The position numbers and the translations under genes are program-made. A DNA stretch of 64,000 nucleotides from Pseudomonas sp. ISL-84 (GTDB lineage Bacteria; Bacillota; Bacilli; Bacillales; Cytobacillaceae). Positions 1 to 64,000 of the stretch are shown here, one piece after another. The DNA is taken from positions 62,001 through 126,000 of the forward strand of contig JAGGRA010000005.1 in the NCBI GenBank assembly GCA_018613035.1. The letters run 5' to 3'. Within the stretch, counting starts at the first letter, position 1, and every line of letters begins with the position of its first letter. The notes below the pieces were generated by a model. The model did no database searches and had not been told where the DNA came from. It saw only the letters and a list, made by a program, of their open reading frames with translations.

Positions 1-5
1 CTTTT

Positions 6-73
6 GAATACAAGTTTACTTTTTTGTATGCAATTGCATTCATATTTGTATTCTTGTATGCATTTTTGTTTAC
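6..73. repeat. Phased hexamer array A (GNNTNC)
   Basis: Seven hexamers of the form GNNTNC (GAATAC, GTTTAC, GTATGC, GCATTC, GTATTC, GTATGC, GTTTAC) start at 6, 14, 26, 36, 48, 56 and 68. The spacing mostly alternates between 8 and 12 bp, so pairs repeat about every 20 bp with AT-rich filler. The array may continue left of the window. Function unknown. The same architecture recurs at 1088-1211. Confidence 0.5.
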
Positions 74-1087
74 AACCTTAATTTACAATTTTTCTTTCTG
101 AATAAGCGTTATTTTTTGAATTTAATAAGTATTTACTAGGTTCCACGTTCTACTGAATTATTAAATAAGGAGCAGATCCGAATAGGGGAATTAATTTATT
201 AATCAGATTTCTGATTAATCTTATTGCCTACTCATAAACTCGTATGAATAAATTACTAGATTGAACTCTTATGACGAATCCCCCTTCTTCCTGCTTATGC
301 GAATACAAACAAAGCTGTCCTCTTTCTTTATTGATAAGCCTATTCCATAAAAGGATCAGCCTATACCAACACCCTTTCAATATCTAGCAAATATGAGAAA
401 ACATCATTTTTTTGGCACTTGTATCAAAGGACAAGTACTCCGAACCTTCAGGCCTCATCTTTGATTTGTTTTTTCTATAATAACTTCTTAATTATTCCGG
501 AAGGCAAACCTGACATATGTCCCCTAATAAGCTAATTAGATTTAAATAAGATGGTGGGGTTAATTAGAATGATTCAGGAAGAGTACAGGTTGAAACTGGA
601 CATCGTTATATGTCGAACATTGAAAAAGCTAAAAACTTCACCTGAAGAAGCAGCATCAGTTGAAATATAAAGAGAAGGGGGGAGAGGTGTAATAAACACT
701 TCAGCAAATGACCAGTCTAACTAGGGGGGATCTATCACTCCAGCTCATATTTCGCTTCTATAATATTTCGCTTCTATATTTGTTTGGTCGCTCACTATTT
801 TTTCTTGCTTCTTATTTCCTACTAACGCTCATTTTTCATAATAGGAAATAAAAATGTGAGGACGCCTTGATTAACCGTTTTTCATAAAATATTATCTAGT
901 TTTTAAGGATAAAGAAATAGTGGAACAGATACCATTTTTTGTTTCATAAGGGCTTCCTGTTATAAATCCTGCTTAGTCTTTGCAAAGGATACTGCACAGA
1001 AAAGGCGGGAGAGCATGGGATCTTTACCTTTAAAAAATTATCTACAAAAAGACTTTATCCAACTCCAGCTACTAAATATACACTTTT
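74..1087. other. Non-coding region, nothing assigned
   Basis: About 1 kb of AT-rich sequence between the two hexamer arrays. It holds no convincing gene apart from one possible 33-codon ORF at 569-670. I see no RNA gene, insertion sequence or clear terminator in it. Confidence 0.5.
569..670 (+). CDS. Possible 33-aa small ORF
   Basis: An ATG ORF preceded by a G-rich stretch (553-559) about 9 nt upstream encodes a charged 33-residue peptide beginning MIQEEYRLKLDIVICR and ending in TAA. I do not recognise it. It could be a real small protein, a gene remnant or chance. No neighbour supports it. Confidence 0.2.
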   Translation: MIQEEYRLKLDIVICRTLKKLKTSPEEAASVEI

Positions 1088-1211
1088 GCATACGTGTATA
1101 CAAAGGCGCACACTTAGCTTTATACCAATAAGCATACGTTTTTGCACACTTGTTTACATTATTGAATACATTTGTATACATTATTGTTTACTTGCATACA
1201 GTTTTGTTTAC
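1088..1211. repeat. Phased hexamer array B (GNNTAC)
   Basis: Hexamers GCATAC, GTATAC, GCACAC, GCATAC, GCACAC, GTTTAC, GAATAC, GTATAC, GTTTAC, GCATAC and GTTTAC lie between 1088 and 1211. From 1144 onward they start at 1144, 1152, 1164, 1173, 1186, 1194 and 1206, alternating short (8-9) and long (12-13) steps, or about 20-22 bp per pair. The filler is mostly attatt-like. This repeats the design of array A over 1 kb away, which argues against chance. A degenerate minisatellite or an array of protein sites are both possible. Confidence 0.5.
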
Positions 1212-1297
1212 GGTAAAAAAACCTACTGTTATATCTCCCTTTTTACATATGTTTTTTCTTGCTTAGCACTTTATTATAGAATGAATTTATTCAAAGA

Positions 1298-1335
1298 AAA
1301 AGGACGCCCGTTTAACAATTGCCAGACGTCCTTTT
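1298..1335 (-). terminator. Terminator of the DsrE gene pair
   Basis: Inverted repeat AAAGGACG/CGTCCTTT flanks a loop just beyond the stop of the leftward DsrE gene at 1346. An A-rich tract on the plus strand gives a U-run on the transcript. Confidence 0.7.
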
Positions 1336-1345
1336 AAGAATTCAT

Positions 1346-1726
1346 TCAAAAATGCATAAATAAATCTGCGCTTTGAGCTTCATTCAAAACCCATTTAATC
1401 GGGACCTGCTCAGCAGGGTAAAGAAATTCAAAATTATCATCAATATCTAAATCCACGACATACAGCTGAACACCCATTTCTACAGCAATCCCCAGCAGGT
1501 CATGTACAGACGAAACACCAAAGTCACTGACAGCATTTGAAAGATACTCCAGACCATGTGATGGTACGGAGATATATTTTTTATCCAATAGGTTGACGCC
1601 TTTGCGTGAAAAAGCCAAAAGAACTTCTGCACCTGAAGAGGCAGCACCAACAGCAACGTTTAGAGGAGGATAAGCTGTTTCCAATTCTTCATGCATGGCG
1701 AGTACAACTACCTTCTTTTGTTTCAT
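1346..1726 (-). CDS. DsrE/DsrF-like family protein (126 aa)
   Basis: The small single-domain protein resembles the DsrE/DsrF fold: a beta strand at the N-terminus (KKVVVLAMHEE), a Gly/Ala-rich helix, and a late VDLDID segment. Family members act in sulfur-relay and persulfide handling in the cytosol. The Cys that carries sulfur in canonical DsrE is not present, so a binding or accessory role is also possible. A good ribosome site (ggaggt) precedes the ATG. It is the second gene of a leftward pair with another DsrE-like gene (gap 15 bp) and shares the CsoR/CstR-like operator upstream of that gene. The specific function is not known. Confidence 0.7.
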   Translation of the reverse strand: MKQKKVVVLAMHEELETAYPPLNVAVGAASSGAEVLLAFSRKGVNLLDKKYISVPSHGLEYLSNAVSDFGVSSVHDLLGIAVEMGVQLYVVDLDIDDNFEFLYPAEQVPIKWVLNEAQSADLFMHF

Positions 1727-1741
1727 TAAAATAACCTCCCA

Positions 1742-2089
1742 TCAGTAACTTAGCACAGCATCAGCACTGTACGCGATATCCAGAAAAGTGGCAACGCCGG
1801 CAGTTTCTGCCCCTTCTACAAGCTCTAATCCATCTGCTATTAGAACATTCATCTGGCATCCATATAAGTGAATTCCTTTATTAATAGCCTTCTGAATTAA
1901 AGCAGCAATATCAGCGTCATGCGTTCTTTCAACAATCTTCACATATCGCTTATCTAAAACCCTTGCACCATCCAAGTCAAAAAAGATCGATATATCATGA
2001 TCATTCTCTGCAAAATTGAGAGCTTCTTTTAACACAAAAGGAACATTGGAACTTAAGGAAACAAAATAGACTATTTTTTTGTTCGCCAT
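1742..2089 (-). CDS. DsrE/DsrF-like sulfur-relay family protein (115 aa)
   Basis: A DsrE-type small alpha/beta protein with an N-terminal strand (KKIVYFVSLSS) and a single Cys in IHLYGCQMN, which is the position where DsrE-family proteins carry a persulfide. I chose the ATG at 2089 because it sits 6 nt after the aagga ribosome site; the ATG at 2095 is too close. It is the first gene of the pair. Upstream at 2167-2188 is a perfect ATACCC/GGGTAT palindrome typical of CsoR/CstR repressors, so induction by reactive sulfur species is a reasonable inference. B. subtilis YrkE is a comparable DsrE protein in a CsoR-family controlled operon. Confidence 0.75.
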   Translation of the reverse strand: MANKKIVYFVSLSSNVPFVLKEALNFAENDHDISIFFDLDGARVLDKRYVKIVERTHDADIAALIQKAINKGIHLYGCQMNVLIADGLELVEGAETAGVATFLDIAYSADAVLSY

Positions 2090-2166
2090 ATTCATTCCTT
2101 CTTTCTAACTCGATTAAAATACTATTTTTTATTGTAACCATATTTTAAAAAGTTACCTTCACACTT

Positions 2167-2188
2167 ATTATACCCTATTGGGTATAAT
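2167..2188. promoter_or_regulatory. CsoR/CstR-type operator palindrome
   Basis: ATTATACCC and GGGTATAAT form a perfect 9-bp inverted repeat separated by 4 bp (tatt), about 80 bp upstream of the DsrE genes. The ATACCC-N4-GGGTAT form is the known operator type of CsoR-family repressors, including the persulfide sensor CstR. No CsoR-family gene lies within the window. Confidence 0.6.
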
Positions 2189-2443
2189 ATAAACCAGAAA
2201 AATTGATTCTTATAACCATTTTATGCTTAAAAGTTGTGAATTCACCTTTAAAAGCAAAAGGCCACGCTTCTACGAATTTCATATCACCCTATTAAAAAAG
2301 AAAGTTATCCATTTTAAAGCACAAGAGTATTAGGTATAGAAATTAAATATCGTAAAATTATGAAAATATGATAAATTAAACTATTTAATAGTAAAAAATT
2401 CCTTTAAAATAGAGATATATACAAGGGAAGGGAGAACAGCTTT
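2189..2443. other. Intergenic region, nothing assigned
   Basis: AT-rich spacer between the divergent DsrE genes and the GGDEF gene. It presumably holds both promoters. I cannot point to clear -35/-10 pairs. Confidence 0.4.
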
Positions 2444-3712
2444 ATGCACGGCTTAAGAATCTTCATTTTGTCACTTTTTTTTATCTCTATGGCCCTTGCT
2501 TTTTCCTCAAAAGGAATCATCGTCGAAAGCCCTGTATATTTAAAAGCGCTGATCATTTATTGGTTTTTTTCAAGCTTGTACCATCATTTGCGCATTCTCA
2601 GTAAAAACGGCAGTACCAGTATGGATTATGGAATCAATTACAGTTTATCGATCGGGTTATTTACCGGTCCTTTAGGTTTGTTTATATTTGAAAGCATTTA
2701 CCGATTTACCGTTTATTTTAATAAAAAGCGCACGAAGACGGCTGATCCAGATGAGTTTGTTCATACGTTTTATAATATCGGTTCCTTTGTGCTAAGCAAC
2801 TCGATTGCTTTTTACCTGTTCAGCTTTCTATATCCACTTCTCGAGCCAGTACCCTTTGGGTTTTGGATTGTTATGCTTATTCTGATAACCATCACATCCA
2901 TACTTTCGGACACCTTCTTAATCACCATTTTCACTCTATTGGGAGATATCAAAACTAAACGGGAAGCAATTGATTTTATAAAAACTAGAAGTATACTCGA
3001 TATGGGAAAAATAGCATTCACAAATGGTTTATTGCTGCTTTTCCTCCAGGAAGAAAAATGGGAAATGCTCATAAGCCTATTTTTCCTAAATTATCTAGTA
3101 AGCCGCTCATTCCTTTCAAAATCGCAAATGCTGCAAAATAAGATAGAACGGGATAAATTTGAACAAATGGCCTACACTGACTTTCTAACAGGAGTATACA
3201 ACCGCGCCTTTATGGATAAAAAAATGTCCGAGCTGAATAAGACAGATGAGCATGTTGGCATTGTGGTAGCGGATATAGATAAATTTAAAAGAATTAATGA
3301 TAGTTACAATCATGCTGTAGGCGACCATGCAATCAGGCATTTTGCCAATACATTAAAAAGCCATCTTTCCAAGGAAGATTATTTATTTCGAAGCGGCGGA
3401 GAAGAATTCACGATTTTTCTCAGAAACCGCAACTATGAGCAGAGCGTTTTATTGGTAGAGCAACTTCGCCAGGGAATTGAAAATAGCAGTTTTGAAGCTG
3501 AGTTTAAAGAGGAAAACATATCACTTTCCTATACTGCGTCATTTGGACTGTTTTTCTATAAAGTGAATGAGGAGCTTTCTATCGAAAAAGCATATGTTTA
3601 TGCAGATCAGATGCTACTGAGAGCAAAGGAATTGGGAAAAAACCGGCTATCTAGCCGTAACGCTCAATCTGAACTATATGGTCATAAAGATGCAGTACTA
3701 GCAGAGGTATAA
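2444..3712 (+). CDS. Membrane-bound diguanylate cyclase (GGDEF)
   Basis: The 422-aa protein has an N-terminal half of about six membrane helices (residues 1-230) followed by a GGDEF domain (about 245-405). The active-site loop reads RSGGEEF, an accepted variant of GGDEF, and the metal-binding VVADIDKFK and DSYNHAVGDHA motifs are present, so it should make cyclic di-GMP from two GTP. The inhibitory RxxD site that normally lies five residues before the loop is not present (SKED is seen), so product feedback at that site is unlikely. The gene stands alone with its own terminator. The membrane sensor part is not assigned to a named ligand domain. Confidence 0.9.
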   Translation: MHGLRIFILSLFFISMALAFSSKGIIVESPVYLKALIIYWFFSSLYHHLRILSKNGSTSMDYGINYSLSIGLFTGPLGLFIFESIYRFTVYFNKKRTKTADPDEFVHTFYNIGSFVLSNSIAFYLFSFLYPLLEPVPFGFWIVMLILITITSILSDTFLITIFTLLGDIKTKREAIDFIKTRSILDMGKIAFTNGLLLLFLQEEKWEMLISLFFLNYLVSRSFLSKSQMLQNKIERDKFEQMAYTDFLTGVYNRAFMDKKMSELNKTDEHVGIVVADIDKFKRINDSYNHAVGDHAIRHFANTLKSHLSKEDYLFRSGGEEFTIFLRNRNYEQSVLLVEQLRQGIENSSFEAEFKEENISLSYTASFGLFFYKVNEELSIEKAYVYADQMLLRAKELGKNRLSSRNAQSELYGHKDAVLAEV

Positions 3713-3726
3713 TAGATTCTCTAATA

Positions 3727-3750
3727 GCCGCCGGTTTGGGCGGCTTTTTT
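3727..3750 (+). terminator. Terminator of the GGDEF gene
   Basis: GCCGCC and GGCGGC form a 6-bp G+C stem around a 6-nt loop, followed by six T, 14 bp after the stop codon. Confidence 0.9.
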
Positions 3751-3889
3751 ATGGGAATAATAAGCTTGTTTTAGAAAAGCGAAAACATAATAATTATTCT
3801 GAAAAAATAAATTTCTAGATTAATTTACAGGATAATTCAATTATTCTTAGTAAAAAGTCAATAATAACCATGGTTACATAAAATTTTTT

Positions 3890-3919
3890 TTGACAATTGG
3901 AAACAACGAAAGATATTAT
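3890..3919 (+). promoter_or_regulatory. Sigma-A-like promoter of the peptide transporter
   Basis: TTGACA at 3890-3895 and TATTAT at 3914-3919 are separated by 18 bp, shortly upstream of the ribosome site and ATG at 3944. Confidence 0.5.
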
Positions 3920-3943
3920 AGAATAGCTAAAGGAGGATTATAC

Positions 3944-5437
3944 ATGACAGATAATAATAGGCAGAAAATTGTTGAAAGTGTGCCTCAAAAAGGTTTCTTT
4001 GGCCATCCTAAGGGCTTGTTCACACTTTTCTTCACTGAGTTTTGGGAACGTTTCTCTTACTATGGAATGAGAGCAATCCTTGTATTTTATATGTATTATG
4101 AAGTTTCAAAAGGCGGATTAGGCCTGGATGAAACAACTGCTCTTGCCATCATGTCGATCTACGGTTCACTAGTTTATATGTCCGGTATTATTGGCGGCTG
4201 GCTCGCGGATAGAATTTTCGGAACATCAAAAGCTGTTTTCTACGGCGGAGTGCTCATCATGCTTGGTCATATTGCACTTGCTATTCCGGGAAGCCTGGCC
4301 ATGTTCTTTGTTTCCATGGTGCTCATCGTCTTGGGTACAGGACTTCTAAAACCGAATGTATCCAGCGTTGTCGGTGAAATTTACAGTCCCGAAGACACAC
4401 GCCGTGATGCAGGTTTCAGTATTTTCTACATGGGTATTAACCTTGGCGGATTCCTTGCACCATTAATTGTCGGAACAGTTGGAATGAAATATAATTTCCA
4501 TCTAGGTTTCGGTATTGCTGCAGTAGGTATGTTTTTTGGATTATTAGTCTTTATTTTTACAAAGAAGAAAAACCTTGGATTGGCGGGGACATTTGTTTCT
4601 AACCCTCTATCCGGTGATGAAAAGAAAAAAGTCTATACCCGAATTGGCTTAGGTGCTCTAATAATTGCGATCTTGGTTGCAATTGGAATCCCTACAGGAC
4701 TTTTAACAGTAGATACTTTTATCGCACTCGTTGGTATTTTAGGTATTACCATTCCGATTGCATACTTCACCGTTATGTATCGCAGCCCGAAAACAACGGA
4801 TGTGGAACGTTCACGTATTATAGCGTACATTCCCCTATTTATTGCATCTGTGATGTTCTGGGCAATTCAGGAACAAGGTTCAACGATTTTAGCTAACTAT
4901 GCGGATAAGCGTACCCAGCTGGACTTCATGGGAATTGATATTTCGCCAGCATGGTTCCAGTCGCTTAACCCATTATTTATCATTTTCTTAGCGCCTGTAT
5001 TTGCTTGGATGTGGGTGAAGATGGGCGAACGCCAGCCTTCTGTTCCGCAAAAGTTTTCATTGGGACTATTATTTGCAGGTCTATCATTCATCGTGATCCT
5101 GGTGCCTGCTTACTTGGGCGGAACCGATTCTCTGGTAAACCCATTATGGCTTGTGCTCAGCTACTTCATTGTCGTCCTTGGTGAACTATTGCTGTCACCT
5201 GTCGGACTTTCAGCAACAACTAAATTAGCGCCTGCAGCCTTCTCAGCACAGACAATGAGCCTTTGGTTCCTATCAAACGCTGCGGCACAGGCAATCAATG
5301 CACAAATCGTTAAATTCTACACACCAGAAACTGAAATGACTTATTTTGGTGTAATCGGTGCAGCTGCAATCGTACTTTCTATCATTTTATTCCTATTGAG
5401 TCCAAAGATTCAGGTATATATGAAGGGTGTACGTTAA
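3944..5437 (+). CDS. dtpT: POT-family di-/tripeptide transporter
   Basis: A 497-aa membrane protein of the proton-dependent oligopeptide transporter (PTR2) family, which imports di- and tripeptides with protons. The family signature ERFSYYGMRAILVFYM is present near residue 30, and GGWLADRIFG follows around residue 80. The whole length is hydrophobic with about 14 membrane segments. The ATG at 3944 follows an ideal aaaggagg site, while upstream in-frame codons lie over the promoter. The gene is monocistronic, with a promoter at 3890 and a strong terminator after it. Peptide import fits the secreted protease encoded next door. Confidence 0.93.
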   Translation: MTDNNRQKIVESVPQKGFFGHPKGLFTLFFTEFWERFSYYGMRAILVFYMYYEVSKGGLGLDETTALAIMSIYGSLVYMSGIIGGWLADRIFGTSKAVFYGGVLIMLGHIALAIPGSLAMFFVSMVLIVLGTGLLKPNVSSVVGEIYSPEDTRRDAGFSIFYMGINLGGFLAPLIVGTVGMKYNFHLGFGIAAVGMFFGLLVFIFTKKKNLGLAGTFVSNPLSGDEKKKVYTRIGLGALIIAILVAIGIPTGLLTVDTFIALVGILGITIPIAYFTVMYRSPKTTDVERSRIIAYIPLFIASVMFWAIQEQGSTILANYADKRTQLDFMGIDISPAWFQSLNPLFIIFLAPVFAWMWVKMGERQPSVPQKFSLGLLFAGLSFIVILVPAYLGGTDSLVNPLWLVLSYFIVVLGELLLSPVGLSATTKLAPAAFSAQTMSLWFLSNAAAQAINAQIVKFYTPETEMTYFGVIGAAAIVLSIILFLLSPKIQVYMKGVR

Positions 5438-5455
5438 TACTCAGAAACATAGAAG

Positions 5456-5486
5456 CCAGAAGAGTGGATGCTCTTCTGGTTTTTTT
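5456..5486 (+). terminator. Terminator of dtpT
   Basis: CCAGAAGAG and CTCTTCTGG make a perfect 9-bp stem with a 6-nt loop, followed by a run of seven T. Confidence 0.95.
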
Positions 5487-5706
5487 GTGTTGTAAAAATA
5501 TTTTCTGTGCCCTGATACTTCCGAAATCATATTAGATATTTAGCCCTAAAAAAACCTCAAAATTTGGTGTATCCCCACCTAAATTTTTATCGAAATTCGA
5601 TATATTACTACTAGTTTTGTCGTATTGAATTCTTAATATTTACAATATTCAAAAATAAGACTATTATCTAACTGAATACATAGTAACAACCATAGGGGGA
5701 ATTAAG

Positions 5707-8097
5707 TTGGCCAAGAAAAACCGAGCATTAAAAGTCTTTTCCAGTATTACAGCCAGCACGATTGTAGCTACCAGTTTATTTGCCGGAAGTATCGCAGGTG
5801 GGACATCAGCACCACAGACTGTCTCTGCTGCCACCAAAGTATCCGGGCCAGTTGATTTAGGTATTGCAAACGATGAAAGATTGATTGAAATGCTTAAGAA
5901 GGAGGGCAAACTTGCTAAGGATGCAAGCCCCGCAGAAGCTGATAAGGCATTGACGAAGTATTTGAAGGCAAAGAGCCAGTTTACAAAAACAAAGGATAGT
6001 CTCCCACAAGGATTAGGTGAACCTCCTAAATCTAAAAAAACCGAATCTAATGGACTAAAGAACGGAAACGGAAATAAGTTAGGGCAAGCTAAGAAGAATA
6101 CAGTGGATCCTGTAGAGAACGAGAGCTATGACGGAGAGGTCCGTTCCGACAAGGTACTAGTATTGGCTATTGACTTCCCTGATTATGAAAAGAGTTCGAT
6201 CACTAAAGAAGAGACCGATATGTGGTATGAGGATTATACGCATGAACATTTTCAGAACATGATATTTGGAGAAAATGGATATGAAGGTCCGAATGGCGAA
6301 AATTTCATCTCCATGAAACAATATTTTGAACAACAATCCGGGGGAAGCTATACAGTGGATGGTACTGTAGCCGGCTGGTATACAGCTGATAATCCTGCAG
6401 CTTACTACGGCGGGAATTACCCGGATGAAAATGGCAGTGATGCACGTCCACGTACTCTTGTATATGAAGCACTAACAAAAGCTGGACAAGATCCAAATGT
6501 AGATTTAAGTGAGTATGATGTTTGGGATCGTGATGATTATGATGGAGATGGCGTATACAATGAGCCTGATGGAATCATTGACCACTTAATGGTTATTCAT
6601 GCCGGTGTTGGTGAAGAAGCTGGCGGAGGTTCTCTTGGGGGAGATGCTATCTGGTCTCACCGCTGGAACCTTGGCAATTTAGTTGCTGTTCCAGGCGGAT
6701 CATCTAATAGCGATCGCTTCGGTGGTCTGTTAGGTGCTTATGATTATACTATTGAACCTGAAGACGGGGCCGCAGGGGTTTTCACTCACGAATTTGGCCA
6801 TGATTTAGGGCTTCCTGACGAATATGACACTGTTTACAGTGGAGCAGGTGAAGCTGTTGCTTACTGGTCACTAATGTCGAGCGGAAGCTGGGCTGGCGAC
6901 GTTCCAGGTACTGAACCTCCTGGGATGAGTCCATATGCAAAGGAAATGCTGCAAGCTCTTCATGACGGAAACTGGTTAAGCGGGAGTACCCTAAATTATG
7001 AAGAGGATATTACTAGTGAAGGTACCACAGTTCTTCTGGATGAAGGGGTTACCAAAGGTACAAACAACGATGCTGTTAGAATTGATTTACCTGAAAAATT
7101 AAATGTAATGAATACTCCTAAAGAAGGATCCTACGAATATTATGGCGGAAAAGGAGATGAAATTGACCATAAAATGGTGACAACTTTTGACTTAACCGGG
7201 GCTACAAATGCAACTCTGGACTTCGATGCCTGGTACAATATTGAGAAAGAATGGGATTACGCAATGGTCCAAGTCTCCACAGATGGCGGAAAAACATGGG
7301 AGTCTTTATCAAGTGACAGAACCACAAGTACGCTTGACACCAACGGCTACCCTGCCATTAAAGAAAACCTCCCAGGATACACTGGTTCAAGTAATGGCTG
7401 GATTCACGAAACAATTGATTTAAGTAACTATGCAGGGCAGGAAATTCAGCTTCAATTCCGTTCTATGACAGACTGGGCCACTAATTTAGATGGGTTCTTT
7501 GCTGATAACATCAAAGTTACAGCAGATGGAAATGAAATATTCTACGACGGAGCTGAAAACGAACCTCTTTTCACTCTGGATGGCTTTGAAAAGCATGACG
7601 GTAAATATACTACAAATCATTACTACCTTCTTGAATGGAGATCCCACAACGGAGTAGATGAAGGCTTGAAAAACATCCGCCGTGGGAACAGCTTGATGTC
7701 TTATGATCCCGGTCTAGTAGTTTGGTATGTAGATGAATCATACGACAATAACTGGACTGGAGTACACCCTGGAGACGGATTCCTTGGAGTGGTTGATGCT
7801 GATCAGCATGCAAACTACTGGAGTGATAATGCTGTAGGTTCTACACGCTATCAGCTTCATGATGCTGCATTCGGACTTGAGAAGACAGAAAAAATGTCCC
7901 TGGATTATACAGACTTATTAGGAGTGACTATGAAGGATAACTTTACAAAGCGAAATCCATTATTCGATGATAGTGCTGACTACAGCAACGCTGGATTAGT
8001 TGATGCAGGCCGCAAAGTGCCTAATAACGGATTAAAATTCCGTGTCACAGGACAAAGCGATGATGGAACAGTTGGAAAGGTGTTAATCTATAAATAA
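5707..8097 (+). CDS. Secreted immune inhibitor A-type metalloprotease (M6)
   Basis: The 796-aa precursor begins with a TTG codon after a strong agggggaa site and carries a typical signal peptide (KKNRALKVFSS, hydrophobic core, cleavage near residue 40). The M6 zinc protease signature HEFGHDLGLPDEYD lies around residue 361: two His ligands, catalytic Glu and downstream Asp. A second part (about residues 480-600) contains a jelly-roll segment (EWDYAMVQVSTDGG, DWATNLDGFFADNI) and a C-terminal region typical of InhA. InhA enzymes of the B. cereus group degrade host and self proteins outside the cell. Length agrees with the family (about 795). Single gene with its own terminator. Confidence 0.93.
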   Translation: MAKKNRALKVFSSITASTIVATSLFAGSIAGGTSAPQTVSAATKVSGPVDLGIANDERLIEMLKKEGKLAKDASPAEADKALTKYLKAKSQFTKTKDSLPQGLGEPPKSKKTESNGLKNGNGNKLGQAKKNTVDPVENESYDGEVRSDKVLVLAIDFPDYEKSSITKEETDMWYEDYTHEHFQNMIFGENGYEGPNGENFISMKQYFEQQSGGSYTVDGTVAGWYTADNPAAYYGGNYPDENGSDARPRTLVYEALTKAGQDPNVDLSEYDVWDRDDYDGDGVYNEPDGIIDHLMVIHAGVGEEAGGGSLGGDAIWSHRWNLGNLVAVPGGSSNSDRFGGLLGAYDYTIEPEDGAAGVFTHEFGHDLGLPDEYDTVYSGAGEAVAYWSLMSSGSWAGDVPGTEPPGMSPYAKEMLQALHDGNWLSGSTLNYEEDITSEGTTVLLDEGVTKGTNNDAVRIDLPEKLNVMNTPKEGSYEYYGGKGDEIDHKMVTTFDLTGATNATLDFDAWYNIEKEWDYAMVQVSTDGGKTWESLSSDRTTSTLDTNGYPAIKENLPGYTGSSNGWIHETIDLSNYAGQEIQLQFRSMTDWATNLDGFFADNIKVTADGNEIFYDGAENEPLFTLDGFEKHDGKYTTNHYYLLEWRSHNGVDEGLKNIRRGNSLMSYDPGLVVWYVDESYDNNWTGVHPGDGFLGVVDADQHANYWSDNAVGSTRYQLHDAAFGLEKTEKMSLDYTDLLGVTMKDNFTKRNPLFDDSADYSNAGLVDAGRKVPNNGLKFRVTGQSDDGTVGKVLIYK

Positions 8098-8101
8098 ATA
8101 T

Positions 8102-8144
8102 GATAAACCCTGCCTTTAGTTTATAAGGCAGGGTTTATCCTTTT
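8102..8144. terminator. Bidirectional terminator
   Basis: A perfect 13-bp inverted repeat (8102-8114 with 8127-8139), followed by a T-rich run, separates the convergent protease and cupin genes. Confidence 0.9.
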
Positions 8145-8643
8145 ACTTTCTCCACTTCCCCAGCAAAGGCCCATCTTCCCCATAAACAGGATCAAAATCC
8201 GGAACCGGTACATTCCGGATTTCCGCAAGGGCTTTTACCCGTTCTTCTGGATCACTTTTATACATATTCGGGCTTCTTCCATCCGGATAAGCACCGACAA
8301 CTTCGAAATCAGCACTGCTTTCCAGCTTCTTATGGCCTGTCCCTGCCGGAAGCACAATCACATCGCCCTTATGCAGTTCAAAATGCTTTCCCTTACCGCC
8401 TCCAATCAGAACCGTTGCATTTCCTGCTTTTACGCCTAAAACCTCATGCGTATTGGTGTGATAATGATGATATTCATACACTCCGCCAGTCCAGCTCCCA
8501 GTCCAATTATGGCGGTTAAATGTGGTCTCAATATCAGCCGGATGATTTTTGAACACACCTTTATAAACGATGACTGGCAATGTCGGGTTATTTGGCAGTA
8601 GTCCGTCATCTTTTAGCATAAATGTTTGTACTTCCTGGTTCAT
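8143..8643 (-). CDS. yjlB: YjlB-like cupin protein
   Basis: The 166-aa single-domain cupin has a metal-binding His cluster (YEYHHYHTNTHEVLGV, around residues 57-72) and the second cupin motif HKGDVIVLPAGTGHKKL near residue 108. It matches B. subtilis YjlB in length and overall sequence style. The substrate is unknown. Cupins of this type bind a divalent metal and small sugars or acids in the cytosol. It is followed 26 bp upstream by the metalloprotease-like ypfJ gene on the same strand, and the two may be co-transcribed. Confidence 0.85.
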   Translation of the reverse strand: MNQEVQTFMLKDDGLLPNNPTLPVIVYKGVFKNHPADIETTFNRHNWTGSWTGGVYEYHHYHTNTHEVLGVKAGNATVLIGGGKGKHFELHKGDVIVLPAGTGHKKLESSADFEVVGAYPDGRSPNMYKSDPEERVKALAEIRNVPVPDFDPVYGEDGPLLGKWRK

Positions 8644-8669
8644 AGGGTATTACCTTCATCCCGGCTATA

Positions 8670-9530
8670 TCACCAGCTTCTGTTTAGATTACTGCTCTCA
8701 AAAGTGTTTCCGCCTTTAATCGTTCCATTTTGGAAGCCTTTATGAAACCATGATTTCCTTTGTTCAGAAGTTCCATGGGTAAAGCTTTCCGGAACGACAT
8801 GACCCTGTGCTCTTTTTTGGAGGGTGTCATCTCCGACAGCGGTCGCAGCATTCAATGCTTCTTCCAGGTCGCCCTCTTCCAGATAACCCATCCCCTGGGC
8901 ATGGTGTGCCCATACACCGGAATAATAGTCAGCCTGCAATTCAAAACGGACTAAATACTGATTGAATTTTTCTTCGCTCATCCGCTGGCGCAGAGGCATA
9001 ATTTCTTCGGTTGTTCCTAAAAGGGTTTGTACATGGTGGCCCACCTCATGGGCAATTACGTAAGCCATTGCAAAGTCCCCTGGAGCCTGGAATTTTCTTT
9101 GCAGCTCCTCATAAAAACTTAAATCAATATAAAGCTTTTGATCACCCGGGCAATAAAAGGGACCTACAGCCGAGGATGCTGCCCCGCAGGCAGACTGGAC
9201 ACTCCCTGAATACAATACAAGTGTCGGCTCTTCATAAACTAATCCTTGTTCTTCAAAAATTTCTGACCATACTTCTTCTGTATCAGCAAGTACAACAGAG
9301 ACGAACTGTGCAAGCTCTTTTTCCTGCTCTGTCTCTTCATATGGAACCGATGTCCCTGAGTCCATTCCTGCCATATTGCCTAAAAGCTCTCCTGGATTGC
9401 CTCCTAGAAAGGTAAATATTAATAGGATAATGATTCCTCCAAGGCCGCCGCCAACGAGCGTTTTTCCCCCGCCGCCCATGCCTCTTCGGTCTTCTACATT
9501 AGAACTCGCTCTTCTTCCTTTCCATCGCAT
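8670..9530 (-). CDS. ypfJ: YpfJ-family neutral zinc metallopeptidase
   Basis: The 286-aa protein has one membrane segment after a short N-terminal tail (LVGGGLGGIIILLIFTFLGG, about residues 26-45) and an external domain. The zinc motif HEVGHHVQ lies near residue 158 and the third-ligand region ELQADYYSGVWAHH near residue 198, which together define the YpfJ/putative neutral zinc metallopeptidase family (DUF/PF04228). It was originally described as a KPN_02809-like family. The N-terminus RWKGRRASSNVEDRRG with a conserved RR..NVEDRRG motif is typical. Physiological substrate unknown. Confidence 0.88.
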   Translation of the reverse strand: MRWKGRRASSNVEDRRGMGGGGKTLVGGGLGGIIILLIFTFLGGNPGELLGNMAGMDSGTSVPYEETEQEKELAQFVSVVLADTEEVWSEIFEEQGLVYEEPTLVLYSGSVQSACGAASSAVGPFYCPGDQKLYIDLSFYEELQRKFQAPGDFAMAYVIAHEVGHHVQTLLGTTEEIMPLRQRMSEEKFNQYLVRFELQADYYSGVWAHHAQGMGYLEEGDLEEALNAATAVGDDTLQKRAQGHVVPESFTHGTSEQRKSWFHKGFQNGTIKGGNTFESSNLNRSW

Positions 9531-9660
9531 GATTTATCCTCCTAATGAAAGTATCTATTATGATTGATTTCATTAGTGTATACCCGAAATTAAGTGATTT
9601 ATTAACCTGCCAGTAATATTCTTAGGACAAAGCTCCATTTTCACTTTAGAAAATAAAAAT

Positions 9661-9689
9661 AAGGTGCCTGTTCGCTAGACAGACACCTT
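9661..9689 (-). terminator. Terminator of the FAD oxidoreductase gene
   Basis: AAGGTGCCTGT and ACAGACACCTT pair with one mismatch around a 7-nt loop. An A-rich tract to the left gives the U-run for the leftward gene ending at 9696. Confidence 0.75.
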
Positions 9690-9695
9690 TAAAAA

Positions 9696-10817
9696 TTACA
9701 TTTGCTCTATTGCTCCGGCAGGATTATACTGCTCTAAATCAATATCCACTTCTTCCCCCATTGCAAGCTTGGCCAGCTGTGCGCCTAGAAACGGCCCTGC
9801 GGTAAGTCCTGAAGCCCCAAGTCCATTTGCCAGGTAAAGGCCTTTAAAGCCAGGAACTTCGCCTATAACAGGCAGGAAACCAGGCGTATAAGGGCGGAAC
9901 CCTACACGTGCTTCCCCAAATGTTCCATCAGCCAGACCGGGTGCAATAGTCAAAGCTTTATCGAAAATTTCATTTAAACCACCAGCGGTTACCCTTAAGT
10001 CGTATCCCATTTCATCCTCATGTGTAGCACCCACGACCACCCGGCCGCCGTCAAAAGCTAAAATATACTGATTGTTTGGCGGCATGACAACTGGCCATTT
10101 TCCCGTATCCTCACCTTCAAGCTGCAGGTGGACGATTTGGGCTTTTTGCGGCTTTACATCCAAATGTATGCCCAATGGTTTAAAAAGCTCACCAGCCCAC
10201 GCTCCAGCCGCTACAATCACGTGTTCTGCTTCATAATCCTTTTCATTAGCTTTAACCCCAGTGACTGTATTTCCATCGCAAACCAGCTCAGCAGAGCCAT
10301 AAACTAACTCAGCGCCATGTTTTTCAGCTGCTCTTAGGAGCGCCTCCCTTAGTTCGCGCCCATTGACGCGCGCCGCACCGCTAACATGGACCGATGCATA
10401 TTCTTTAGCTAAAGGAGGAAACAGTTCAGAAGTCTGCTCCGGGGAAATCTGTACAATCTCTCCGATTTCGGGTGCATCTTCAAGCCTTTTAACCGCCCTC
10501 TCTTCCATTTTCCCAAGCTTATCAGGGTCTGTATGCAGACTGATCGCACCTACTTGCTGATACCCTGTATCCGTCTCGCCGTCCTCCTCGAGCTCTTTAA
10601 TAAGCGTGTGATAATAGGCCGCCCCACCTTTGGCTAGAGCATACCAGGCCTTATTCCGCCGCTGGGAGAGCCAGGGGCAAATGATCCCAGCAGCTGCATC
10701 AGTTGCCTGCCCAGGGTCTTTACGATCAAAAACGGTAACGGCTTTGCCTGCCCTCGCCAAATGATAGGCAGTCGAAGCTCCAAGAATTCCCGCTCCTATG
10801 ACAATGTACTTTTTCAT
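9696..10817 (-). CDS. FAD-dependent amino-acid oxidoreductase (DadA/GlyOx-like)
   Basis: The 373-aa protein belongs to the DAO superfamily. The N-terminal dinucleotide-binding motif GAGILGASTAYHLARAG (residues 8-24) is followed by the acidic residue of VFDRKD. The C-terminal half has the family block ARVGFRPYTPGFLPVIG and LANGLGASGLTAGPFLG. Such enzymes oxidise D-amino acids, glycine or N-methyl amino acids with FAD in the cytosol. The exact substrate cannot be read from sequence. A single gene; the next upstream gene is separated by a terminator. Confidence 0.85.
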   Translation of the reverse strand: MKKYIVIGAGILGASTAYHLARAGKAVTVFDRKDPGQATDAAAGIICPWLSQRRNKAWYALAKGGAAYYHTLIKELEEDGETDTGYQQVGAISLHTDPDKLGKMEERAVKRLEDAPEIGEIVQISPEQTSELFPPLAKEYASVHVSGAARVNGRELREALLRAAEKHGAELVYGSAELVCDGNTVTGVKANEKDYEAEHVIVAAGAWAGELFKPLGIHLDVKPQKAQIVHLQLEGEDTGKWPVVMPPNNQYILAFDGGRVVVGATHEDEMGYDLRVTAGGLNEIFDKALTIAPGLADGTFGEARVGFRPYTPGFLPVIGEVPGFKGLYLANGLGASGLTAGPFLGAQLAKLAMGEEVDIDLEQYNPAGAIEQM

Positions 10818-10900
10818 ATGTACTCCTTTTTAAAGCTATGATTATGCACTTATTTTACAGGAGTTAAAAGCAAGGTTCAAAATACACTTATACAAATAAA

Positions 10901-10927
10901 GGAGCTCACCACAATGTGATAGGCTCC
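10901..10927 (-). terminator. Terminator of the second M6-like protease gene
   Basis: GGAGC/GCTCC with inner TCAC/GTGA forms an interrupted stem 10 bp past the stop at 10937. The plus-strand aaataaa gives a weak U-run on the leftward transcript. Confidence 0.65.
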
Positions 10928-10936
10928 ATAAATTGT

Positions 10937-13054
10937 TTATTTCTTTTTAGATTGACCTTTTAATTTCACTTCATAAGTGAAATCAACTGGACTTTTATCA
11001 TCGGAAGGCGCTGCATAGGATGTAATCATATAATTCTTTCCGTTTTGGAACAGCTGCCTCAGCTGCAGTGCATTCTCTTCCGTTACATTGAAAGGATCAA
11101 CCGTTAGAACTTTATAGTTGGTTTTCGCACCTTTTTTATTTCCTACTTCTCTTTCATTAATAAAAGTAACTGTGTAGTTTACATACTGGCTCATTAATTC
11201 ATTCATGGATTTGAAAGCGTCTGTGGAACTTCCGTCTTGGGTATAACCGATTTCCGGAATTTCAATATTGTCAATGAACCAGCCGCTGTCATTGTGTCCC
11301 CAGTCTGTTAAATAGCGGAAAGATACTAGTACCTTCTGGCCTGCATATTCAGTTAAATCAAAAGCTTCCTGCTGCCAATCCACATAATGTCCAGTAAAGC
11401 CTGGTACGTTTTCTTTAATTTTTGGATAGCCTTCCTCCACTACATCACTACGAGTGTTTTCGTTGGCAAGGCTTTTCCATGTGTTTCCTCCATCAGTTGA
11501 AACTTGGACTACTCCGAAATCCCATTGCTCTTCGATATCTATAAAGTTATCAAATTTCAATGTGGCAGTTTCAACACTAGAAAGATCTGCTTCAAAAATC
11601 AAAGCATTATCCGCTTCGTCTCCCGCATTGCCCCATAGAACCTGATTTTCTGAATCCTTTGGATCAGCAACCGATTCCCAAGGAGTTGGAAGGAAGTCAA
11701 CACCATCAAAAGAAATAGTTCTAATCTTATCCTGGAAATCTAACTCTTTAAAATCTCCGCCCCAAGCAGGCACGCCTTCTTTTTCATAAGTTACAGCCTT
11801 GTCAAAGTCTACAGTCATGCCACGCTTTGTACCTTCTTGATCCACTTCAAGGTCACGCAGGTCAATGCTATCAAAATTGTAAACTCCATTGCCTGCTCTT
11901 TCATCATCCAAAGTCAGAGCTGTAATAAAGTTCTGATATAACTGAGTGAAATCGAGATTTGACCCATGTGCTTTTAATACCTCATTAACACTATCAATGC
12001 CCTGCGTTTCATTCAATGCTAAATCACGGATAAAGTCCTGGCCGAATTTATCGTTCATATACAAAGTAAATAGATAAACCTGTCCATAATCGGCAATCGT
12101 TTCAGGGCCAGTCTCTGCTGTTCTATGGTCATCCCAGTTTACTAATGAATTTTCCGGATGGTCTAAATAAAAGTTAATAGAACCGGCATCATGGCCATAA
12201 CCTCCAAGATACTCAGAGAATGTGGACATACCTTCGTTAATCCACGTTTCTTCAGCACCATCATTGTCAGCATGAATTAAATGCTGGAGTTCATGAATCG
12301 TTGTTCCAAAGAAAGTGGATTCCAAGCGAGTTTCCCAGCTGTTTGTATCAATAGTAATGATATTTCTATCAATATAGTTTTCTAGTGTCTGCCAGAAGAA
12401 GCCGGCAACAAAGAATGGGTAAGATGGGTCATTATATCCCTCATCTATGATATTGTCCACTAGCATAATCACTTTATCGCTTCCCTCATAGTATCCGTCA
12501 GGAAGACCAACCATTCCCGGTAAAGGAGAATGAGAACCATCAAGGCTATCCGGTGTTCCAAAGAAAGAAGTCGCCTTAGGATAGATATTGCTGTCAAACT
12601 CATCTCTTAGCTTGTCCACCTGCTCCTGTGTCACAACATGTGCAGGGCGATCATCAGGGAAAGAAAGATCATTTGCTACCCATATTTCAACATTTTCTCC
12701 GACACTGCGGAGAGTAAATGTTTTGAAATCTAAGTCCCGATTTAAGAAATACTTAGATCCTCCATCATATGTAAAAGTACTGTCTTCTGAATCAGTTGAA
12801 CTACTATCAGTTTCTTCAAAGTTTATTTGTGCTGATTGTTCCTTAATAGCTTTCTCAGCCTTCTTCAAAAATGACGGATCCTCTGAAAGACTGTTTAGCT
12901 TGCCATCAATATCAACGCGATCCCCATATCTTTCAACATCCCATTTCGGAACTATAGCCGCTTCCACTGTAGAAGGGTTTAATGCCAGTGGCGTTAATAA
13001 AGAAAGCGCAAGAGCTCCCGTTGATAGAACAGATAATAGTTTCTTCTTTTCCAC
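10937..13054 (-). CDS. Secreted M6-like metalloprotease with HELQH motif
   Basis: The 705-aa precursor has a signal peptide (VEKKKLLSVLSTGALALSLLTPLAL). I chose the GTG at 13054 because it follows gaggaga by 8 nt; a longer start lies upstream without such a site. The zinc motif is HELQHLIH near residue 252, with EETWINEGMSTFSEY after it, so the enzyme is a gluzincin-like or M6-like peptidase that differs from the classical InhA HEFGH. A jelly-roll region (EEQWDFGVVQVSTDGG, WGHNDSGWFIDNIEI) is clearly related to the one in the InhA gene at 5707. It is probably exported and active outside the cell. Monocistronic. Confidence 0.85.
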   Translation of the reverse strand: MEKKKLLSVLSTGALALSLLTPLALNPSTVEAAIVPKWDVERYGDRVDIDGKLNSLSEDPSFLKKAEKAIKEQSAQINFEETDSSSTDSEDSTFTYDGGSKYFLNRDLDFKTFTLRSVGENVEIWVANDLSFPDDRPAHVVTQEQVDKLRDEFDSNIYPKATSFFGTPDSLDGSHSPLPGMVGLPDGYYEGSDKVIMLVDNIIDEGYNDPSYPFFVAGFFWQTLENYIDRNIITIDTNSWETRLESTFFGTTIHELQHLIHADNDGAEETWINEGMSTFSEYLGGYGHDAGSINFYLDHPENSLVNWDDHRTAETGPETIADYGQVYLFTLYMNDKFGQDFIRDLALNETQGIDSVNEVLKAHGSNLDFTQLYQNFITALTLDDERAGNGVYNFDSIDLRDLEVDQEGTKRGMTVDFDKAVTYEKEGVPAWGGDFKELDFQDKIRTISFDGVDFLPTPWESVADPKDSENQVLWGNAGDEADNALIFEADLSSVETATLKFDNFIDIEEQWDFGVVQVSTDGGNTWKSLANENTRSDVVEEGYPKIKENVPGFTGHYVDWQQEAFDLTEYAGQKVLVSFRYLTDWGHNDSGWFIDNIEIPEIGYTQDGSSTDAFKSMNELMSQYVNYTVTFINEREVGNKKGAKTNYKVLTVDPFNVTEENALQLRQLFQNGKNYMITSYAAPSDDKSPVDFTYEVKLKGQSKKK

Positions 13055-13225
13055 AAAACGATCTCCTCTCCATTGAATTGTTAGAATTATCATAACATAG
13101 TGAAATTTAACTAATTAACAGCCCTTAGAACCATTTTTCCTAATTTCAGAATAGTAATATATACCTAATTCTAAGGATTCCGAACTTTACTAACGCTACT
13201 TATTGAGTTGAATCTTAAAATAAAA

Positions 13226-13263
13226 AAACTGCATAATGGGCTAAAAAACCCATCATACAGTTT
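13226..13263 (-). terminator. Terminator of the SASP gene
   Basis: An imperfect 15-bp inverted repeat (AAACTG/CAGTTT outside, ATGGG/CCCAT inside) lies 4 bp past the stop of the leftward gene at 13267, with A-rich plus-strand flanks. Confidence 0.75.
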
Positions 13264-13266
13264 CTC

Positions 13267-13458
13267 TTAAAACGGCTTATTTGGCTCATATGTCGGCTGC
13301 TGATTATTTGCCTGGTACTGCTGGCTTTTAGCTGCCGCATCCTGAACGTTTTCTTCCATGGAAAATTCGGTATCCATTCCTTTTTTAAATTGATCTGCCT
13401 GATTTTGAGCAGAAACCACCTGCTGTTCTTCAGTTACTTTATCCGGCTTCTTTGGCAT
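13267..13458 (-). CDS. Gamma-type small acid-soluble spore protein-like (63 aa)
   Basis: A short Gln/Asn/Lys-rich protein containing one block FKKGMDTEFSMEENVQ, which resembles the repeated GQFGTEFASETN block of gamma-type SASPs (SspE). These proteins are stored in the spore core and degraded on germination for amino acids. A single, diverged block is seen rather than the usual two, so the assignment is likely but not certain. The ribosome site aaaggagag lies just before the ATG. Confidence 0.65.
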   Translation of the reverse strand: MPKKPDKVTEEQQVVSAQNQADQFKKGMDTEFSMEENVQDAAAKSQQYQANNQQPTYEPNKPF

Positions 13459-13525
13459 CTATATCTCTCCTTTTTTCGGAAGTATAGATATAGATTTTCC
13501 CAAGCGCTAATCACTATGCATCCTT

Positions 13526-13765
13526 TTAGATTTCTACCTTGGTTCCAACGCCTTCCTGGATTGCTATTTCATAAAAATTCTGCAGCCACAGCGGGGTAAA
13601 AGCATGCGATTCCTGCTGATTTGAAAAGTTTATTTCTTCGTCATTTTCTCTGCCTGCAATCTTCCCGGCTGCCAATTCCCCTAGTTCACCGCGGAGCTTT
13701 GAGAAACTCCATTTTCCTTCGTTGGCAGGAATGATAAAACCCACGCTATCGATCTCATCCGTCAC
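13526..13765 (-). pseudogene. Remnant of an ornithine cyclodeaminase-family gene
   Basis: The open stretch contains INEGKWS-like IIPANEGKWSFSKL, GELGELAAGKIAGREND and EEGVGTKVE-like IQEGVGTKVEI, which match the C-terminal about 80 residues of the ornithine cyclodeaminase/mu-crystallin family. The preceding about 240 residues, including substrate and NAD sites, are missing: a stop lies just upstream in frame and the next gene begins at 13875. The block between EEINF and the end is scrambled, which suggests an old frameshift. It is therefore a decayed fragment, not a working enzyme. Confidence 0.6.
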
Positions 13766-13874
13766 TAATTTAGAGCTTCTTTATTCACCGTATGCTTCCT
13801 AAGGTGAAAGTGCGGGATTGTTTTTGTTATAATCATATTACTTAGTGGAATTTGACATTTATGGAGTGAATACT

Positions 13875-15047
13875 TTGAATTCAAAAAAAGCACTGCCTCT
13901 TTTATTCGCCGTTATGTTTCTCGTTATGGTGGGGTTTGGAATCATTATTCCTGTTATTCCCTTTTATGCTGAAGAATTAGGGGCTTCGCCTACACAATTA
14001 GGCTTGCTGATGGCTGTATATTCCTTAATGCAGCTTCTCTTTGCCCCCATGTGGGGCCGCATATCCGACAGAATAGGCCGAAAGCCAGTCATCATGATTG
14101 GGATCTTCGGACTTGGATTATCTTTTTTCATGATGGCTTTATCTTCTGAGCTCTGGATGCTGTTTGCCGCAAGAATCATCGGAGGCTTCTTATCATCTGC
14201 CAACATGCCGACTGTCATGGCCTATGTAGCAGATATCACTTCCGAAGAGGACCGCGGAAAAGGGATGGGGATTATCGGTGCCGCTGTCGGTTTAGGATTT
14301 ATCTTTGGACCCGCAATTGGCGGCGTCTTTTCCCGGGAAAGTCTGAATATACCTTTTTATCTGGCGGGAGCTTCCTCCTTCATTACATTTTTTCTCGTCA
14401 TGGCCGTCCTAAAAGAATCCCTTTCACCGGAACAGCGGAGCAATCATTCTGCTAAACGGACTGGGTTATTAAAAGCGTTGAACGGATCTGTTAGCATTCT
14501 GTTTATCCTGCAGCTGTTTGTCTCTTTATCCCTGGCAGGCCTTGAAGCAACATTTGCCTATTTTGCTGCTGAAAAAGCAGGTTTGGGTACTGTTGAGCTC
14601 GGCTATATCTTTATGATTATGGGATTCGCAGGGGCCCTTGTACAAGGCGGTTTAGTAGGGAGGATGACGAAAAAATACGGAGAAGGAGCTGTAATCCAAA
14701 TCGGTATTACGATATCTGCCATTGGTTTTGCTCTAATATTGCTGATAGACAGCTTCGCTACAGCAGCGATTTATTTGACTGTATTTGGTGTGGGGAACGG
14801 TTTTATCCGTCCAAGTGTTTCCTCTCTCCTGACAAAGACTTCCCAGACCGGGCATGGCAGTACGACAGGGCTGTTATCATCGTTTGACTCCCTGGGCAGA
14901 ATTATCGGCCCGCCTTTAGGAGGCTGGCTCTTCACCATCAGCATTGGCTTTCCATATATATCAGGCATCCTGCTATCAGCGATTGCATTTGTCTTATACC
15001 GCGTCTATTCCGCTAGAGCAAGCAGCAGCCATACGATCACATCTTAA
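13875..15047 (+). CDS. MFS multidrug/tetracycline-type efflux transporter
   Basis: A 390-aa protein with 12 membrane segments. It carries the MFS motif A between helices 2 and 3 (GRISDRIGRKPVIMIG) and the exporter motif C region (GAAVGLGFIFGPAIGGVF). This is the DHA1 drug:H+ antiporter pattern shared by TetA(L)-like and NorA/Blt/YttB-like pumps. I chose TTG at 13875 because ggagtg precedes it by 6 nt, while the upstream in-frame GTG at 13845 has no ribosome site. It converges with the methyltransferase gene and shares a terminator with it. Substrate unknown. Confidence 0.88.
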   Translation: MNSKKALPLLFAVMFLVMVGFGIIIPVIPFYAEELGASPTQLGLLMAVYSLMQLLFAPMWGRISDRIGRKPVIMIGIFGLGLSFFMMALSSELWMLFAARIIGGFLSSANMPTVMAYVADITSEEDRGKGMGIIGAAVGLGFIFGPAIGGVFSRESLNIPFYLAGASSFITFFLVMAVLKESLSPEQRSNHSAKRTGLLKALNGSVSILFILQLFVSLSLAGLEATFAYFAAEKAGLGTVELGYIFMIMGFAGALVQGGLVGRMTKKYGEGAVIQIGITISAIGFALILLIDSFATAAIYLTVFGVGNGFIRPSVSSLLTKTSQTGHGSTTGLLSSFDSLGRIIGPPLGGWLFTISIGFPYISGILLSAIAFVLYRVYSARASSSHTITS

Positions 15048-15060
15048 TAAATATACAGAA

Positions 15061-15084
15061 GGGAGGCCGCATAGCCTCCCTTTT
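15061..15084. terminator. Bidirectional terminator
   Basis: GGGAGGC and GCCTCCC make a perfect 7-bp stem with a 6-nt loop, followed by TTTT, between convergent genes. Confidence 0.9.
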
Positions 15085-15087
15085 ATT

Positions 15088-15693
15088 CTAGATTTTTTCT
15101 TTTTGCAATATCACCTGGATAACATGGCCAGTACCAGTATGTCCTGTCCCTTCCACTCTCTCCTGCTCGCCGTAAAAGAAATGGAGAACCTTATAGTCCC
15201 GAATCCATTCAAGCAGGTCTGCAGGATCATATACCATATCAACTCTTTTAGGACCGCCTGTTTGATAGCGAAGCTGGTCCTCTGAGTAAACCTCCAGCAT
15301 GACAGTTCCTCCAGGCTTTACTACTGAAATCAGCTTTTCAAATACCGTTTTTTGATCCTTTTTAAAAAAGTGGCCAAAAACCATTATCGATGCATCATAC
15401 TCTTCCGAAGGCACAGGATCATGGATTAAATCCTTCTGTCCTGTTTCTACTCTGACGTTATGGCGCTCCGCCAATTTTTCCGTTTTCTTTAACCCGCTTT
15501 GCGTATAATCCCAGGCTGTTACTTCATGTCCCTGTGTGGCAAGAAAAACAGCATTGCGTCCTTCGCCCTCTGCAAAAGCAACAATTCTCTTTTTATCCCC
15601 AAGCCGGTAAGCTTGTTCTCTAATAAACTCATTTGGCTCTTCACCATACACATATTCCTCAGCTCCAAACTTCTCTTCCCATTGATTTGCCAT
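15088..15693 (-). CDS. Class I SAM-dependent methyltransferase
   Basis: The 201-aa protein has the Rossmann SAM-binding motif IVAFAEGEGRNAVFLA near residue 37 and an acidic end-of-strand residue (VTAWDYTQSGL) that binds the ribose. DASIMVFGHFF (about 103) and VVKPGGTVMLEVYS (about 127) form motifs II and III. It resembles the TehB-like/small-molecule methyltransferases. The substrate cannot be told from sequence. The ribosome site is weak, aggagtg before ATG. Monocistronic. Confidence 0.88.
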   Translation of the reverse strand: MANQWEEKFGAEEYVYGEEPNEFIREQAYRLGDKKRIVAFAEGEGRNAVFLATQGHEVTAWDYTQSGLKKTEKLAERHNVRVETGQKDLIHDPVPSEEYDASIMVFGHFFKKDQKTVFEKLISVVKPGGTVMLEVYSEDQLRYQTGGPKRVDMVYDPADLLEWIRDYKVLHFFYGEQERVEGTGHTGTGHVIQVILQKEKI

Positions 15694-15832
15694 CTAATCA
15701 CTCCTATTTTTTATCTAACCCTATTATAGCCTTACTATTAAATACAATAACCCAATAAGGTATTCTAGAAAGACTTATGGAAATCCTATTGTATAATGGA
15801 AAAAAGTCTTTACTGAAAAAGGGAGGAGTACG

Positions 15833-16162
15833 ATGAAAGAGCTGACATCCATGGAAGAAGTTCAGGGATTCATTCAGAATCACGAACTGAGTATTATTTA
15901 TGTATTAACGGACAGCTGAAGTGTCTGTCATGGTTTGCTTCCTCAGGTCGAGGAAGTATTAAAAGAATATCCACGCATTGAAGCTGGTCTTGTTAATGCG
16001 GGCAGGGTAACGGAAATAGCCGGTTTTCTGATGGCTTTTACAGTGCCTGTAATTGTTTTATACCTGGATGGAAGAGAGGTTTTAAGAGAGGCCCGCTTTG
16101 TTCCGGTAGAGAAGCTTCGGGAAGATTTGCAGCGGATATATGAAGGGGTTTTCGGTGAATAG
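15833..16162 (+). CDS. Thioredoxin-like protein, probable selenoprotein (UxxC)
   Basis: Reading from the ATG at 15833 (strong gggaggag site) gives a 109-residue thioredoxin-fold protein if the in-frame TGA at 15917-15919 (codon 29) is decoded. The sequence around it is VLTDS-U-SVC-HGLLPQVEEVL, so TGA stands at the nucleophilic first position of the CxxC active site (U29-S-V-C32). The cis-Pro region TVPVIVLYLDG follows. Everything before and after the TGA is intact and matches the family. Bacterial Sec insertion needs a hairpin just downstream, and one is present at 15938-15956. I infer a selenocysteine redox protein. The alternative is a recent nonsense mutation (TGC/TGT to TGA). SelA/B/C/D genes are not within this window. 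An ordinary gene call would be truncated to a start inside the protein. Confidence 0.75.
15938..15956 (+). promoter_or_regulatory. Candidate bacterial SECIS hairpin
   Basis: CTTCCTC and GAGGAAG form a perfect 7-bp stem with the 5-nt loop AGGTC. The loop begins 26 nt after the TGA and has G at its second position. Both features fit the published bacterial SECIS model (small apical loop with an early G, 16-37 nt from UGA). Folding was done by eye. Confidence 0.6.
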
Positions 16163-16203
16163 CCAGAAAAAAAGGGACTGCCAATGGCAATCCTTTTTTC
16201 TGG
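16163..16203 (+). terminator. Terminator of the thioredoxin-like gene
   Basis: CCAGAAAAAAAGG pairs with CCTTTTTTCTGG around an inner GCCA/TGGC stem, directly after the stop codon. Confidence 0.9.
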
Positions 16204-16279
16204 TTATAGTCAATATAAATGGATATCATCTTTTTACTAATCCATAGACAGCTCATGTTCTATTTATTCTGTTAAGGTA

Positions 16280-17821
16280 TCACACCAGCCCCGGATCAGG
16301 CTCTTCCCCCGGCTTCACTTTTTTTGCTTTTTTCCTTGCCCCGCTTTTTGCAGGAACCTCCTTTCTAAATTCCTTTAGAATGGCAAAGGACATGGCAATC
16401 AACACAAAAGTCAGCGGGAATGCACTGACAATTATGGCTGTTTGCATGGCATTCAATCCACCGGATAGCATCAGTACAATAGCTGATGCAGATAAAAATA
16501 ACCCCCAGATGATTTTAACAATGTTAGGAGGATTCAAATCACCATTAGTTGTTTGCATACCCAATACGAAAGTGGCAGAATCAGCAGAGGTTACAAAGAA
16601 AGTGGTTATGAGCAATAGTGTTACGATCACGAGAGCACCTGAAAACGCCAAACGGTCGTATACAAAAAATAATGCTGTCTCAAGGCTTTGCCCAGAAATA
16701 TTCACACCTTCAAAATACTCAAAATAAATCGCCGTTCCTCCAAAAATGCTGAACCAAAAAGCACAAACAAGCGTTGGAATAACAAGTACGGCAATCATGA
16801 ATTCTCTCACGGTTCTCCCCTTCGATACCCGGGCTATAAAAGTCCCGACAAATGGAGCCCACGCAATCCACCATGCCCAATAAAAAATGGTCCAATCCTG
16901 TATCCAGGTTGCTTGCTCTTCATTAAAAGGAGCGAGCCTTAATCCCATGCTGGGCAAGTTTTGTACGTAACTTCCCAAAGTAGTTGTAAAAAGATCCAGC
17001 ACAAAGCCTGTTGGCCCTAAAATTAAGAAGGTAAAAAGCAGAATAACAGCCAGCACCAAATTTGCATTGCTTAAATACTTTATCCCTCTTTGAAGGCCTG
17101 TACTTGCTGATAGGATAAACAGGACCGTTACGATTGCTATAATCAATAGCTGCACTGTAAAGTTATTGGGAACTCCTGCCACATAATTTAGTCCCCCATT
17201 AATTTGGGCTGCTCCCAGTCCAAGGGAAGCAGCTACTCCAAAAATCGTGGCAAACACCGCTACACTATCAACAATAATGCCAATGATTCCTTTTGCTTTG
17301 TTCCCTAGAAGAGGCGTTAACGTAATACTCATTAACCCTGGCTGTTTCTTTCGGAACTTATAATAAGCAAGGACAAGCGCTATAACAGAATAAATGGCCC
17401 ATGCATGGAAACCCCAATGCAAATAAGTATATCGTAAAGCGACCCTTGCAGCCTCAGGTGTAGCTCCCTCACCAATCGGGGGACTTGTAAAGTGGGAAAT
17501 CGGTTCGGAAACTCCAAAAAATAATAAGCCAATACCCATACCAGCACTGAACAGCATGGCAAACCATGTACTTCGTTTGAAATCTGGCTTATCATCATTA
17601 GAACCTAATTTAATTTTTCCATACTTGCTAAAAATCAAATACAAAGCAAAGATGAGGAAAAACGTTGCAGATAACTGATAAAACCAGCCAAATGTATCCA
17701 GAAAAAAGACTTTGGTTTGATCCATCACTTCACCTAATTGCTCAGGTGCAACCATGCCCCAAATAACAAATATGCTAGCAATAACGAGTGAAATCCAAAA
17801 TACACTTGTTACTTTTTTCAA
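16280..17821 (-). CDS. opuD: BCCT-family glycine betaine transporter
   Basis: The 513-aa protein has about 12 membrane segments and the BCCT signature with the Trp-rich substrate helix (DWTIFYWAWWIAWAPFVG, around residue 300) and GMGIGLLFFGVSEP. It resembles B. subtilis OpuD, a sodium-coupled importer of glycine betaine and related compatible solutes used in osmotic stress. I chose the TTG at 17821, which follows agggag by about 8 nt and gives the normal BCCT N-terminus (KKVTSVFWISLVIA); a longer reading adds an unsupported leader. Single gene. The Lys-rich tail is usual in the family. Confidence 0.88.
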   Translation of the reverse strand: MKKVTSVFWISLVIASIFVIWGMVAPEQLGEVMDQTKVFFLDTFGWFYQLSATFFLIFALYLIFSKYGKIKLGSNDDKPDFKRSTWFAMLFSAGMGIGLLFFGVSEPISHFTSPPIGEGATPEAARVALRYTYLHWGFHAWAIYSVIALVLAYYKFRKKQPGLMSITLTPLLGNKAKGIIGIIVDSVAVFATIFGVAASLGLGAAQINGGLNYVAGVPNNFTVQLLIIAIVTVLFILSASTGLQRGIKYLSNANLVLAVILLFTFLILGPTGFVLDLFTTTLGSYVQNLPSMGLRLAPFNEEQATWIQDWTIFYWAWWIAWAPFVGTFIARVSKGRTVREFMIAVLVIPTLVCAFWFSIFGGTAIYFEYFEGVNISGQSLETALFFVYDRLAFSGALVIVTLLLITTFFVTSADSATFVLGMQTTNGDLNPPNIVKIIWGLFLSASAIVLMLSGGLNAMQTAIIVSAFPLTFVLIAMSFAILKEFRKEVPAKSGARKKAKKVKPGEEPDPGLV

Positions 17822-17975
17822 TGCTGCCAACTCCCTTATACAATTAATTAAGATAATGTTAGGCTTCCCCCAATAAAGGAAAACCATGAATAAAAGCCCA
17901 AGCCTCATAACCGAATCTCTACATCAGCGAATATTTTTTGAACCTTCATTAAACTGGTTAAATAAAATGTAGTAT

Positions 17976-18512
17976 TTGAACCGGAACACATTTATTAGCA
18001 GCACTGGAGCAATGAAAGTGGTAAATTTAAAATATTTTTCTGGCACCGTGACAATGATAAGTGATATTTCATTTGGGCAAAATGCGGAGGAAGAGGGTTG
18101 TTATAAACTAATCTCAGCCGATAATGGTGGCGGATCATTAGTAAACTTTATAGTGTCTCCTTCCACTTATTTTATCGACCAGGCAATGGTTACAATAGGA
18201 GACAGGGTAACAGGATATTATGATGGAAATGCACCTGTTCCTCTCATTTACCCGCCGCAATATCGTGCACTTGTCATGGTCAAACATAATCCCTATCAAA
18301 ACGTAAAAGCAGACTATTTTGACTCACAATTAATAAGCAGCGATGGCCAGCTTAAGCTAAATATTTCTCCAATAACTCAGCCTGTATTAACAAATGGGCA
18401 AGCTTTCACAAAAACGATTGCCAACCGGAATTTAATTGTTATCTATGGCCCTTCCACTAAGAGCATTCCGGCCCAAACTACTCCCTATAAGATCATTGTT
18501 TTGTGTTTATAA
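17976..18512 (+). CDS. Conserved protein of unknown function (178 aa)
   Basis: I do not recognise a named domain. The sequence is rich in beta-type segments: FSGTVTMISD, GGGSLVNFIVSPSTYFIDQ, VTGYYDGNAPVPLIYPPQYRA and ANRNLIVIYGPSTKSIPA. It has no signal peptide or membrane helix. The YPPQYRA and IVIYGPSTRSIPAQTTP type blocks look familiar from Bacillus and Paenibacillus hypothetical proteins. The start is uncertain: TTG at 17976 has no clear ribosome site and an ATG at 18012 (MKVVNLKYF) has ggag only 2 nt away. It stands between the divergent betaine transporter and a small lipoprotein gene on the other strand. Confidence 0.65.
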   Translation: MNRNTFISSTGAMKVVNLKYFSGTVTMISDISFGQNAEEEGCYKLISADNGGGSLVNFIVSPSTYFIDQAMVTIGDRVTGYYDGNAPVPLIYPPQYRALVMVKHNPYQNVKADYFDSQLISSDGQLKLNISPITQPVLTNGQAFTKTIANRNLIVIYGPSTKSIPAQTTPYKIIVLCL

Positions 18513-18543
18513 TTTATCTTTAATTTTTATATTTACGTAAAAA

Positions 18544-18566
18544 GGAGGACCAGCAACTGGCCCTCC
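18544..18566. terminator. Bidirectional terminator
   Basis: GGAGGACCAG and CTGGCCCTCC pair with one mismatch around a 3-nt loop, between the convergent 178-aa gene and the small lipoprotein gene. On the minus strand it is followed by TTTTT. Confidence 0.8.
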
Positions 18567-18599
18567 CTTCTTAAAAATCTTTTTAGCATTTAGATTCTT

Positions 18600-18749
18600 C
18601 TACTCATCATCAATCTCGCCGTCACCAATTTCATCCTCTTCTTCAACATCTTCAACTTGTTCGCCTTCCTCTGGCTTTTCATCATTTCCGCAGCCTGCTA
18701 GCGTTAAGAAGGAAAGAGATAAAATAAACATCAATAAAAACTTTTTCAT
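18600..18749 (-). CDS. Small acidic lipoprotein (49 aa)
   Basis: A short gene with a ggaggcg ribosome site before its ATG. The product begins MKKFLLMFILSLSFLTLAGC, a type II signal peptide with lipobox LAGC, so Cys20 should be lipidated and anchored in the membrane. The mature 30 residues are almost all Glu, Asp and Gly. No function is known. Such tiny acidic lipoproteins are common in Bacillus and often missed because of their length. Confidence 0.75.
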   Translation of the reverse strand: MKKFLLMFILSLSFLTLAGCGNDEKPEEGEQVEDVEEEDEIGDGEIDDE

Positions 18750-18885
18750 TTTTACACGCCTCCTTTTTCTTAGTATTTTCCAGGCGTCACATGTTATATG
18801 TAATGGTTATGACCTATTCTTTTGAATAATTGTGTTTGACTGAGAAAAAACTCTTAAAAGGCTGCAATGAAATGTTTTATTTAAA

Positions 18886-18978
18886 AGCTGTTTTCGTAAA
18901 GTTTGTTGCTTACAAACTAGTTTTAATTACTGAGTTGATTGGAGTGGAAGGCACTTGACTCCTGCGGGAAGAGAGCCT
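18886..18978. repeat. Partial copy of a Bacillus intergenic repeat
   Basis: The stretch running from aaagctgttttcgtaaagtt through actgagttgattggagtgg to gactcctgcgggaagag looks like the left half of a repeat I remember from many Bacillus intergenic regions. The usual right half (with a mirrored ccccgcagg block) is not seen, so this copy is truncated. Family membership is from memory and needs a search. Confidence 0.45.
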
Positions 18979-19034
18979 AAGTCCTTCTAGATGATCGCCT
19001 AAGGTTTTAACTGTAAATTAAGGATGTGTCATAA

Positions 19035-19739
19035 ATGGATTTTTTTGAAGGACAGCAAACACTTACCACCATAGAGTGGGGGCTTAGGGCTGTCATTGCT
19101 TATTTCTTTTTAGTGATTGTTGCAAAGATCTTGGGCCAGCGTGCCATTTCCCAATTAAGGCTGCTTGATTTTGTTATGGCTTTAGTAATTGGAAATATTA
19201 TTGCCCATCCATTGTCAGATGAAGAGCTTGGCCTTAAAGGTTCTGTTGTTACAACTATGGTGTTAGTTGTACTATATCTGGCTAGTTTATTCAGTATCCT
19301 AAAATGGCCGGTAATCAGAGGGCTGGTTAATAATAAGCCAATCAAAGTCGTACAAAATGGGGATATTATTTACAAGGGTTTAAAAAAAGCAAGAATATCA
19401 ATTGATGTCCTTCTGGAAGAATTACGCGAGAAGAACGTAGACGATGTTAAAAAGGTGGCATTGGCGTATTGGGAAGCAAACGGAAGCATTTCTTATTTTT
19501 TAGACCCCCAATATGAACCCATAACACCTGATTACTTACAAATGAAGGCCGAACCATTCGATCTGCCAAGAATCATCATTAAAGAAGGAAAGATAGTTAA
19601 AAGAGAGTTGAAACATGTTCAAAAGGACGAGAGCTGGCTGATCTCCAATTTAGAAAGAGTATATCAGACTGAAATTAAAAACGTACTGCTTGCAACCATG
19701 GATAGCAAAGGCACTCTTAAGGTCTTTTTATATAATTGA
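19035..19739 (+). CDS. DUF421 (YetF-like) membrane protein
   Basis: The 234-aa protein has three N-terminal membrane helices (about residues 13-90) and a cytosolic mixed alpha/beta domain. The signature KILGQRAISQLRLLDFVMALVIGNIIAHP is shared with B. subtilis YetF and relatives (DUF421). In spore formers, members of this family contribute to germinant-channel function or to inner-membrane properties (SpoVA-associated 2Duf proteins combine DUF421 and DUF1657). This gene has no DUF1657 partner beside it, so a specific role is not assigned. The ATG follows aaggatg. Confidence 0.85.
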   Translation: MDFFEGQQTLTTIEWGLRAVIAYFFLVIVAKILGQRAISQLRLLDFVMALVIGNIIAHPLSDEELGLKGSVVTTMVLVVLYLASLFSILKWPVIRGLVNNKPIKVVQNGDIIYKGLKKARISIDVLLEELREKNVDDVKKVALAYWEANGSISYFLDPQYEPITPDYLQMKAEPFDLPRIIIKEGKIVKRELKHVQKDESWLISNLERVYQTEIKNVLLATMDSKGTLKVFLYN

Positions 19740-19806
19740 TTTTATAAAATGGCTTTTGTCATAAATTCACATCTTTACGTAACACTATTAGAAAGGAGTG
19801 GTTACA

Positions 19807-20805
19807 GTGCTTTTTGAAAGAAACCCCATGGATATAACTGCAACAGAAGTGTCTAATATTTGGGCATCATACTTAAAAAACAGTATGGAATTAAGGTTTT
19901 TTGAATACTTTTTCGTCTCAGCAGAGGATAAAAAAATTAAAAAAGTAGTTGAAAGGTTGCTGCATCAATCAAAAAAAAATCTGAATCAACTCGAGGCGTT
20001 TTTTAAGAAGGACAAGCTCACGATTCCTATTGGTTTTACTAATGAAGACATAAAGGTCGAGGCACCCAAATTATTTTCCGACACCTTTATATTATATTTT
20101 TGCCATGATATTACCCAGCTTTCTTTAAGTACTTATCCAAGTGCACTATCAGAGTGTATCAGAGAAGACATTCGTGATTATTTCCAAATCAGCATAGAAT
20201 TTACCTTTAAAATACAAAATGAAATAGTAGCTCTCATGTTATCTAAAGGAATTCATTTGAAGCCTCCGCAAATAGATATTGATGATCGGATTGATTTCGC
20301 CAAAAGCATAAAATATCTCAATGGTTTTTTTGGAGGATCAAGACCTTTGAATGTTGCGGAAATTGCCAATATATCCAGAATCATACATAGGGCCCAGTTT
20401 TCAAAAATGGTTTTTGTCACTTTTAGTAAACTTGCTGTGAGTCCAGATTTGAAAACTCACTTTAGCAAAGGAAGAGACACGATTGAAAAAGTAATAGATT
20501 CTCTGCAGGAAATTTTTAAAGAAGAGAATATTGCACTTTCATCTTCAGGAGACTTTAAAATATTTGATGTGGAAATGTCGCCATTCTCCGATAAGCTGAT
20601 GATGTTTTTTGTGAATACCTGTCTGGGGATTTTTTGTTTTACAATGGTTAACCAGGCTATGTCTTCAAGCTTAAGGTCAGATATAATTCTTAAACTTACT
20701 AAAATTACAAATGACATGAAAAAATATTATGGAAAAGGTTTGATTTTATCGATAAAGGAAAATTGGCTCGAACAGCCTCCACAGGCTGTCGATAGGAAGG
20801 TGTAG
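19807..20805 (+). CDS. DUF3231-family protein, two-domain (332 aa)
   Basis: An all-helical protein made of two related halves of about 165 residues, each with the LS.EI.N...  and LS.YP/F type DUF3231 pattern (TATEVSNIWASYLKNSM... and NVAEIANISRIIHRAQFS). The fold is ferritin-like or coat-protein-like, and the family is almost restricted to Bacillaceae. Function is unknown. I chose GTG at 19807 because ggag precedes it by 8 nt; the upstream GTG at 19798 overlaps the ribosome site. It follows the DUF421 gene by about 65 bp and may be in the same transcript. Confidence 0.8.
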   Translation: MLFERNPMDITATEVSNIWASYLKNSMELRFFEYFFVSAEDKKIKKVVERLLHQSKKNLNQLEAFFKKDKLTIPIGFTNEDIKVEAPKLFSDTFILYFCHDITQLSLSTYPSALSECIREDIRDYFQISIEFTFKIQNEIVALMLSKGIHLKPPQIDIDDRIDFAKSIKYLNGFFGGSRPLNVAEIANISRIIHRAQFSKMVFVTFSKLAVSPDLKTHFSKGRDTIEKVIDSLQEIFKEENIALSSSGDFKIFDVEMSPFSDKLMMFFVNTCLGIFCFTMVNQAMSSSLRSDIILKLTKITNDMKKYYGKGLILSIKENWLEQPPQAVDRKV

Positions 20806-20952
20806 GCCTTAAAAGAAACATAGTAACAGAATAGATGAAATAAAGTGGAGGCTTCGGTGGCCTGCTCTTTTTTCTGCTTCTCATCATGAATGCCAAAGGT
20901 TTGCAGCAGCAAAGGATACGGTTTAACATAAAAAATTAGAAACACTTGAGGA

Positions 20953-21861
20953 GTGATTACGATTAAAATTGCCATAATTGGATTGGGTGACATCGCAAAA
21001 AAAGCATACTTGCCTGTTCTTTCTGAAAAAGAAGGAATTGAATTGGTGTTATGCACAAGGAATAGCGAAATTCTGAATGCCATTGCCAAAAAATATAGGA
21101 TTAAAGAAAAAGCTCAAACCGTAGATGAGCTAATTACAATGGGAATCCAGGCCGCCATTGTAAGTACGGCAACAGAAGCCCATTTTGAAACAGCAGAAAA
21201 ACTTCTTAAAAGCGGCATTAACACTTACATAGACAAACCCATCTCGATGAATTTTCAAGAGACTGAAAGAATTGTGGAGATTGCCAAAGATAAAGGCAAA
21301 ATCGCAATGGTTGGCTTCAACAGAAGATTTATACCTAGAGTAAAAGAACTTAAGGAACACGGCAAAGCCAGTATGATTATCATGCAAAAAAATAGATTTG
21401 CTTCACCGGACTACGTAAGAAGATTTGTTGTCGAGGACTTTATCCATGTGGTAGATACCCTTAGATTCTTGATGGATACTCCGGTGAAGGATGTTAAGGT
21501 AGAGTACATAAAAAGTGGAGAAATGCTTGATCAATTGGTTATACAGCTTATTGGGGTCAGTTGTATTGCGATGGGCATTATGAACAGAAATGGCGGAGTG
21601 ACAGAAGAAAAAATTGAATATACGACTGGACATCACAAATATGTCGTTGATAGCCTTGTTGAAACCACACACTATCATAATAAAGAAACGGAAATAACGA
21701 AATTCGGTGACTGGGAACCTACACTTTATAAGAGGGGATTCTATCAAATCACGGACCATTTTATTGATTGCGTTCAAAATAACCAGATTCCTGATCCATC
21801 TATTGAGGATTCTCTCGTTACTCATGAAATTTGTGAGCGGATTGTTGAGTATATAGGGTAA
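20953..21861 (+). CDS. Gfo/Idh/MocA-family oxidoreductase
   Basis: The 302-aa protein has an N-terminal Rossmann motif (IKIAIIGLGDIAKKAYLPVL), the Asp/Lys segment YIDKPISMNFQETE (about residue 95, E-K-P-like family motif) and VDTLRFLMD later. It is an NAD(P)-dependent dehydrogenase of sugars or related polyols; the substrate is unknown. The start is odd: the in-frame GTG at 20953 lies inside the gaggag site. The family N-terminus (MIKI.IIG) would begin at the ACG at 20959, which has ideal spacing, so the real start may be a mutated ATG. It is the last chromosomal gene before the element. Confidence 0.85.
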   Translation: MITIKIAIIGLGDIAKKAYLPVLSEKEGIELVLCTRNSEILNAIAKKYRIKEKAQTVDELITMGIQAAIVSTATEAHFETAEKLLKSGINTYIDKPISMNFQETERIVEIAKDKGKIAMVGFNRRFIPRVKELKEHGKASMIIMQKNRFASPDYVRRFVVEDFIHVVDTLRFLMDTPVKDVKVEYIKSGEMLDQLVIQLIGVSCIAMGIMNRNGGVTEEKIEYTTGHHKYVVDSLVETTHYHNKETEITKFGDWEPTLYKRGFYQITDHFIDCVQNNQIPDPSIEDSLVTHEICERIVEYIG

Positions 21862-21870
21862 ATAACAATA

Positions 21871-21911
21871 AAACCAGATGGCATGTTGGCGGCACCGGTG
21901 TCATCTGGTTT
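21871..21911 (+). terminator. Terminator of the Gfo/Idh gene
   Basis: AAACCAGATG and CATCTGGTTT form a perfect 10-bp stem around a G+C-rich loop, right after the stop codon. Confidence 0.85.
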
Positions 21912-21954
21912 CTTGAGTTATAGATTGTATTAGAGCGCTATGAAGGATTGATAT

Positions 21955-21974
21955 TATTTATGATACGGTTCACC
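21955..21974. other. Attachment site, left end (att core)
   Basis: TATTTATGATACGGTTCACC at 21955-21974 matches 53944-53963 at 19 of 20 bases in the same orientation. On the minus strand it would encode GEPYHK and then a TAA stop (with the base at 21954), so it is a duplicate of the rlmH 3' end, as expected for integration into that gene end. Confidence 0.85.
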
Positions 21975-22008
21975 GTGGTTATTTAAGAGGCAAAAAAATA
22001 AAAAATTT

Positions 22009-22034
22009 GAGCTTGGGATGCCAAGCTCTTTTTT
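22009..22034 (+). terminator. Terminator just inside the left end of the element
   Basis: GAGCTTGG and CCAAGCTC form a perfect 8-bp stem with a 4-nt loop, followed by six T. No rightward gene precedes it here. In the excised circle it would lie about 20 bp after the stop of the recombinase gene that begins at 52290. Confidence 0.9.
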
Positions 22035-22128
22035 CTACTACAATTCTAAAACCTACTTATTAAAGAATCTATGATATCAACCTCAATTAGAGATAAAGGT
22101 GAGTACAAGGGTTAAAAGATTTATGTTG

Positions 22129-22566
22129 TTATTTTCTATAGTCTTCATACGGTAAACCATCTTCATCGTAATCATCCCAATCACATTGAGTACTTAATTC
22201 CTCTTTACTTTTCTCTTCTTTCAAATCATATAAATCATCTTTTAATAAATCATCATTATAAGGCTCGTCTCTTTCATAATCTTCATAAGGCACGCCATTT
22301 TCATCATAACCATCCCAAACACTGCGAGAATCTAGATAATCCTCATTATCATAAACGTGAGTATTTTTAGGAGCAGCCCTAAAAGTTGCATCTTCCTTTT
22401 CACGTTCTTTTCTTTGTTTTTCTAGGTACTCAAGTCGTTCATTTGCTTTTTTATTTAGTTCCTCTAAGTCTGTATTGATATGCAGTTCTACTACGTATAT
22501 ACTTTTTGGATAATGAAAATTCGGTTTCGGTCTAAGAGGTTGTAAAGGATTATCATTTCTTTCCAC
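22129..22566 (-). CDS. Acidic protein with repeated W-D-x-Y-D-E-x-G motif
   Basis: I do not recognise the family. The 145-aa protein has a Pro-rich start, a charged coiled-coil-like middle (LEELNKKANERLEYLEKQRK) and a very acidic tail. That tail carries two copies of one unit, VWDGYDENGVPYEDYERD and CDWDDYDEDGLPYEDYRK. The unit contains a D-x-D-x-x-G spacing reminiscent of a calcium-binding loop, though this is only a resemblance. The start is GTG with a weak ribosome site. It is the leftmost gene of the element, on the same strand as the replication genes. Confidence 0.6.
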   Translation of the reverse strand: MERNDNPLQPLRPKPNFHYPKSIYVVELHINTDLEELNKKANERLEYLEKQRKEREKEDATFRAAPKNTHVYDNEDYLDSRSVWDGYDENGVPYEDYERDEPYNDDLLKDDLYDLKEEKSKEELSTQCDWDDYDEDGLPYEDYRK

Positions 22567-22689
22567 TCTTTCCAGCTTAGCATATACTTTTATATTTTTT
22601 TTTCATTAAATCATGTATTGCATGTTTGTACGAACCTTCTCTAGCAAGGTCTGATTCAACATTTTTCACTAATGGTAAATAACCAAGTT

Positions 22690-22980
22690 TTAGATTAGTT
22701 TTATCAGTTCCAACTCTTGACTGAGATACTCTCGTAATCTTTCTACCGTTGCTGGATTTGTATCATATTTGGAACTATTGAATGGAGGCATGTTATAATC
22801 GCAAACTAATTTGATTGGTTCATCAATAGTTAGTGTTTCAAAGATACGTTCAGTATCTGGAGTAACTTCTTCTGAAAAAATATGATCAGCGTTATACCAT
22901 GCATTTAATTTTCTTTGAGTAAATCTTTTATTAGCTTCTTCTTGTTTGTCTTGAATATAGCTAAAAATGGATTTCAACAT
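22690..22980 (-). CDS. Hypothetical protein (96 aa)
   Basis: A small hydrophilic protein with no recognised domain, beginning MLKSIFSYIQDKQEEANKRF. I chose the ATG at 22980, which has aaggag upstream, though 12 nt away; a TTG further upstream overlaps that site. Beyond its stop, a second frame stays open to 22577 and encodes a protein-like tail (LGYLPLVKNVESDLAREG...). That tail has no start codon of its own, so the gene may be frameshifted and originally about 150 residues long. Confidence 0.5.
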   Translation of the reverse strand: MLKSIFSYIQDKQEEANKRFTQRKLNAWYNADHIFSEEVTPDTERIFETLTIDEPIKLVCDYNMPPFNSSKYDTNPATVERLREYLSQELELIKLI

Positions 22981-23080
22981 TATCTTGAGATTCTCCTTAT
23001 ATATCAATATTAGTGTCCCCTAGAATATGCTAATTTATATTCTAGAAATTAACTTAGTGAACAAATGAAAAATAAGCAAT

Positions 23081-24040
23081 CTATTTCGATAACCCCTTTA
23101 AACCTTCACCCAACTCTTTTATAACTCTTAATAATGTAACAACTTCTTTTTCTTTCAGAACCAATCGTTGACCTACTTTATAATTTAAATCATTGGATTG
23201 TTTAATATAACGCTCATCTACTATCCCATTATTATGTTCTAAAATATGTCTTCTCTGAAACATGAGATTCATGAAATTCAACTCTTCTTTTGATAACCAT
23301 GTCCCATACCCACTTCCACAGTAATCATTAAATAATGTACTTCCCTTCTCTACTATTTGAAAATCGTTCACTCTAACTTTCTTTGTTGATAGTTTCATGA
23401 ATCTTGCTTCAGCATATTTTTGAAAAGCAGAAACAATATCACCTAAGCTGCCCTCAAACATGGATCGACACATTGTTTCAGCTTTGTACTTTCCATACAA
23501 TTCAGAGAACATAGTTAACATAGCTTGCTTGGATTCAATCATTTTTTGAATAGTATCTAAGGATTCATCAAAGATTTTCTCTGCTGCGTTATTGCCACAA
23601 CAGGGGCAGAAATAAGCGCTTCCAATAATACTTGACCGAGTTCCACAAATTTCACATATAATTTCTATTTCCCATTCTTCACGTTGACCTATTGGATTAT
23701 TCTGAAAGGTTATTTTTCTAGTAGGTTTATATGCGATTTTAACAAATTGATTGTTTCGCGTAGATTTTGAGAATTTGTTAAAAGTCTTATTTATTTCACC
23801 TTGGAAATAACTCAATGTACAGTTCTCGACTATTTTTTGTATTCCATTATATTGTTCATCCGTGAACCATGCATCTGATGGGGCGGTGTGTCCACACATT
23901 GGACAAAAGACCTTTTCATCAGTAACTTTTTCAACCCAATCTTCCATGTGAATTTTAAAAATATATTCGCATTCTTGATTGGGACATTGTCTATCATAAT
24001 AACCTTTTTCATCAGATAAAACCTCTAATGGTATTTCCAT
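23081..24040 (-). CDS. Zinc-ribbon protein with HEPN-like C-terminus
   Basis: The 319-aa protein has two zinc ribbons in its first half: CPNQECEYIF with CPMCGHTAP (about residues 15-55), and CEICGTR with CPCCGNNAA (about 125-150). The C-terminal all-helical part ends in FQRRHILEHNNGIVDERYI near residue 270. R-H-I-L-E-H fits the Rx4-6H motif of HEPN-domain ribonucleases. The combination suggests a nucleic-acid-binding protein with RNase activity, possibly a toxin or defence effector; this is inferred. The ATG at 24040 follows aaggggg by 8 nt. No partner antitoxin is evident next to it. Confidence 0.65.
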   Translation of the reverse strand: MEIPLEVLSDEKGYYDRQCPNQECEYIFKIHMEDWVEKVTDEKVFCPMCGHTAPSDAWFTDEQYNGIQKIVENCTLSYFQGEINKTFNKFSKSTRNNQFVKIAYKPTRKITFQNNPIGQREEWEIEIICEICGTRSSIIGSAYFCPCCGNNAAEKIFDESLDTIQKMIESKQAMLTMFSELYGKYKAETMCRSMFEGSLGDIVSAFQKYAEARFMKLSTKKVRVNDFQIVEKGSTLFNDYCGSGYGTWLSKEELNFMNLMFQRRHILEHNNGIVDERYIKQSNDLNYKVGQRLVLKEKEVVTLLRVIKELGEGLKGLSK

Positions 24041-24194
24041 AAATATAACCCCCTTATTAATACCCAATATGTATAGATAAACATTTTAAATAAATCTCTC
24101 TTATCTAAAATTTACCATAAATCCTACTAATAGTTATAATATGTACCTCAATATTTATTAAAAGCCATATACCTTATTGTGCTCCATAAATAAG

Positions 24195-24220
24195 AGCCAC
24201 CAAAGATTTTCTTAGTGGCT
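24195..24220 (-). terminator. Terminator of the replication operon
   Basis: AGCCAC and GTGGCT form a stem about 55 bp past the end of the dnaB-like gene, and the leftward transcript continues into a U-rich stretch. Confidence 0.55.
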
Positions 24221-24274
24221 TTTTCATAATCCATTTATTATAACGTTTAAATTGCATATGGTTCTTCCAAAAGT

Positions 24275-25582
24275 CTACTTTTTTGCCAAATCTAAAAACG
24301 TCCCGGTATCTTTAAGAAATGATAACTCTATAGCACCTACTGGCCCATTCCTATGTTTAGCAACGTTTACCTCAATTTTATTCTTGCTGTCACTGTTTCG
24401 ATTATAATAATCATCTCGGTGTAGTAACAAGATGACATCTGCATCTTGTTCAATATTTCCTGAGTCCTTTAAATCGCTCATAAATGGTCGTTTATCAATC
24501 CGATTTTCAACATTACGATTTAGCTGGCTTAATAAAACGATGGGAATATTCAACTCTTTTGCAAGAAGCTTAAGTTCACGTGTTATCTCTCCTATTCGCA
24601 AATCATGTCTATTTATAGTAAGATCGGTTTTTATCAATTGGAGATAATCAATAATGACAAGACAATCCTTGTTAGGTTCTTTCCAAAGTTGGCTCCTTAT
24701 ATTAAGACTAATATCATATATTGATTGACTAGACTTATTGTCATTGTCATTAATAATCATATCCCATTTATCAATGATTCCTAAAGCTTGTTCTGCGCGT
24801 TCATGTTCATCTTTGGTTAATAAATCTCCACCTTGACGCAATAGCATTAAATCTACTCTCGCTAATGAACTTACCATTCTATAAATTAATTGTTTCTTAG
24901 GCATTTCAAGCGAGAAATAAATTACCTTTACATTATTTTTACAAGCATTCATTGCAAAGTTAAGCGCAAGTGCTGTCTTCCCCACAGATGGGCGTGCTGC
25001 TAAAATAATCAAGTCTCCATTTTGGAGCCCATCAGTCATTGTATTAAAATCTTTAAAACCAGTATCTATGCCACTAAGACCAGATCTTGGATTGACTATT
25101 TCATTATAGATTTCGGATATAACTTCCTGATTAGTAGTGTCTGTACTGTTTTCTTCAACAATTAATTCATTTAAGTTTTTAATTAATTTGGGGAGTAAAT
25201 CAACGCTGGGATTTTTTTCAAATAAATTACATAATTTCAAAGATTTTCTGATCATAAAAGCTCTTCTCACTAGTTGTTGGTGAAACTTAAAAGTTACAAG
25301 ACTCGGCACTGATATAGCAAGTTCCGTTAAATAACTCACACCTCCAATTCTTTCTCTTGATATGTCATCCATGTTTGAAATGATTGATACAATATCAACC
25401 GGATCCTTTTTGGTATTTAAATCTATCATTGTTTCAAAAATAATTTGATGCTTTTCCATATAAAATTCAAATGGTTTTAGAAATACTTCTTTTACTAAGT
25501 TCCCTTCCATCAGAATACTTCCTAAAACAGATTGTTCAGCTTCTATATTAATTACTTCATTTTGATTCGTCGCCTGTAACAT
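24275..25582 (-). CDS. DnaB-like replicative DNA helicase
   Basis: The 435-aa protein has the DnaB N-terminal domain (EQSVLGSILMEGNL...) and the RecA-like helicase core. The Walker A is ARPSVGKTALALNFA (about residue 193), then the YFSLEMP motif, Walker B LVIIDYLQLI (about 308), and LSQLNRNVENR. DnaB unwinds DNA at the fork as a hexamer. It is the last gene of a three-gene operon with a helicase-loader-like protein (26-bp overlap) and a replisome organiser, the set used by phages such as SPP1 (G38P, G39P, G40P). This points to element-specific replication, probably after excision. The chromosomal dnaB is elsewhere. Confidence 0.93.
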   Translation of the reverse strand: MLQATNQNEVINIEAEQSVLGSILMEGNLVKEVFLKPFEFYMEKHQIIFETMIDLNTKKDPVDIVSIISNMDDISRERIGGVSYLTELAISVPSLVTFKFHQQLVRRAFMIRKSLKLCNLFEKNPSVDLLPKLIKNLNELIVEENSTDTTNQEVISEIYNEIVNPRSGLSGIDTGFKDFNTMTDGLQNGDLIILAARPSVGKTALALNFAMNACKNNVKVIYFSLEMPKKQLIYRMVSSLARVDLMLLRQGGDLLTKDEHERAEQALGIIDKWDMIINDNDNKSSQSIYDISLNIRSQLWKEPNKDCLVIIDYLQLIKTDLTINRHDLRIGEITRELKLLAKELNIPIVLLSQLNRNVENRIDKRPFMSDLKDSGNIEQDADVILLLHRDDYYNRNSDSKNKIEVNVAKHRNGPVGAIELSFLKDTGTFLDLAKK

Positions 25583-25832
25583 TTAAATGTTTCTTCCTTT
25601 CTTCAATTTTTTTCAAGAAAGTATTTTCGGGTTTGCAGGTAACCTGAATTTGACTTAAAGTTGGTGGATATTGGCTGGAATAAACATGCTGCCTTAATTT
25701 ATATAGCACCGGACCATAAGGCATTTTCATTAGATGCTCAATCCAGTAATTAAACTTATCCTCTGTAACATCAAAGTTTTGATAAGCGGATACAATCTCT
25801 TTAAAAATAAGAATAGCTTCTTGTTCAGTCAT
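25557..25832 (-). CDS. Phage-type helicase loader-like protein (91 aa)
   Basis: The protein begins MTEQEAILIFKEIVSAYQNFDV and continues with PPTLSQIQV, the pattern of SPP1 G39P-like helicase loader/inhibitor proteins, which bind the DnaB-type helicase and deliver it to the origin. It overlaps the start of the dnaB-like gene by 26 bp and abuts the replisome organiser gene, which supports translational coupling and the same job. The C-terminal half is basic and probably flexible. The assignment rests on pattern and context. Confidence 0.75.
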   Translation of the reverse strand: MTEQEAILIFKEIVSAYQNFDVTEDKFNYWIEHLMKMPYGPVLYKLRQHVYSSQYPPTLSQIQVTCKPENTFLKKIEERKKHLNVTGDESK

Positions 25833-26342
25833 TTATTTTTCACTTCCTAAACTTCTTTTTTTGATTAATACATCTAAAATAGCTTCATTTTTATAAGATT
25901 TAGAAGGCTTATTACCTTTTTTTAATTTCTTTTCTTTTTTATTTGTGGATAATCGTTGGTCAACTTCTGGACGGATTTCGGACAACTGCTGGTCAATCTT
26001 GTTGTACATACTCCATTTATTAATTGTAATAATGCTAAATTTGTTTGTTGAATGGATAGAAATATAATTATTAGATTCAAATAATTTCAACCATCTCCAC
26101 AAAGTCCTGCCACTTACCTGATACTTTTTTTGCATATCACGATTAAATTCATTTTCTAGAGAATCCCTGCCTGTAACAAATTGTCCAGCCTCTAAGTTCA
26201 CTAATTGGTTATCAATCATTATTTCTCGTTCTTTATACGAAGCCTTCATCAAACATAAGAGCCATAGACGGAGTTTCCACGGATCTTGCCAAACTGCATT
26301 ACTCGTCAGCTTTCGGTAAAGCTTTACATAACCTTCATTCAT
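25833..26342 (-). CDS. Replisome organiser-like DNA-binding protein
   Basis: The 169-aa protein starts NEGYVKLYRKLTSNAVWQD, the typical N-terminus of phage replisome organisers and DnaD-like replication proteins. A winged-helix region follows (VTGRDSLENEF..., VSGRTLWRWLKLFE), and the tail is very basic (KKEKKLKKGNK). Such proteins bind the origin and recruit the helicase loader and helicase. It is the first gene of the operon; the origin could lie within it or in the AT-rich 440 bp upstream. Ribosome site aaagga before the ATG. Confidence 0.82.
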   Translation of the reverse strand: MNEGYVKLYRKLTSNAVWQDPWKLRLWLLCLMKASYKEREIMIDNQLVNLEAGQFVTGRDSLENEFNRDMQKKYQVSGRTLWRWLKLFESNNYISIHSTNKFSIITINKWSMYNKIDQQLSEIRPEVDQRLSTNKKEKKLKKGNKPSKSYKNEAILDVLIKKRSLGSEK

Positions 26343-26784
26343 TTTCTTGTTCCTTTCTAATTTAATTTCAAATATGTTACCTATGAAAATTCAATATTTT
26401 AATAGGAGACAAAAAGTTTTTATTTTCAGATTATTTATTGGGATAATAAATTGGATTTGGTAATTTAAGAAAGTATAAAAATAGTTTTCTTGAATTTATA
26501 AAAAGAGCCAAAATATGCAAGTGGTGTATTAAAAATTGCATATTTTAGGCTCTTTATTTTTATTCCTTATTTGTTAAAGTATCCATTACTTTAGGGGGGA
26601 TAGTTGACAAAGTTATGTCTAATTATAGATTCTTACATATGAATAAATTGTATTGTATATTTTATAAAATTGTGGCACCCCTATGGGGGAGGAGGTATTG
26701 AATTGAGTCATTATACCTATTCTTTAATGACTACTTGCTTTATAATTAAAAATATTATCGGTATAAATTGGAAAGGACAAAAAC
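26343..26784. other. AT-rich intergenic region, possible origin/promoters
   Basis: This stretch separates the leftward replication operon from a rightward gene. It is strongly AT-rich and contains one long hairpin (26502-26555). I see no protein gene. Divergent promoters are expected, and it is a reasonable place for a replication origin, but no iterated binding sites are obvious. Confidence 0.4.
26502..26555. terminator. Long hairpin between divergent genes
   Basis: AAAGAGCC-AAAATATGCAA pairs with TTGCATATTTTAGGCTCTTT over about 19 bp with a single bulge and a 15-nt loop, followed by ATTTTTATT. It is terminator-like, but no rightward gene ends here. Confidence 0.6.
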
Positions 26785-27786
26785 ATGATTGTACTAAAAA
26801 TTATCTTCTTAATTATTCTAGCATTTGTGATGATCGCCGTTTATTGGATGTATACAGGACATAAAAAGAGACAAATTCTCTTCAATGGTAATTTAGAAAA
26901 ATACTATCCCGCTAATCGCTTTAGTGAAAGCAAACGTGTAAAAGCGATAGAAGTGTTAAAACGATTTGATGATAAATACCATTATTATCTTTTTGGTTTT
27001 AAATCATTCTTTAAGCTTTATCCAAAATCCCCCTTTAAAAAAAGTAATGACATAGCAGAGGAAATGAAGTACTACAGAAGTGACTTCTTGAATGTTCACG
27101 AGCAAGCATTACAAATGATAGGTAAATTATTATTTGTAAAATATACCATTGAATGCCAAATTGAGTACTTCGAAGACAATATCGACTCAGCTGAAGATAC
27201 AATTGATAATATAAAAAGGGATACTGAAATCAAAGAGTATTTTCCTGAACTTTATTCGATAAGATTAAATAATTTAGATAACTTTGTTCTTCATAATGAA
27301 AAGATTATTGACCATTTAGAAGAACAACAAGATAAAATTGAAGATGCTATTGATGAGTTAGAAGAAATAAAAAAGAAATCGTTCTTAAGACGGGTTGGTG
27401 AATTTTCTTGGAATATGCTTTCTGCACCAGTTAGACGCATTGTAAATTTAGCTGAAGGTATAATTACAAAAGATGATTCAAAAATCGACAAAAATTTAAT
27501 TATGCTGATATTTGGAGCTGTTGGTATAGGTCTATTAGAGGAAGCAATCGATTCGTTTGATTTAATAGATGCGTCAGAAGATAATCTAATTAAACAATCT
27601 GTATCAGATATAAATAGCTCAAATGGATATCACTTTGTTGAGCCGCATACTCGTACCCTATCAGATGGCAATGTTATTTGGGTAGATGGAGATGGAGATA
27701 CTTCAATAGATTTGGCCGTAGAAGAAGGCGGCGGATATTACCGTTCTAATCCCGATGGGAATCCAAATAATAACTTTAACAGTTAA
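26785..27786 (+). CDS. Membrane-anchored coiled-coil protein, unknown function
   Basis: The 333-aa protein has one N-terminal membrane helix (residues 2-22, hydrophobic IIFLIILAFVMIAVYWM), a long helical middle with a coiled coil (NEKIIDHLEEQQDKIEDAID), a hydrophobic stretch near 230, and a tail with VEPHTRTLSDGNVIWVDGDG and SNPDGNPNNN. The Gly/Asp/Asn-rich tail with VxPHxRxxxDG resembles C-terminal tails I remember on other proteins of Gram-positive mobile elements. Ribosome site ggaaagga. A perfect 15-bp terminator follows. No function can be named. Confidence 0.7.
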   Translation: MIVLKIIFLIILAFVMIAVYWMYTGHKKRQILFNGNLEKYYPANRFSESKRVKAIEVLKRFDDKYHYYLFGFKSFFKLYPKSPFKKSNDIAEEMKYYRSDFLNVHEQALQMIGKLLFVKYTIECQIEYFEDNIDSAEDTIDNIKRDTEIKEYFPELYSIRLNNLDNFVLHNEKIIDHLEEQQDKIEDAIDELEEIKKKSFLRRVGEFSWNMLSAPVRRIVNLAEGIITKDDSKIDKNLIMLIFGAVGIGLLEEAIDSFDLIDASEDNLIKQSVSDINSSNGYHFVEPHTRTLSDGNVIWVDGDGDTSIDLAVEEGGGYYRSNPDGNPNNNFNS

Positions 27787-27787
27787 A

Positions 27788-27819
27788 TACAAATGCCCTT
27801 GCAAGCAAGGGCATTTGTA
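27788..27819 (+). terminator. Terminator of the 333-aa protein gene
   Basis: A perfect 15-bp inverted repeat (27788-27802 with 27805-27819) with a 2-nt loop, followed by TTTTT. Confidence 0.92.
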
Positions 27820-27987
27820 TTTTTCATTTTGTATCTACTGACCTGTAACTTTTCTATAATTGTAAACAAACAACTATCTGCCCACATTTTAAATCTGCTA
27901 TTTAAACTATTCCTGAGTATAAAAAAATATAATAGCTCCAATAATTAATATCTATAAAAATGATATTAATGGGTGGTGCTATTTAAA

Positions 27988-29475
27988 ATGAAAGTAAAAT
28001 ATGATGTCGACATCAAATATGCTCAAGTAGAACAGTTATATAAAGAAGGAAAATCTTGCACAAAAATAGGAGAAATATTAGGATTGAACCGAAAGAAAGT
28101 ATCAAAATATTTGCAGGAAGAACTAGGTTATAAGGTTAGAGTTATTGCAGGAAATCACAACAAAGAAGAGATTCACAAAAAGTACCTTGAAGGAGAACAA
28201 TTATTCATAGATGGTATGTCAATAAATAGAATTTCAAAGCATTTAAAGATACATAAGAAAAGTTTTTCTAATTGGCTGCAGGTGGAAAGAGGACATACTG
28301 TTAAACCTAAAAGAGGATTAACAATCGAAGAAAAAGTTAACCAAAAGAACAAAATGGAGTATGCCGAACGGCTTATAAAAGAAGGTCATTCCTTTCATTT
28401 TGCTGTTAAAAAAACTAAAGTAAATTACTATAAATTTAAAAATCATTTAAAGGAAAAAGGATATGAACTGTCTTTTTTAGATAGAAAATATAATATATCA
28501 GAGAATATCTTTGAAAATATCGATACAGAAGAAAATGCATACTGGCTAGGGCTGCTATATGCAGATGCTTATGTAACAAATGATTGCAGGTACGTTTTAG
28601 AGCTTTGTTTAAAAGCTGAGGACTTAAATCATCTAATTAAATTCAGAGAATTTATGAAATCTGATCACCCGATAGTTCCTAAAGAAGTGAAATTAGGAGA
28701 TAAAATATATAGAGCCTATAGATTTTCAATTTATAGTAAAAAGCTTGTTCTAGACTTAATAAAGCAAGGGTGTTTACCTCGAAAATCATTAATACTGAAA
28801 TTCCCTTCATCAACTATTGTCCCAGAAAATTTAGTTAGACATTTTTTGCGGGGGTATTGGGATGGAGATGGAACGATTAGCTTTACTAAACTAAAACAAC
28901 ATGGGTATAAATATTGTTCAATGAGTGTAATATCTACAACAGAATTTGTTGAGAAAATTAGAAACACTTTAGACTTACCGAAAGTTAAGTTGAACCCACA
29001 AGGTAATGCCTATTCTTTGAGATATACCGGGGCTAATTTCCCAAGTAAGATCTTAGACTTCATTTATCAAGATGCATCAATTTATCTTCCACGAAAGTAT
29101 GCTCACTATAAAAGTTTCTTATCTGCTAGGATCAAATTTGAAAAGAAACTAAGTGAACAAAAGGAACACAGGGTCTCAACATTAAATAAAGCTATAAATT
29201 TATTTAATAATGGGAAGTCAATTAGAGAGATAAGTACTATATTAAAATTTGAACGTGCTATGATATCAAGCTGGTTAAACTTAAACGGGATTAACGTACG
29301 GCTAAGTAGACCCTTTTCAAAAGAAGAATTAGCTATTCAAAAGCTAAGATTGTCACAGGGTGAAGAATTTTATCAAAAATACAATTCTGTATCAAAGGCC
29401 TCCAAATTAGCGAGCATTAATTACCATAGATTAAAGCTGTATTTAATTCAAAAGGGATACCCTTTGGAATTTTGA
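27988..29475 (+). CDS. LAGLIDADG endonuclease-like protein with HTH repeats
   Basis: The 495-aa protein has three HTH units at the N-terminus (KSCTKIGEILGLNRKKVSKY, MSINRISKHLKIHKKSFSNW, and a third near residue 130). A central LAGLIDADG-type core (about 175-385) follows, with the two motifs WLGLLYADAYV and FLRGYWDGDGTI, and then two more HTH units. The acidic residues ending both LAGLIDADG helices are kept, so nuclease activity is possible. The gene is free-standing, not an intron or intein. It may be a homing-type endonuclease or a site-specific regulator. I chose the ATG at 27988 after gggtgg. Its own terminator follows. Confidence 0.82.
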   Translation: MKVKYDVDIKYAQVEQLYKEGKSCTKIGEILGLNRKKVSKYLQEELGYKVRVIAGNHNKEEIHKKYLEGEQLFIDGMSINRISKHLKIHKKSFSNWLQVERGHTVKPKRGLTIEEKVNQKNKMEYAERLIKEGHSFHFAVKKTKVNYYKFKNHLKEKGYELSFLDRKYNISENIFENIDTEENAYWLGLLYADAYVTNDCRYVLELCLKAEDLNHLIKFREFMKSDHPIVPKEVKLGDKIYRAYRFSIYSKKLVLDLIKQGCLPRKSLILKFPSSTIVPENLVRHFLRGYWDGDGTISFTKLKQHGYKYCSMSVISTTEFVEKIRNTLDLPKVKLNPQGNAYSLRYTGANFPSKILDFIYQDASIYLPRKYAHYKSFLSARIKFEKKLSEQKEHRVSTLNKAINLFNNGKSIREISTILKFERAMISSWLNLNGINVRLSRPFSKEELAIQKLRLSQGEEFYQKYNSVSKASKLASINYHRLKLYLIQKGYPLEF

Positions 29476-29480
29476 TTAAA

Positions 29481-29519
29481 GAAAAGGCTCCTGATAGAAT
29501 TACTAACAGGAGCCTTTTC
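29481..29519. terminator. Bidirectional terminator
   Basis: A perfect 13-bp inverted repeat (GAAAAGGCTCCTG with CAGGAGCCTTTTC), followed by T-rich sequence, between convergent genes. Confidence 0.92.
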
Positions 29520-29523
29520 TTTA

Positions 29524-29772
29524 TTAAAATTTATGAGTAATCACCATTTTACCAGACGGGAAGACTACCCGATTGTTTTTATCAAACTCTAAAGCTTTAT
29601 CAGCTTCAAAGATGAAAAAGGCATCACCTTCCTGCATTGCTTCCTTGTCAGCTTTAAACCGGATATCAAAAATTGCTCTTGCTTCATCTAGCGTTAAAGC
29701 ATCAACCTCTGCGAATTGTTCATCTTTCTCCTTTGTTCTCAGTACTACATAATACGTTAGCATTTGATTCAT
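29524..29772 (-). CDS. Hypothetical protein (82 aa)
   Basis: A small alpha/beta protein with no recognised domain: MLTYYVVLRTKEKDEQFAEVDALTLDEA at the start and a strand-rich end (NRVVFPSGKMVITHKF). It could begin at the second ATG (MLTYYVV), three codons in. A ribosome site (ggag) lies upstream. It is terminated by the shared hairpin at 29481. Confidence 0.6.
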   Translation of the reverse strand: MNQMLTYYVVLRTKEKDEQFAEVDALTLDEARAIFDIRFKADKEAMQEGDAFFIFEADKALEFDKNNRVVFPSGKMVITHKF

Positions 29773-30197
29773 TGGTTTCCCTCCATAGTTTTTTATAAAA
29801 TAAAAACATCGATAAGAATGCTGCGATTTGTTTCGTCACACAACCTATCGATGATTTTTCAGTAGTTCTTAGACCCAAAAGATCACGTATTTAATTTTGT
29901 TTGAGCAAAAGTATAAAAAACAGATTACACTAATATTTTATCCAACACTTTTACCCTTTTTAATACTTCTCATTTTAATATTCATGTCTTTAAATCGACT
30001 TTTTATGACTCCTTACAGGTCTATTAAGGATTAAAGGTATATCCCTCACCTATCAAAACTTATAATAAGGATAAGTTATTGTTATAAAAAAACTCCAAAA
30101 AATTAAATTGGCTTATTAGGCAAGTAAATTTTTTAAACACGCTTAATAGGAGGAATAGGATGCTTATAGGAAAAATCAAGTTAGGTTGGGTGAAAAT
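29773..30197. other. Intergenic region with one inverted repeat
   Basis: About 420 bp without a gene. CATCGATA at 29807-29814 and TATCGATG at 29846-29853 form an inverted repeat flanked by A and T runs, which could be a terminator. Nothing else is recognisable. Confidence 0.45.
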
Positions 30198-30398
30198 ATG
30201 GCGAAAATAAACGATAGTAAAGAATACTGCCCTTACTGCAACACAAACTTACAAGGTGAACCAATACCTGAAGAAAATCAACCTCATTACGGGGGGGCGA
30301 CTCATTTTGATCGAAAAATTGGAATATCAAGTATGGAAATGGACCGAGTGATTAAATGGCAATGTCCCGATTGTAAAGGGAAATGGGAACGAAAGTAA
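30198..30398 (+). CDS. Small zinc-ribbon protein (66 aa)
   Basis: Two Cys pairs, CPYC near the start and CPDC near the end, with KWQCPDCKGKWERK, form a zinc ribbon. The middle contains HYGGATHFDRKIGISSMEMDRVIKW. Function unknown; such proteins often bind nucleic acid or partner proteins. The ATG at 30198 was chosen over a TTG four codons upstream, but the ribosome site is weak for either. A small membrane protein gene follows on the same strand 50 bp later. Confidence 0.6.
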   Translation: MAKINDSKEYCPYCNTNLQGEPIPEENQPHYGGATHFDRKIGISSMEMDRVIKWQCPDCKGKWERK

Positions 30399-30448
30399 TA
30401 AAATATAACAGGTTATAGGATTTGATATTAGGAAGGTGAATATTAAAA

Positions 30449-30658
30449 ATGGACTTCCACAAACTGATGCTTTATGTAAATATACTTGGCATATGTCTGC
30501 CTGTTGCATTAACCTATTTAGTTATTGCTAGTATCATTACTGGACAACAAGTTTTTCCCTTAACAATAGTGGGGCTTGCTTTTGGCTATGCTATCATGAT
30601 CAAACGAAATGTATTGTTTCAGGAACTATTGAATAAATGGTTTAAAAAGGATAAGTAA
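30449..30658 (+). CDS. Small membrane protein (69 aa)
   Basis: The protein has two predicted membrane helices (about residues 7-30, LYVNILGICLPVALTYLVIAS, and 37-55) and a short basic tail (NKWFKKDK). It has no recognised family. The ribosome site aggaaggtg precedes the ATG by about 9 nt. It probably shares a transcript with the zinc-ribbon gene upstream. Confidence 0.6.
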   Translation: MDFHKLMLYVNILGICLPVALTYLVIASIITGQQVFPLTIVGLAFGYAIMIKRNVLFQELLNKWFKKDK

Positions 30659-30825
30659 CTCCTAGAACATGTAGCGAAGGATGTTATTAGAAATAAAGAG
30701 TATAACGGTGATGCTTTGCCCTATTTTCCAGATAAAAACATCACCGGAATTATATTTTTTATGGTACAACTATAAAATGCCAACCAATCCTTTTCCTCAC
30801 TTATAACTTTTGCTGTACTGTGAAT

Positions 30826-31347
30826 TTATCGGTCAGCATTTTCTTTATTTGTGTTGTCCTCTTTTTCAATATCTATAAAGTCTATTTTATAATGCTCTAA
30901 CCCTTTTATGAGCAATAGATTTAATAACACATTAATTTTAAGCGATTTCTTTTTACTTTCATGTTTTATTGTTTTGTAGATTTCTTCTGATAAGAAGAAT
31001 GTCTTTTTCTCCGTTAGTAGTTCAGGGTCTATATTTAAATATTCTTTGTACATTCTGTATTCATAATCTTCTTTATCGATGGTCTGCTTCGGTTTCTTAT
31101 ATTTTTCTTTATTGTTAATAAAAGGCCTATCAACTTCTAATGCATATATCTTACTCTTGACAGGTCTACAAAGTGATTCTTCTGCTGCGTTACCAAGATA
31201 CTTCCACACTTTTTTGTCTCCCTCAAAAACTATAGCAGCATTTTTAACCTTTCTCTCTAAATCAAGTTCTCGAATTCCCAATTCAGCGGCTATTTCACTA
31301 ATAGTCTTTCCAGTGTTTAATTCTTCAATTAAATCATATAATGTCAT
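30826..31347 (-). CDS. Putative DNA-binding protein (HTH and RHH-like)
   Basis: The 173-aa protein starts with an HTH-like segment (GKTISEIAAELGIRELDLERKV). It ends with FFLSEEIYKTIKHESKKKSLKINVLLNLLLIKGLEHY, which has the strand-helix-helix pattern of ribbon-helix-helix regulators. Such architecture fits a plasmid-type regulator or partition accessory protein. The two adjacent ATG codons at 31350 and 31347 follow aaaggag; the second has better spacing. The function is inferred from the fold only. Confidence 0.55.
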   Translation of the reverse strand: MTLYDLIEELNTGKTISEIAAELGIRELDLERKVKNAAIVFEGDKKVWKYLGNAAEESLCRPVKSKIYALEVDRPFINNKEKYKKPKQTIDKEDYEYRMYKEYLNIDPELLTEKKTFFLSEEIYKTIKHESKKKSLKINVLLNLLLIKGLEHYKIDFIDIEKEDNTNKENADR

Positions 31348-31389
31348 CATGTTCTCCTTTGATTTTTTAATCATTATAGCTATGATCAT

Positions 31390-32036
31390 GATGCATTTTA
31401 ATAGTATTCAGAAAGAAATTAATCTGAATTTAATCTAACTATTATCCAAATTAATTCCGATTCTGAATTGATTACTCTACAAATTATTCCATTATCCAGT
31501 AATACTAAGTTCAAAGTATTTGCAAATATAGTTTTCTTTTAATCATAGTTCTTTAAATCGTTACTTTTAATGGTCACTATTGGATTAACCGGTCAATACT
31601 TCTTTTGTTTTCATAAGCAATTCCTTAGTAAAGATCAAAATATAGTTACGATAGCTTAATGCCTTAGACTATTGATTTCTTAACCATATCGATACCTACA
31701 AAAAAAAGCAGGTTCAATATTAGATACGATTATTGGTATCCAACAATCCCCCTCACTTCTTTAAACAGTTTCACAATTACAATTGGGCATACTTATATAT
31801 ACCCAATTAAGGGTATGAACGACTTCATATGCCTTAAGCTTTATACTTCTTGCAATTTCAGGAGATTTCTTTTATTATCCACACCCTTCCTAGCCGACAA
31901 ATATACTTTACAAGGGTCTAGGATAGCGTGAGAAATTGAACTTATTTTAAAGTAACCTCAATCCTGTTTTAATACGATAATTGCCAAACCACTACCTAGT
32001 CAAATGAGCTATGGAAAAAATATCTTTAATTATTTT
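31390..32036. other. Intergenic region between accessory genes and BREX
   Basis: About 650 bp without a convincing gene. At 31799-31816 ATACCC and GGGTAT are spaced by 6 bp, and AATTGGG/CCCAATT (31781-31808) overlaps it, so there are two nested palindromes. These resemble CsoR-type sites, but the spacer is 6 bp rather than 4. Nothing else is recognised. Confidence 0.4.
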
Positions 32037-32065
32037 AAAAAGCTCCTAGAAATGATCTAGGAGCT
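32037..32065 (-). terminator. Terminator of the BREX operon
   Basis: AGCTCCTAGA and TCTAGGAGCT form a perfect 10-bp stem with a 5-nt loop, followed by TTTTT on the leftward transcript, 20 bp past the helicase stop. Confidence 0.9.
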
Positions 32066-32084
32066 TCTGTTACTTTACTAAGAG

Positions 32085-35000
32085 TCATAAAAGTTTATAT
32101 GTTTTCTCTAACTGTATTTCTTCTTGAATTTCCCCATTTTTTACAACGTAAATATAAACGAAAGGTTCAATACCGATATAATCATCGTAAGGAAACTCTT
32201 CTAAAAGGCTGGACAAAGATTCTGTTACTATAATAAACCGTATTTCTTCCTTTTGGCCCTCACTAGTAAAATCAATAAGACCAAAAGCATTTCTCTTTTG
32301 GATATTGAGTCTTCCATTTTGGTATTCATATTCTTTTACTTTTTGAAATACATCTTCTGGGATTACTCTGCCTGTCTGTATAGTAGGTTCTAGGACCAAT
32401 TGGGCAATTCGTTTAATTGGTTGTAATTGTATGCTGCGCTCTCTTTCTATATCGTCTAATCGTTCACGGCTTCGTTCCTCTAGGTCTTCAATTTGTGTAT
32501 ATGTTTGATTAATTAAAGCACTATTTTTATTATCGAAATTGTTTTGCTCATACTGAAAAAAGCGATTTTGAAGAGTAGTCATTTGTTCCTCAAAAGATTT
32601 ACGTAAATACACACTCTTTTTATTAACATAATCATCTCTCTTCATTTGGACCCCTTGCAAAAGCCTACGTGCTTGCATAATAGCCTCTCTCTTGAAAGAT
32701 GTATCTTTTTCTATTCCATTTGTGTCTATTACTTCAAATGGCTCAGTAAATAAGCAGAATGGATCGATTTGAATCCACTCACCCGATTCCCGTTTTCCTA
32801 AAAGCATAAGAGAACGTTCTAACTCTCTTCCTGTCCCATCTACTATACTTACTTGATCTAACTCAACAGTAACTCGCTCATTTACATTTGCTTTAACACG
32901 ACAAGCAGGAATGGCAACTTGCTGAACTTCAGTGCTTGCCAATTCTAATGCCAGTTTATAAAGCGGATGATCATTTTGTAATAAAGGTGTTTCTTCCGTT
33001 TCTTTTCGAGTGCTTAACGTAAAGCGAATCGATTCATCCGAATTCAATGGTATCCCGCGTTTTTTTGCTAATTCTCGGATATTTTTTGGAAAACGGTCAA
33101 TTCTTCCTATTGTCTCATCAGAAGAAAGATGGAGACGAATTCGTGTTTCTTCAAACTGTGTTACTACAAATTCACTATACACTCTTGATGGCAAACTATT
33201 GATGGAAATCTCTTGGTATGCTCTCCGCATTCCCGGAAGGTCAAAGCTCTCCTCGTCCATCCTCTCTTGTTTGGCTAATTCTAATAGCCTTTTATGCTCT
33301 TCTGAGAGTGTTTTTTCCATACGTGCAATGAGTTCATCTAAGTTTTCCCTACCACTTATTGCCTGTTCCATTAAATCTGAAAGATCGACACCTTGTTCCT
33401 TTAATACATCACCAATAAAGTCATATACTAGCTCTTGTCCTAAGTCATTTCGCATTTGTTCCATTTTCTCTAGTAGACGAACCAAAACATCTCCTTCACG
33501 TGTATTGGATGCCACTAAGTTAAAGATGAATACTTCATTTTTTTGTCCTATACGATGGATACGGCCCATCCGTTGTTCGAGTCGATTGGGATTCCACGGT
33601 ATATCATAATTAATCATTTGATTACAAAACTGCAAGTTGATTGATTCTCCACCAGCATCAGTAGCCAGCATAATTTGTAATTCATTACGAAACTTTTCTA
33701 CTTCAGAGCGCCGCTGGTCCATCGAAAAATTCCCTACTATTTTTGCTATCTCTGGTACATGAGCTAGTAATTTCTTTTCTAAGTAATACAAAGTATCTTT
33801 TGATTCGGTAAAAATTAATATCTTTTCTTCTTTTGCTAACAGTCCGTTCTTTCCAAAAAGAGTTTGTTCTAATTCAATATATTTTCGTTCTACATCTTGC
33901 TGACGGATCCAATTTGCTTTTTCAACTAAGCGACCCAGTACGTCAATTTCGAGCTGCAATTCCTCTAAATTAAGTGTTTCGGTTTCTCCTTCTAACTGCA
34001 TTTCCAATTCTTCTTGTTCATCTTCAGATAAATCTTCAAAGTCTTCACTATCGACTTGCTGAAATTGTTGCTGATTATATAAAACAGCCTCAAGTCTTTC
34101 TTTTCGACGTAATAATGAAAGATAAATGGCATCTAATGAAGAACTTAACCTGCGTTGAAGAATCATCATTGCAAATGCTACATTGGGTTTATTATTCTGT
34201 TTTGCCCGGTTAAAATGTTCGCGAACATATTCAGTAACTTCTTCGTAAAGCTCCTGCTCTTCAAGACTTAATTCAAATGAGATTGTTTTGGTGGTACGCT
34301 TAGGAAAGAGAGGTGTTCCATTGAAATTTACCATCGACTCTTTTAAACGACGAATCACAAAAGGATTACTTTTCTCATACATGGATTCTCCACTATTTAG
34401 ACGGGAAAAGATGTCATGATCAACCAAACTCATTAAATGGCGAAAGTTCTCCTTATCCCCTTTATGCGGTGTAGCGGTGAGGAGTAAACAATGTTCTGTA
34501 TGTCGCAATAGGGCCTCGCCTAGTTGATACATCTTTGTACGCTGAATTTTTTTCTTTTTTACACCGTGAGTATAGGCCGCCATCTTATGTGCCTCATCCA
34601 CAATGACTAGATCAAATTGAGTTTTTAAGATTAGCGACTTAATTTCTTCTCTTGATGCCCAATATACAGAAGAAATTACTTTATCATAAGCTTCAAACGG
34701 ATTGATTTCATTAGAATTGTTTAAAAGGGAGCGAGTAACAATCGTAAAGTCCTCTCCAAACTTATCCTTTAACTCTTCTTGCCATTGCTTTAAAACTAAT
34801 GGCGGAACAAGGATAAGTATCCGTTCAGCACTTTGTCTTGCTAACAGTTCACGAATGAGCATTCCAGACATAATTGTTTTACCCGCTCCCGGATCATCTG
34901 CTAACAAATAGCGCACTTGAGGTGATTGCAACATCCGACTATACACGGCTTCAATCTGATGCGGCAAAGGAATGATTTTCTTATTCCCTCTTGCTCTTGA

Positions 35001-35261
35001 TTGAGAGTATCTCTCGTCTGTTTTCAAAATATAATATTGTAGGTAATGTTGCAGACGATCTGGATTAAAGTTAGAATCCTCCTGATGAATCTTTTCCAAT
35101 TGTTCCAACTGATACTGCTCCAAATATCTATCAAAATACTTGTTTGTACTCCTACCGATTGATTCAACCAAATACAGGTCATCATCAATTTGCTCACAAT
35201 TTTTGATCTCCACAATCTCTGGCCAAAAAGGACCTTTAATAATTTCTCCGACCTTTAACAA
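32085..35261 (-). CDS. SNF2-family helicase of the BREX operon (BrxHII-like)
   Basis: The 1058-aa protein has a complete SNF2-type motor: Walker A LLADDPGAGKT (about residue 120), DEAH box in LVIVDEAHKMA (about 222), LLLTATPHKGD (about 265), and helicase C motif GRIHRIGQ (about 570). A long coiled C-terminal region follows. It takes the place where type 1 BREX has brxL. SNF2 helicases called BrxHII occur in BREX types 3 and 5, and DrmD of DISARM is similar, so a DNA-translocating role in phage exclusion is likely. The TTG start follows ggagggg by 7 nt. A hairpin lies between it and pglZ. Confidence 0.85.
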   Translation of the reverse strand: MLKVGEIIKGPFWPEIVEIKNCEQIDDDLYLVESIGRSTNKYFDRYLEQYQLEQLEKIHQEDSNFNPDRLQHYLQYYILKTDERYSQSRARGNKKIIPLPHQIEAVYSRMLQSPQVRYLLADDPGAGKTIMSGMLIRELLARQSAERILILVPPLVLKQWQEELKDKFGEDFTIVTRSLLNNSNEINPFEAYDKVISSVYWASREEIKSLILKTQFDLVIVDEAHKMAAYTHGVKKKKIQRTKMYQLGEALLRHTEHCLLLTATPHKGDKENFRHLMSLVDHDIFSRLNSGESMYEKSNPFVIRRLKESMVNFNGTPLFPKRTTKTISFELSLEEQELYEEVTEYVREHFNRAKQNNKPNVAFAMMILQRRLSSSLDAIYLSLLRRKERLEAVLYNQQQFQQVDSEDFEDLSEDEQEELEMQLEGETETLNLEELQLEIDVLGRLVEKANWIRQQDVERKYIELEQTLFGKNGLLAKEEKILIFTESKDTLYYLEKKLLAHVPEIAKIVGNFSMDQRRSEVEKFRNELQIMLATDAGGESINLQFCNQMINYDIPWNPNRLEQRMGRIHRIGQKNEVFIFNLVASNTREGDVLVRLLEKMEQMRNDLGQELVYDFIGDVLKEQGVDLSDLMEQAISGRENLDELIARMEKTLSEEHKRLLELAKQERMDEESFDLPGMRRAYQEISINSLPSRVYSEFVVTQFEETRIRLHLSSDETIGRIDRFPKNIRELAKKRGIPLNSDESIRFTLSTRKETEETPLLQNDHPLYKLALELASTEVQQVAIPACRVKANVNERVTVELDQVSIVDGTGRELERSLMLLGKRESGEWIQIDPFCLFTEPFEVIDTNGIEKDTSFKREAIMQARRLLQGVQMKRDDYVNKKSVYLRKSFEEQMTTLQNRFFQYEQNNFDNKNSALINQTYTQIEDLEERSRERLDDIERERSIQLQPIKRIAQLVLEPTIQTGRVIPEDVFQKVKEYEYQNGRLNIQKRNAFGLIDFTSEGQKEEIRFIIVTESLSSLLEEFPYDDYIGIEPFVYIYVVKNGEIQEEIQLEKTYKLL

Positions 35262-35285
35262 CGATTAACCCCTCCCTATGGAAAA

Positions 35286-35313
35286 ACCCGTCAAGCTCTT
35301 TTGCAAGACAGGT
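35286..35313 (-). terminator. Terminator-like hairpin between pglZ and helicase
   Basis: ACCTGTC and GACGGGT (leftward sense) pair with one mismatch around a partly paired loop and are followed by TTTTT. It is intercistronic, so partial termination is possible. Confidence 0.5.
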
Positions 35314-35321
35314 TCTAACTT

Positions 35322-37829
35322 TTAGTACAATGCTTCGTACATTCGAATCGTAAATGTTTCTTCTTTATAAAATTCTATACTTTTATCTTGTACAGTCTCT
35401 ATCTTTAACGTACATGGTTGGCCCAAAGTGTAATAAGTTTCGGCTAAATTAAAAATCAGCTTCTCTGTACGTTGAGGATTATCTCCAGTTAAGTTAAAAG
35501 TATATTCTATTTCATTTGATATCCGTTCATTGTCTATATAAAATGCCGCCTTAATCTTACGTGGTAAGTAATCACTAGAAATACTTTCTTCTTGATAAAA
35601 AGTGACAGGTACACGGAAGTTTGTAATCACTTTATCTAACATGGCGACACTTACACCAACTAATTCAGCACGATCCGTACGGCGGTACTCAATAAGCGGA
35701 ATAATTCTTTCTTGCGGCATAGCTCCACCATGAATGAATTGTAATCCTCCTCCGCCAGTAAAACGGTTAATTCCCTTTGCTATTACGGCTTCTACTTCAC
35801 TTAATTCTGATTGCTTATCGTTTAGCTTTACCGCTCCTTCTGGAATGGTTAATCCTTGTCCCAAAGCAAATCGACGATTTCCTTCAATAATGTTCCCATT
35901 TACGGCTTCTATCTTTACATCAGCTTCAATTTTAGGGTATTGGAATAAGAAACCGTGATCAGATGTGATAAAGATTCTTTTTGCTTGCAATCGTGAAAGC
36001 CGATCTATCGTACGTTCTAAATCCTTTATTGCTTTTTCCGCTGCTACATATGTATCTCGCTCAGATTTTTTCGAATCACCTATAGCATCGATCACATCAT
36101 GGTATAAATAGACAAGACGTTTTCCTTTAAATTTGGAGTCAGCCTCCGTTTGAGTCCAGTTTTCAAACTCTTCCCAACGATAAGCAACAGCGTCTGGATT
36201 TACCTTCTGTAAAATCTTGGACCTGTTTACTGTACCGTTTGTCGGTTCACCATCAGCATAGACGATTTTATTTTCACCAATAGTCAGTTTACGGTGCGGT
36301 AGCAAAGAAGCCATTCCTAACTGCGTATATGTCGGAAGACTAGCAAGCATTGGCGATATACTAGCTTCGCCATTGACACGTTTATTTAGGTGATCACAAA
36401 GCTCAAAACCAACCTCATAGCGAAGTGCGTCCGAAATAATGACGAATACCCTTGTCGATTCCTTATCTAAGATTGGCTGTATGGTTCTTTTAAAGAATCT
36501 ATTCTGCAAAGGAATTTTAGAAGATTGCTCATTAGCAAGTATATAATTTGTTTCATCACCTATTTTTCGTAAATAGACGTTTTCATACCAATTAGTAAGA
36601 ACTTCCGCGATCGACTCTACATAATCTCTTTGCTCAAGTCTGGTATAAGCTTGCATAAAGTGACGATAAGCATGATCAATGGTGTGAAGTCTTGCAGCAT
36701 ATTGCCCATATAACTCTTCACGTGTATCATACCTTGTTAGGAACTCTTTGTATTCAGTTAATCGCACCGCCTCCAATAATGTCCGGTATAACCCAGCTAT
36801 TTTGGATTTACGTCCCCAGTGAGTGTTTAAGCGATAAGAAATCCTTTCTTTCCAAGCTTCAAAATTTATTGTCTTATGCTGTAATTCTTCGATTACTTTT
36901 TCAATAAGTATTATATCAACTAACGGGAATGTTGTTGTCTTATCAAATCGATCAATAGATGTTTCTAGGAAGTGATTTCGTAAATGAAAATTACTTCCTA
37001 TATTCCTTATATACCCTTCCAGTACCACAACTTCTTCTGCCTTCCCCCGCATCCAATCATCGATAAATAAAGCACAGATATTGGCACGAATAGTAGAATA
37101 TTTTTCATCTAGTGACTTAATAGAAACTACTGCATCTCTTGAAAAATGGGAATATAATAGCTGTTCCATCAAGTGTCGTAACGTTCTCTGTTCATCTGAA
37201 AGATGCAACCCAAAATACTGCTCCAATAGTTCCCACATGCGGTTAATTGAGAATAACTTGCTAATTTTCTTATAGGTACTATTTTGGTCCTCTTCCAAAC
37301 CATCAAGCAGGAGATTCTTTGCAATATATGAAATATGAGAAGAAGGTGAACTTGTGAGCACAGCTAGTACCGCTGTTTCAACCTCTTCTTCTTTAGGAGA
37401 AGGATTAACTACTTTATTTAATTTCCCTCTCCGTTCCTTACTATTAAAAAAAGCTGAATAACGGTTGGCCACCGTACGTAAAATTACATCTTCTACACCC
37501 AGCTGTTCTGACCAAATGGCAATTTGATCTGCTTTAAATTCAGATCCATAAAAAAGAATATCTAATAAAAAGTTCTCTTCATCAGCAGGTCTTGAAAAAG
37601 GAGCATACAATAAATATGACCTTTTAGGATGCACAATCTCTATTTCAATTTTCAAATTAAAAAAATTATTTGCAGTTATTTCTAGTACAGTTACGTCTTC
37701 ATTTGCTAATGATTCTGTTAAAGACTCTACAGTTTCTTGTCCAGCAGAGTCATACCAAAAGACAACAGCTCGTTCTTTATTATTTTTCTCATCACGAATC
37801 CGCTCACGAACCAATTCAATTACATCCAT
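35322..37829 (-). CDS. pglZ: BREX protein PglZ, alkaline phosphatase-like
   Basis: The 835-aa protein has a helical N-terminal half and a PglZ domain of the alkaline phosphatase superfamily. VFVIISDALRYEVGFEL (about residue 465) holds the metal-binding Asp, and FITSDHGFLFQYPKI (about 625) holds the distal Asp-His. These residues are intact. PglZ is essential for BREX defence and self-DNA methylation; the exact reaction is unsettled in the family. Length is close to type 1 PglZ proteins (about 830-860). It lies between pglX and the helicase in one leftward operon. Confidence 0.93.
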   Translation of the reverse strand: MDVIELVRERIRDEKNNKERAVVFWYDSAGQETVESLTESLANEDVTVLEITANNFFNLKIEIEIVHPKRSYLLYAPFSRPADEENFLLDILFYGSEFKADQIAIWSEQLGVEDVILRTVANRYSAFFNSKERRGKLNKVVNPSPKEEEVETAVLAVLTSSPSSHISYIAKNLLLDGLEEDQNSTYKKISKLFSINRMWELLEQYFGLHLSDEQRTLRHLMEQLLYSHFSRDAVVSIKSLDEKYSTIRANICALFIDDWMRGKAEEVVVLEGYIRNIGSNFHLRNHFLETSIDRFDKTTTFPLVDIILIEKVIEELQHKTINFEAWKERISYRLNTHWGRKSKIAGLYRTLLEAVRLTEYKEFLTRYDTREELYGQYAARLHTIDHAYRHFMQAYTRLEQRDYVESIAEVLTNWYENVYLRKIGDETNYILANEQSSKIPLQNRFFKRTIQPILDKESTRVFVIISDALRYEVGFELCDHLNKRVNGEASISPMLASLPTYTQLGMASLLPHRKLTIGENKIVYADGEPTNGTVNRSKILQKVNPDAVAYRWEEFENWTQTEADSKFKGKRLVYLYHDVIDAIGDSKKSERDTYVAAEKAIKDLERTIDRLSRLQAKRIFITSDHGFLFQYPKIEADVKIEAVNGNIIEGNRRFALGQGLTIPEGAVKLNDKQSELSEVEAVIAKGINRFTGGGGLQFIHGGAMPQERIIPLIEYRRTDRAELVGVSVAMLDKVITNFRVPVTFYQEESISSDYLPRKIKAAFYIDNERISNEIEYTFNLTGDNPQRTEKLIFNLAETYYTLGQPCTLKIETVQDKSIEFYKEETFTIRMYEALY

Positions 37830-37914
37830 TTTTTCACCTCTTTTTAACTGTAGTAAACAGACTCTAAATAGCTAAGTATATTTTACCAAATCAAAGGGAG
37901 TTTGCCGAAAATAT

Positions 37915-37954
37915 AAAAGCCCACCGTAAGCCTCATTGTAAAAGTGACGGTGGG
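37915..37954 (-). terminator. Terminator-like hairpin between pglX and pglZ region
   Basis: CCCACCGT (37920-37927) and ACGGTGGG (37947-37954) form a perfect 8-bp stem with TTTT following on the leftward strand. It lies between pglX and pglZ. Confidence 0.65.
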
Positions 37955-37983
37955 TACTAATACTTTGAAATTAATAATCCTTG

Positions 37984-40900
37984 TTATTTAATCTTTGCTA
38001 GTACTTTGTCAAATTTTTCATAATTCACTTTCACACCATCATCTAAATCAATGCTAATTTGTTCATTAGCATATTCAGCCAACTTTTTATCAAATCCAAG
38101 CAATTCCTCTAAACGTTTTTGAAATACTGTTTTCCGCTTCTCAAGGTCGCGTTTCTCAGTCGCAGTTAAACTTGGATTTACAATACGTAAATTTATTGCT
38201 GCAATTTCATTGTTATATTTAGCTTGAATTTCTTGTAGATGCTCAAAACGGATTGTTGCCATAGTATCGGCCTGATACCGGTGCATGTAAATTAGTGTAC
38301 GTAACCCTTTTTGTTTTCCAGAATCGACAAGCCAATAAACAGGGCGTTTTTGATATACTTGGCAATGATCTTTAAAAAACTCATCTAAGAAATAACGGCG
38401 CAAACGTTCTTCTGCTGTTTCATTTCTTTTTAATACGAGAGATTCTGCTAACCATTGTAAGTTTACTTCCACGGTTTCTTCCCCAAAAATAATGGCCAAA
38501 AATTCTCGTAAACGAGCAACGATATCATTATCGAAATAATGTTCGTCTGTTATTTGAATTAAGCCAAATTTGTCGGGAATGAAATTATCAAATCTCTTAT
38601 CAACCCATTCTCCTCCGGCATATACAAGACCTTCAATATTTAGTGAATATCTCCCCATTATGCAACCAATAAAATAGGATAAAAATGATTTTGAATCACT
38701 GATTCGTTCGCCCAAACGAATTGTAATATCCTTGCCCTCTACTTCTGGCGATACTTCATCTTCTAACCCATATAAATTAATAAAAATACTATTTAATTCT
38801 TCTTCGATTTTTTTTAGTTCGTGCATTTGAGCTTTGGTATGAGTTACCCATGTATCAAAAGTATCTTCTAGCCTATTTCTATCTTCCTTATATGATAAAA
38901 ATGGATGCCTTTTAAAGTTCCAAGAAGATTCATAAGAGTCCCAATCCACTTTCGATATGTGAATTGCCTTATTTACTAACATTTTAATCTTAGTGTTAAT
39001 TTCATCATTCTCATTAACTTTATAAGGTAGCCTTGCTATAATCCCTTGATCAAAGTTAATAGTTGAAGAAAGTTGTTGAGAAAACATAAATGAAATTTTA
39101 GAATTTAAAAATCCTAGTAGGGCAATTGTTTTGTCGTGATTATTTGAAAACACAGCCATGCCAGCATTACTGAACAAAAAACCAATAGGAGAAAATCGAA
39201 CTGCAAGTTTTGAACTTGAAATAGCTGTCCAAGTGATACCATCACGGAAATAAAAAGACTCATTCTTTACTACAAACTCATAATTCCCATTTAAATATGG
39301 GTATCTTTTAATAATATATTCCTTAATTTCTTCTCCGTTGTTTTTCCAGTTAACCACATACTCTTGATTTCCATACCACTTTCTAAACGTTCCACCTTTG
39401 TTGAATGGGAACCATTTTTTATTGCTAACTAATGCTTCGTCAGCATTAGTACAATTAAAAGCAATAGAATCTAAACTTGTTTCGTGCCACAATCGTAAAA
39501 ATCGTTCATTATCTGCTGTCGCCATTCCTTGTTTAGGGTCTGCAATATCAGAAAGTTTAGGGTTTGTTTCAAAAATTTCTCTAACTTTGTCTGTGGCCCA
39601 ATATGCAAATGGTGTTCCCGGAATACTTTTAAAACCTTCTTGTTTTTTTATGTGGTTTCTTTTCGCCTCGAAAAATTTAGACTCTTTTTCTTTTAAAGAA
39701 TCAACCTCACCTTGTTTATCAATTAACCTTTTATACGTTCCCTTAAAACCTTCCACATTGGTTTTTCGTAATACAAAAGTAACAGTGCCAAAATCAGAAC
39801 CAAAAATCCCTCTACCTAGATGTATTAAACTAAAAAATAATGTATTATTTACAAGTTCATTTCTTAACTTCTCATAACTTGAAAGAAACATCCATGAAGG
39901 AATATTAATCATTGCTGAAATTCCATTGTTTTTCATAAACTTTAATGTTCTTTCCATAATTACTGTGCTTAAATCTTTCTTAGTATTATTGAAATTTTTC
40001 TTTAAGTAATTTTGAAGATTTTTATTCATACCTTTAGAACCCATATAGGGAGGATTTGTTACTACAATATCATACTCTTTAGATAACACTTTTTCTTGTT
40101 TTAATAAAGTTATGAATTGCGGTACTTGTTCATAAGCTTGATAGGTTTCCGTCGTCAACTGTACGTTTTCAAGCTCATCAACTCTTCTTATATATATATC
40201 CAAATTATATTCATTCGGAAGAAGTATTGAACCCTTATTTTTTGCATCATGAAACTTATCAATTATTGAAGAAATCTCTTTTCTTTCATTTTCATCATGC
40301 CCAAGCAGTTGTGCAAGACCTTCTTTGTGTAATTCATTAGATTCTTGTATCGAAAATAAATTTAGAGAAACTTGCTTTCTGAAAATTCTTCTCGATTTCT
40401 CTCTTGCCTTCATCATTAATGCAAATGAAGCCAACTGTGTAGCCCTATCATCGATATCTAGTCCATATAGATTCTTCTCTAAAATTATTTGTGGAATGTC
40501 ACTATTAGGATATCCAGCCTCTTCATACATTTGATACAATAAATCAAACGCATATATAAGTATGTGACCAGATCCGACACAAGGGTCAATTATCGTAATT
40601 TCCTCTAAATTTATATTTTTATAACGAATTTTTTCTAATTTTTCTTTTACCTCTTTATCTTGTTCAGCAGGTTCTATATAATAGCGCAATTTATCTTTTA
40701 ACGGTGAGTTAGGATTGGATTCTAACCACAATTGACCTAAAGAGTTCTCTACCATATACTGAACAATCCACTTCGGGGTGAAAAGTTGCGTTGCTGCAGG
40801 AATATCATATTTCTCTATCTTTTTATTCTTTTTTAATTTAGCAAACACTTTGTCTTTAGGCTCTGAATTGTAAAATTGATAAAGCCAACCGATTACTTCC

Positions 40901-41511
40901 ACTTCTCTAAAGCTTTCTGTTAATTCATCATTTGAAACTAATTTATTGATAACCGACTCACTGTCTAATAAAAAGTCTGGAAGTAATAATTCAGTATAAT
41001 CATTTATTTTTTCAAACATAAATGGCAAGATTGTGTTTAGGGCATTGCATTGCGCTATGAATAACTTACGATATGTCTCCTCAATCTCTCCCTTACGAAA
41101 TAAGTCCTTAATCTGCGCTATGTCAATACCTAAATCCATTGTTTCAAATTCAGCTACGATATCAGGCTCCGCTCTGCCTGTGCTGCTTGATAATACATTT
41201 ATTCGTTCGGGAAGGTATTCGTTCACTTCCATAAAACGGATCGAAATGATGCGGTTAAACCACGTGTATGCCACTTCCTCGATGAGGTGGTCATATCCCT
41301 TGATCCTTAGCTGCTTATCTAGTGATGTTATGCTCGATTTTAACCGTAAATCCTGTTCAGTATTATTTACGATTAACTTTCCGTTTATCTCCTGTATTTC
41401 TAATTCTTTGGTTACTGAGACTATTCCATACTTTTTTGCACGCAATGCTACTTTTTCAAGCAGGTCTCTCCTAGCAGAAACGGCAAAGTTTTTTAACTCT
41501 GATTTATTCAT
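37984..41511 (-). CDS. pglX: BREX adenine-specific DNA methyltransferase PglX
   Basis: A 1175-aa N6-adenine methyltransferase. The SAM motif I is IDPCVGSGHILIYAFD near residue 307, and the catalytic motif IV is VVTNPPYMGSKG near 486. A target-recognition region and a large C-terminal helical part follow. It marks host DNA at a non-palindromic site so that BREX excludes only unmarked phage DNA. Length is that of type 1 PglX, and no truncation or homopolymer tract suggesting phase variation is seen. It lies third from the end in the brxA-to-helicase operon. The recognition sequence cannot be read from the protein by eye. Confidence 0.95.
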   Translation of the reverse strand: MNKSELKNFAVSARRDLLEKVALRAKKYGIVSVTKELEIQEINGKLIVNNTEQDLRLKSSITSLDKQLRIKGYDHLIEEVAYTWFNRIISIRFMEVNEYLPERINVLSSSTGRAEPDIVAEFETMDLGIDIAQIKDLFRKGEIEETYRKLFIAQCNALNTILPFMFEKINDYTELLLPDFLLDSESVINKLVSNDELTESFREVEVIGWLYQFYNSEPKDKVFAKLKKNKKIEKYDIPAATQLFTPKWIVQYMVENSLGQLWLESNPNSPLKDKLRYYIEPAEQDKEVKEKLEKIRYKNINLEEITIIDPCVGSGHILIYAFDLLYQMYEEAGYPNSDIPQIILEKNLYGLDIDDRATQLASFALMMKAREKSRRIFRKQVSLNLFSIQESNELHKEGLAQLLGHDENERKEISSIIDKFHDAKNKGSILLPNEYNLDIYIRRVDELENVQLTTETYQAYEQVPQFITLLKQEKVLSKEYDIVVTNPPYMGSKGMNKNLQNYLKKNFNNTKKDLSTVIMERTLKFMKNNGISAMINIPSWMFLSSYEKLRNELVNNTLFFSLIHLGRGIFGSDFGTVTFVLRKTNVEGFKGTYKRLIDKQGEVDSLKEKESKFFEAKRNHIKKQEGFKSIPGTPFAYWATDKVREIFETNPKLSDIADPKQGMATADNERFLRLWHETSLDSIAFNCTNADEALVSNKKWFPFNKGGTFRKWYGNQEYVVNWKNNGEEIKEYIIKRYPYLNGNYEFVVKNESFYFRDGITWTAISSSKLAVRFSPIGFLFSNAGMAVFSNNHDKTIALLGFLNSKISFMFSQQLSSTINFDQGIIARLPYKVNENDEINTKIKMLVNKAIHISKVDWDSYESSWNFKRHPFLSYKEDRNRLEDTFDTWVTHTKAQMHELKKIEEELNSIFINLYGLEDEVSPEVEGKDITIRLGERISDSKSFLSYFIGCIMGRYSLNIEGLVYAGGEWVDKRFDNFIPDKFGLIQITDEHYFDNDIVARLREFLAIIFGEETVEVNLQWLAESLVLKRNETAEERLRRYFLDEFFKDHCQVYQKRPVYWLVDSGKQKGLRTLIYMHRYQADTMATIRFEHLQEIQAKYNNEIAAINLRIVNPSLTATEKRDLEKRKTVFQKRLEELLGFDKKLAEYANEQISIDLDDGVKVNYEKFDKVLAKIK

Positions 41512-41536
41512 CTTCCATTACTCCTTCTATAAATAA

Positions 41537-41559
41537 AAACAGGTCTTAAAGACCCGTTT
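41537..41559 (-). terminator. Terminator-like hairpin between brxC and pglX
   Basis: AAACAGGTC and GACCCGTTT pair with one mismatch around a 5-nt loop; on the leftward strand TTTAT follows. It is the first of three such hairpins inside the BREX operon. Confidence 0.6.
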
Positions 41560-41563
41560 CTAT

Positions 41564-44500
41564 TCAATCAATTTCCAACGTGTGGTCTTTTAATTCTTTT
41601 AGTAATGCAGAACGTAATTGATTAAGAGCCTCGTCTAAATCTTGCTGAGTTTCGATTTTATTACGACCATTAAAAAATATACGATATATCTCATTTGAAC
41701 TTAGACGTTTACTTTTCTTCTCCCTTATCACGACTGGTATTTTTTTATCATCAGGCTCAACAACCGGTGGCTTTCTCAACTCTTCTTCCAGTTCTTTTGC
41801 TCTTTTTTCAATCCTAAATGCAATTTCATTTAACTGTTGTAGTAGCGCTCGAATGGTTACAAGACTGCCTTCTGTTAATATACTTGACTTAATTCGATAG
41901 AAAATGTTGTACTCGTTTTCAATATAACCAACAATAGATGGGATATTTTGATAATAATCTTTTAATTCCATTAAGTTTGTTTCCATGTGACCTACTTGTA
42001 CCTGAATAGCCTGTCGTTGCTCGTTTACTTCATTTTTAATATTCTCTTCTAACTGACTAGTTAACTGTGGAAGTCTCGGTATATCACGATAAGGTTCTTG
42101 CTTTGTTAAAATGTCCGAAATTTGCTTTTTAATCAATTGGACATCTGTATTTTGTATAAGTGCTAAATCTCTCTGATATCTTTCTAAAATTTCAACTGCT
42201 TCATTAAAAACTGTAATGGGTGTTTTATTATAAAATCCTTTTAGTTTCTCTAAAACTCCAAACCACTCATCAATCTCTTCTTCAGCATTAATGAATTCTT
42301 TCACCATTTGCTCTGCATCTCTAATTTGCAAAAGCTTTTGTACCCCCATTGAAAGTGAATTTATCTCTCTCTCACCCGGGTAAGGATAATTTCGTGAACG
42401 CTGAGATTGACGCTTCAATCGAATTTCTTCAAGTGGTGATTGAAAGCGTTCTTTCAATTCAGCCTCTGCGGCAATAGCAAAATCTTGATACGTATCTCCT
42501 ACCTCGGAACGACTAAAGAAATGTCTCATTAATGATATAAACCCTCTTCTTATTTTTAGATCCACTTCAATTTCTGGAATTACTCGTATTTTTTCACGTT
42601 CAGATACACGAGCTAGACGATCATAAAATTTGGAGTTTTCTGGAGTGAACTTATCATCCCCAAGAAATAATTTTACCTTTCCAGCATTCATATGAGCCAA
42701 TATTAAGCCGATAATATCATACTCACTCCACCCATAAGGAATCGCGTGGTACTTTTCTATAATCGATTTTATGGATGGTGGTTTTTCATGCATTCTAGCA
42801 ACATCTTCAAGATATTCTTTTAATTCATCAAAGGCTTTACGATTATTCATCGTTTCATAATCTATAACTTGTTCGGCAAGTTTCTTCCATGATTCTTTAT
42901 ACGTTTTGAAAGAGACTGGAACGTCCATATAATCAAGATACTTATACGTATTACTAATTAACATATTAAAGGCACTGCTTACTTGATTTTCAAATGAACC
43001 TTTATAAGAACGTTGTTGGCCTTGAATATAAAATAAGGCTTTATCACAAGCTTTTTTCAATAACTCTTCCGCTTTTTGTTCAAACTCCTCCACGGAAACT
43101 AGTTTCGCATCGTAAATACGATGTTGTGTTTGTGTTGTACTATTATTTCGTTTTAAATTAACATAGCGTTGTACCTGTTCAGAATACTTAATTGCTGCTT
43201 CTGCGGCAGCGACAAGTTCTTCGTCAAGGCATATCACCATTTGGCCTGAATTGGCTTTTAAGGCAGCTTCCATGTCAGACATATTTACAGAAAAGACTTG
43301 CAATGTTAATGGGTAGGACATATTCCCCTTGGAATAATTATCAAAGCGTTTATTAAAATCAAAGGGTGGAGTATCTTTTCTGTAAATATAATTTAATTTC
43401 GGATACATTTTCGAGAAGAATAATTTACCAAGTTGTTCTTTAATCTTAGTAGAATTAACTTCAACACTCCTGATTTCTTTATTAATCTCTTGTTCTTCAT
43501 CGGATAAAAATGAATAAGTGCCATCAGCATGTTTTTCAATGAACATCGCTTGTTCCAGACGATTTAACGATTCTTTGACAGGGAGGTCGTTTTTATCATT
43601 GTTTATGGTTTCTAAAATTAGAGTAGCAATATTATTTGGTGTTGCCTTTATTTCATCTATACCTTTAATTAAATAAAGCACTTTTAAGACCGGGATATCT
43701 TCTGGTAAAATATTTTCAATATTTCTGGCGCGATCCTCAGCCCTACTGATAGTTCTTGTAATAGATGTTTCCAAGAAATTACGAATTGAAGGAAAAAACT
43801 CTTCTAATGTAACAAGATTGCCTATTTGTTCTCCAGCATTAAGTTTAGCCGCTTCTTGAAATGCTTTAAGCAAAGAGCGTTCACCGTGAGCTAGGCTTGT
43901 TCCACCTTCGCCATGAATTCTAATTTTATTAAATACCTTTTGCAGTAAATCTACCTGATATGGAATAAATGGATAAAGAGCTGCAAATTCTTCGGCTGAT
44001 CGATAGCCTGAACGGAACTGGGTCGTATTAGGATCAAAAGATAAGCGGTTTCGAACAATCTGCTCAATCGGTTCATACGTCATTTTTAGTGTTTTATCTG
44101 CTGTATCTGTTTTTTCTAATATACGACGCTTAATGACTTCATCTGTGTTCGCACTCGATAAGTTAATGCGGGTAGCAAAGCGACCTTGAATCTTTGAAAA
44201 ATCGTTTGTGCTATGAATATTTGCAACAGCTTTAATTTTTTCCTGTGAGGTAACAATGACCCATGCTTGGCCCATTGAAGTTCCGCCAATATCTTCAACG
44301 ACAGTTTGTAAATTAAGCATTAAGTTAACATCGGTTCCTATATACTGTCCTACTTCATCCACCAAGAAGACGAGACGATAATCTTGACCACGGTGACGAC
44401 AATATTCCGCAATTAGTTGAGAGAGCTTTTCAGAAGTCATACTGAAAGTATTCTTACTAATTTCAAAAAAGCTGTTTGCTGTTTCTTCGTCATATCCTGT

Positions 44501-45133
44501 TTCAATAAGCGCTTGAACAATTTTTTTACGGCGTATGACTGCCTTTAATCGAAAATCTTCCCATTCTGTATCATATAGACGCTTAATGATGTCTTTGAAT
44601 GCTCCGTATTTTCCTTCTTCATCTAACTGACGCTCCATATCAGCAAGCCACAACGTATCTGAATAGCCTAAATGACGATTAAAAACACGCAGAAATACTT
44701 CTACAATACGTTCCTTGTTGGTTGCTCCTGATGAACTCATAGAATCAATATTGAATAGAATGGCATCTGAATCTTTTCCATCTACTTCTTTCATCCTTGA
44801 TAATAAAATTTGATTGGAGGTTTTCTCAATAAAGTATTCGTATGGTTTTCTGCCATTCACTTCTTTTCCATCAAGCAAATAAGATAAAATTTTTAAAAAA
44901 TGTGATTTACCTGAGCCGAAGAAACCACTAATCCAAACCCCAATATCTTTTGTTGGATTCTTATAAACTGCTATATAGTTTTCATAGAACTTTTGAAAGT
45001 ATTCGGTCACCTCTTCAGTCATGACATACTCTTCAAGTTCATTTTTAATTGTATCTTGATCCAGCTGGCCCGCTTGAACTACGCCATTAATGGTCCGAAA
45101 TATATCTTTCTTGAATATATCTTTCACTTGCAT
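41564..45133 (-). CDS. brxC: BREX P-loop ATPase BrxC
   Basis: The 1189-aa protein has a Walker A SGFFGSGKSHFLK near residue 68 and a Walker B VFLVDEVGQY near 252. Long helical and coiled-coil regions follow, and the tail is basic. It matches BrxC (PglY-like, DUF6079/COG1672 type), the large ATPase of BREX. It probably assembles with BrxB and PglZ on DNA. Length agrees with BrxC of type 1 systems (about 1200). It starts 14 bp after brxB with a good ribosome site. Only one brxC gene is present, whereas type 5 BREX has two. Confidence 0.95.
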   Translation of the reverse strand: MQVKDIFKKDIFRTINGVVQAGQLDQDTIKNELEEYVMTEEVTEYFQKFYENYIAVYKNPTKDIGVWISGFFGSGKSHFLKILSYLLDGKEVNGRKPYEYFIEKTSNQILLSRMKEVDGKDSDAILFNIDSMSSSGATNKERIVEVFLRVFNRHLGYSDTLWLADMERQLDEEGKYGAFKDIIKRLYDTEWEDFRLKAVIRRKKIVQALIETGYDEETANSFFEISKNTFSMTSEKLSQLIAEYCRHRGQDYRLVFLVDEVGQYIGTDVNLMLNLQTVVEDIGGTSMGQAWVIVTSQEKIKAVANIHSTNDFSKIQGRFATRINLSSANTDEVIKRRILEKTDTADKTLKMTYEPIEQIVRNRLSFDPNTTQFRSGYRSAEEFAALYPFIPYQVDLLQKVFNKIRIHGEGGTSLAHGERSLLKAFQEAAKLNAGEQIGNLVTLEEFFPSIRNFLETSITRTISRAEDRARNIENILPEDIPVLKVLYLIKGIDEIKATPNNIATLILETINNDKNDLPVKESLNRLEQAMFIEKHADGTYSFLSDEEQEINKEIRSVEVNSTKIKEQLGKLFFSKMYPKLNYIYRKDTPPFDFNKRFDNYSKGNMSYPLTLQVFSVNMSDMEAALKANSGQMVICLDEELVAAAEAAIKYSEQVQRYVNLKRNNSTTQTQHRIYDAKLVSVEEFEQKAEELLKKACDKALFYIQGQQRSYKGSFENQVSSAFNMLISNTYKYLDYMDVPVSFKTYKESWKKLAEQVIDYETMNNRKAFDELKEYLEDVARMHEKPPSIKSIIEKYHAIPYGWSEYDIIGLILAHMNAGKVKLFLGDDKFTPENSKFYDRLARVSEREKIRVIPEIEVDLKIRRGFISLMRHFFSRSEVGDTYQDFAIAAEAELKERFQSPLEEIRLKRQSQRSRNYPYPGEREINSLSMGVQKLLQIRDAEQMVKEFINAEEEIDEWFGVLEKLKGFYNKTPITVFNEAVEILERYQRDLALIQNTDVQLIKKQISDILTKQEPYRDIPRLPQLTSQLEENIKNEVNEQRQAIQVQVGHMETNLMELKDYYQNIPSIVGYIENEYNIFYRIKSSILTEGSLVTIRALLQQLNEIAFRIEKRAKELEEELRKPPVVEPDDKKIPVVIREKKSKRLSSNEIYRIFFNGRNKIETQQDLDEALNQLRSALLKELKDHTLEID

Positions 45134-45147
45134 TTGGTTCTCCCCCT

Positions 45148-45693
45148 CTACGAAATTCGTGATAATTGATACTGATCTTCATTATGTAAAATACCAAAAA
45201 GTCTAAGCTCCAAACCGGTAAAGTATCCGGGATAGAAAAGAACAATGGGTTTTCGGAAAGCATGGTTGGACAGCTTTTTTAGTAACTGACTGGATCTAAG
45301 AAGGGGATGCGCATTGCCAACACCTGTTATGAATACAATTTCTGCATCATCTACTTGATCGATAAAAGACTCAACAATAACATCTTGATCTTCTAATACT
45401 GTTTGTAAGGCATGTACTAACTCTTCATATCCCTCTTCTTCACTAATCTCTATTAGTTCATTTAAATCGTCTTCAAAGAGACTGAGTAAGAATTTAAACA
45501 AATGAAGCTCCTTAATCTCTATTGAAGTTCGATTCAAAACCCCTTCAACGTATGTGCGAACAACTAGTTCATCCTCTGCCGGATAATCGAATACATAGTG
45601 CGGAATTTCACTGCCAATCCCTGTAGGTCTCGTAAAGCCTTCTTCATTTATTCTTCTTTCCATTTGTTTTAAGCGCTCATATGTGTCACTCAT
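45148..45693 (-). CDS. brxB: BREX protein BrxB (DUF1788)
   Basis: A 181-aa protein of the DUF1788 family: early ERLKQMERRINEEGF, middle VFDYPAEDELVVRTYVEGV, and the conserved FITGVGNAHPLLRSSQLL with PIVLFYPG near the end. BrxB is a core, non-enzymatic BREX component that associates with other BREX proteins. It sits between brxA (11-bp gap) and brxC (14-bp gap), the normal order. Confidence 0.93.
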   Translation of the reverse strand: MSDTYERLKQMERRINEEGFTRPTGIGSEIPHYVFDYPAEDELVVRTYVEGVLNRTSIEIKELHLFKFLLSLFEDDLNELIEISEEEGYEELVHALQTVLEDQDVIVESFIDQVDDAEIVFITGVGNAHPLLRSSQLLKKLSNHAFRKPIVLFYPGYFTGLELRLFGILHNEDQYQLSRIS

Positions 45694-45704
45694 GTCTTTT
45701 TCAC

Positions 45705-46298
45705 CTACCTTAACTCGCTTAATAAATACAGCAACGGATCATAATCCTTAGCATAATTTTTTAGATTTTTGCTTATATGTAAAGGATTAATTAGAAATGT
45801 ATCTGCTTTTTCCTCCTGCAGCATTCCACTTTCTCTAAAGAACATTACTATTGAACTTTTTAACCTTTTTTTCGTTTCAGGCCTGAACCCAGCAACTTTT
45901 CCAGATTGTCCTTCTTTACGTTCAATAAAGAACTCAACATCTATAATCTGAATAGACGGCTTGTTATTATGATAATTGTACAAAATAACCTCATTAAAAA
46001 ATTCATAAGGTAGCCGGTAGCATTTTAAATAGCTATATAAAAGGAGGGCTTTTTGATCTAAACGGGAGCCATCTATATATAGCTTTGATAATTCAAGGTT
46101 AAATGTTTCAGAACGACGATATACCATTTGAAATCTCTTCTTAATACTAGACTCGCTTCTTAATTGAAACGAATTATGTTCAATAATTCTTTCTAAAATT
46201 TCACTTCTTGATAAACCTGCAATTTTCAATGGAAGAACAATATTTATTTCATTTTGAAACCAGCCTTCGCTGGTGAAACCTGCTGAATATTCCATCAT
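45705..46298 (-). CDS. brxA: BREX protein BrxA (DUF1819)
   Basis: A 197-aa DUF1819 protein: YSAGFTSEGWFQNEINIVLPL at the start, then an HTH-like helical fold (SRSEILERIIEHNSFQLRSESS) with SIKKRFQMVYRRSE. BrxA is a small DNA-binding protein related to NusB-like folds and is the first gene of most type 1 operons. The start is one of two adjacent ATG codons (46298 or 46295). The ribosome site ggaagg is far upstream, so translation initiation may be weak. It leads the leftward BREX operon, with a LexA-like box about 185 bp upstream. Confidence 0.93.
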   Translation of the reverse strand: MMEYSAGFTSEGWFQNEINIVLPLKIAGLSRSEILERIIEHNSFQLRSESSIKKRFQMVYRRSETFNLELSKLYIDGSRLDQKALLLYSYLKCYRLPYEFFNEVILYNYHNNKPSIQIIDVEFFIERKEGQSGKVAGFRPETKKRLKSSIVMFFRESGMLQEEKADTFLINPLHISKNLKNYAKDYDPLLYLLSELR

Positions 46299-46478
46299 AA
46301 AATCTTTATCACACCTTCCATAGTGATGATTGTGAATCTAGCATAAAAGTTAAATATTTCCACCACTAATTATAACAGTTTAAACTACCAAAAAGAATGT
46401 CACCCATTATTGAATCAAGTCCTTTGGTTACTACCTGATACTGATATAAAAACTCTAAGTTATAATTTGCTACTTGGA

Positions 46479-46491
46479 CGAACAAACGTTC
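46479..46491. promoter_or_regulatory. LexA (SOS) box candidate upstream of brxA
   Basis: CGAACAAACGTTC matches the Bacillus LexA consensus CGAACRNRYGTTY. On the leftward strand TATAAC lies about 15-16 bp beyond a TTGTTC inside the box, so the box would overlap the -35 region of a promoter directed at brxA. The full GAAC-N4-GTTC core is expected about once by chance in 64 kb, so the placement is the main support. Confidence 0.45.
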
Positions 46492-46533
46492 ACAAGGGGT
46501 TTTTTCATGTATGTAATCCTATTCTTTCATCAC

Positions 46534-47112
46534 TTAAACCTTTGTTATAATTTTCTCTGCCTCACTTTTCTTCTTAGCCCTAACCAGTGTAGATACCGAA
46601 ATCCCTGTCATACCTTCAACTTGTTTATACGAATGGTCTTCTAGTAAGGATAAGGCATGATTAACCTGCTGCCTTGAAAACTTTTTTGGTCTACCCTCTC
46701 GGAAATCAGGATTCTGCTTGGCCAATATTTTCCCTTCTTGAGTACGCTCTACAATCATATCTCTCTCAAACTCAGCAAAAGCAGAGAATATCGTGAAAAT
46801 TAACCTCCCAGTGGGGGTATTTTCAATCACACCCATATTTAAAACGTGAACTTTAATATTTCGATTAAATAAGTCTTTAATTGTTTCCAAAGCATCTTGT
46901 GTACTTCGGGCCAAACGATCTAGTTTAGTTACGACCAATGTGTCACCTTCTTTTAGATTTTCCATAAGCTTTTGAAATTCTGGCCGTTTTTTATTTGTCC
47001 CTGAATACTTTTCAGAATATATTACATCACAGTTCTCTTTTTCTAATTGTTTTAGCTGAACTTGTAAATCCTGATGAATTGTACTCACTCTTGCATACCC
47101 ATATTTCAACAT
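46534..47112 (-). CDS. Serine resolvase/invertase (small serine recombinase)
   Basis: The 192-aa protein has the resolvase catalytic domain with [13 protein letters not shown] (catalytic Ser about residue 9), the LDRLARS motif, [16 protein letters not shown], and a C-terminal HTH ([15 protein letters not shown]... [12 protein letters not shown]). It cuts and rejoins DNA at short res or inversion sites. I chose the ATG at 47112, after gaggtg, because it gives the normal N-terminus; an upstream start adds eight residues. It ends about 235 bp before brxA on the same strand and could help resolve multimers of the element or shuffle nearby DNA. Confidence 0.9.
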
Positions 47113-47480
47113 AGTCACCTCTTTAGTTAAATGCAAGATTCATTTATGAATATAAGTATTGATTATGCTTAATACCCTTATTTTACAGTACCTGTAATGT
47201 ATGTTCAATACTTTGAAGTTATGACTATATCATACCAAGGTTTAAAATTTGTTAAATACCATTTTGGATATAAAAAAGCCTAATTTCTACATTAAAATTG
47301 AGAAATTAGGCTTTTTTATATCCATTAAAGTCCCCGAGTGTTTTTACCGTTATTTTAGTACAGCACCGATAAGAAAATAAATAGAATTTCTTTTCGGTTA
47401 TATCCGATATTATTAAGGGAATATACAAGAAGCTTAAAACCATCTGTATTAGAAATAAGGTACCACCAATTCGGTAGTAT
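47113..47480. other. Intergenic region with a long perfect hairpin
   Basis: Apart from the hairpin at 47266-47323, I see no gene. The promoter and any res site of the serine resolvase should be here, but no clear paired sites are visible. Confidence 0.4.
47266..47323. repeat. Perfect 23-bp inverted repeat
   Basis: Positions 47266-47288 are the exact reverse complement of 47301-47323, with a 12-nt loop. The stem includes GCC-TAATTTCT with A and T runs on either side, so it can act as a bidirectional terminator. 23 uninterrupted pairs is longer than every other hairpin in the window. Confidence 0.85.
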
Positions 47481-48539
47481 TTATTTTTTTTTAGATCGCA
47501 TCATATATTTTTCAGCATGAGGTCTAATTGGGCCTGCCATATGCAAAGGCAATGACATATTTATAAAGTTCCTGTTTAATTTAAAAAATGGCAAATTAAT
47601 TTTCTCAGAGACTTTTCTTGGTGAATATCCTATTATCTTATTATCTTCTGGACCTAGCACAGTAATTTCTTTCTCTAATTCACTATTAGAATGTCTGGTA
47701 CTCTTAATGATTTTATTAATATATGTTAAGTGTACCTTATCATTAAAAAAGATGGTATTATAAGAATTTAAATATATTAGCTTGTTAATTTCATCTAATT
47801 GCTTGCCTTTATATACTTCAATTATTCCTTCTTTATTTTCAAAGAAATCATATAAAATATGGTCAAAAATACAAATACAAAGTTTTGGAGAAATAGGAAA
47901 AAATAATTGAAGTCCCATATTTGCAAGTCCATATCCTCTAATTTTATATTGTCTTTGAACATACATTTGATTATATCTCACAAGAGGATTGTCAGAAGTT
48001 ATAAAATGCCTCTCACTCTTACTAACCATTAAAATTGCTTTTAAATCCATTATTATTGGATAAGTCTCTGCTATAGCCCTTATTGAATATAGATTAGGTA
48101 TATTGAAACTTATCTTTGACTTTTCAATCGCTTCTATAGGTACTTTAAAGCTTTTATTCTTGTTTGCTTTCATCTTTAGGGAAATTTTTGCTTGCTTATC
48201 AATTAAATTATTAAATGAATCTGCCATCTTCAAATTTCTTGCTTCACACAATAATATAAATAATATTAGCAACGAATATTCTTGACTATTTTTATTCGGT
48301 ATTTGTTCAGTAGCAATTATGTTTTTAATTATTTTTGAACATTCATTTTCGAGATCCATAAACATATCTTCAATAGTTCCATCGTCCCCATAAAGATAGT
48401 CTTTACAGGCTTGTTTTTTAATTGAAGCCTCTTTAACATATCTTTTATTTCCTATATTGTACATACCAATGCTTTTTTTATTATTAGAAAAATTCTTTAA
48501 ATAAAATTGTGGAACAAAGTGATTACTAACTTTTTGCAT
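47481..48539 (-). CDS. DUF4238-domain protein (352 aa)
   Basis: The N-terminal NHFVPQFYLKNFSNN block and later SDNPLVRYN and FFPISPKLCICI segments define the DUF4238 family. These proteins are of unknown biochemical role. The conserved H-x-x-P-x-x-Y-L start suggests a metal- or nucleotide-binding site, but that is speculation. The gene is monocistronic, leftward, and next to BREX and a resolvase inside the element; its AT-rich composition matches the other accessory genes. A defence or toxin-like role is plausible but not shown. Confidence 0.82.
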   Translation of the reverse strand: MQKVSNHFVPQFYLKNFSNNKKSIGMYNIGNKRYVKEASIKKQACKDYLYGDDGTIEDMFMDLENECSKIIKNIIATEQIPNKNSQEYSLLILFILLCEARNLKMADSFNNLIDKQAKISLKMKANKNKSFKVPIEAIEKSKISFNIPNLYSIRAIAETYPIIMDLKAILMVSKSERHFITSDNPLVRYNQMYVQRQYKIRGYGLANMGLQLFFPISPKLCICIFDHILYDFFENKEGIIEVYKGKQLDEINKLIYLNSYNTIFFNDKVHLTYINKIIKSTRHSNSELEKEITVLGPEDNKIIGYSPRKVSEKINLPFFKLNRNFINMSLPLHMAGPIRPHAEKYMMRSKKK

Positions 48540-48779
48540 ACAAACTACTCCTAATTTTTTGTATATTACACAATTTTTAGTATAACAGAGTTCAAATCCT
48601 TACTTTACAAGTTATAAACGAAGCATTTTCCTTTTTTCTTAGCAAACACAATCCCTTCATGTGACGCATACGAAAAAACCTCAATCTAATTAGTTTATAC
48701 CCTATATTATCAGAAAATTAAGATTTTATTTTCTTCTCTATAACTCTTAAAATATTAAAATTTCAAGGTACTATGTATT

Positions 48780-48822
48780 GCAACCAGATAGGTTGCCGGC
48801 GATCATTTGGTTAATCTAACCA
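48780..48822 (+). promoter_or_regulatory. Two small palindromes upstream of the 56-aa ORF
   Basis: GCAACC-agata-GGTTGC (48780-48796) and TGGTTA-atc-TAACCA (48808-48822) are perfect 6-bp inverted repeats, both built on AACC/GGTT, between the promoter region and the ribosome site. They could be operator half-sites or attenuator hairpins for the recombinase gene. Confidence 0.4.
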
Positions 48823-48841
48823 CATTTTAGAGGGATAATAA

Positions 48842-49012
48842 ATGAATAGAAATATAAATTTTGATTATACAAGTCATTATGAATCCGTTTTACTCACTAA
48901 GGATGAAATAGGCAAAGTAAAGGCCGCAGAATTTATAAACTTTTTCTCTGATTTAGTACTTAAATATCATGATGATATTGAAAAGAAAAATATGGATGTG
49001 AAAAGAAAATGA
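48842..49012 (+). CDS. 56-aa protein coupled to a large serine recombinase
   Basis: An ATG ORF preceded by gaggg at 8 nt spacing. Its stop TGA overlaps the ATG of the recombinase at 49009 (ATGA), the classical layout for translational coupling. The product is a charged helical peptide (NRNINFDYTSHYESVLLTKDEIGKVKAAEFINFFSD..., read in parts). It has no known domain. The tight coupling suggests a partner of the recombinase, for example a directionality factor; this is inferred. Confidence 0.55.
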   Translation: MNRNINFDYTSHYESVLLTKDEIGKVKAAEFINFFSDLVLKYHDDIEKKNMDVKRK

Positions 49013-50520
49013 AAAAGACAAAGGCGCTTGTATATGTACGTGTTAGTACTGATAAACAAGCTGATAATACATCTATTCCAAAGCAAATTGAAGAATTAGA
49101 AGAATATTGTGATGCACACGGGTTTGATATAGTTTGTGCCTATAAAGAAGAGGCGTCAGCTAAAGATATTGACGGTAGAGAAGAATTTAAAAAGATGTAT
49201 AAATACTATATGGAAAATGAAGATATTGAATATATGATTGTGTTTAAATTAGATCGTTTATTTAGAAACTTTCTAGATTCTATTTTCTTTTGGGATCAAA
49301 TAAAGAGAGCAAATAAGCATTTTATTTCACTTACGGATAATATAAATACCAAAGATCCAAATGCTAAAATGATGTTTTTGGTAAATGCTTTGAAAGCAGA
49401 TATGGAAAGGGAAGATATCGCTTTTAGAACAAACTTTGGAATGGAAAAGAAGGCTGCTGCTGGTTATTTTAACGGCGGGAAAGTATTTGGTTATGAATCC
49501 GTTAGTAAGCGTCTTAGGGTTATACCAGAGGAAGCAGCGGTGATAGAATACATTTTTAATAAATACGTTTATGAACAATGGGGTTATAAAAAAATAGCAA
49601 GCAACTTAAACCTCCAAGGATTTAAGACAAAAAGAAATAATGACTGGACCATTAATGCTGTCAAAACCATATTAGAAAATAAAATCTACATTGGCTTTAT
49701 CAAATGGAGAAACGAATATACAAAGGGACAGCATGAACCTATTATTTCTAAAGAACTTTGGAATAAAGCACAGGAGCTTAAAGCGAAGAAATCCTATACA
49801 CCGACTAAGGTACATCCGGGAACCTTTCCACTTTCAGGGTTATTGAAGTGTCCTCAATGTGGTTCTTCAATGGTTCAGGGGAATAGTAGTGAAAAGTATA
49901 AGTATTACCAGTGTAATAAAAACAAGAATAGTGGAAGAAAAGCTTGCTCTGCAAATCTAATATCAAAGGAATACGCAGATGAGGCTGTACTTGCTAATCT
50001 AATTACCTATCTTGATAAACTAAATTTATCGTCATTACTGTTTACAATTATAAAATCCAATCTAGAAAGTAATCTTAAGTCCCTAGGCGATGAAGTCAAT
50101 TTATTAAATAAATCATTAAAATCTATACGTGAAAAAATAAAAAATGCTGCAGATCTCTTTTTGGGCAATGATAATGATTCTAATCAAAATAATAACAGTA
50201 CATTTTACTATCTCATTGGAGAATATGAAAAGGAAGAGGAAGATACTTTATCTCGATTAAATAAATTAAGTAAGGAAATTAACCTGCAAAACAACTTAAA
50301 TATCAAAAATAATATTGAATATGTAGCTAACCATTTAAAAGATTTTATAAATATAATTTCCGAAGAAGAAAAGAAGTTATTATTTCACAGTATTATTAAA
50401 GAGGTGCATGTTACAAATGGACCAAAACCAAAAGATAGATTAATTAAAAACGTAATCTTTCACTTTACTGAAGATGAATTTAATGAGTATGGTCTATCTT
50501 TAAGGCATGCTAGTTGCTAA
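49009..50520 (+). CDS. Large serine recombinase (503 aa)
   Basis: The protein has an N-terminal resolvase domain with VYVRVSTDKQADNTS (catalytic Ser about residue 14) and KLDRLFRN, and then a recombinase domain (GGKVFGYESVSKR...). A zinc ribbon (CPQCGSSMVQG... CNKNKNSGRKACSA) and a coiled coil follow. It is complete and is the second large recombinase of the element. It may work with, or independently of, the one at 52290. It is translationally coupled to a 56-aa ORF. Catalytic-domain similarity places it with phage or SCC-type integrases. No own attachment repeat has been found. Confidence 0.92.
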   Translation: MKKTKALVYVRVSTDKQADNTSIPKQIEELEEYCDAHGFDIVCAYKEEASAKDIDGREEFKKMYKYYMENEDIEYMIVFKLDRLFRNFLDSIFFWDQIKRANKHFISLTDNINTKDPNAKMMFLVNALKADMEREDIAFRTNFGMEKKAAAGYFNGGKVFGYESVSKRLRVIPEEAAVIEYIFNKYVYEQWGYKKIASNLNLQGFKTKRNNDWTINAVKTILENKIYIGFIKWRNEYTKGQHEPIISKELWNKAQELKAKKSYTPTKVHPGTFPLSGLLKCPQCGSSMVQGNSSEKYKYYQCNKNKNSGRKACSANLISKEYADEAVLANLITYLDKLNLSSLLFTIIKSNLESNLKSLGDEVNLLNKSLKSIREKIKNAADLFLGNDNDSNQNNNSTFYYLIGEYEKEEEDTLSRLNKLSKEINLQNNLNIKNNIEYVANHLKDFINIISEEEKKLLFHSIIKEVHVTNGPKPKDRLIKNVIFHFTEDEFNEYGLSLRHASC

Positions 50521-50544
50521 ATCACCATCTATTGCAAGTGAAGG

Positions 50545-50580
50545 TAGCAGTCTATTTTATAATAGACTGCTATTGCTTTT
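50545..50580 (+). terminator. Terminator of the 503-aa recombinase gene
   Basis: TAGCAGTCTATT and AATAGACTGCTA form a perfect 12-bp stem with a 4-nt loop, followed by TTGCTTTT. Confidence 0.92.
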
Positions 50581-50635
50581 AAATAAGTTAAGAAAATTAG
50601 AGTTTTTGTTATATAACTACTAAAACAAATATAAC

Positions 50636-51631
50636 TTACAGTTCAGGTTTGACTAATATTATTTCATTAGGTTTAAGGCCAGTCCGAGTGTATAACTCAG
50701 GTATTTTTTCTCCTTCTAGCCCCGCTAAAATTAAAGCAAGCTTCCCTTGTTCAAAGGCATTTTGTACGGATTTTCCGAAGGCAATAGCAGAATAAAACTG
50801 TGCAGCGAATTCTCTTGCAGCATCATCGTAGACGGCTTCATTCATACCTATTGCACAGTCAATGTGTTCCGTTACAGCTTCTGCTTGTCCACTTGAAAAA
50901 CAGTTATTAAAAATAACGAGTTTAATTGAATCAGACATTGTCTTCATTAATAGGGTAACCGCCTCTTTAGATAGAAGACTTGTAGACCCTTCCGTCGTTT
51001 CTAGTACAATATCATGGTCTGGAGAACCGTGACCACTAAAATGAATTATATGGGGTTTTACTTCGTTTATAGCTTGTAAAATATCATTGGAACGTACTGC
51101 CCATCGAGATTGTAAATTGATTGAATCCCGGTATTCAGAAGCACGAATCTTTTCGTGTATGAGACGAATTTCTTGATCTAATCTTAATGAACTTTGGTCA
51201 ATAGGATTGGATGCTAAGAATAGAACGTTTATTTTTTCTGGAAGTGATTCGAAGTTAATTGAAATGGGATTGGAAGATATTTCTTGGCTAATTCTTTGTT
51301 GTTTTTTTAACTCATCTGTAATAGCTTTTGTATGTCTTAACTCAGCAGTTTTATTCTTCTTTAATTCTCTATCTTCTGAGCGCCGTAATTGATCTAACGC
51401 TTGATTTAAAGATTTAATTTTATTAGCTTTTTTTCCTTTAAGGTCACCTATTTTTTTTTGGGTATTAATCAGTTCTCTTTGTTTAGAATTAAGAGTCGAG
51501 GTACTTTTTGTACTCTGTATAGTTTTTAATGCTTTTGCCAACTTTTCTTGCTCTTTACCTATATCCTTTTCAATATTAGCAATCTCCTTTTCTAAACCCT
51601 GAACTTTGTTCCGATACATTGTAGCACTCAT
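50636..51631 (-). CDS. CHAT-domain (caspase-like) protease with coiled coil
   Basis: The 331-aa protein has an N-terminal coiled coil (about residues 1-115, LEKEIANIEKDIGKEQEKLA) and a CHAT cysteine protease domain. That domain has INVLFLASNP, the catalytic His in HFSGHGSPDH (about residue 197) and the catalytic Cys in VIFNNCFSSGQ (about 241). CHAT proteases are death-type effectors in several bacterial defence systems, where activation leads to cleavage of cell proteins. The ATG at 51631 follows aaagggg. It lies downstream of, and on the same strand as, a DUF1883 gene, which I propose is its partner. Substrates and trigger are unknown. Confidence 0.85.
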   Translation of the reverse strand: MSATMYRNKVQGLEKEIANIEKDIGKEQEKLAKALKTIQSTKSTSTLNSKQRELINTQKKIGDLKGKKANKIKSLNQALDQLRRSEDRELKKNKTAELRHTKAITDELKKQQRISQEISSNPISINFESLPEKINVLFLASNPIDQSSLRLDQEIRLIHEKIRASEYRDSINLQSRWAVRSNDILQAINEVKPHIIHFSGHGSPDHDIVLETTEGSTSLLSKEAVTLLMKTMSDSIKLVIFNNCFSSGQAEAVTEHIDCAIGMNEAVYDDAAREFAAQFYSAIAFGKSVQNAFEQGKLALILAGLEGEKIPELYTRTGLKPNEIILVKPEL

Positions 51632-51738
51632 AATAGCCACCCCTTTACTTTGATTTTGAATATAAGTCTTCCATCTTTAGGACGAATATATTTAAAGCAA
51701 TCGCTTTTTTTGAACCGTAGTTTAAATGATAAAAGAAA

Positions 51739-51758
51739 CTACCGAAATAAATCGGTAG
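51739..51758 (-). terminator. Hairpin between DUF1883 and CHAT genes
   Basis: CTACCGA and TCGGTAG form a perfect 7-bp stem with a 6-nt loop; the leftward strand continues with a T-rich tract. It may reduce read-through from the small gene into the protease gene. Confidence 0.65.
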
Positions 51759-51774
51759 ATCAAAAAGATAAATA

Positions 51775-52014
51775 TTAATAGAATCGGTATTTGTACTGTC
51801 CTCCACCATGGACAATAAGATACCACCTTCCAGCTCCTTCGACAGAAATATTTACAGGCGTGCGAGTGTAGTGGCCGCCATAATACTTGAATTTCCGTCC
51901 AGCTTTATAGTGTTGGAAGTTGATACTATCCACCAGAAACACATCAGCAGCATGTTTCAATTGGACTTCAACTGACAAGGAATTGTTAGTGTCAGCAAAT
52001 GGAATTTGAGCCAA
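51775..52014 (-). CDS. DUF1883 protein, probable partner of the CHAT protease
   Basis: The 79-aa beta-rich protein (LAQIPFADTNNSLSVEVQ; VFLVDSINFQHYKAG; GRWYLIVHGGG) fits DUF1883. From memory this domain is also found fused to or next to TIR-domain proteins, so it probably acts as the sensing or adaptor part of immune-like systems. I chose the TTG at 52014, which follows aaggaggt by about 8 nt; the GTG at 52023 overlaps that site. It is transcribed leftward ahead of the CHAT gene with a hairpin between. Confidence 0.7.
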   Translation of the reverse strand: MAQIPFADTNNSLSVEVQLKHAADVFLVDSINFQHYKAGRKFKYYGGHYTRTPVNISVEGAGRWYLIVHGGGQYKYRFY

Positions 52015-52148
52015 GATAACCACCTCCTTAAAGAAAATTTTATCATAAATTGGAAATTAAGGGGTTATTTTGAAGAATGTCGTTCAATTAAATTAAAGAC
52101 TAATTCTTTGTTAAAGAGAAGGGAGTAGAAACTGTTACACTTAAAAAT

Positions 52149-52265
52149 ATGGGCGTTCTAATGGTAAACACGTTGACATTAAGTAGTATTCTTATGACAA
52201 TTCGTAAAGAATATGATGAAGCTATTTCAGAACCTTCATTTCTCCTTTCTAATATTTCATTGTAA
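52149..52265 (+). CDS. Possible 38-aa ORF upstream of the terminal recombinase
   Basis: An ATG ORF (MGVLMVNTLTLSSILMTIR..., ending NISL) ends 24 bp before the recombinase ATG. The ribosome site is far upstream (aagggag at about 52122). It may be a small leader peptide or chance. The product is partly hydrophobic and has no known domain. Confidence 0.25.
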   Translation: MGVLMVNTLTLSSILMTIRKEYDEAISEPSFLLSNISL

Positions 52266-52289
52266 AATCAACTTGAAGGAGGTAATGAG

Positions 52290-54008
52290 ATGGATATAAA
52301 AAAAGTAGCTATTTATGTAAGGGTAAGTACTGAAGAACAAGCCTCGGAAGGCTATAGTATTAGCGCTCAATTACAAACTCTACGACAATATGCACAACTT
52401 TATAATTGGGAAATCGTCGACGAGTATGTGGATGAAGGGATTTCTGGAAAGAATATCACCGGCCGCCCTGCTATGCAAAGACTTGTAGCAGACGTTGAAC
52501 AGGAAAAATTTCAGGCTGTACTTGTATGGAAAATATCACGTTTATCGCGGAATATGTTAGATACTCTTACTTTGTTAGACAAATTTGAAGATTACGGAGT
52601 AAAGTTTATCTCTTATTCCGAGAACTTTGATACCAGTAGTCCAATAGGCCGTCTAGTCGTTCAGCTGATGGCTTCTATTGCCGAAATGGAAAGAAATACA
52701 TTGTCTGAGAACGTTAAACTTGGTATGAAACAACGAGCCTTAGAAGGTTCATGGAATGGCGGTGTTATATTTGGTTATGATTCTATTGAAAAGGAACTCG
52801 TAAAAAACAAAGAGGAAGCTGAAGTAGTTAAACTGATATACACTCTTTATTCCCAAGGAAAAGGTTTAAAAGCCATTGCAAATCAGCTTAATAAAAATGG
52901 GTATCGAACCAAACGTGATCGTCATTTTTCTATAAATGGAGTGGCAACTATTTTAGATAACCCAGTCTATAACGGAAAAATTAGCTGGTTAAAGGTTGAA
53001 AACTGGGATAAGAAGAGAAGAAGAGGCAGAAATGATAATCCCATTTTAGTAGAAGGTCAGCATGAAGCGATTATCAATGATGAACTTTGGAGTCTTGTTC
53101 AATCTCGAAGGAAAAGTAAATCGTTCAAGCAAAGACAATCCAACGAACCGTTTCTATTGAGCAAGATTTTACGCTGTCCTGATTGCGGACAAGGGATGGT
53201 ACCTTCAATTACTACTTACACTTTAAGCGACGGTACCAAAAGAAAGCACAGATATTATGTTTGCAGTGATTTTCACAACAAGGGATCAGCAGCCTGTAAA
53301 GCCAATTCAGTTAAAGCATATGATGCTGAAAACGCTCTGTTCCAACGTATAGAGAGCTTTTTATCCAATAAAGAAAAGTTTGATGAAACTATTAACTCAC
53401 TAACAAAACACTCAATTGAATCCATAAAAAAACTTAAAGAAGAACTGGAAGAAACTGATTCAAAGTTAGAGGAAACACTAGTACTTCAGAATAGATATCT
53501 AGAAGCTTTTGAACAAAATCTTTTTCCTGTTGCGGTTTTGCAAGAACGCTTACAGCAAGTGGCTATTGAAAAGAGTGCAATTGAACAAAAGAGGAATAAT
53601 TTAATAACGGAAATAACTAAATTTGATACAAAAGTTATTCCTCCAGAATTGGTACATCTTCTCCTAGAAAAATTTGTAGAAGTCTATACGTCCTCTACTA
53701 GAGATAAACAAAAGCAATTACTACAGCTTTTGGTTAAACAGATCACCGTTGGACGAACAAATAATCATCGACGTCAAATTGATGAGGTTGAACTTGAATT
53801 TGATTTTACGGAAGTTAACCTTTCAAACACGTTTACACTTATCCACATGCTATATTTAGAAACAGAAAAAGAAGGCTTATCAACACCTTCTATCTCTGCT
53901 TCAAATGGCAAATATCCACCTTATCTTCAGATTTTTTTGCCTCTATTTATGGTACGGTTCACCCCGATTAATCCGAAATGCCCGATAAACCTGCTCCAGC
54001 AGGATTAG
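52290..54008 (+). CDS. Large serine recombinase spanning the att core (572 aa)
   Basis: A full-length large serine recombinase: catalytic Ser in [22 protein letters not shown], recombinase domain, zinc ribbon ([12 protein letters not shown]... CKANS) and coiled coil. It likely drives integration and excision of the element. Its ATG follows aaggagg at 7 nt. The reading frame crosses the att core at 53944-53963, and the last about 15 codons are antisense to rlmH. After excision the frame would instead read VVI and stop (TAA), giving about 561 residues, with a terminator 20 bp further. CcrC recombinases of SCC are about the same size (about 558 aa, from memory). Confidence 0.93.
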
Positions 54009-54422
54009 TTTCATAAGCTGATGGGGAAAGGTCATTTTTGAAAAAGAGAGTTTTTCATCAGCACGCTGGAGGACTTCCTGGCTGAGGCCGAGGGAGCCGC
54101 CGATGACAAAAGCAACTTTGCTTTTACCGTATGTAGCCAGCTTATCTAGTGAGTCGGCGAGTTCCTCTGATGATTTCATTTTGCCCTCAATAGCTAACGC
54201 AATGACATGAGCATCAGGGTGGATCTTAGAAAGAATCCGCTCAGCCTCTTTTTGCTTAACCTGAATCATCTCCGTTTCACTTAGTTCTTCAGGGGCCTTT
54301 TCGTCAGGAACTTCGATGATTTCCATTTTGGCATATGCCGACAGCCTTTTTAAGTATTCGTCAATTCCTTGCTTTAAGTATTTTTCTTTAAGCTTTCCTA
54401 CTGTAATAATTGAGATATTCAC
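53943..54422 (-). CDS. rlmH: 23S rRNA (pseudouridine1915-N3)-methyltransferase RlmH
   Basis: The 159-aa protein is RlmH (YydA in B. subtilis, OrfX in staphylococci). It has the SPOUT fold: [17 protein letters not shown] at the start, the SAM-binding knot [14 protein letters not shown], and the conserved end [11 protein letters not shown]. RlmH methylates pseudouridine 1915 in helix 69 of 23S rRNA. It is intact: the element inserted at its final codons and rebuilt them, with TAG as the present stop and TAA in the empty site. It overlaps convergently with the recombinase ORF by 66 bp. Confidence 0.97.
53944..53963. other. Attachment site, right end (att core in rlmH)
   Basis: TATTTATGGTACGGTTCACC lies at the 3' end of rlmH, coding GEPYHK and part of the stop on the minus strand. 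It equals the left copy at 21955-21974 except for one base. Confidence 0.85.
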
Positions 54423-54447
54423 AGCTCGTCCTCACTTTACAAACAAG

Positions 54448-54490
54448 ATATCCACATAAGTTATCCACATGTCCACAATTTTCATCCACA
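54448..54490. promoter_or_regulatory. DnaA-box cluster upstream of rlmH
   Basis: A perfect DnaA box TTATCCACA is at 54461-54469. Near matches ATATCCACA (54448-54456), ATGTCCACA (54469-54477) and TCATCCACA (54482-54490) share the orientation. A DnaA-box cluster beside yydA (rlmH) is known in B. subtilis as one of several origin-proximal clusters that titrate DnaA. Confidence 0.7.
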
Positions 54491-54502
54491 TCTTGTATGA
54501 GA

Positions 54503-54664
54503 TCATTCGTTCGCTACAACATATATTGCGTTATTTTGACAATATTCACAGGTTGTTGATAACTTTTTTTCCTCTTCAATTTTTGTTAATTGCGGGAATG
54601 TTTCGTACTCATCAACGACTACATCTATTGCCAGATCAACATGTTCTTCACAACAGTAAATCAT
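54503..54664 (-). CDS. CxxH/CxxC small zinc-binding protein (53 aa)
   Basis: The protein reads MIYCCEEHVDLAIDVVVDE at the start, with C-E-E-H near the front and CEYCQN near the end. This gives the CxxH and CxxC pairs of the conserved small family found between rlmH and htrA in many Bacillus (BA_5709 family). It probably binds one zinc. Role unknown. I chose the ATG at 54664. An alternative start seven codons upstream exists. It sits between the two DnaA-box groups. Confidence 0.85.
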   Translation of the reverse strand: MIYCCEEHVDLAIDVVVDEYETFPQLTKIEEEKKLSTTCEYCQNNAIYVVANE

Positions 54665-54712
54665 TTTACCCAGCTCTCCTTTCAAGCCGGAGCCTTCTTT
54701 TTTTAGCGCTCC

Positions 54713-54755
54713 TGTGGATAATTATTATTTTGCCTATGTATACAACTTATCCACA
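54713..54755. promoter_or_regulatory. DnaA boxes downstream of htrA
   Basis: Two perfect DnaA boxes in opposite orientation: TGTGGATAA at 54713-54721 and TTATCCACA at 54747-54755. Together with 54448-54490 they frame the CxxH/CxxC gene, and ATATTCACA at 54542-54550 lies inside it. Confidence 0.65.
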
Positions 54756-54775
54756 TCTCATCTTAACAAAACAAT

Positions 54776-54805
54776 AAAAAACAGGAAAGCGTATTCGCTT
54801 CCCCG
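54776..54805 (-). terminator. Terminator of htrA
   Basis: On the leftward strand GGGGAAGCG and CGCTTTCCTG pair around AATA with one mismatch and are followed by TTTTTTATT, directly after the htrA stop at 54826. Confidence 0.85.
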
Positions 54806-54825
54806 TTTATTCTTTCCGTAATTGC

Positions 54826-56052
54826 TTAAAATGTCTCGCCGCTCAGTTTTATGGTTGTTTCCTGCAATTTGCCCTCTCGGTAAAACTTAATCTTCATTTG
54901 TTCTCCAACTGCTTTTTTCGTGTAGAGGTGCTGGCGCAGTTCGATGATATCTTTTATTTCTTGTCCATCCATCTCAACTATGACATCCATCTCTTTCAAT
55001 CCGGCCTGTGCAGCTGGAGAGTTAGGTTCTACTTGCGTAATGGCAACCCCTGATTTAACATCCTTAGGCAGTTTCAATGCTTCCTGCTGATAGTAGCCAG
55101 GAATATCACTAACGGAAGTTAACTGAATCCCCATATATGGCCGCCTTACCTCGCCAAACTTTTCAAGGTCATCTATTACTGGCCGTGCATAGTTAATAGG
55201 GATTGCTAAGCCAATTCCTTCAACTGCATTCTGTGCTATCTTCATGGAATTAATGCCAATTAACTGGCCGCTGATGTTAACTAATGCTCCGCCGCTGTTT
55301 CCCGGATTGATGGCAGCATCCGTCTGGAGAACCTCTGCCTGCCAATCGACTGTTCCGTTTTGGTCAATATCAACTGGTACCGCGCGTTCTACTCCTGAGA
55401 TAATTCCCTGAGTTACTGAGCCAGAGAATTGTCCAAGAGGATTCCCTATAGCTATAACAGGTTCCCCTGGCTTTAAAGTATCCGAATCCCCAAATTCAGC
55501 TACAGTCTTAATTTCCTTTGCTTCTACTTCAAGTACAGCCAGGTCAGTCCATATATCGCTGCCGACCAGCCTTGCAGGAATCTTTGTGCCATCTGGCAAA
55601 CTTACTTCAAGTTCTTGAGCTCCTTCAACGACATGGTGATTCGTGACAATGAATGCTGTATTTCCTTCTTTTTTATAAATGACCCCTGAACCTGTTCCAG
55701 CAGGTTGTCCGCCGCCATTATTTTCGTTTGACCAAAATCCGGCTGTTTGGATGTTGGTAATGCTCACAACTGCATCACCTGCCTTATCGACAGCCTTGGT
55801 TACACCGGTCACCACATCAAGCGAGACATTTTGAACATTGGCATTGCCATTGTTGCCATCCGCATCTTCCTTTAACTCCTCATCGGGTTCAACCGTATAA
55901 GGGAGTACGTTATAATCGGATAGTTTAGGTACCGCAACAATGACAAGAATTGCCCCTAATATAATGCCTACAAGGCTGGCCAGAAAATATCCGCCTTTGT
56001 TGCCTTTTTGTCCTTTATAACGGTTCTGATGATCTTGATCATAATAACCCAA
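54826..56052 (-). CDS. htrC: HtrA-family membrane serine protease (YycK-like)
   Basis: The 408-aa protein has a membrane anchor (about residues 21-43), then a trypsin-like domain with the triad H140 (VTNHHVVEG), D170 (TDLAVLEV) and S253 (NPGNSGGAL), and a C-terminal PDZ domain (SGVAITQVEPNSPAAQAGL). It degrades misfolded envelope proteins outside the membrane. It lies downstream of walJ as in B. subtilis (yycK/htrC), but a terminator separates the two, so it has its own promoter. The start is a TTG with aaagga upstream. Confidence 0.93.
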   Translation of the reverse strand: MGYYDQDHQNRYKGQKGNKGGYFLASLVGIILGAILVIVAVPKLSDYNVLPYTVEPDEELKEDADGNNGNANVQNVSLDVVTGVTKAVDKAGDAVVSITNIQTAGFWSNENNGGGQPAGTGSGVIYKKEGNTAFIVTNHHVVEGAQELEVSLPDGTKIPARLVGSDIWTDLAVLEVEAKEIKTVAEFGDSDTLKPGEPVIAIGNPLGQFSGSVTQGIISGVERAVPVDIDQNGTVDWQAEVLQTDAAINPGNSGGALVNISGQLIGINSMKIAQNAVEGIGLAIPINYARPVIDDLEKFGEVRRPYMGIQLTSVSDIPGYYQQEALKLPKDVKSGVAITQVEPNSPAAQAGLKEMDVIVEMDGQEIKDIIELRQHLYTKKAVGEQMKIKFYREGKLQETTIKLSGETF

Positions 56053-56265
56053 GCCGTACCAATCCTTTCTTTATAAATTACCGAAACGCCAGCTTCCCGC
56101 AGTGCTGGAAAAAGCCGTTTAAGATATGAATGCTAAAATTTATTCTTCCTTTATACCCAATATTATACTCTCTCGATTTTAAAAATCTAATTAAAAGGCA
56201 CAAACTCAGGCAATCTTACGACTTTGTTCATACTTTTGTTTAAAATTTTTAAAAACAGCCTAATG

Positions 56266-56317
56266 AAAAAAAGGAATGCACAGCAGATCTAAAGATCTGA
56301 GCGCACTCCTTTTTTTT
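56266..56317 (-). terminator. Terminator of the walRK operon
   Basis: A long interrupted stem (AAAAAAAGGA/TCCTTTTTTT outside; CAGATC/GATCTG inside with a 4-nt loop) begins right after the walJ stop. Confidence 0.9.
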
Positions 56318-56318
56318 A

Positions 56319-57113
56319 TTAAACTGCCGTTAAAATAGTTGGTACCTTGGGATCAGTATCGTAGAGATCGAACTGCTCACCTACAATGATGCCTCGGCTC
56401 TCAAGCGTCTGGGTAACCGACATTCTGGCCAGGTCCTTAATATTATTATCAAGACTCAAGTGGGCTAGATAAAAGCTTTTTGTGCGGTCTCCAGCCACTT
56501 CACTCATAGCAAGGGCAGCATCTTCATTGGATACATGTCCCACATCGCTGAGGATTCTTCTTTTTATGTTCCATGGATATCGGCACATGCGAAGCATCTG
56601 GACATCATGATTGCTCTCAAACACATAAGCCTCAGCATTCGAGATAAGGCCTTTCATACGATCACTTACATAACCTGTATCGGTAATTAAAACAAGCTTT
56701 TTCCCATCCTGATGGAACACATAAAACATGGGATCAGCCGCATCGTGGGAAACGCCAAAAGATTCAATATCCAGGGAACCGAAAGTCTTAACAGTTTCCA
56801 TATCGAAATGGAACTTTTGGTCAACTGGAACTTGTCCAATTAAACTGTCCATTGCCTGCCAGGTTTTTTCATTGGCATATACCGGCAAATTATATTTTCT
56901 TGCAAGAATGCCTACACCTTTTATATGGTCACTGTGCTCGTGTGTCACTAAAATTCCTGAAAGCTTCCCCATATCCCGGTCAATCTGTTGAAATAAGGCT
57001 TCCATTTGCTTTCCGCTTAAGCCGGCATCAACCAGAAAGGAATGTTCCTCCGTCTCGACAAAGATCGCATTCCCAGTACTGCCGCTCGCGAGAACGCTGA
57101 ATTGCAAAGACAT
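56319..57113 (-). CDS. walJ: WalJ, metallo-beta-lactamase fold hydrolase (YycJ)
   Basis: The 264-aa protein has the metal-binding HxHxDH motif in [10 protein letters not shown] (about residues 58-67) plus [11 protein letters not shown] and LAHLSLDNN, typical of the YycJ/WalJ branch of the MBL nuclease fold. In Bacillus and Streptococcus WalJ is cotranscribed with walRK and influences cell-wall and replication-related phenotypes. It follows yycI by 6 bp. It is the last gene of the operon before a strong terminator. Confidence 0.95.
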
Positions 57114-57119
57114 TTTCTC

Positions 57120-57932
57120 TCACTCCACTAATTTTTTCTCTTCGTTGGTTAACTGAATAATCTGCCCCTCGAAGGCATGGACAAATAAGTTTTCCTCTCC
57201 ATTAATGACGAATCGCCAAGCAGGAGTTAATACTAGAGATGAGCTTGAATGCACAAGAGTAAAATATCCGAGTTCCACATTGGTAATCTTGGATTTTGGC
57301 TGCAGCGAGCCATTTTCAGAAAGTGTTTCAATCGCCTTTATTGGCTGAATCACTTTTTCTCTTTCCTGCATTTCTTCAATATCCTCCAGCATTGTCTGCT
57401 TATAAGATACAATTTCATTTTCCTCATTTAAGTAGAAAGTTAGCTCACCATTTAAATTCATATAAAACATTTTATCTTCAAATTGCTGATAATAAGTCAG
57501 TGTATTGCTGTTTTTGCTCTTCTCCCAAAAACGATATTGGTCTCCATATAAAACCTTGTTTTTAATAAATGAATTCAATTCAGAAGGATTAAATTTCTCG
57601 CTGATTTTATAAGGTTCATTCAGGACTGAGTTAAGGACTGTTCCTTCAGTAATCGTTATCTCCTGTCCTTTCAGCTTCGTTTTTTTCGCTTCTTCCATTT
57701 CTTCGATATCAAAAACCATCGGTTTGGCGCTTAAATATCTGTCTTTTGGATTGTTTTTTGGGAGATCCACATCAAATTCAATTTCATCTGTCTTGAGCCG
57801 CTTTTCAAAAGAAGCCTGTGCCATAGGCTCATACTGGCTTGCATCCTTCAGTTTAAAAAACTCATACATTAAATAGATATCCAAAACCAGGAAGGTTAAA
57901 ATAAAGATTGTTTTGATCTTACTCCAATCCAT
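57120..57932 (-). CDS. yycI: YycI, membrane regulator of WalK
   Basis: The 270-aa protein starts with one membrane helix (IKTIFILTFLVLDIYLMYEFF, about residues 5-25) and an extracytoplasmic domain rich in beta strands. YycI and YycH bind WalK in the membrane and keep it inactive. Its start overlaps the yycH stop by 14 bp, so the two are translationally coupled. Confidence 0.93.
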   Translation of the reverse strand: MDWSKIKTIFILTFLVLDIYLMYEFFKLKDASQYEPMAQASFEKRLKTDEIEFDVDLPKNNPKDRYLSAKPMVFDIEEMEEAKKTKLKGQEITITEGTVLNSVLNEPYKISEKFNPSELNSFIKNKVLYGDQYRFWEKSKNSNTLTYYQQFEDKMFYMNLNGELTFYLNEENEIVSYKQTMLEDIEEMQEREKVIQPIKAIETLSENGSLQPKSKITNVELGYFTLVHSSSSLVLTPAWRFVINGEENLFVHAFEGQIIQLTNEEKKLVE

Positions 57933-59238
57933 TATTCATACCTCCTGTTTCATCAAGTGAGATACTTTTCCATTCGCCTTCATAGAGATAAAACCAGGAA
58001 GGCTCTAACCGAACAAACATGTTTTGGGAGTCTTTGATCATTTTGTATCCCAATGCAATATCCTCCAAGTTTTTGGAATCAAACCCTTCAAGCTTTTCCA
58101 AGTACTTGATGACTGATTTCCCAGAACTTAAAGATACTTCAGTGGATTCTGTACGTAAGCCAAGCTGAAAGTTGCTTCGCAAATATTCCTCATTTTGTCC
58201 CCAAACTTGGCGAATCTCAGAAATCTTTGGATCATCGCTAAAAACCGGATAGCCCGAAGAATCATAAAGACGGAATGTTACCCGATGGCTAAGTTCATTC
58301 ATTTCGGCAAATTGGTAATTATCCGTCCATCCAGCATGTTCGTTTACAAAATCAATGCTCTTTTTTAAAAGATCTGTAGACTGAATGGTTGGATTATTGC
58401 CGGCCGCCAGCTTTACATATCGAAGTGTATTTTTATCAAAATTCACTCGAAGCAAGCTAACATTATCATTATATTCTTCTTCTGACGGCTGATAGTTTTT
58501 CTGGACTACACTTGGGTCACTGAATAAAGCATTTTTATATTTTTCCGAGTCCAGCTCTTTTGACAAATACTGATACCTAGCCATTTTTGTGTCATGTGCT
58601 GGCAAGAACAGGGTTCTTGAACTTGAAACTGGATATGAAAAATACTCTTTGTACTCCGGACGGTACTTAAAGAATTTGTTTTTGAAATTCTGAATAAAAG
58701 ATGCAGGTACATGGCTTCTATAGACCTGCTGGCTGTCTAAGGAAACGAAATAGACAATCCCATCTTCCTTTTGAGGTTCTTCAACATCTATTACTATTCG
58801 ATCAAATTGAAAATTAGTGAGATCCTTATCGTCAACTTTGATGACGGTTTTATACAATTCTATCGGAATAGAATCAGGGTAAACAATGACTGCTTTCCCC
58901 TCATTATGAACAAAAGAGGGGATTCCATCTACTTGAGAAGTGATATTTTCAAAATCAGTAAAATTCCATCTGCTGATTTCTTTAATCGTTTTTTCTATTT
59001 CGCTTGGGCTAACCGTACCATAATGTTGGTTGCTGCCATGGTGAAACAGAAGAGTATCCGGTCTGACAATTTTGCTAACATCTTTTTTAGCTGCTATCGC
59101 TACTTCCTGTACCGTATTGGTCTGTTCCATTGTTTCGTAGTTTGGCTGGTACGTCCAAAGATTCCAGGTTAACAGCGCACTTGTCGCAACCAGGATGGTT
59201 AGTATGATGGTTTTAATATTTTCATATGTCATTCCCAA
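57919..59238 (-). CDS. yycH: YycH, membrane regulator of WalK
   Basis: The 439-aa protein has one N-terminal membrane helix (about residues 9-29, TIILTILVATSALLTWNLW) and a large extracytoplasmic part of the YycH family. It forms a complex with YycI and WalK. It overlaps the walK stop by 10 bp. Confidence 0.94.
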   Translation of the reverse strand: MGMTYENIKTIILTILVATSALLTWNLWTYQPNYETMEQTNTVQEVAIAAKKDVSKIVRPDTLLFHHGSNQHYGTVSPSEIEKTIKEISRWNFTDFENITSQVDGIPSFVHNEGKAVIVYPDSIPIELYKTVIKVDDKDLTNFQFDRIVIDVEEPQKEDGIVYFVSLDSQQVYRSHVPASFIQNFKNKFFKYRPEYKEYFSYPVSSSRTLFLPAHDTKMARYQYLSKELDSEKYKNALFSDPSVVQKNYQPSEEEYNDNVSLLRVNFDKNTLRYVKLAAGNNPTIQSTDLLKKSIDFVNEHAGWTDNYQFAEMNELSHRVTFRLYDSSGYPVFSDDPKISEIRQVWGQNEEYLRSNFQLGLRTESTEVSLSSGKSVIKYLEKLEGFDSKNLEDIALGYKMIKDSQNMFVRLEPSWFYLYEGEWKSISLDETGGMNNGLE

Positions 59239-61058
59239 TCATCCTCTTCCGTTCGAACATAAGGAAGGCTAAATGAAATCGTTGTTCCTTTTCCTTCCGT
59301 ACTGGTTGCCCAAATCTCTCCGCCATGCGCTTCCACCATTTCTTTCGCAATGGCCAGTCCAAGACCCGTTCCGCCGAGCTTTCTGGTTCTCGCTTTATCC
59401 ACTCGATAAAAACGTTCAAAAATCTTATCAATGTTTTCTTTCGGAATGCCCACACCCTCGTCTGAAACACTGACAATGATAAATTCATCTTTTTCTTCGA
59501 TACTAAAGGTCACTTTTCCACCTTCAGGAGAGTATTTCAGCGCATTTGAAATGATATTATATAGCACCTGGGTCAGTTTGTCTTCATCTATTTCTACAAA
59601 AGCTGAATGGTCAGGAAGCCTTCTTTCAAAAGTTACATTCTGCTGTTTGGTCATTTCAAACCGGTCAATAATCCTGTTATAGAAGAAGATAAAATCAATC
59701 CATTCCTTTGTGAGCCGATAATCCTTGCTGTCCATTTTTGAAAGCTGAAGCAAATCATTTACAAGTCGGATCATGCGCTCCGTTTCATTTTGAGTGACAT
59801 CCAGGAAGTTTGGAGCAATCTCTTCGTCTTTCCAAGCTCCTTCTGCAAGTGCCTCCAGATAACTTCTCATCGTAGTGAGCGGGGTTCGAAGTTCATGTGA
59901 TACATTGGCCACAAACTCACGGCGTTCCATATCAATTTTCTCCTGCTCAGTAATGTCATGCAGAACGGTTATTAATCCATTTACAAATCCAGTTTCTTTT
60001 TGAATGACTGAAAAATTGGCACGCAGGATCAGTGTATTTGTTTTATTGCTATAATCCAGAATTACAGAATCACGTTCATTAAGGAGCTCCTCAAAGGTGT
60101 ATTCCTCTTCTAGTCCAAGTAAGGAATCAATAGAAGAAGACAGCACCGTTTCACGTGAAACATTCAGCATTTTTGCTGCAGGCTCATTAATTAAGATCAC
60201 GCGCCCTTTGCGGTCTGTTGCAATCACCCCGTCTGTCATATAGGAGAGGACAGAGGAAAGCTTGCGACGTTCTCCCTCCGTAGTTGCCTGGGCTTCCTGC
60301 AGCTTCTTTGTTAAGCTGTTAAAGGTAATGGCCAATTGGCCAATTTCATCATAACCATAAACCTTAACCTTGCGGGAGAAGTTTCCCTTAGCCATGGCAA
60401 GGGCTTGTTTTCTCATATCTGAAATAGGGCGTGTTATCGTCTGGGCTAAAAGAATGCCCAATACTGCTGTAATAGCCAGCGCGATTGCTGTACCAGTGGA
60501 GAAGATATTATTGATCTGCCTCATCTGGTCATAGATGTTTTCTATTTTTGCAACAAGATAAATGGCTCCGATAACATCCCCATTATTTTTAATAGGCGTT
60601 ACGAGCACCCATACCCGATTGCCAAAGGGGTCAACATAATCCTCAGGTACCTGCTGAGAGGTTGCTATGGCCATTTTGATTAAATTATCAGTAGATCTTT
60701 GACCCACAACGCCCTGGTTGTCCGGGTCCGAAGTTCCCAATATTTTGAGCGTGTCTCCTTCAATGACACGGACCTCTGTAATATCAGTAGAATAGTAATC
60801 CCTTAGTAACCTGTGGACGTCTTCCTCCAATGTAGGGCCATCTTCATCCGGCAGCCTTTCCTTGGTCATCTGCTCTTCCAGGTAATAAGCAAGCAAATTA
60901 ACCCGTTCCTGAATGGTATCTTTAAAGTTGTCCTTTAAAGTGGATTCCAGTTGCCTGACAAAATAAACGCCGATAATTTGCATGGCAACTAGAATGAGAA
61001 GGACATATATAATCACAAACTTTAGGTGAATGGATCGAAAAAAACCAACCTTTTGCAT
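59229..61058 (-). CDS. walK: WalK, sensor histidine kinase
   Basis: The 609-aa sensor has two membrane helices bracketing an extracytoplasmic Cache/PAS-like domain (residues about 14-180), then HAMP, PAS (about 260-370), the HisKA domain with the phospho-accepting His in VANVSHELRTPLTTM (about 386), and a HATPase domain (DEGVGIPKENIDKIFERF, GGTGLGLAIAKE). It is the essential cell-wall sensor kinase and phosphorylates WalR. It follows walR by 8 bp. Confidence 0.97.
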   Translation of the reverse strand: MQKVGFFRSIHLKFVIIYVLLILVAMQIIGVYFVRQLESTLKDNFKDTIQERVNLLAYYLEEQMTKERLPDEDGPTLEEDVHRLLRDYYSTDITEVRVIEGDTLKILGTSDPDNQGVVGQRSTDNLIKMAIATSQQVPEDYVDPFGNRVWVLVTPIKNNGDVIGAIYLVAKIENIYDQMRQINNIFSTGTAIALAITAVLGILLAQTITRPISDMRKQALAMAKGNFSRKVKVYGYDEIGQLAITFNSLTKKLQEAQATTEGERRKLSSVLSYMTDGVIATDRKGRVILINEPAAKMLNVSRETVLSSSIDSLLGLEEEYTFEELLNERDSVILDYSNKTNTLILRANFSVIQKETGFVNGLITVLHDITEQEKIDMERREFVANVSHELRTPLTTMRSYLEALAEGAWKDEEIAPNFLDVTQNETERMIRLVNDLLQLSKMDSKDYRLTKEWIDFIFFYNRIIDRFEMTKQQNVTFERRLPDHSAFVEIDEDKLTQVLYNIISNALKYSPEGGKVTFSIEEKDEFIIVSVSDEGVGIPKENIDKIFERFYRVDKARTRKLGGTGLGLAIAKEMVEAHGGEIWATSTEGKGTTISFSLPYVRTEEDDWE

Positions 61059-61066
61059 TTAAATTT

Positions 61067-61777
61067 TTACTCCTGTTCAGGATTCCGCAAGTAATAACCG
61101 ACTCCTCGTCTTGTTACAATCCACGTCGGGTGGCTTGGATTATCCTCAATTTTCTCGCGCAATCGCCTTACAGTTACGTCAACTGTCCGGACATCGCCAT
61201 AATAATCATAGCCCCAAACAGTCTGCAGCAAATGCTCCCTTGTCATTACTTGTCCAATATGCTTAGCCAAGTAATGAAGAAGTTCAAATTCACGATGGGT
61301 TAATTCAATCGTTTCTCCGCGTTTAGAAACCACATATGCATCCGGGTGGATAATAAGTGATCCTACCTCGATTTCATTTGTTTCTTCCTCTTCTTCTGAC
61401 TTTGAAGCGATTTGCTGATGGCGCCTTAAATTGGCTTTCACACGGGCAATTAACTCTCTTGTGCTGAAAGGCTTTGTAACGTAATCATCTGCTCCGAGTT
61501 CAAGACCCAGAACCTTATCGATTTCAGAATCCTTTGCTGTTAGCATAATAATTGGCATATCATACTTTTTGCGCACTTCGCGGCATACTTCAATGCCATC
61601 TCTTTGCGGCAGCATGATATCAAGTAGAATTAAATCCGGTTTAATTTCCTCTACCTTGTCCAAGGCATCATTGCCGTCATATGCGCAAACAACCTCATAG
61701 CCTTCCTTTTTTAAATTGAATTGCAGAATATCTGCAATTGGTTTCTCGTCGTCTACAACTAGAATTTTTTTATCCAT
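61067..61777 (-). CDS. walR: WalR, response regulator
   Basis: The 236-aa OmpR-family regulator has Asp9, Asp10, the phospho-acceptor Asp53 (LILLDIMLP), and a C-terminal winged helix ([13 protein letters not shown]... [13 protein letters not shown]). It controls peptidoglycan hydrolases and is essential in Bacillus. It is the first gene of the walRK-yycHI-walJ operon. Confidence 0.97.
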
Positions 61778-61970
61778 ACCTATCTCCTTTTTCTTGCATC
61801 AATTATTTATTTTTGGAGCAGTAGAATTCAGTTTAAATCATATGTTCTCTACTTTACTTTACCATTTTATAAGTGGGAATTCATCTATTTGAAAAAGATG
61901 GCTTTTCTCCTGGACTGGACAAAATTCATTAGACCTGAAAATGAGGGCTGTACAGACTATTCTTAACTAT

Positions 61971-62001
61971 AAAAGTCTCTAGTATAAAACTAGAGACTTT
62001 T
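61971..62001 (-). terminator. Terminator of the M23 peptidase gene
   Basis: AAAAGTCTCTAGT and ACTAGAGACTTTT form a perfect 13-bp stem with a 5-nt loop, 9 bp past the stop at 62010. Confidence 0.93.
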
Positions 62002-62009
62002 AACATCAT

Positions 62010-63488
62010 TTATTTACTTATATATTTTAGGGGATCTTCCATCTTTCCATTTTTATAAAGCTCAAAATGAAGATGAACCCCTGTAGAATCTCCAGTCGTC
62101 CCCATTACACCAATCTTTGACCCTTTTGAAACTGTCTGGCCAGCGCTTACACTAAGCGAATCCAAATGAGCATAAACGGTACGGAATCCATTATTGTGAT
62201 CAATCACAATTTTGTTTCCATAACCACCATCCCAGCCTGCAGAAACGACTGTACCATTATCTGCTGCTTTGATCGTCCGGTCGCTTGGACGTGCAATATC
62301 AATTCCTTTATGCATTTTACCCCAGCGGTACCCCATCTTACTGGAAATATATCCGCCGACTGCAGGGTAGGCAAAACTTCCTTCACCTCTGGATGGAATT
62401 ACCTTTGTTCCTTTAATGACAATATGCTTAACAGGTTCTTCAAGGACTTTTTCTTCTAATAACTCTTTTTTAATGGTTTGTCCATTTTCTTCCGAAATCA
62501 AATATGTTGCAGCACGTACACCATCTTTCCCTTCTTGCTTCACCTTTGTATCACCTTTAGGGAGGCTGCTGTCTTCAATTACTTCTTTCTCATAAGAAAT
62601 CTCTTCTTTTTTGAAAACTTCTTTTTCAACAATAACCTTTACATATGGCTTATGGACGGTAACATTCAATTCTTGTCCAACTTTTAGGACTGAATCTCCC
62701 TTTAGTTCCTTGTTTAACTCTATTAACTGCTTCATGTCAAGGTTATGGGCATTTGCTATGCTGCTTAGAGCATCCCCCGCTTGTACAAGGTATTTCTTTT
62801 CTTCTAAAGTTCCTTTTTGAAGAAGTTTTACGGCTTCTTCTACACTAATAATCATGTCTGGCTTCACTTTTGCTTCTGAAAATGAAACATCCTCACTAAA
62901 TCGAACGTCTAAAATACGTGTTTCATTTTCTCTCAGCTGTGGTAAAGGAGTATTAACGGAAGCTTTTCTTTCTTCCAGAGCCTTTAATTCTTTCTCAGGT
63001 ACATAGGAAGCTTTAATTTTAGCAAGTACAGCTTTCGCCTGCTCTGCATTATTAACATAAGCGACAGCCTTGCCTCCAATGATCAGTGCAGATGATTCAG
63101 CCTGAACTTCAAGATCATCTTTTATTTCGTTCACTGCCTCTGAGTTATTAACCTCAGAGTTGGACTCAAATACTTGTTCAGGAATAAAAGACAGATCAGA
63201 ACCAAGCGATAACTTTAAACCTTTATAAGAGCCTTCAAGCTCTTTAATTTTAGAATCGACCATGTTCACGATTATTTCTTTGTCCGAGACAGTTCCGATA
63301 TACTGATCGTCCTTATAGACATAGTAAACGGTCATTAGCTTATCATCATTTGCCAGGGCAGAGGCTCCGCCTGCAAACGTTAAAGCTGCTGCTGCGAACC
63401 CAGTTGCAACTGTCTTATTCATTATATTTCTAAAGCTCTTAGCTGTATATTCTGTAGCTAAATTTAAACTCTTCACCCATTTAAACAT
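62010..63488 (-). CDS. Peptidoglycan DD-endopeptidase with LysM, G5 and M23
   Basis: The 492-aa exported protein has a signal sequence (about residues 18-46). LysM (KYLVQAGDALSSIANAHNL, about 222-270) anchors it to the wall, a G5 domain (about 285-365) follows, and the catalytic M23 domain (about 375-490) has HKGIDIA and HLHFELYKNG zinc motifs. It likely cuts peptide cross-links in the wall. A WalR-type box is seen upstream, and the gene sits beside walRK, which fits WalR control. The ribosome site aggggga precedes ATG. Confidence 0.93.
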   Translation of the reverse strand: MFKWVKSLNLATEYTAKSFRNIMNKTVATGFAAAALTFAGGASALANDDKLMTVYYVYKDDQYIGTVSDKEIIVNMVDSKIKELEGSYKGLKLSLGSDLSFIPEQVFESNSEVNNSEAVNEIKDDLEVQAESSALIIGGKAVAYVNNAEQAKAVLAKIKASYVPEKELKALEERKASVNTPLPQLRENETRILDVRFSEDVSFSEAKVKPDMIISVEEAVKLLQKGTLEEKKYLVQAGDALSSIANAHNLDMKQLIELNKELKGDSVLKVGQELNVTVHKPYVKVIVEKEVFKKEEISYEKEVIEDSSLPKGDTKVKQEGKDGVRAATYLISEENGQTIKKELLEEKVLEEPVKHIVIKGTKVIPSRGEGSFAYPAVGGYISSKMGYRWGKMHKGIDIARPSDRTIKAADNGTVVSAGWDGGYGNKIVIDHNNGFRTVYAHLDSLSVSAGQTVSKGSKIGVMGTTGDSTGVHLHFELYKNGKMEDPLKYISK

Positions 63489-63846
63489 TGTTACATCCCC
63501 CTAGACTACGGTAACAAACACACTTTCATTTAGTGCTATGTAACTACTAATTTATTTACCTAAATTTTTTCACAATATTTACTTTACCATATAGAGTATC
63601 AATTAGATTAATAGACTCTGTAATGTAACAAAAATGTATAATTACTGACATTTTGTTACTTTTATAGGGGATTAATTGGAAGGAATCAAGAATTTTTTGT
63701 CGAAATAGCGGTAAGAAAAATAGGAGAAAATCCCTATATATAAAGGTTTCTAGAGAATACGAAAGAGAAGAGAAGAAAAAAAGAAGAGACGTTAAACTTT
63801 TACACTGGATAAATAGTAGAAAACTAGTTATATTACAAAAATGTAA
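63489..63846. other. Intergenic region upstream of the M23 gene
   Basis: About 360 bp with the promoter of the M23 gene and a candidate WalR site. No gene is supported; an open frame across 63556-63918 runs through a tRNA and has no family features. Confidence 0.5.
63624..63640. promoter_or_regulatory. Candidate WalR box
   Basis: TGTAACAAAAATGTATA fits the WalR direct repeat TGTWAH-N5-TGTWAH at 11 of 12 positions (second half is TGTATA), about 140 bp upstream of the M23 start. Plausible but not certain. Confidence 0.35.
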
Positions 63847-63882
63847 CAAAAAAAGAGTATGAATGATTTCATACTCTTTTTT
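63847..63882 (-). terminator. Terminator of the tRNA cluster
   Basis: AAAAGAGTATGAA and TTCATACTCTTTT form a perfect 13-bp stem with a 4-nt loop, just past the tRNA-Phe 3' end. Confidence 0.93.
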
Positions 63883-63886
63883 GGGA

Positions 63887-63959
63887 TGGCTCAGGACGGA
63901 ATCGAACCGCCGACACAAGGATTTTCAGTCCTTTGCTCTACCGACTGAGCTACTGAGCC
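63887..63959 (-). tRNA. tRNA-Phe (GAA)
   Basis: The 73-nt gene folds into a full cloverleaf: acceptor GGCTCAG/CTGAGCC, D-arm GCTC/GAGC, anticodon stem AAGGA/TCCTT with loop CTGAAAA (anticodon GAA), and T-arm GGCGG/CCGTC with loop TTCGATT. The discriminator is A and CCA is not encoded. Confidence 0.97.
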
Positions 63960-63982
63960 TAATTAAAACTATGTAAAATAAA

Positions 63983-64000
63983 TGGCGGTCCGGACGGGAC
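63983..64000 (-). tRNA. tRNA-Asp, 3' end only (cut by window)
   Basis: The last 18 bases, read on the minus strand, give GTCCCGTCCGGACCGCCA, the 3' end of a Bacillus tRNA-Asp with the CCA encoded. The rest lies outside the window. Confidence 0.7.

Follow-up and report, generated by a model that had tools for sequence, protein, structure and literature searches.

What is the block of DNA that ends in the last codons of rlmH in this Bacillaceae chromosome, and how is it related to SCC elements such as SCCmec, the methicillin-resistance cassette of staphylococci? Sequence comparison across the window (the whole 64-kb stretch of DNA analysed) placed an integrated element of ~32 kb at positions 21955-53963. 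With its rlmH 3' site, two att ends and a large serine recombinase inside, it very probably belongs, judged from sequence, among the genomic islands known as cassette chromosomes.

Ends of the element and the rlmH junction

The ends, the flanking host genes and the two large recombinases are as follows.

20953-21861, + strand: host flank, Gfo/Idh/MocA-type oxidoreductase gene (Pfam GFO_IDH_MocA, 1.6e-19); remnant beside rlmH in G015
21955-21974, + strand: attL core (left repeat copy), TATTTATGATACGGTTCACC; 12 elements have an end of this kind
21986-21999, + strand: left inverted arm, AGAGGCAAAAAAAT; AGAGGCAAAA in 12 attL ends
49009-50520, + strand: LSR-A, large serine recombinase, probable partner of LSR-B (Pfam Resolvase, Recombinase, Zn_ribbon_recom); 9 of 12 complete elements have a homologue
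52290-54008, + strand: LSR-B, large serine recombinase, last codons in rlmH antisense
53931-53944, - strand: right inverted arm, AGAGGCAAAAAAAT; attR pattern in 36/36 loci scanned
53944-53963, + strand: attR core (right repeat copy), TATTTATGGTACGGTTCACC, the end of rlmH
53943-54422, - strand: rlmH, host gene, intact (NF000985, 269.7 bits, cut-off 172)

The preliminary description had the block bounded by a 20-bp direct repeat (19/20 identical), and the two cores are indeed the only matches to the core with at most three mismatches in the window, the maximum in 100 shuffles being 0; 150 20-mers drawn at random from the window yielded no second copy matching at 19/20 or better. The same window search found no third core inside the element. 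Inverted arms are placed immediately inside both cores. The right copy is the end of rlmH, as had been claimed, the gene scoring above the NCBIfam RlmH cut-off and matching Pfam SPOUT_MTase, and it has been kept intact, with an unbroken frame of 159 aa. The shift in base composition at the bounds was likewise borne out, with a GC content of 0.329 inside the element and flanks at 0.398 and 0.397, although the left flank falls to 0.369 over its last 5 kb. TATCAYATYAT, an SCC-like motif, had 0 matches in the window, which is uninformative.

The LSR-B gene crosses the right junction. It overlaps rlmH in 28 of the 33 genomes that have an LSR-B relative of at least 60%, and in 5 of the 33 rlmH is absent within 1.5 kb of LSR-B; in a second locus set, six loci of which are identical to loci of the other, the overlap was found in 14/15. 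After RF, the integrated LSR-B tail runs for 4 to 159 residues in 35/36 loci, the 36th (G165) being left out of this range because its LSR-B frame reaches the limit of the retrieved sequence, and the attL side predicts circle-form endings such as RFTVVI. A state-dependent function for the tail was set aside in view of this range; with its length so widely different between hosts, the tail is probably passive. LSR-A is absent from three of the 12 complete elements, so that the LSR-A/LSR-B pair is not strictly kept, and in two of those three LSR-B is truncated or split.

The same pair of ends was found on one contig in 12 elements, the window's included, all matched without substitution, amid differing host flanks, by an attL pattern that had been relaxed once initial data were known. 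The attR pattern (at most one substitution) was present in 36/36 assembled loci scanned, a description and not a test, since these loci were chosen for having LSR-B. A stricter attL pattern (at most two mismatches) matched 28 of 193 family genomes, and its reversed control 0. Eighteen of the 28 have an attL-like end without an LSR-B relative of at least 52% and may hold remnants; G160, a family genome with LSR-B, had no attL match. In G289 two element ends occur naturally joined, their perfect 11-bp arms separated by 31 bp, with a DNA fold z of -3.82. LSR-B DNA is 94.8% identical in Terrilactibacillus, where rlmH is 68.7% identical, and an identity of ~95% across genera points to recent movement of the LSR-B lineage. 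No LSR-B relatives of at least 60% were found in plasmids.

An empty site had been expected to read Gfo/Idh gene, one core, rlmH. By gene order this is what the Cytobacillus relative G015 presents, its left-flank genes being followed by rlmH with one core and the block being absent. The correspondence is not base-exact: the Gfo/Idh gene has decayed to a remnant, ~1.4 kb with another ORF lies before rlmH, and the intergenic sequence differs from the window's. No base-exact empty site was found among the compared genomes.

Replication genes, BREX operon and defence slot

Between the ends, the remaining annotated features are these.

24275-25582, - strand: DnaB-type replicative helicase (phrog_19, 5.8e-98; TIGR00665, 385.3 bits, cut-off 385.25)
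25557-25832, - strand: helicase loader (phrog_2289, 2.1e-19)
25833-26342, - strand: DnaD-like replication initiator or loader (phrog_2514, 2.5e-38; no Pfam family)
27973-29475, + strand: HTH and LAGLIDADG-like endonuclease (phrog_4645 endonuclease, 1.9e-53; Pfam LAGLIDADG_3, 22.3 bits, just under the cut-off of 22.5)
30449-30658, + strand: small ORF common to two sister elements (54-61% identical in G181 and G167; no Pfam/NCBIfam family)
32085-35261, - strand: SNF2-type helicase, DrmD-like, in the BREX operon (PADLOC DrmD 1169 bits, BrxHI 371)
35322-37829, - strand: PglZ, BREX-1 type A (TIGR02687, 548.7 bits, cut-off 270.35)
37984-41511, - strand: PglX, BREX-1 methyltransferase (NF033452, 1403 bits, cut-off 500)
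41564-45133, - strand: BrxC (NF033441, 1046 bits, cut-off 400)
45148-45693, - strand: BrxB (Pfam BrxB, 4.7e-27; no NCBIfam match)
45705-46298, - strand: BrxA (Pfam BrxA, 9.1e-40; no NCBIfam match)
46534-47136, - strand: small serine resolvase, edge of the defence slot (Pfam Resolvase, 4.7e-42; 86% in G020 and G181)
47481-48539, - strand: DUF4238 protein (Pfam, 1.1e-45)
48842-49012, + strand: small ORF just before LSR-A (37-40% in G020, G165, G181 and G108; no Pfam/NCBIfam family)
50636-51640, - strand: CHAT-domain protein, between LSR-A and LSR-B (Pfam CHAT, 1.5e-8; 98% identical in G167)
51775-52023, - strand: DUF1883 protein (Pfam, 4.5e-16; 99% in G167)

The cargo of the preliminary description was thus recovered, namely, the BREX genes, a single CHAT gene next to a DUF1883 gene and the phage-type replication trio. 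The trio had no match in the 11 other complete elements, and the large sister elements have other genes in its place (DUF3987, Replic_Relax), the Replic_Relax protein being present in one of them. No relaxase or conjugation genes, the hallmark of an ICE or IME, were found among the element ORFs scanned.

Like BREX type 1, the operon comprises BrxA, BrxB, BrxC, PglX and PglZ, with BrxC exceeding its BREX cut-off and both PglX and PglZ exceeding those for BREX-1. It differs in having a DrmD-like SNF2 helicase, which reached 371.5 bits against the NCBIfam DISARM_DrmD cut-off of 610, and in lacking BrxL, which a Pfam scan of 20 element ORFs did not find. In sister elements a backbone 93-97% identical surrounds one slot with unrelated defence systems, and direct or inverted repeats flanking the slot amounted to 11-13-base matches. 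It is conceivable, if doubtful, that the rlmH cassette serves as a standard vehicle in which the resolvase, together with a res-like site on the right-hand side of the slot, allows whole defence operons (BREX-1-like, BREX-3-like, Ssp) to be swapped in a near-identical backbone moving between genera, and in which LSR-B, a gene crossing its own att site, has a different C-terminus when integrated than when circular.

Relation to SCC and alternative origins

The preliminary description had seen in this block the site logic of SCC outside Staphylococcaceae. As to the site this stands, a member of the Bacillaceae, taken to be a Cytobacillus, having the insertion with direct repeats at the rlmH 3' end; however, the recombinase is not Ccr, and cassette elements at rlmH outside staphylococci are already in print (excerpts of PMC6222049 and PMC10061031). 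The element resembles SCC/SCCmec, as generally known and in part as excerpts of the same two papers portray them, in its rlmH 3'-end insertion, in an rlmH kept whole, in repeats with the last rlmH codons, in having one or two large serine recombinase genes and in variable cargo. It differs in its separate recombinase lineage, in the position of LSR-B at the rlmH junction, which the gene crosses, in the DnaB-type replication trio and in the BREX cargo.

That a true SCC element crossed over from Staphylococcaceae is scarcely credible, even though the site, the last rlmH codons and the serial large serine recombinase genes are the same and CcrB is the best NCBIfam model for both LSR-B and LSR-A. 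Their scores are 385 and 201 bits, respectively, against a CcrB cut-off of 900, and both also fall under the CcrA and CcrC cut-offs. LSR-B, LSR-A, CcrA and CcrB form four separate groups, and a single clade of LSR-B with CcrB was rejected (p-AU 0.0035) in a quick tree already seen beforehand. The Pfam scan of 20 element ORFs found no SCC-type helicase operon before the recombinases, the DnaB-type helicase lying at the far end. In its predicted workings the element is thus like SCC but is not SCC. A degraded prophage using rlmH as its site would bring in the phage-like DnaD-like protein, loader and DnaB trio, as well as the match of LSR-B to the PHROG integrase family phrog_95 (2.6e-139). Yet no head, tail, portal or lysis family was found by Pfam or PHROGs among the element ORFs scanned, where terminase-family matches were limited to short stretches of the endonuclease at 27973; the att arm had 0 exact matches in viral_contigs, and 50,697 phage records held no LSR-B relatives of at least 60%, which makes a prophage extremely unlikely.

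The ends could also be real and the element fixed, having been inserted by a recombinase but being mobile no longer. The CHAT and DUF1883 genes split LSR-A from LSR-B in both the window and G167, and sister loci with split or truncated LSR-B genes exist; in the window, however, LSR-A and LSR-B are open frames with all three Pfam domains, and the near-identity of LSR-B between genera speaks for recent movement of its lineage, so that we regard immobility as unlikely. That the block combines two cassettes, nested or in tandem, of which LSR-A brought one, is quite improbable. The three serine recombinase genes in the element and the stacked cores common in the genus (11/17 regions) would fit it, as would the identity of only 45-46% between the window's LSR-A and its counterparts in sister elements that have an LSR-B ~95% identical, a disparity suggesting that the LSR-A part was exchanged; but the block has no third core of the kind that the search described above would detect.

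With ECC, the Enterococcus cassette chromosome, the island of the window shares the rlmH 3' end, two large serine recombinases and variable cargo, and differs in host family and in the name of its recombinases, ccrABEnt (excerpts of PMC6222049). Another likeness lies in the att sites of ECC, ~50 bp long with inverted repeats in the circle; for ECC, circle and transfer have been demonstrated experimentally. The paper contains rlmH but not BREX, a literature word search having returned no paper with both. The PolA-SSB primase islands of Bacillota also have large serine recombinases, mostly the rlmH site and restriction-modification-type cargo, and differ in having been selected by a PolA-SSB pair plus a COG3378 or DUF927 helicase, not found in the window; empty sites were found for B. 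cereus, B. wiedmannii and one C. difficile island, the C. difficile islands sitting at ssrA (excerpts of PMC10061031, with 0 mentions of BREX). In the streptococcal ICE survey PMC4701971, rlmH has 0 occurrences.

Proposed movement of the island and its meaning

The data support the two ends, the site, the gene order of the empty site, the genes carried and the occurrence of the lineage in more than one genus through spread. From these we infer that the element would at times excise as a circle, with an attP in which the core lies between the inverted arms (TTTTTGCCTCT ... core ... AGAGGCAAAAA). Recombination of attP with the last rlmH codons would be the work of LSR-B, probably with LSR-A as its partner; the element would supply the last rlmH codon(s) and a new stop (AAATAG), so that rlmH stays whole. 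Because the LSR-B gene spans attP, integration would swap its final codons for sequence across the junction, usually rlmH antisense. The phage-type trio could copy the circle, and the BREX-1-like defence operon, putatively active, is the main cargo. Since no transfer genes were recognised in the element, it probably moves by transformation, by transduction or with a helper.

New here are the separate recombinase lineage at rlmH, the BREX-1-like cargo without BrxL, the phage-type replication trio, and the sister elements in which a single slot of a 93-97% identical backbone holds unrelated defence systems. Laboratory recombination assays could readily be set up with LSR-B, whose attB and attP arms are defined, and near-identical backbones with different defence operons offer a direct test case for defence-system exchange between bacteria. 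In many Bacillaceae and related genera, large serine recombinases of more than one lineage use the last rlmH codons as a landing site.

The ends of the element and the rlmH site

Two 20-bp copies of a direct repeat, differing by one base, bound the element. They are the only matches in the window at up to three mismatches, and shuffled sequence gave none. The features concerned are as follows.

20953..21861 (+), Gfo/Idh gene of the left flank
21955..21974, left core (attL)
32085..46298 (-), BREX operon
46534..47136 (-), small resolvase
49009..50520 (+), LSR-A, a large serine recombinase
52290..54008 (+), LSR-B, a second large serine recombinase
53943..54422 (-), rlmH
53944..53963, right core (attR)

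Family profile matches identify the right copy as the 3' end of rlmH, a single-copy gene in the source genome (5.1 Mb, 100 contigs), and recognize beyond it an HtrA-like protease, a metallo-beta-lactamase-fold gene, a WalK-like kinase and a response regulator. The element is AT-rich, with a GC content of 0.329 versus 0.398 and 0.397 in the flanks. Directly inside both cores lies the arm AGAGGCAAAAAAAT, in opposite orientations.

LSR-B terminates inside rlmH, antisense to it. The overlap recurred in 28 of 33 genomes with an LSR-B relative of at least 60% (10 from the family and 23 from the order, counting split genes and dropping fragments in G148 and G175); in the other five, no rlmH was found within 1.5 kb. 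It was also present at 14 of the 15 named loci, and a second recombinase lineage with about 40% identity to LSR-B overlaps rlmH likewise in several genomes. Beyond the residues RF, the integrated LSR-B tail comprises 4 to 159 residues (35/36 loci); from sequence, the circle form would be predicted to end in RFTVVI or a near variant.

LSR-B relatives were collected from the named genomes (15 loci, six of them identical to loci of the other genome set), 193 family genomes and 397 order genomes. The right arm and core were found, with at most one substitution, in all 36 assembled loci, which were selected for LSR-B presence and include no near-identical pairs. The attL pattern was matched without substitution, with the left end on the same contig, in 12 elements of 9.5 to 47.9 kb, including that of the window and one (G053) in which LSR-B is truncated and at roughly half identity. 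A stricter attL pattern matched 28 of the 193 family genomes, as opposed to none for a reversed control pattern, and 10 of the 28 carry an LSR-B relative of at least 52%. The other 18 have no such relative in the same genome; their attL-like ends may be remnants or may serve another recombinase. In G289, two element ends are naturally joined at a core flanked by perfectly inverted 11-bp arms, where a weak remnant of LSR-B also terminates. At L005 (position 11642), the right core of an LSR-B element lies outside rlmH, and G197, G304 and G222 are similar.

The region without the element

In genome G015, the gene order of the left flank between 3890 and 19035 is preserved, with protein identities mostly of 82 to 98%, except that 17976 is matched only partly and 5707 and 19798 have no clear counterpart. 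There follow a decayed Gfo/Idh remnant, about 1.4 kb with another ORF, and an rlmH of 98% identity with a single core; by gene-order comparison, no 32-kb block intervenes. G016 has some of the left flank and then different DNA ahead of rlmH. A base-exact empty site was not found.

Among 17 Cytobacillus rlmH regions, 11 have at least two rlmH-end cores within 20 kb; all cores are in the rlmH orientation and none in the opposite one, and several distinct arm motifs are visible by eye. In this genus, different cassettes appear to be stacked at the site. Locus L105 (G012) carries rlmH copies at 527-997 and 5304-5780 (89% and 64%) with a recombinase between them, and G004 and G013 each have two copies about 4.8 kb apart.

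Cargo and the defence slot

The main defence cargo of the window element is a BREX set of the BREX-1 kind (BrxA, BrxB, BrxC, PglX and PglZ) plus a DrmD-like helicase. As a side observation, no BrxL accompanies the BREX-1-like operon at 32085-46298 among the 20 element ORFs scanned with Pfam, and its DrmD-like helicase is of the SNF2 type. Other cargo comprises an endonuclease, DUF4238, CHAT and DUF1883 genes, together with a DnaD-like protein, a helicase loader and DnaB, which we take to resemble the replication genes of phage SPP1. Short ORFs such as those at 29524, 30186 and 51645 lay outside the scans.

For the sister elements, 26 different proteins were scanned. G181 carries the same BREX set at 48 to 73% identity, G020 has matches to BrxF, BrxC, PglXI, PglZ and BrxA (presumably BREX-3), and G165 encodes SspB, C, F, G and H. 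Six of 10 proteins from three further elements matched defence families: three type I restriction-modification proteins in L014, TmtA-like and bSEFIR-like proteins near attL in G167, and the candidate PDC-S50 in L006; the remaining four, three from G167 and one from L006, had no match. Separately, G012 has a window-like BREX set at 46 to 57%, beside its second rlmH copy.

The backbones of G020 and G165 are 93 to 97% identical along roughly 13 kb to one side and 5 kb to the other side of a slot, 13.8 kb long in the former and 14.9 kb in the latter, that holds unrelated defence operons; the first 9 to 15 kb of the two elements also mostly differ. The slot is located between a Replic_Relax gene and LSR-A in both (L092, L093 and L154; L106, L155 and L156). 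By eye, its right edge has a res-like dyad, TGAACAT...ATGTTCA, partly kept in G165 despite loss of the resolvase gene. L093 also encodes (9137-10033) a 298-aa protein of permuted order, with the recombinase domain ahead of the resolvase domain, which has relatives in G165 and G181.

Recombinase relationships and spread between genera

An LSR-A homologue is present in 9 of the 12 complete elements, immediately ahead of LSR-B in six. In the window and G167, the two genes are separated by CHAT and DUF1883 genes (98% and 99% identical). The LSR-A of the window shares 86% identity with its G167 counterpart but only 45 to 46% with those of G020, G165 and G181, whose LSR-B proteins are at about 95%; taken with the intervening genes shared with G167, this indicates that the LSR-A/LSR-B part is mosaic.

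Cassettes of the rlmH-site kind are already established by reports on ECC in Enterococcus (PMC6222049) and on islands in Bacillota (PMC10061031). Pseudo-SCC located at rlmH is described from Macrococcus (PMC6008420). A literature search, which reached only a minority of subscription papers and no bioRxiv preprints, returned no paper with both rlmH and BREX. The preliminary description had likened the element to staphylococcal SCC. Its identification as SCC was rejected because both recombinases score under the CcrB cut-off of 900 bits (LSR-B, 385; LSR-A, 201) and a constraint joining LSR-B with CcrB was itself rejected (p-AU 0.0035). The quick IQ-TREE analysis included 71 proteins, eight near-copies or part-length rows having been dropped from 79; in this tree, which has long branches, LSR-B, LSR-A, CcrA, CcrB and the second lineage each formed one group. 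CcrB was represented by six proteins from the nine of 398 class genomes that passed the cut-off, each with its neighboring recombinase, labeled CcrA from gene position, not profile score. We infer that the source genus of these CcrB proteins is Staphylococcus.

Over 1,651 bases, LSR-B DNA matches that of Terrilactibacillus tamarindi at 94.8% and that of Robertmurraya kyonggiensis at 95.5%, with rlmH at 68.7% and 76.5%, respectively. Sequence comparison thus indicates movement of this element lineage between genera.
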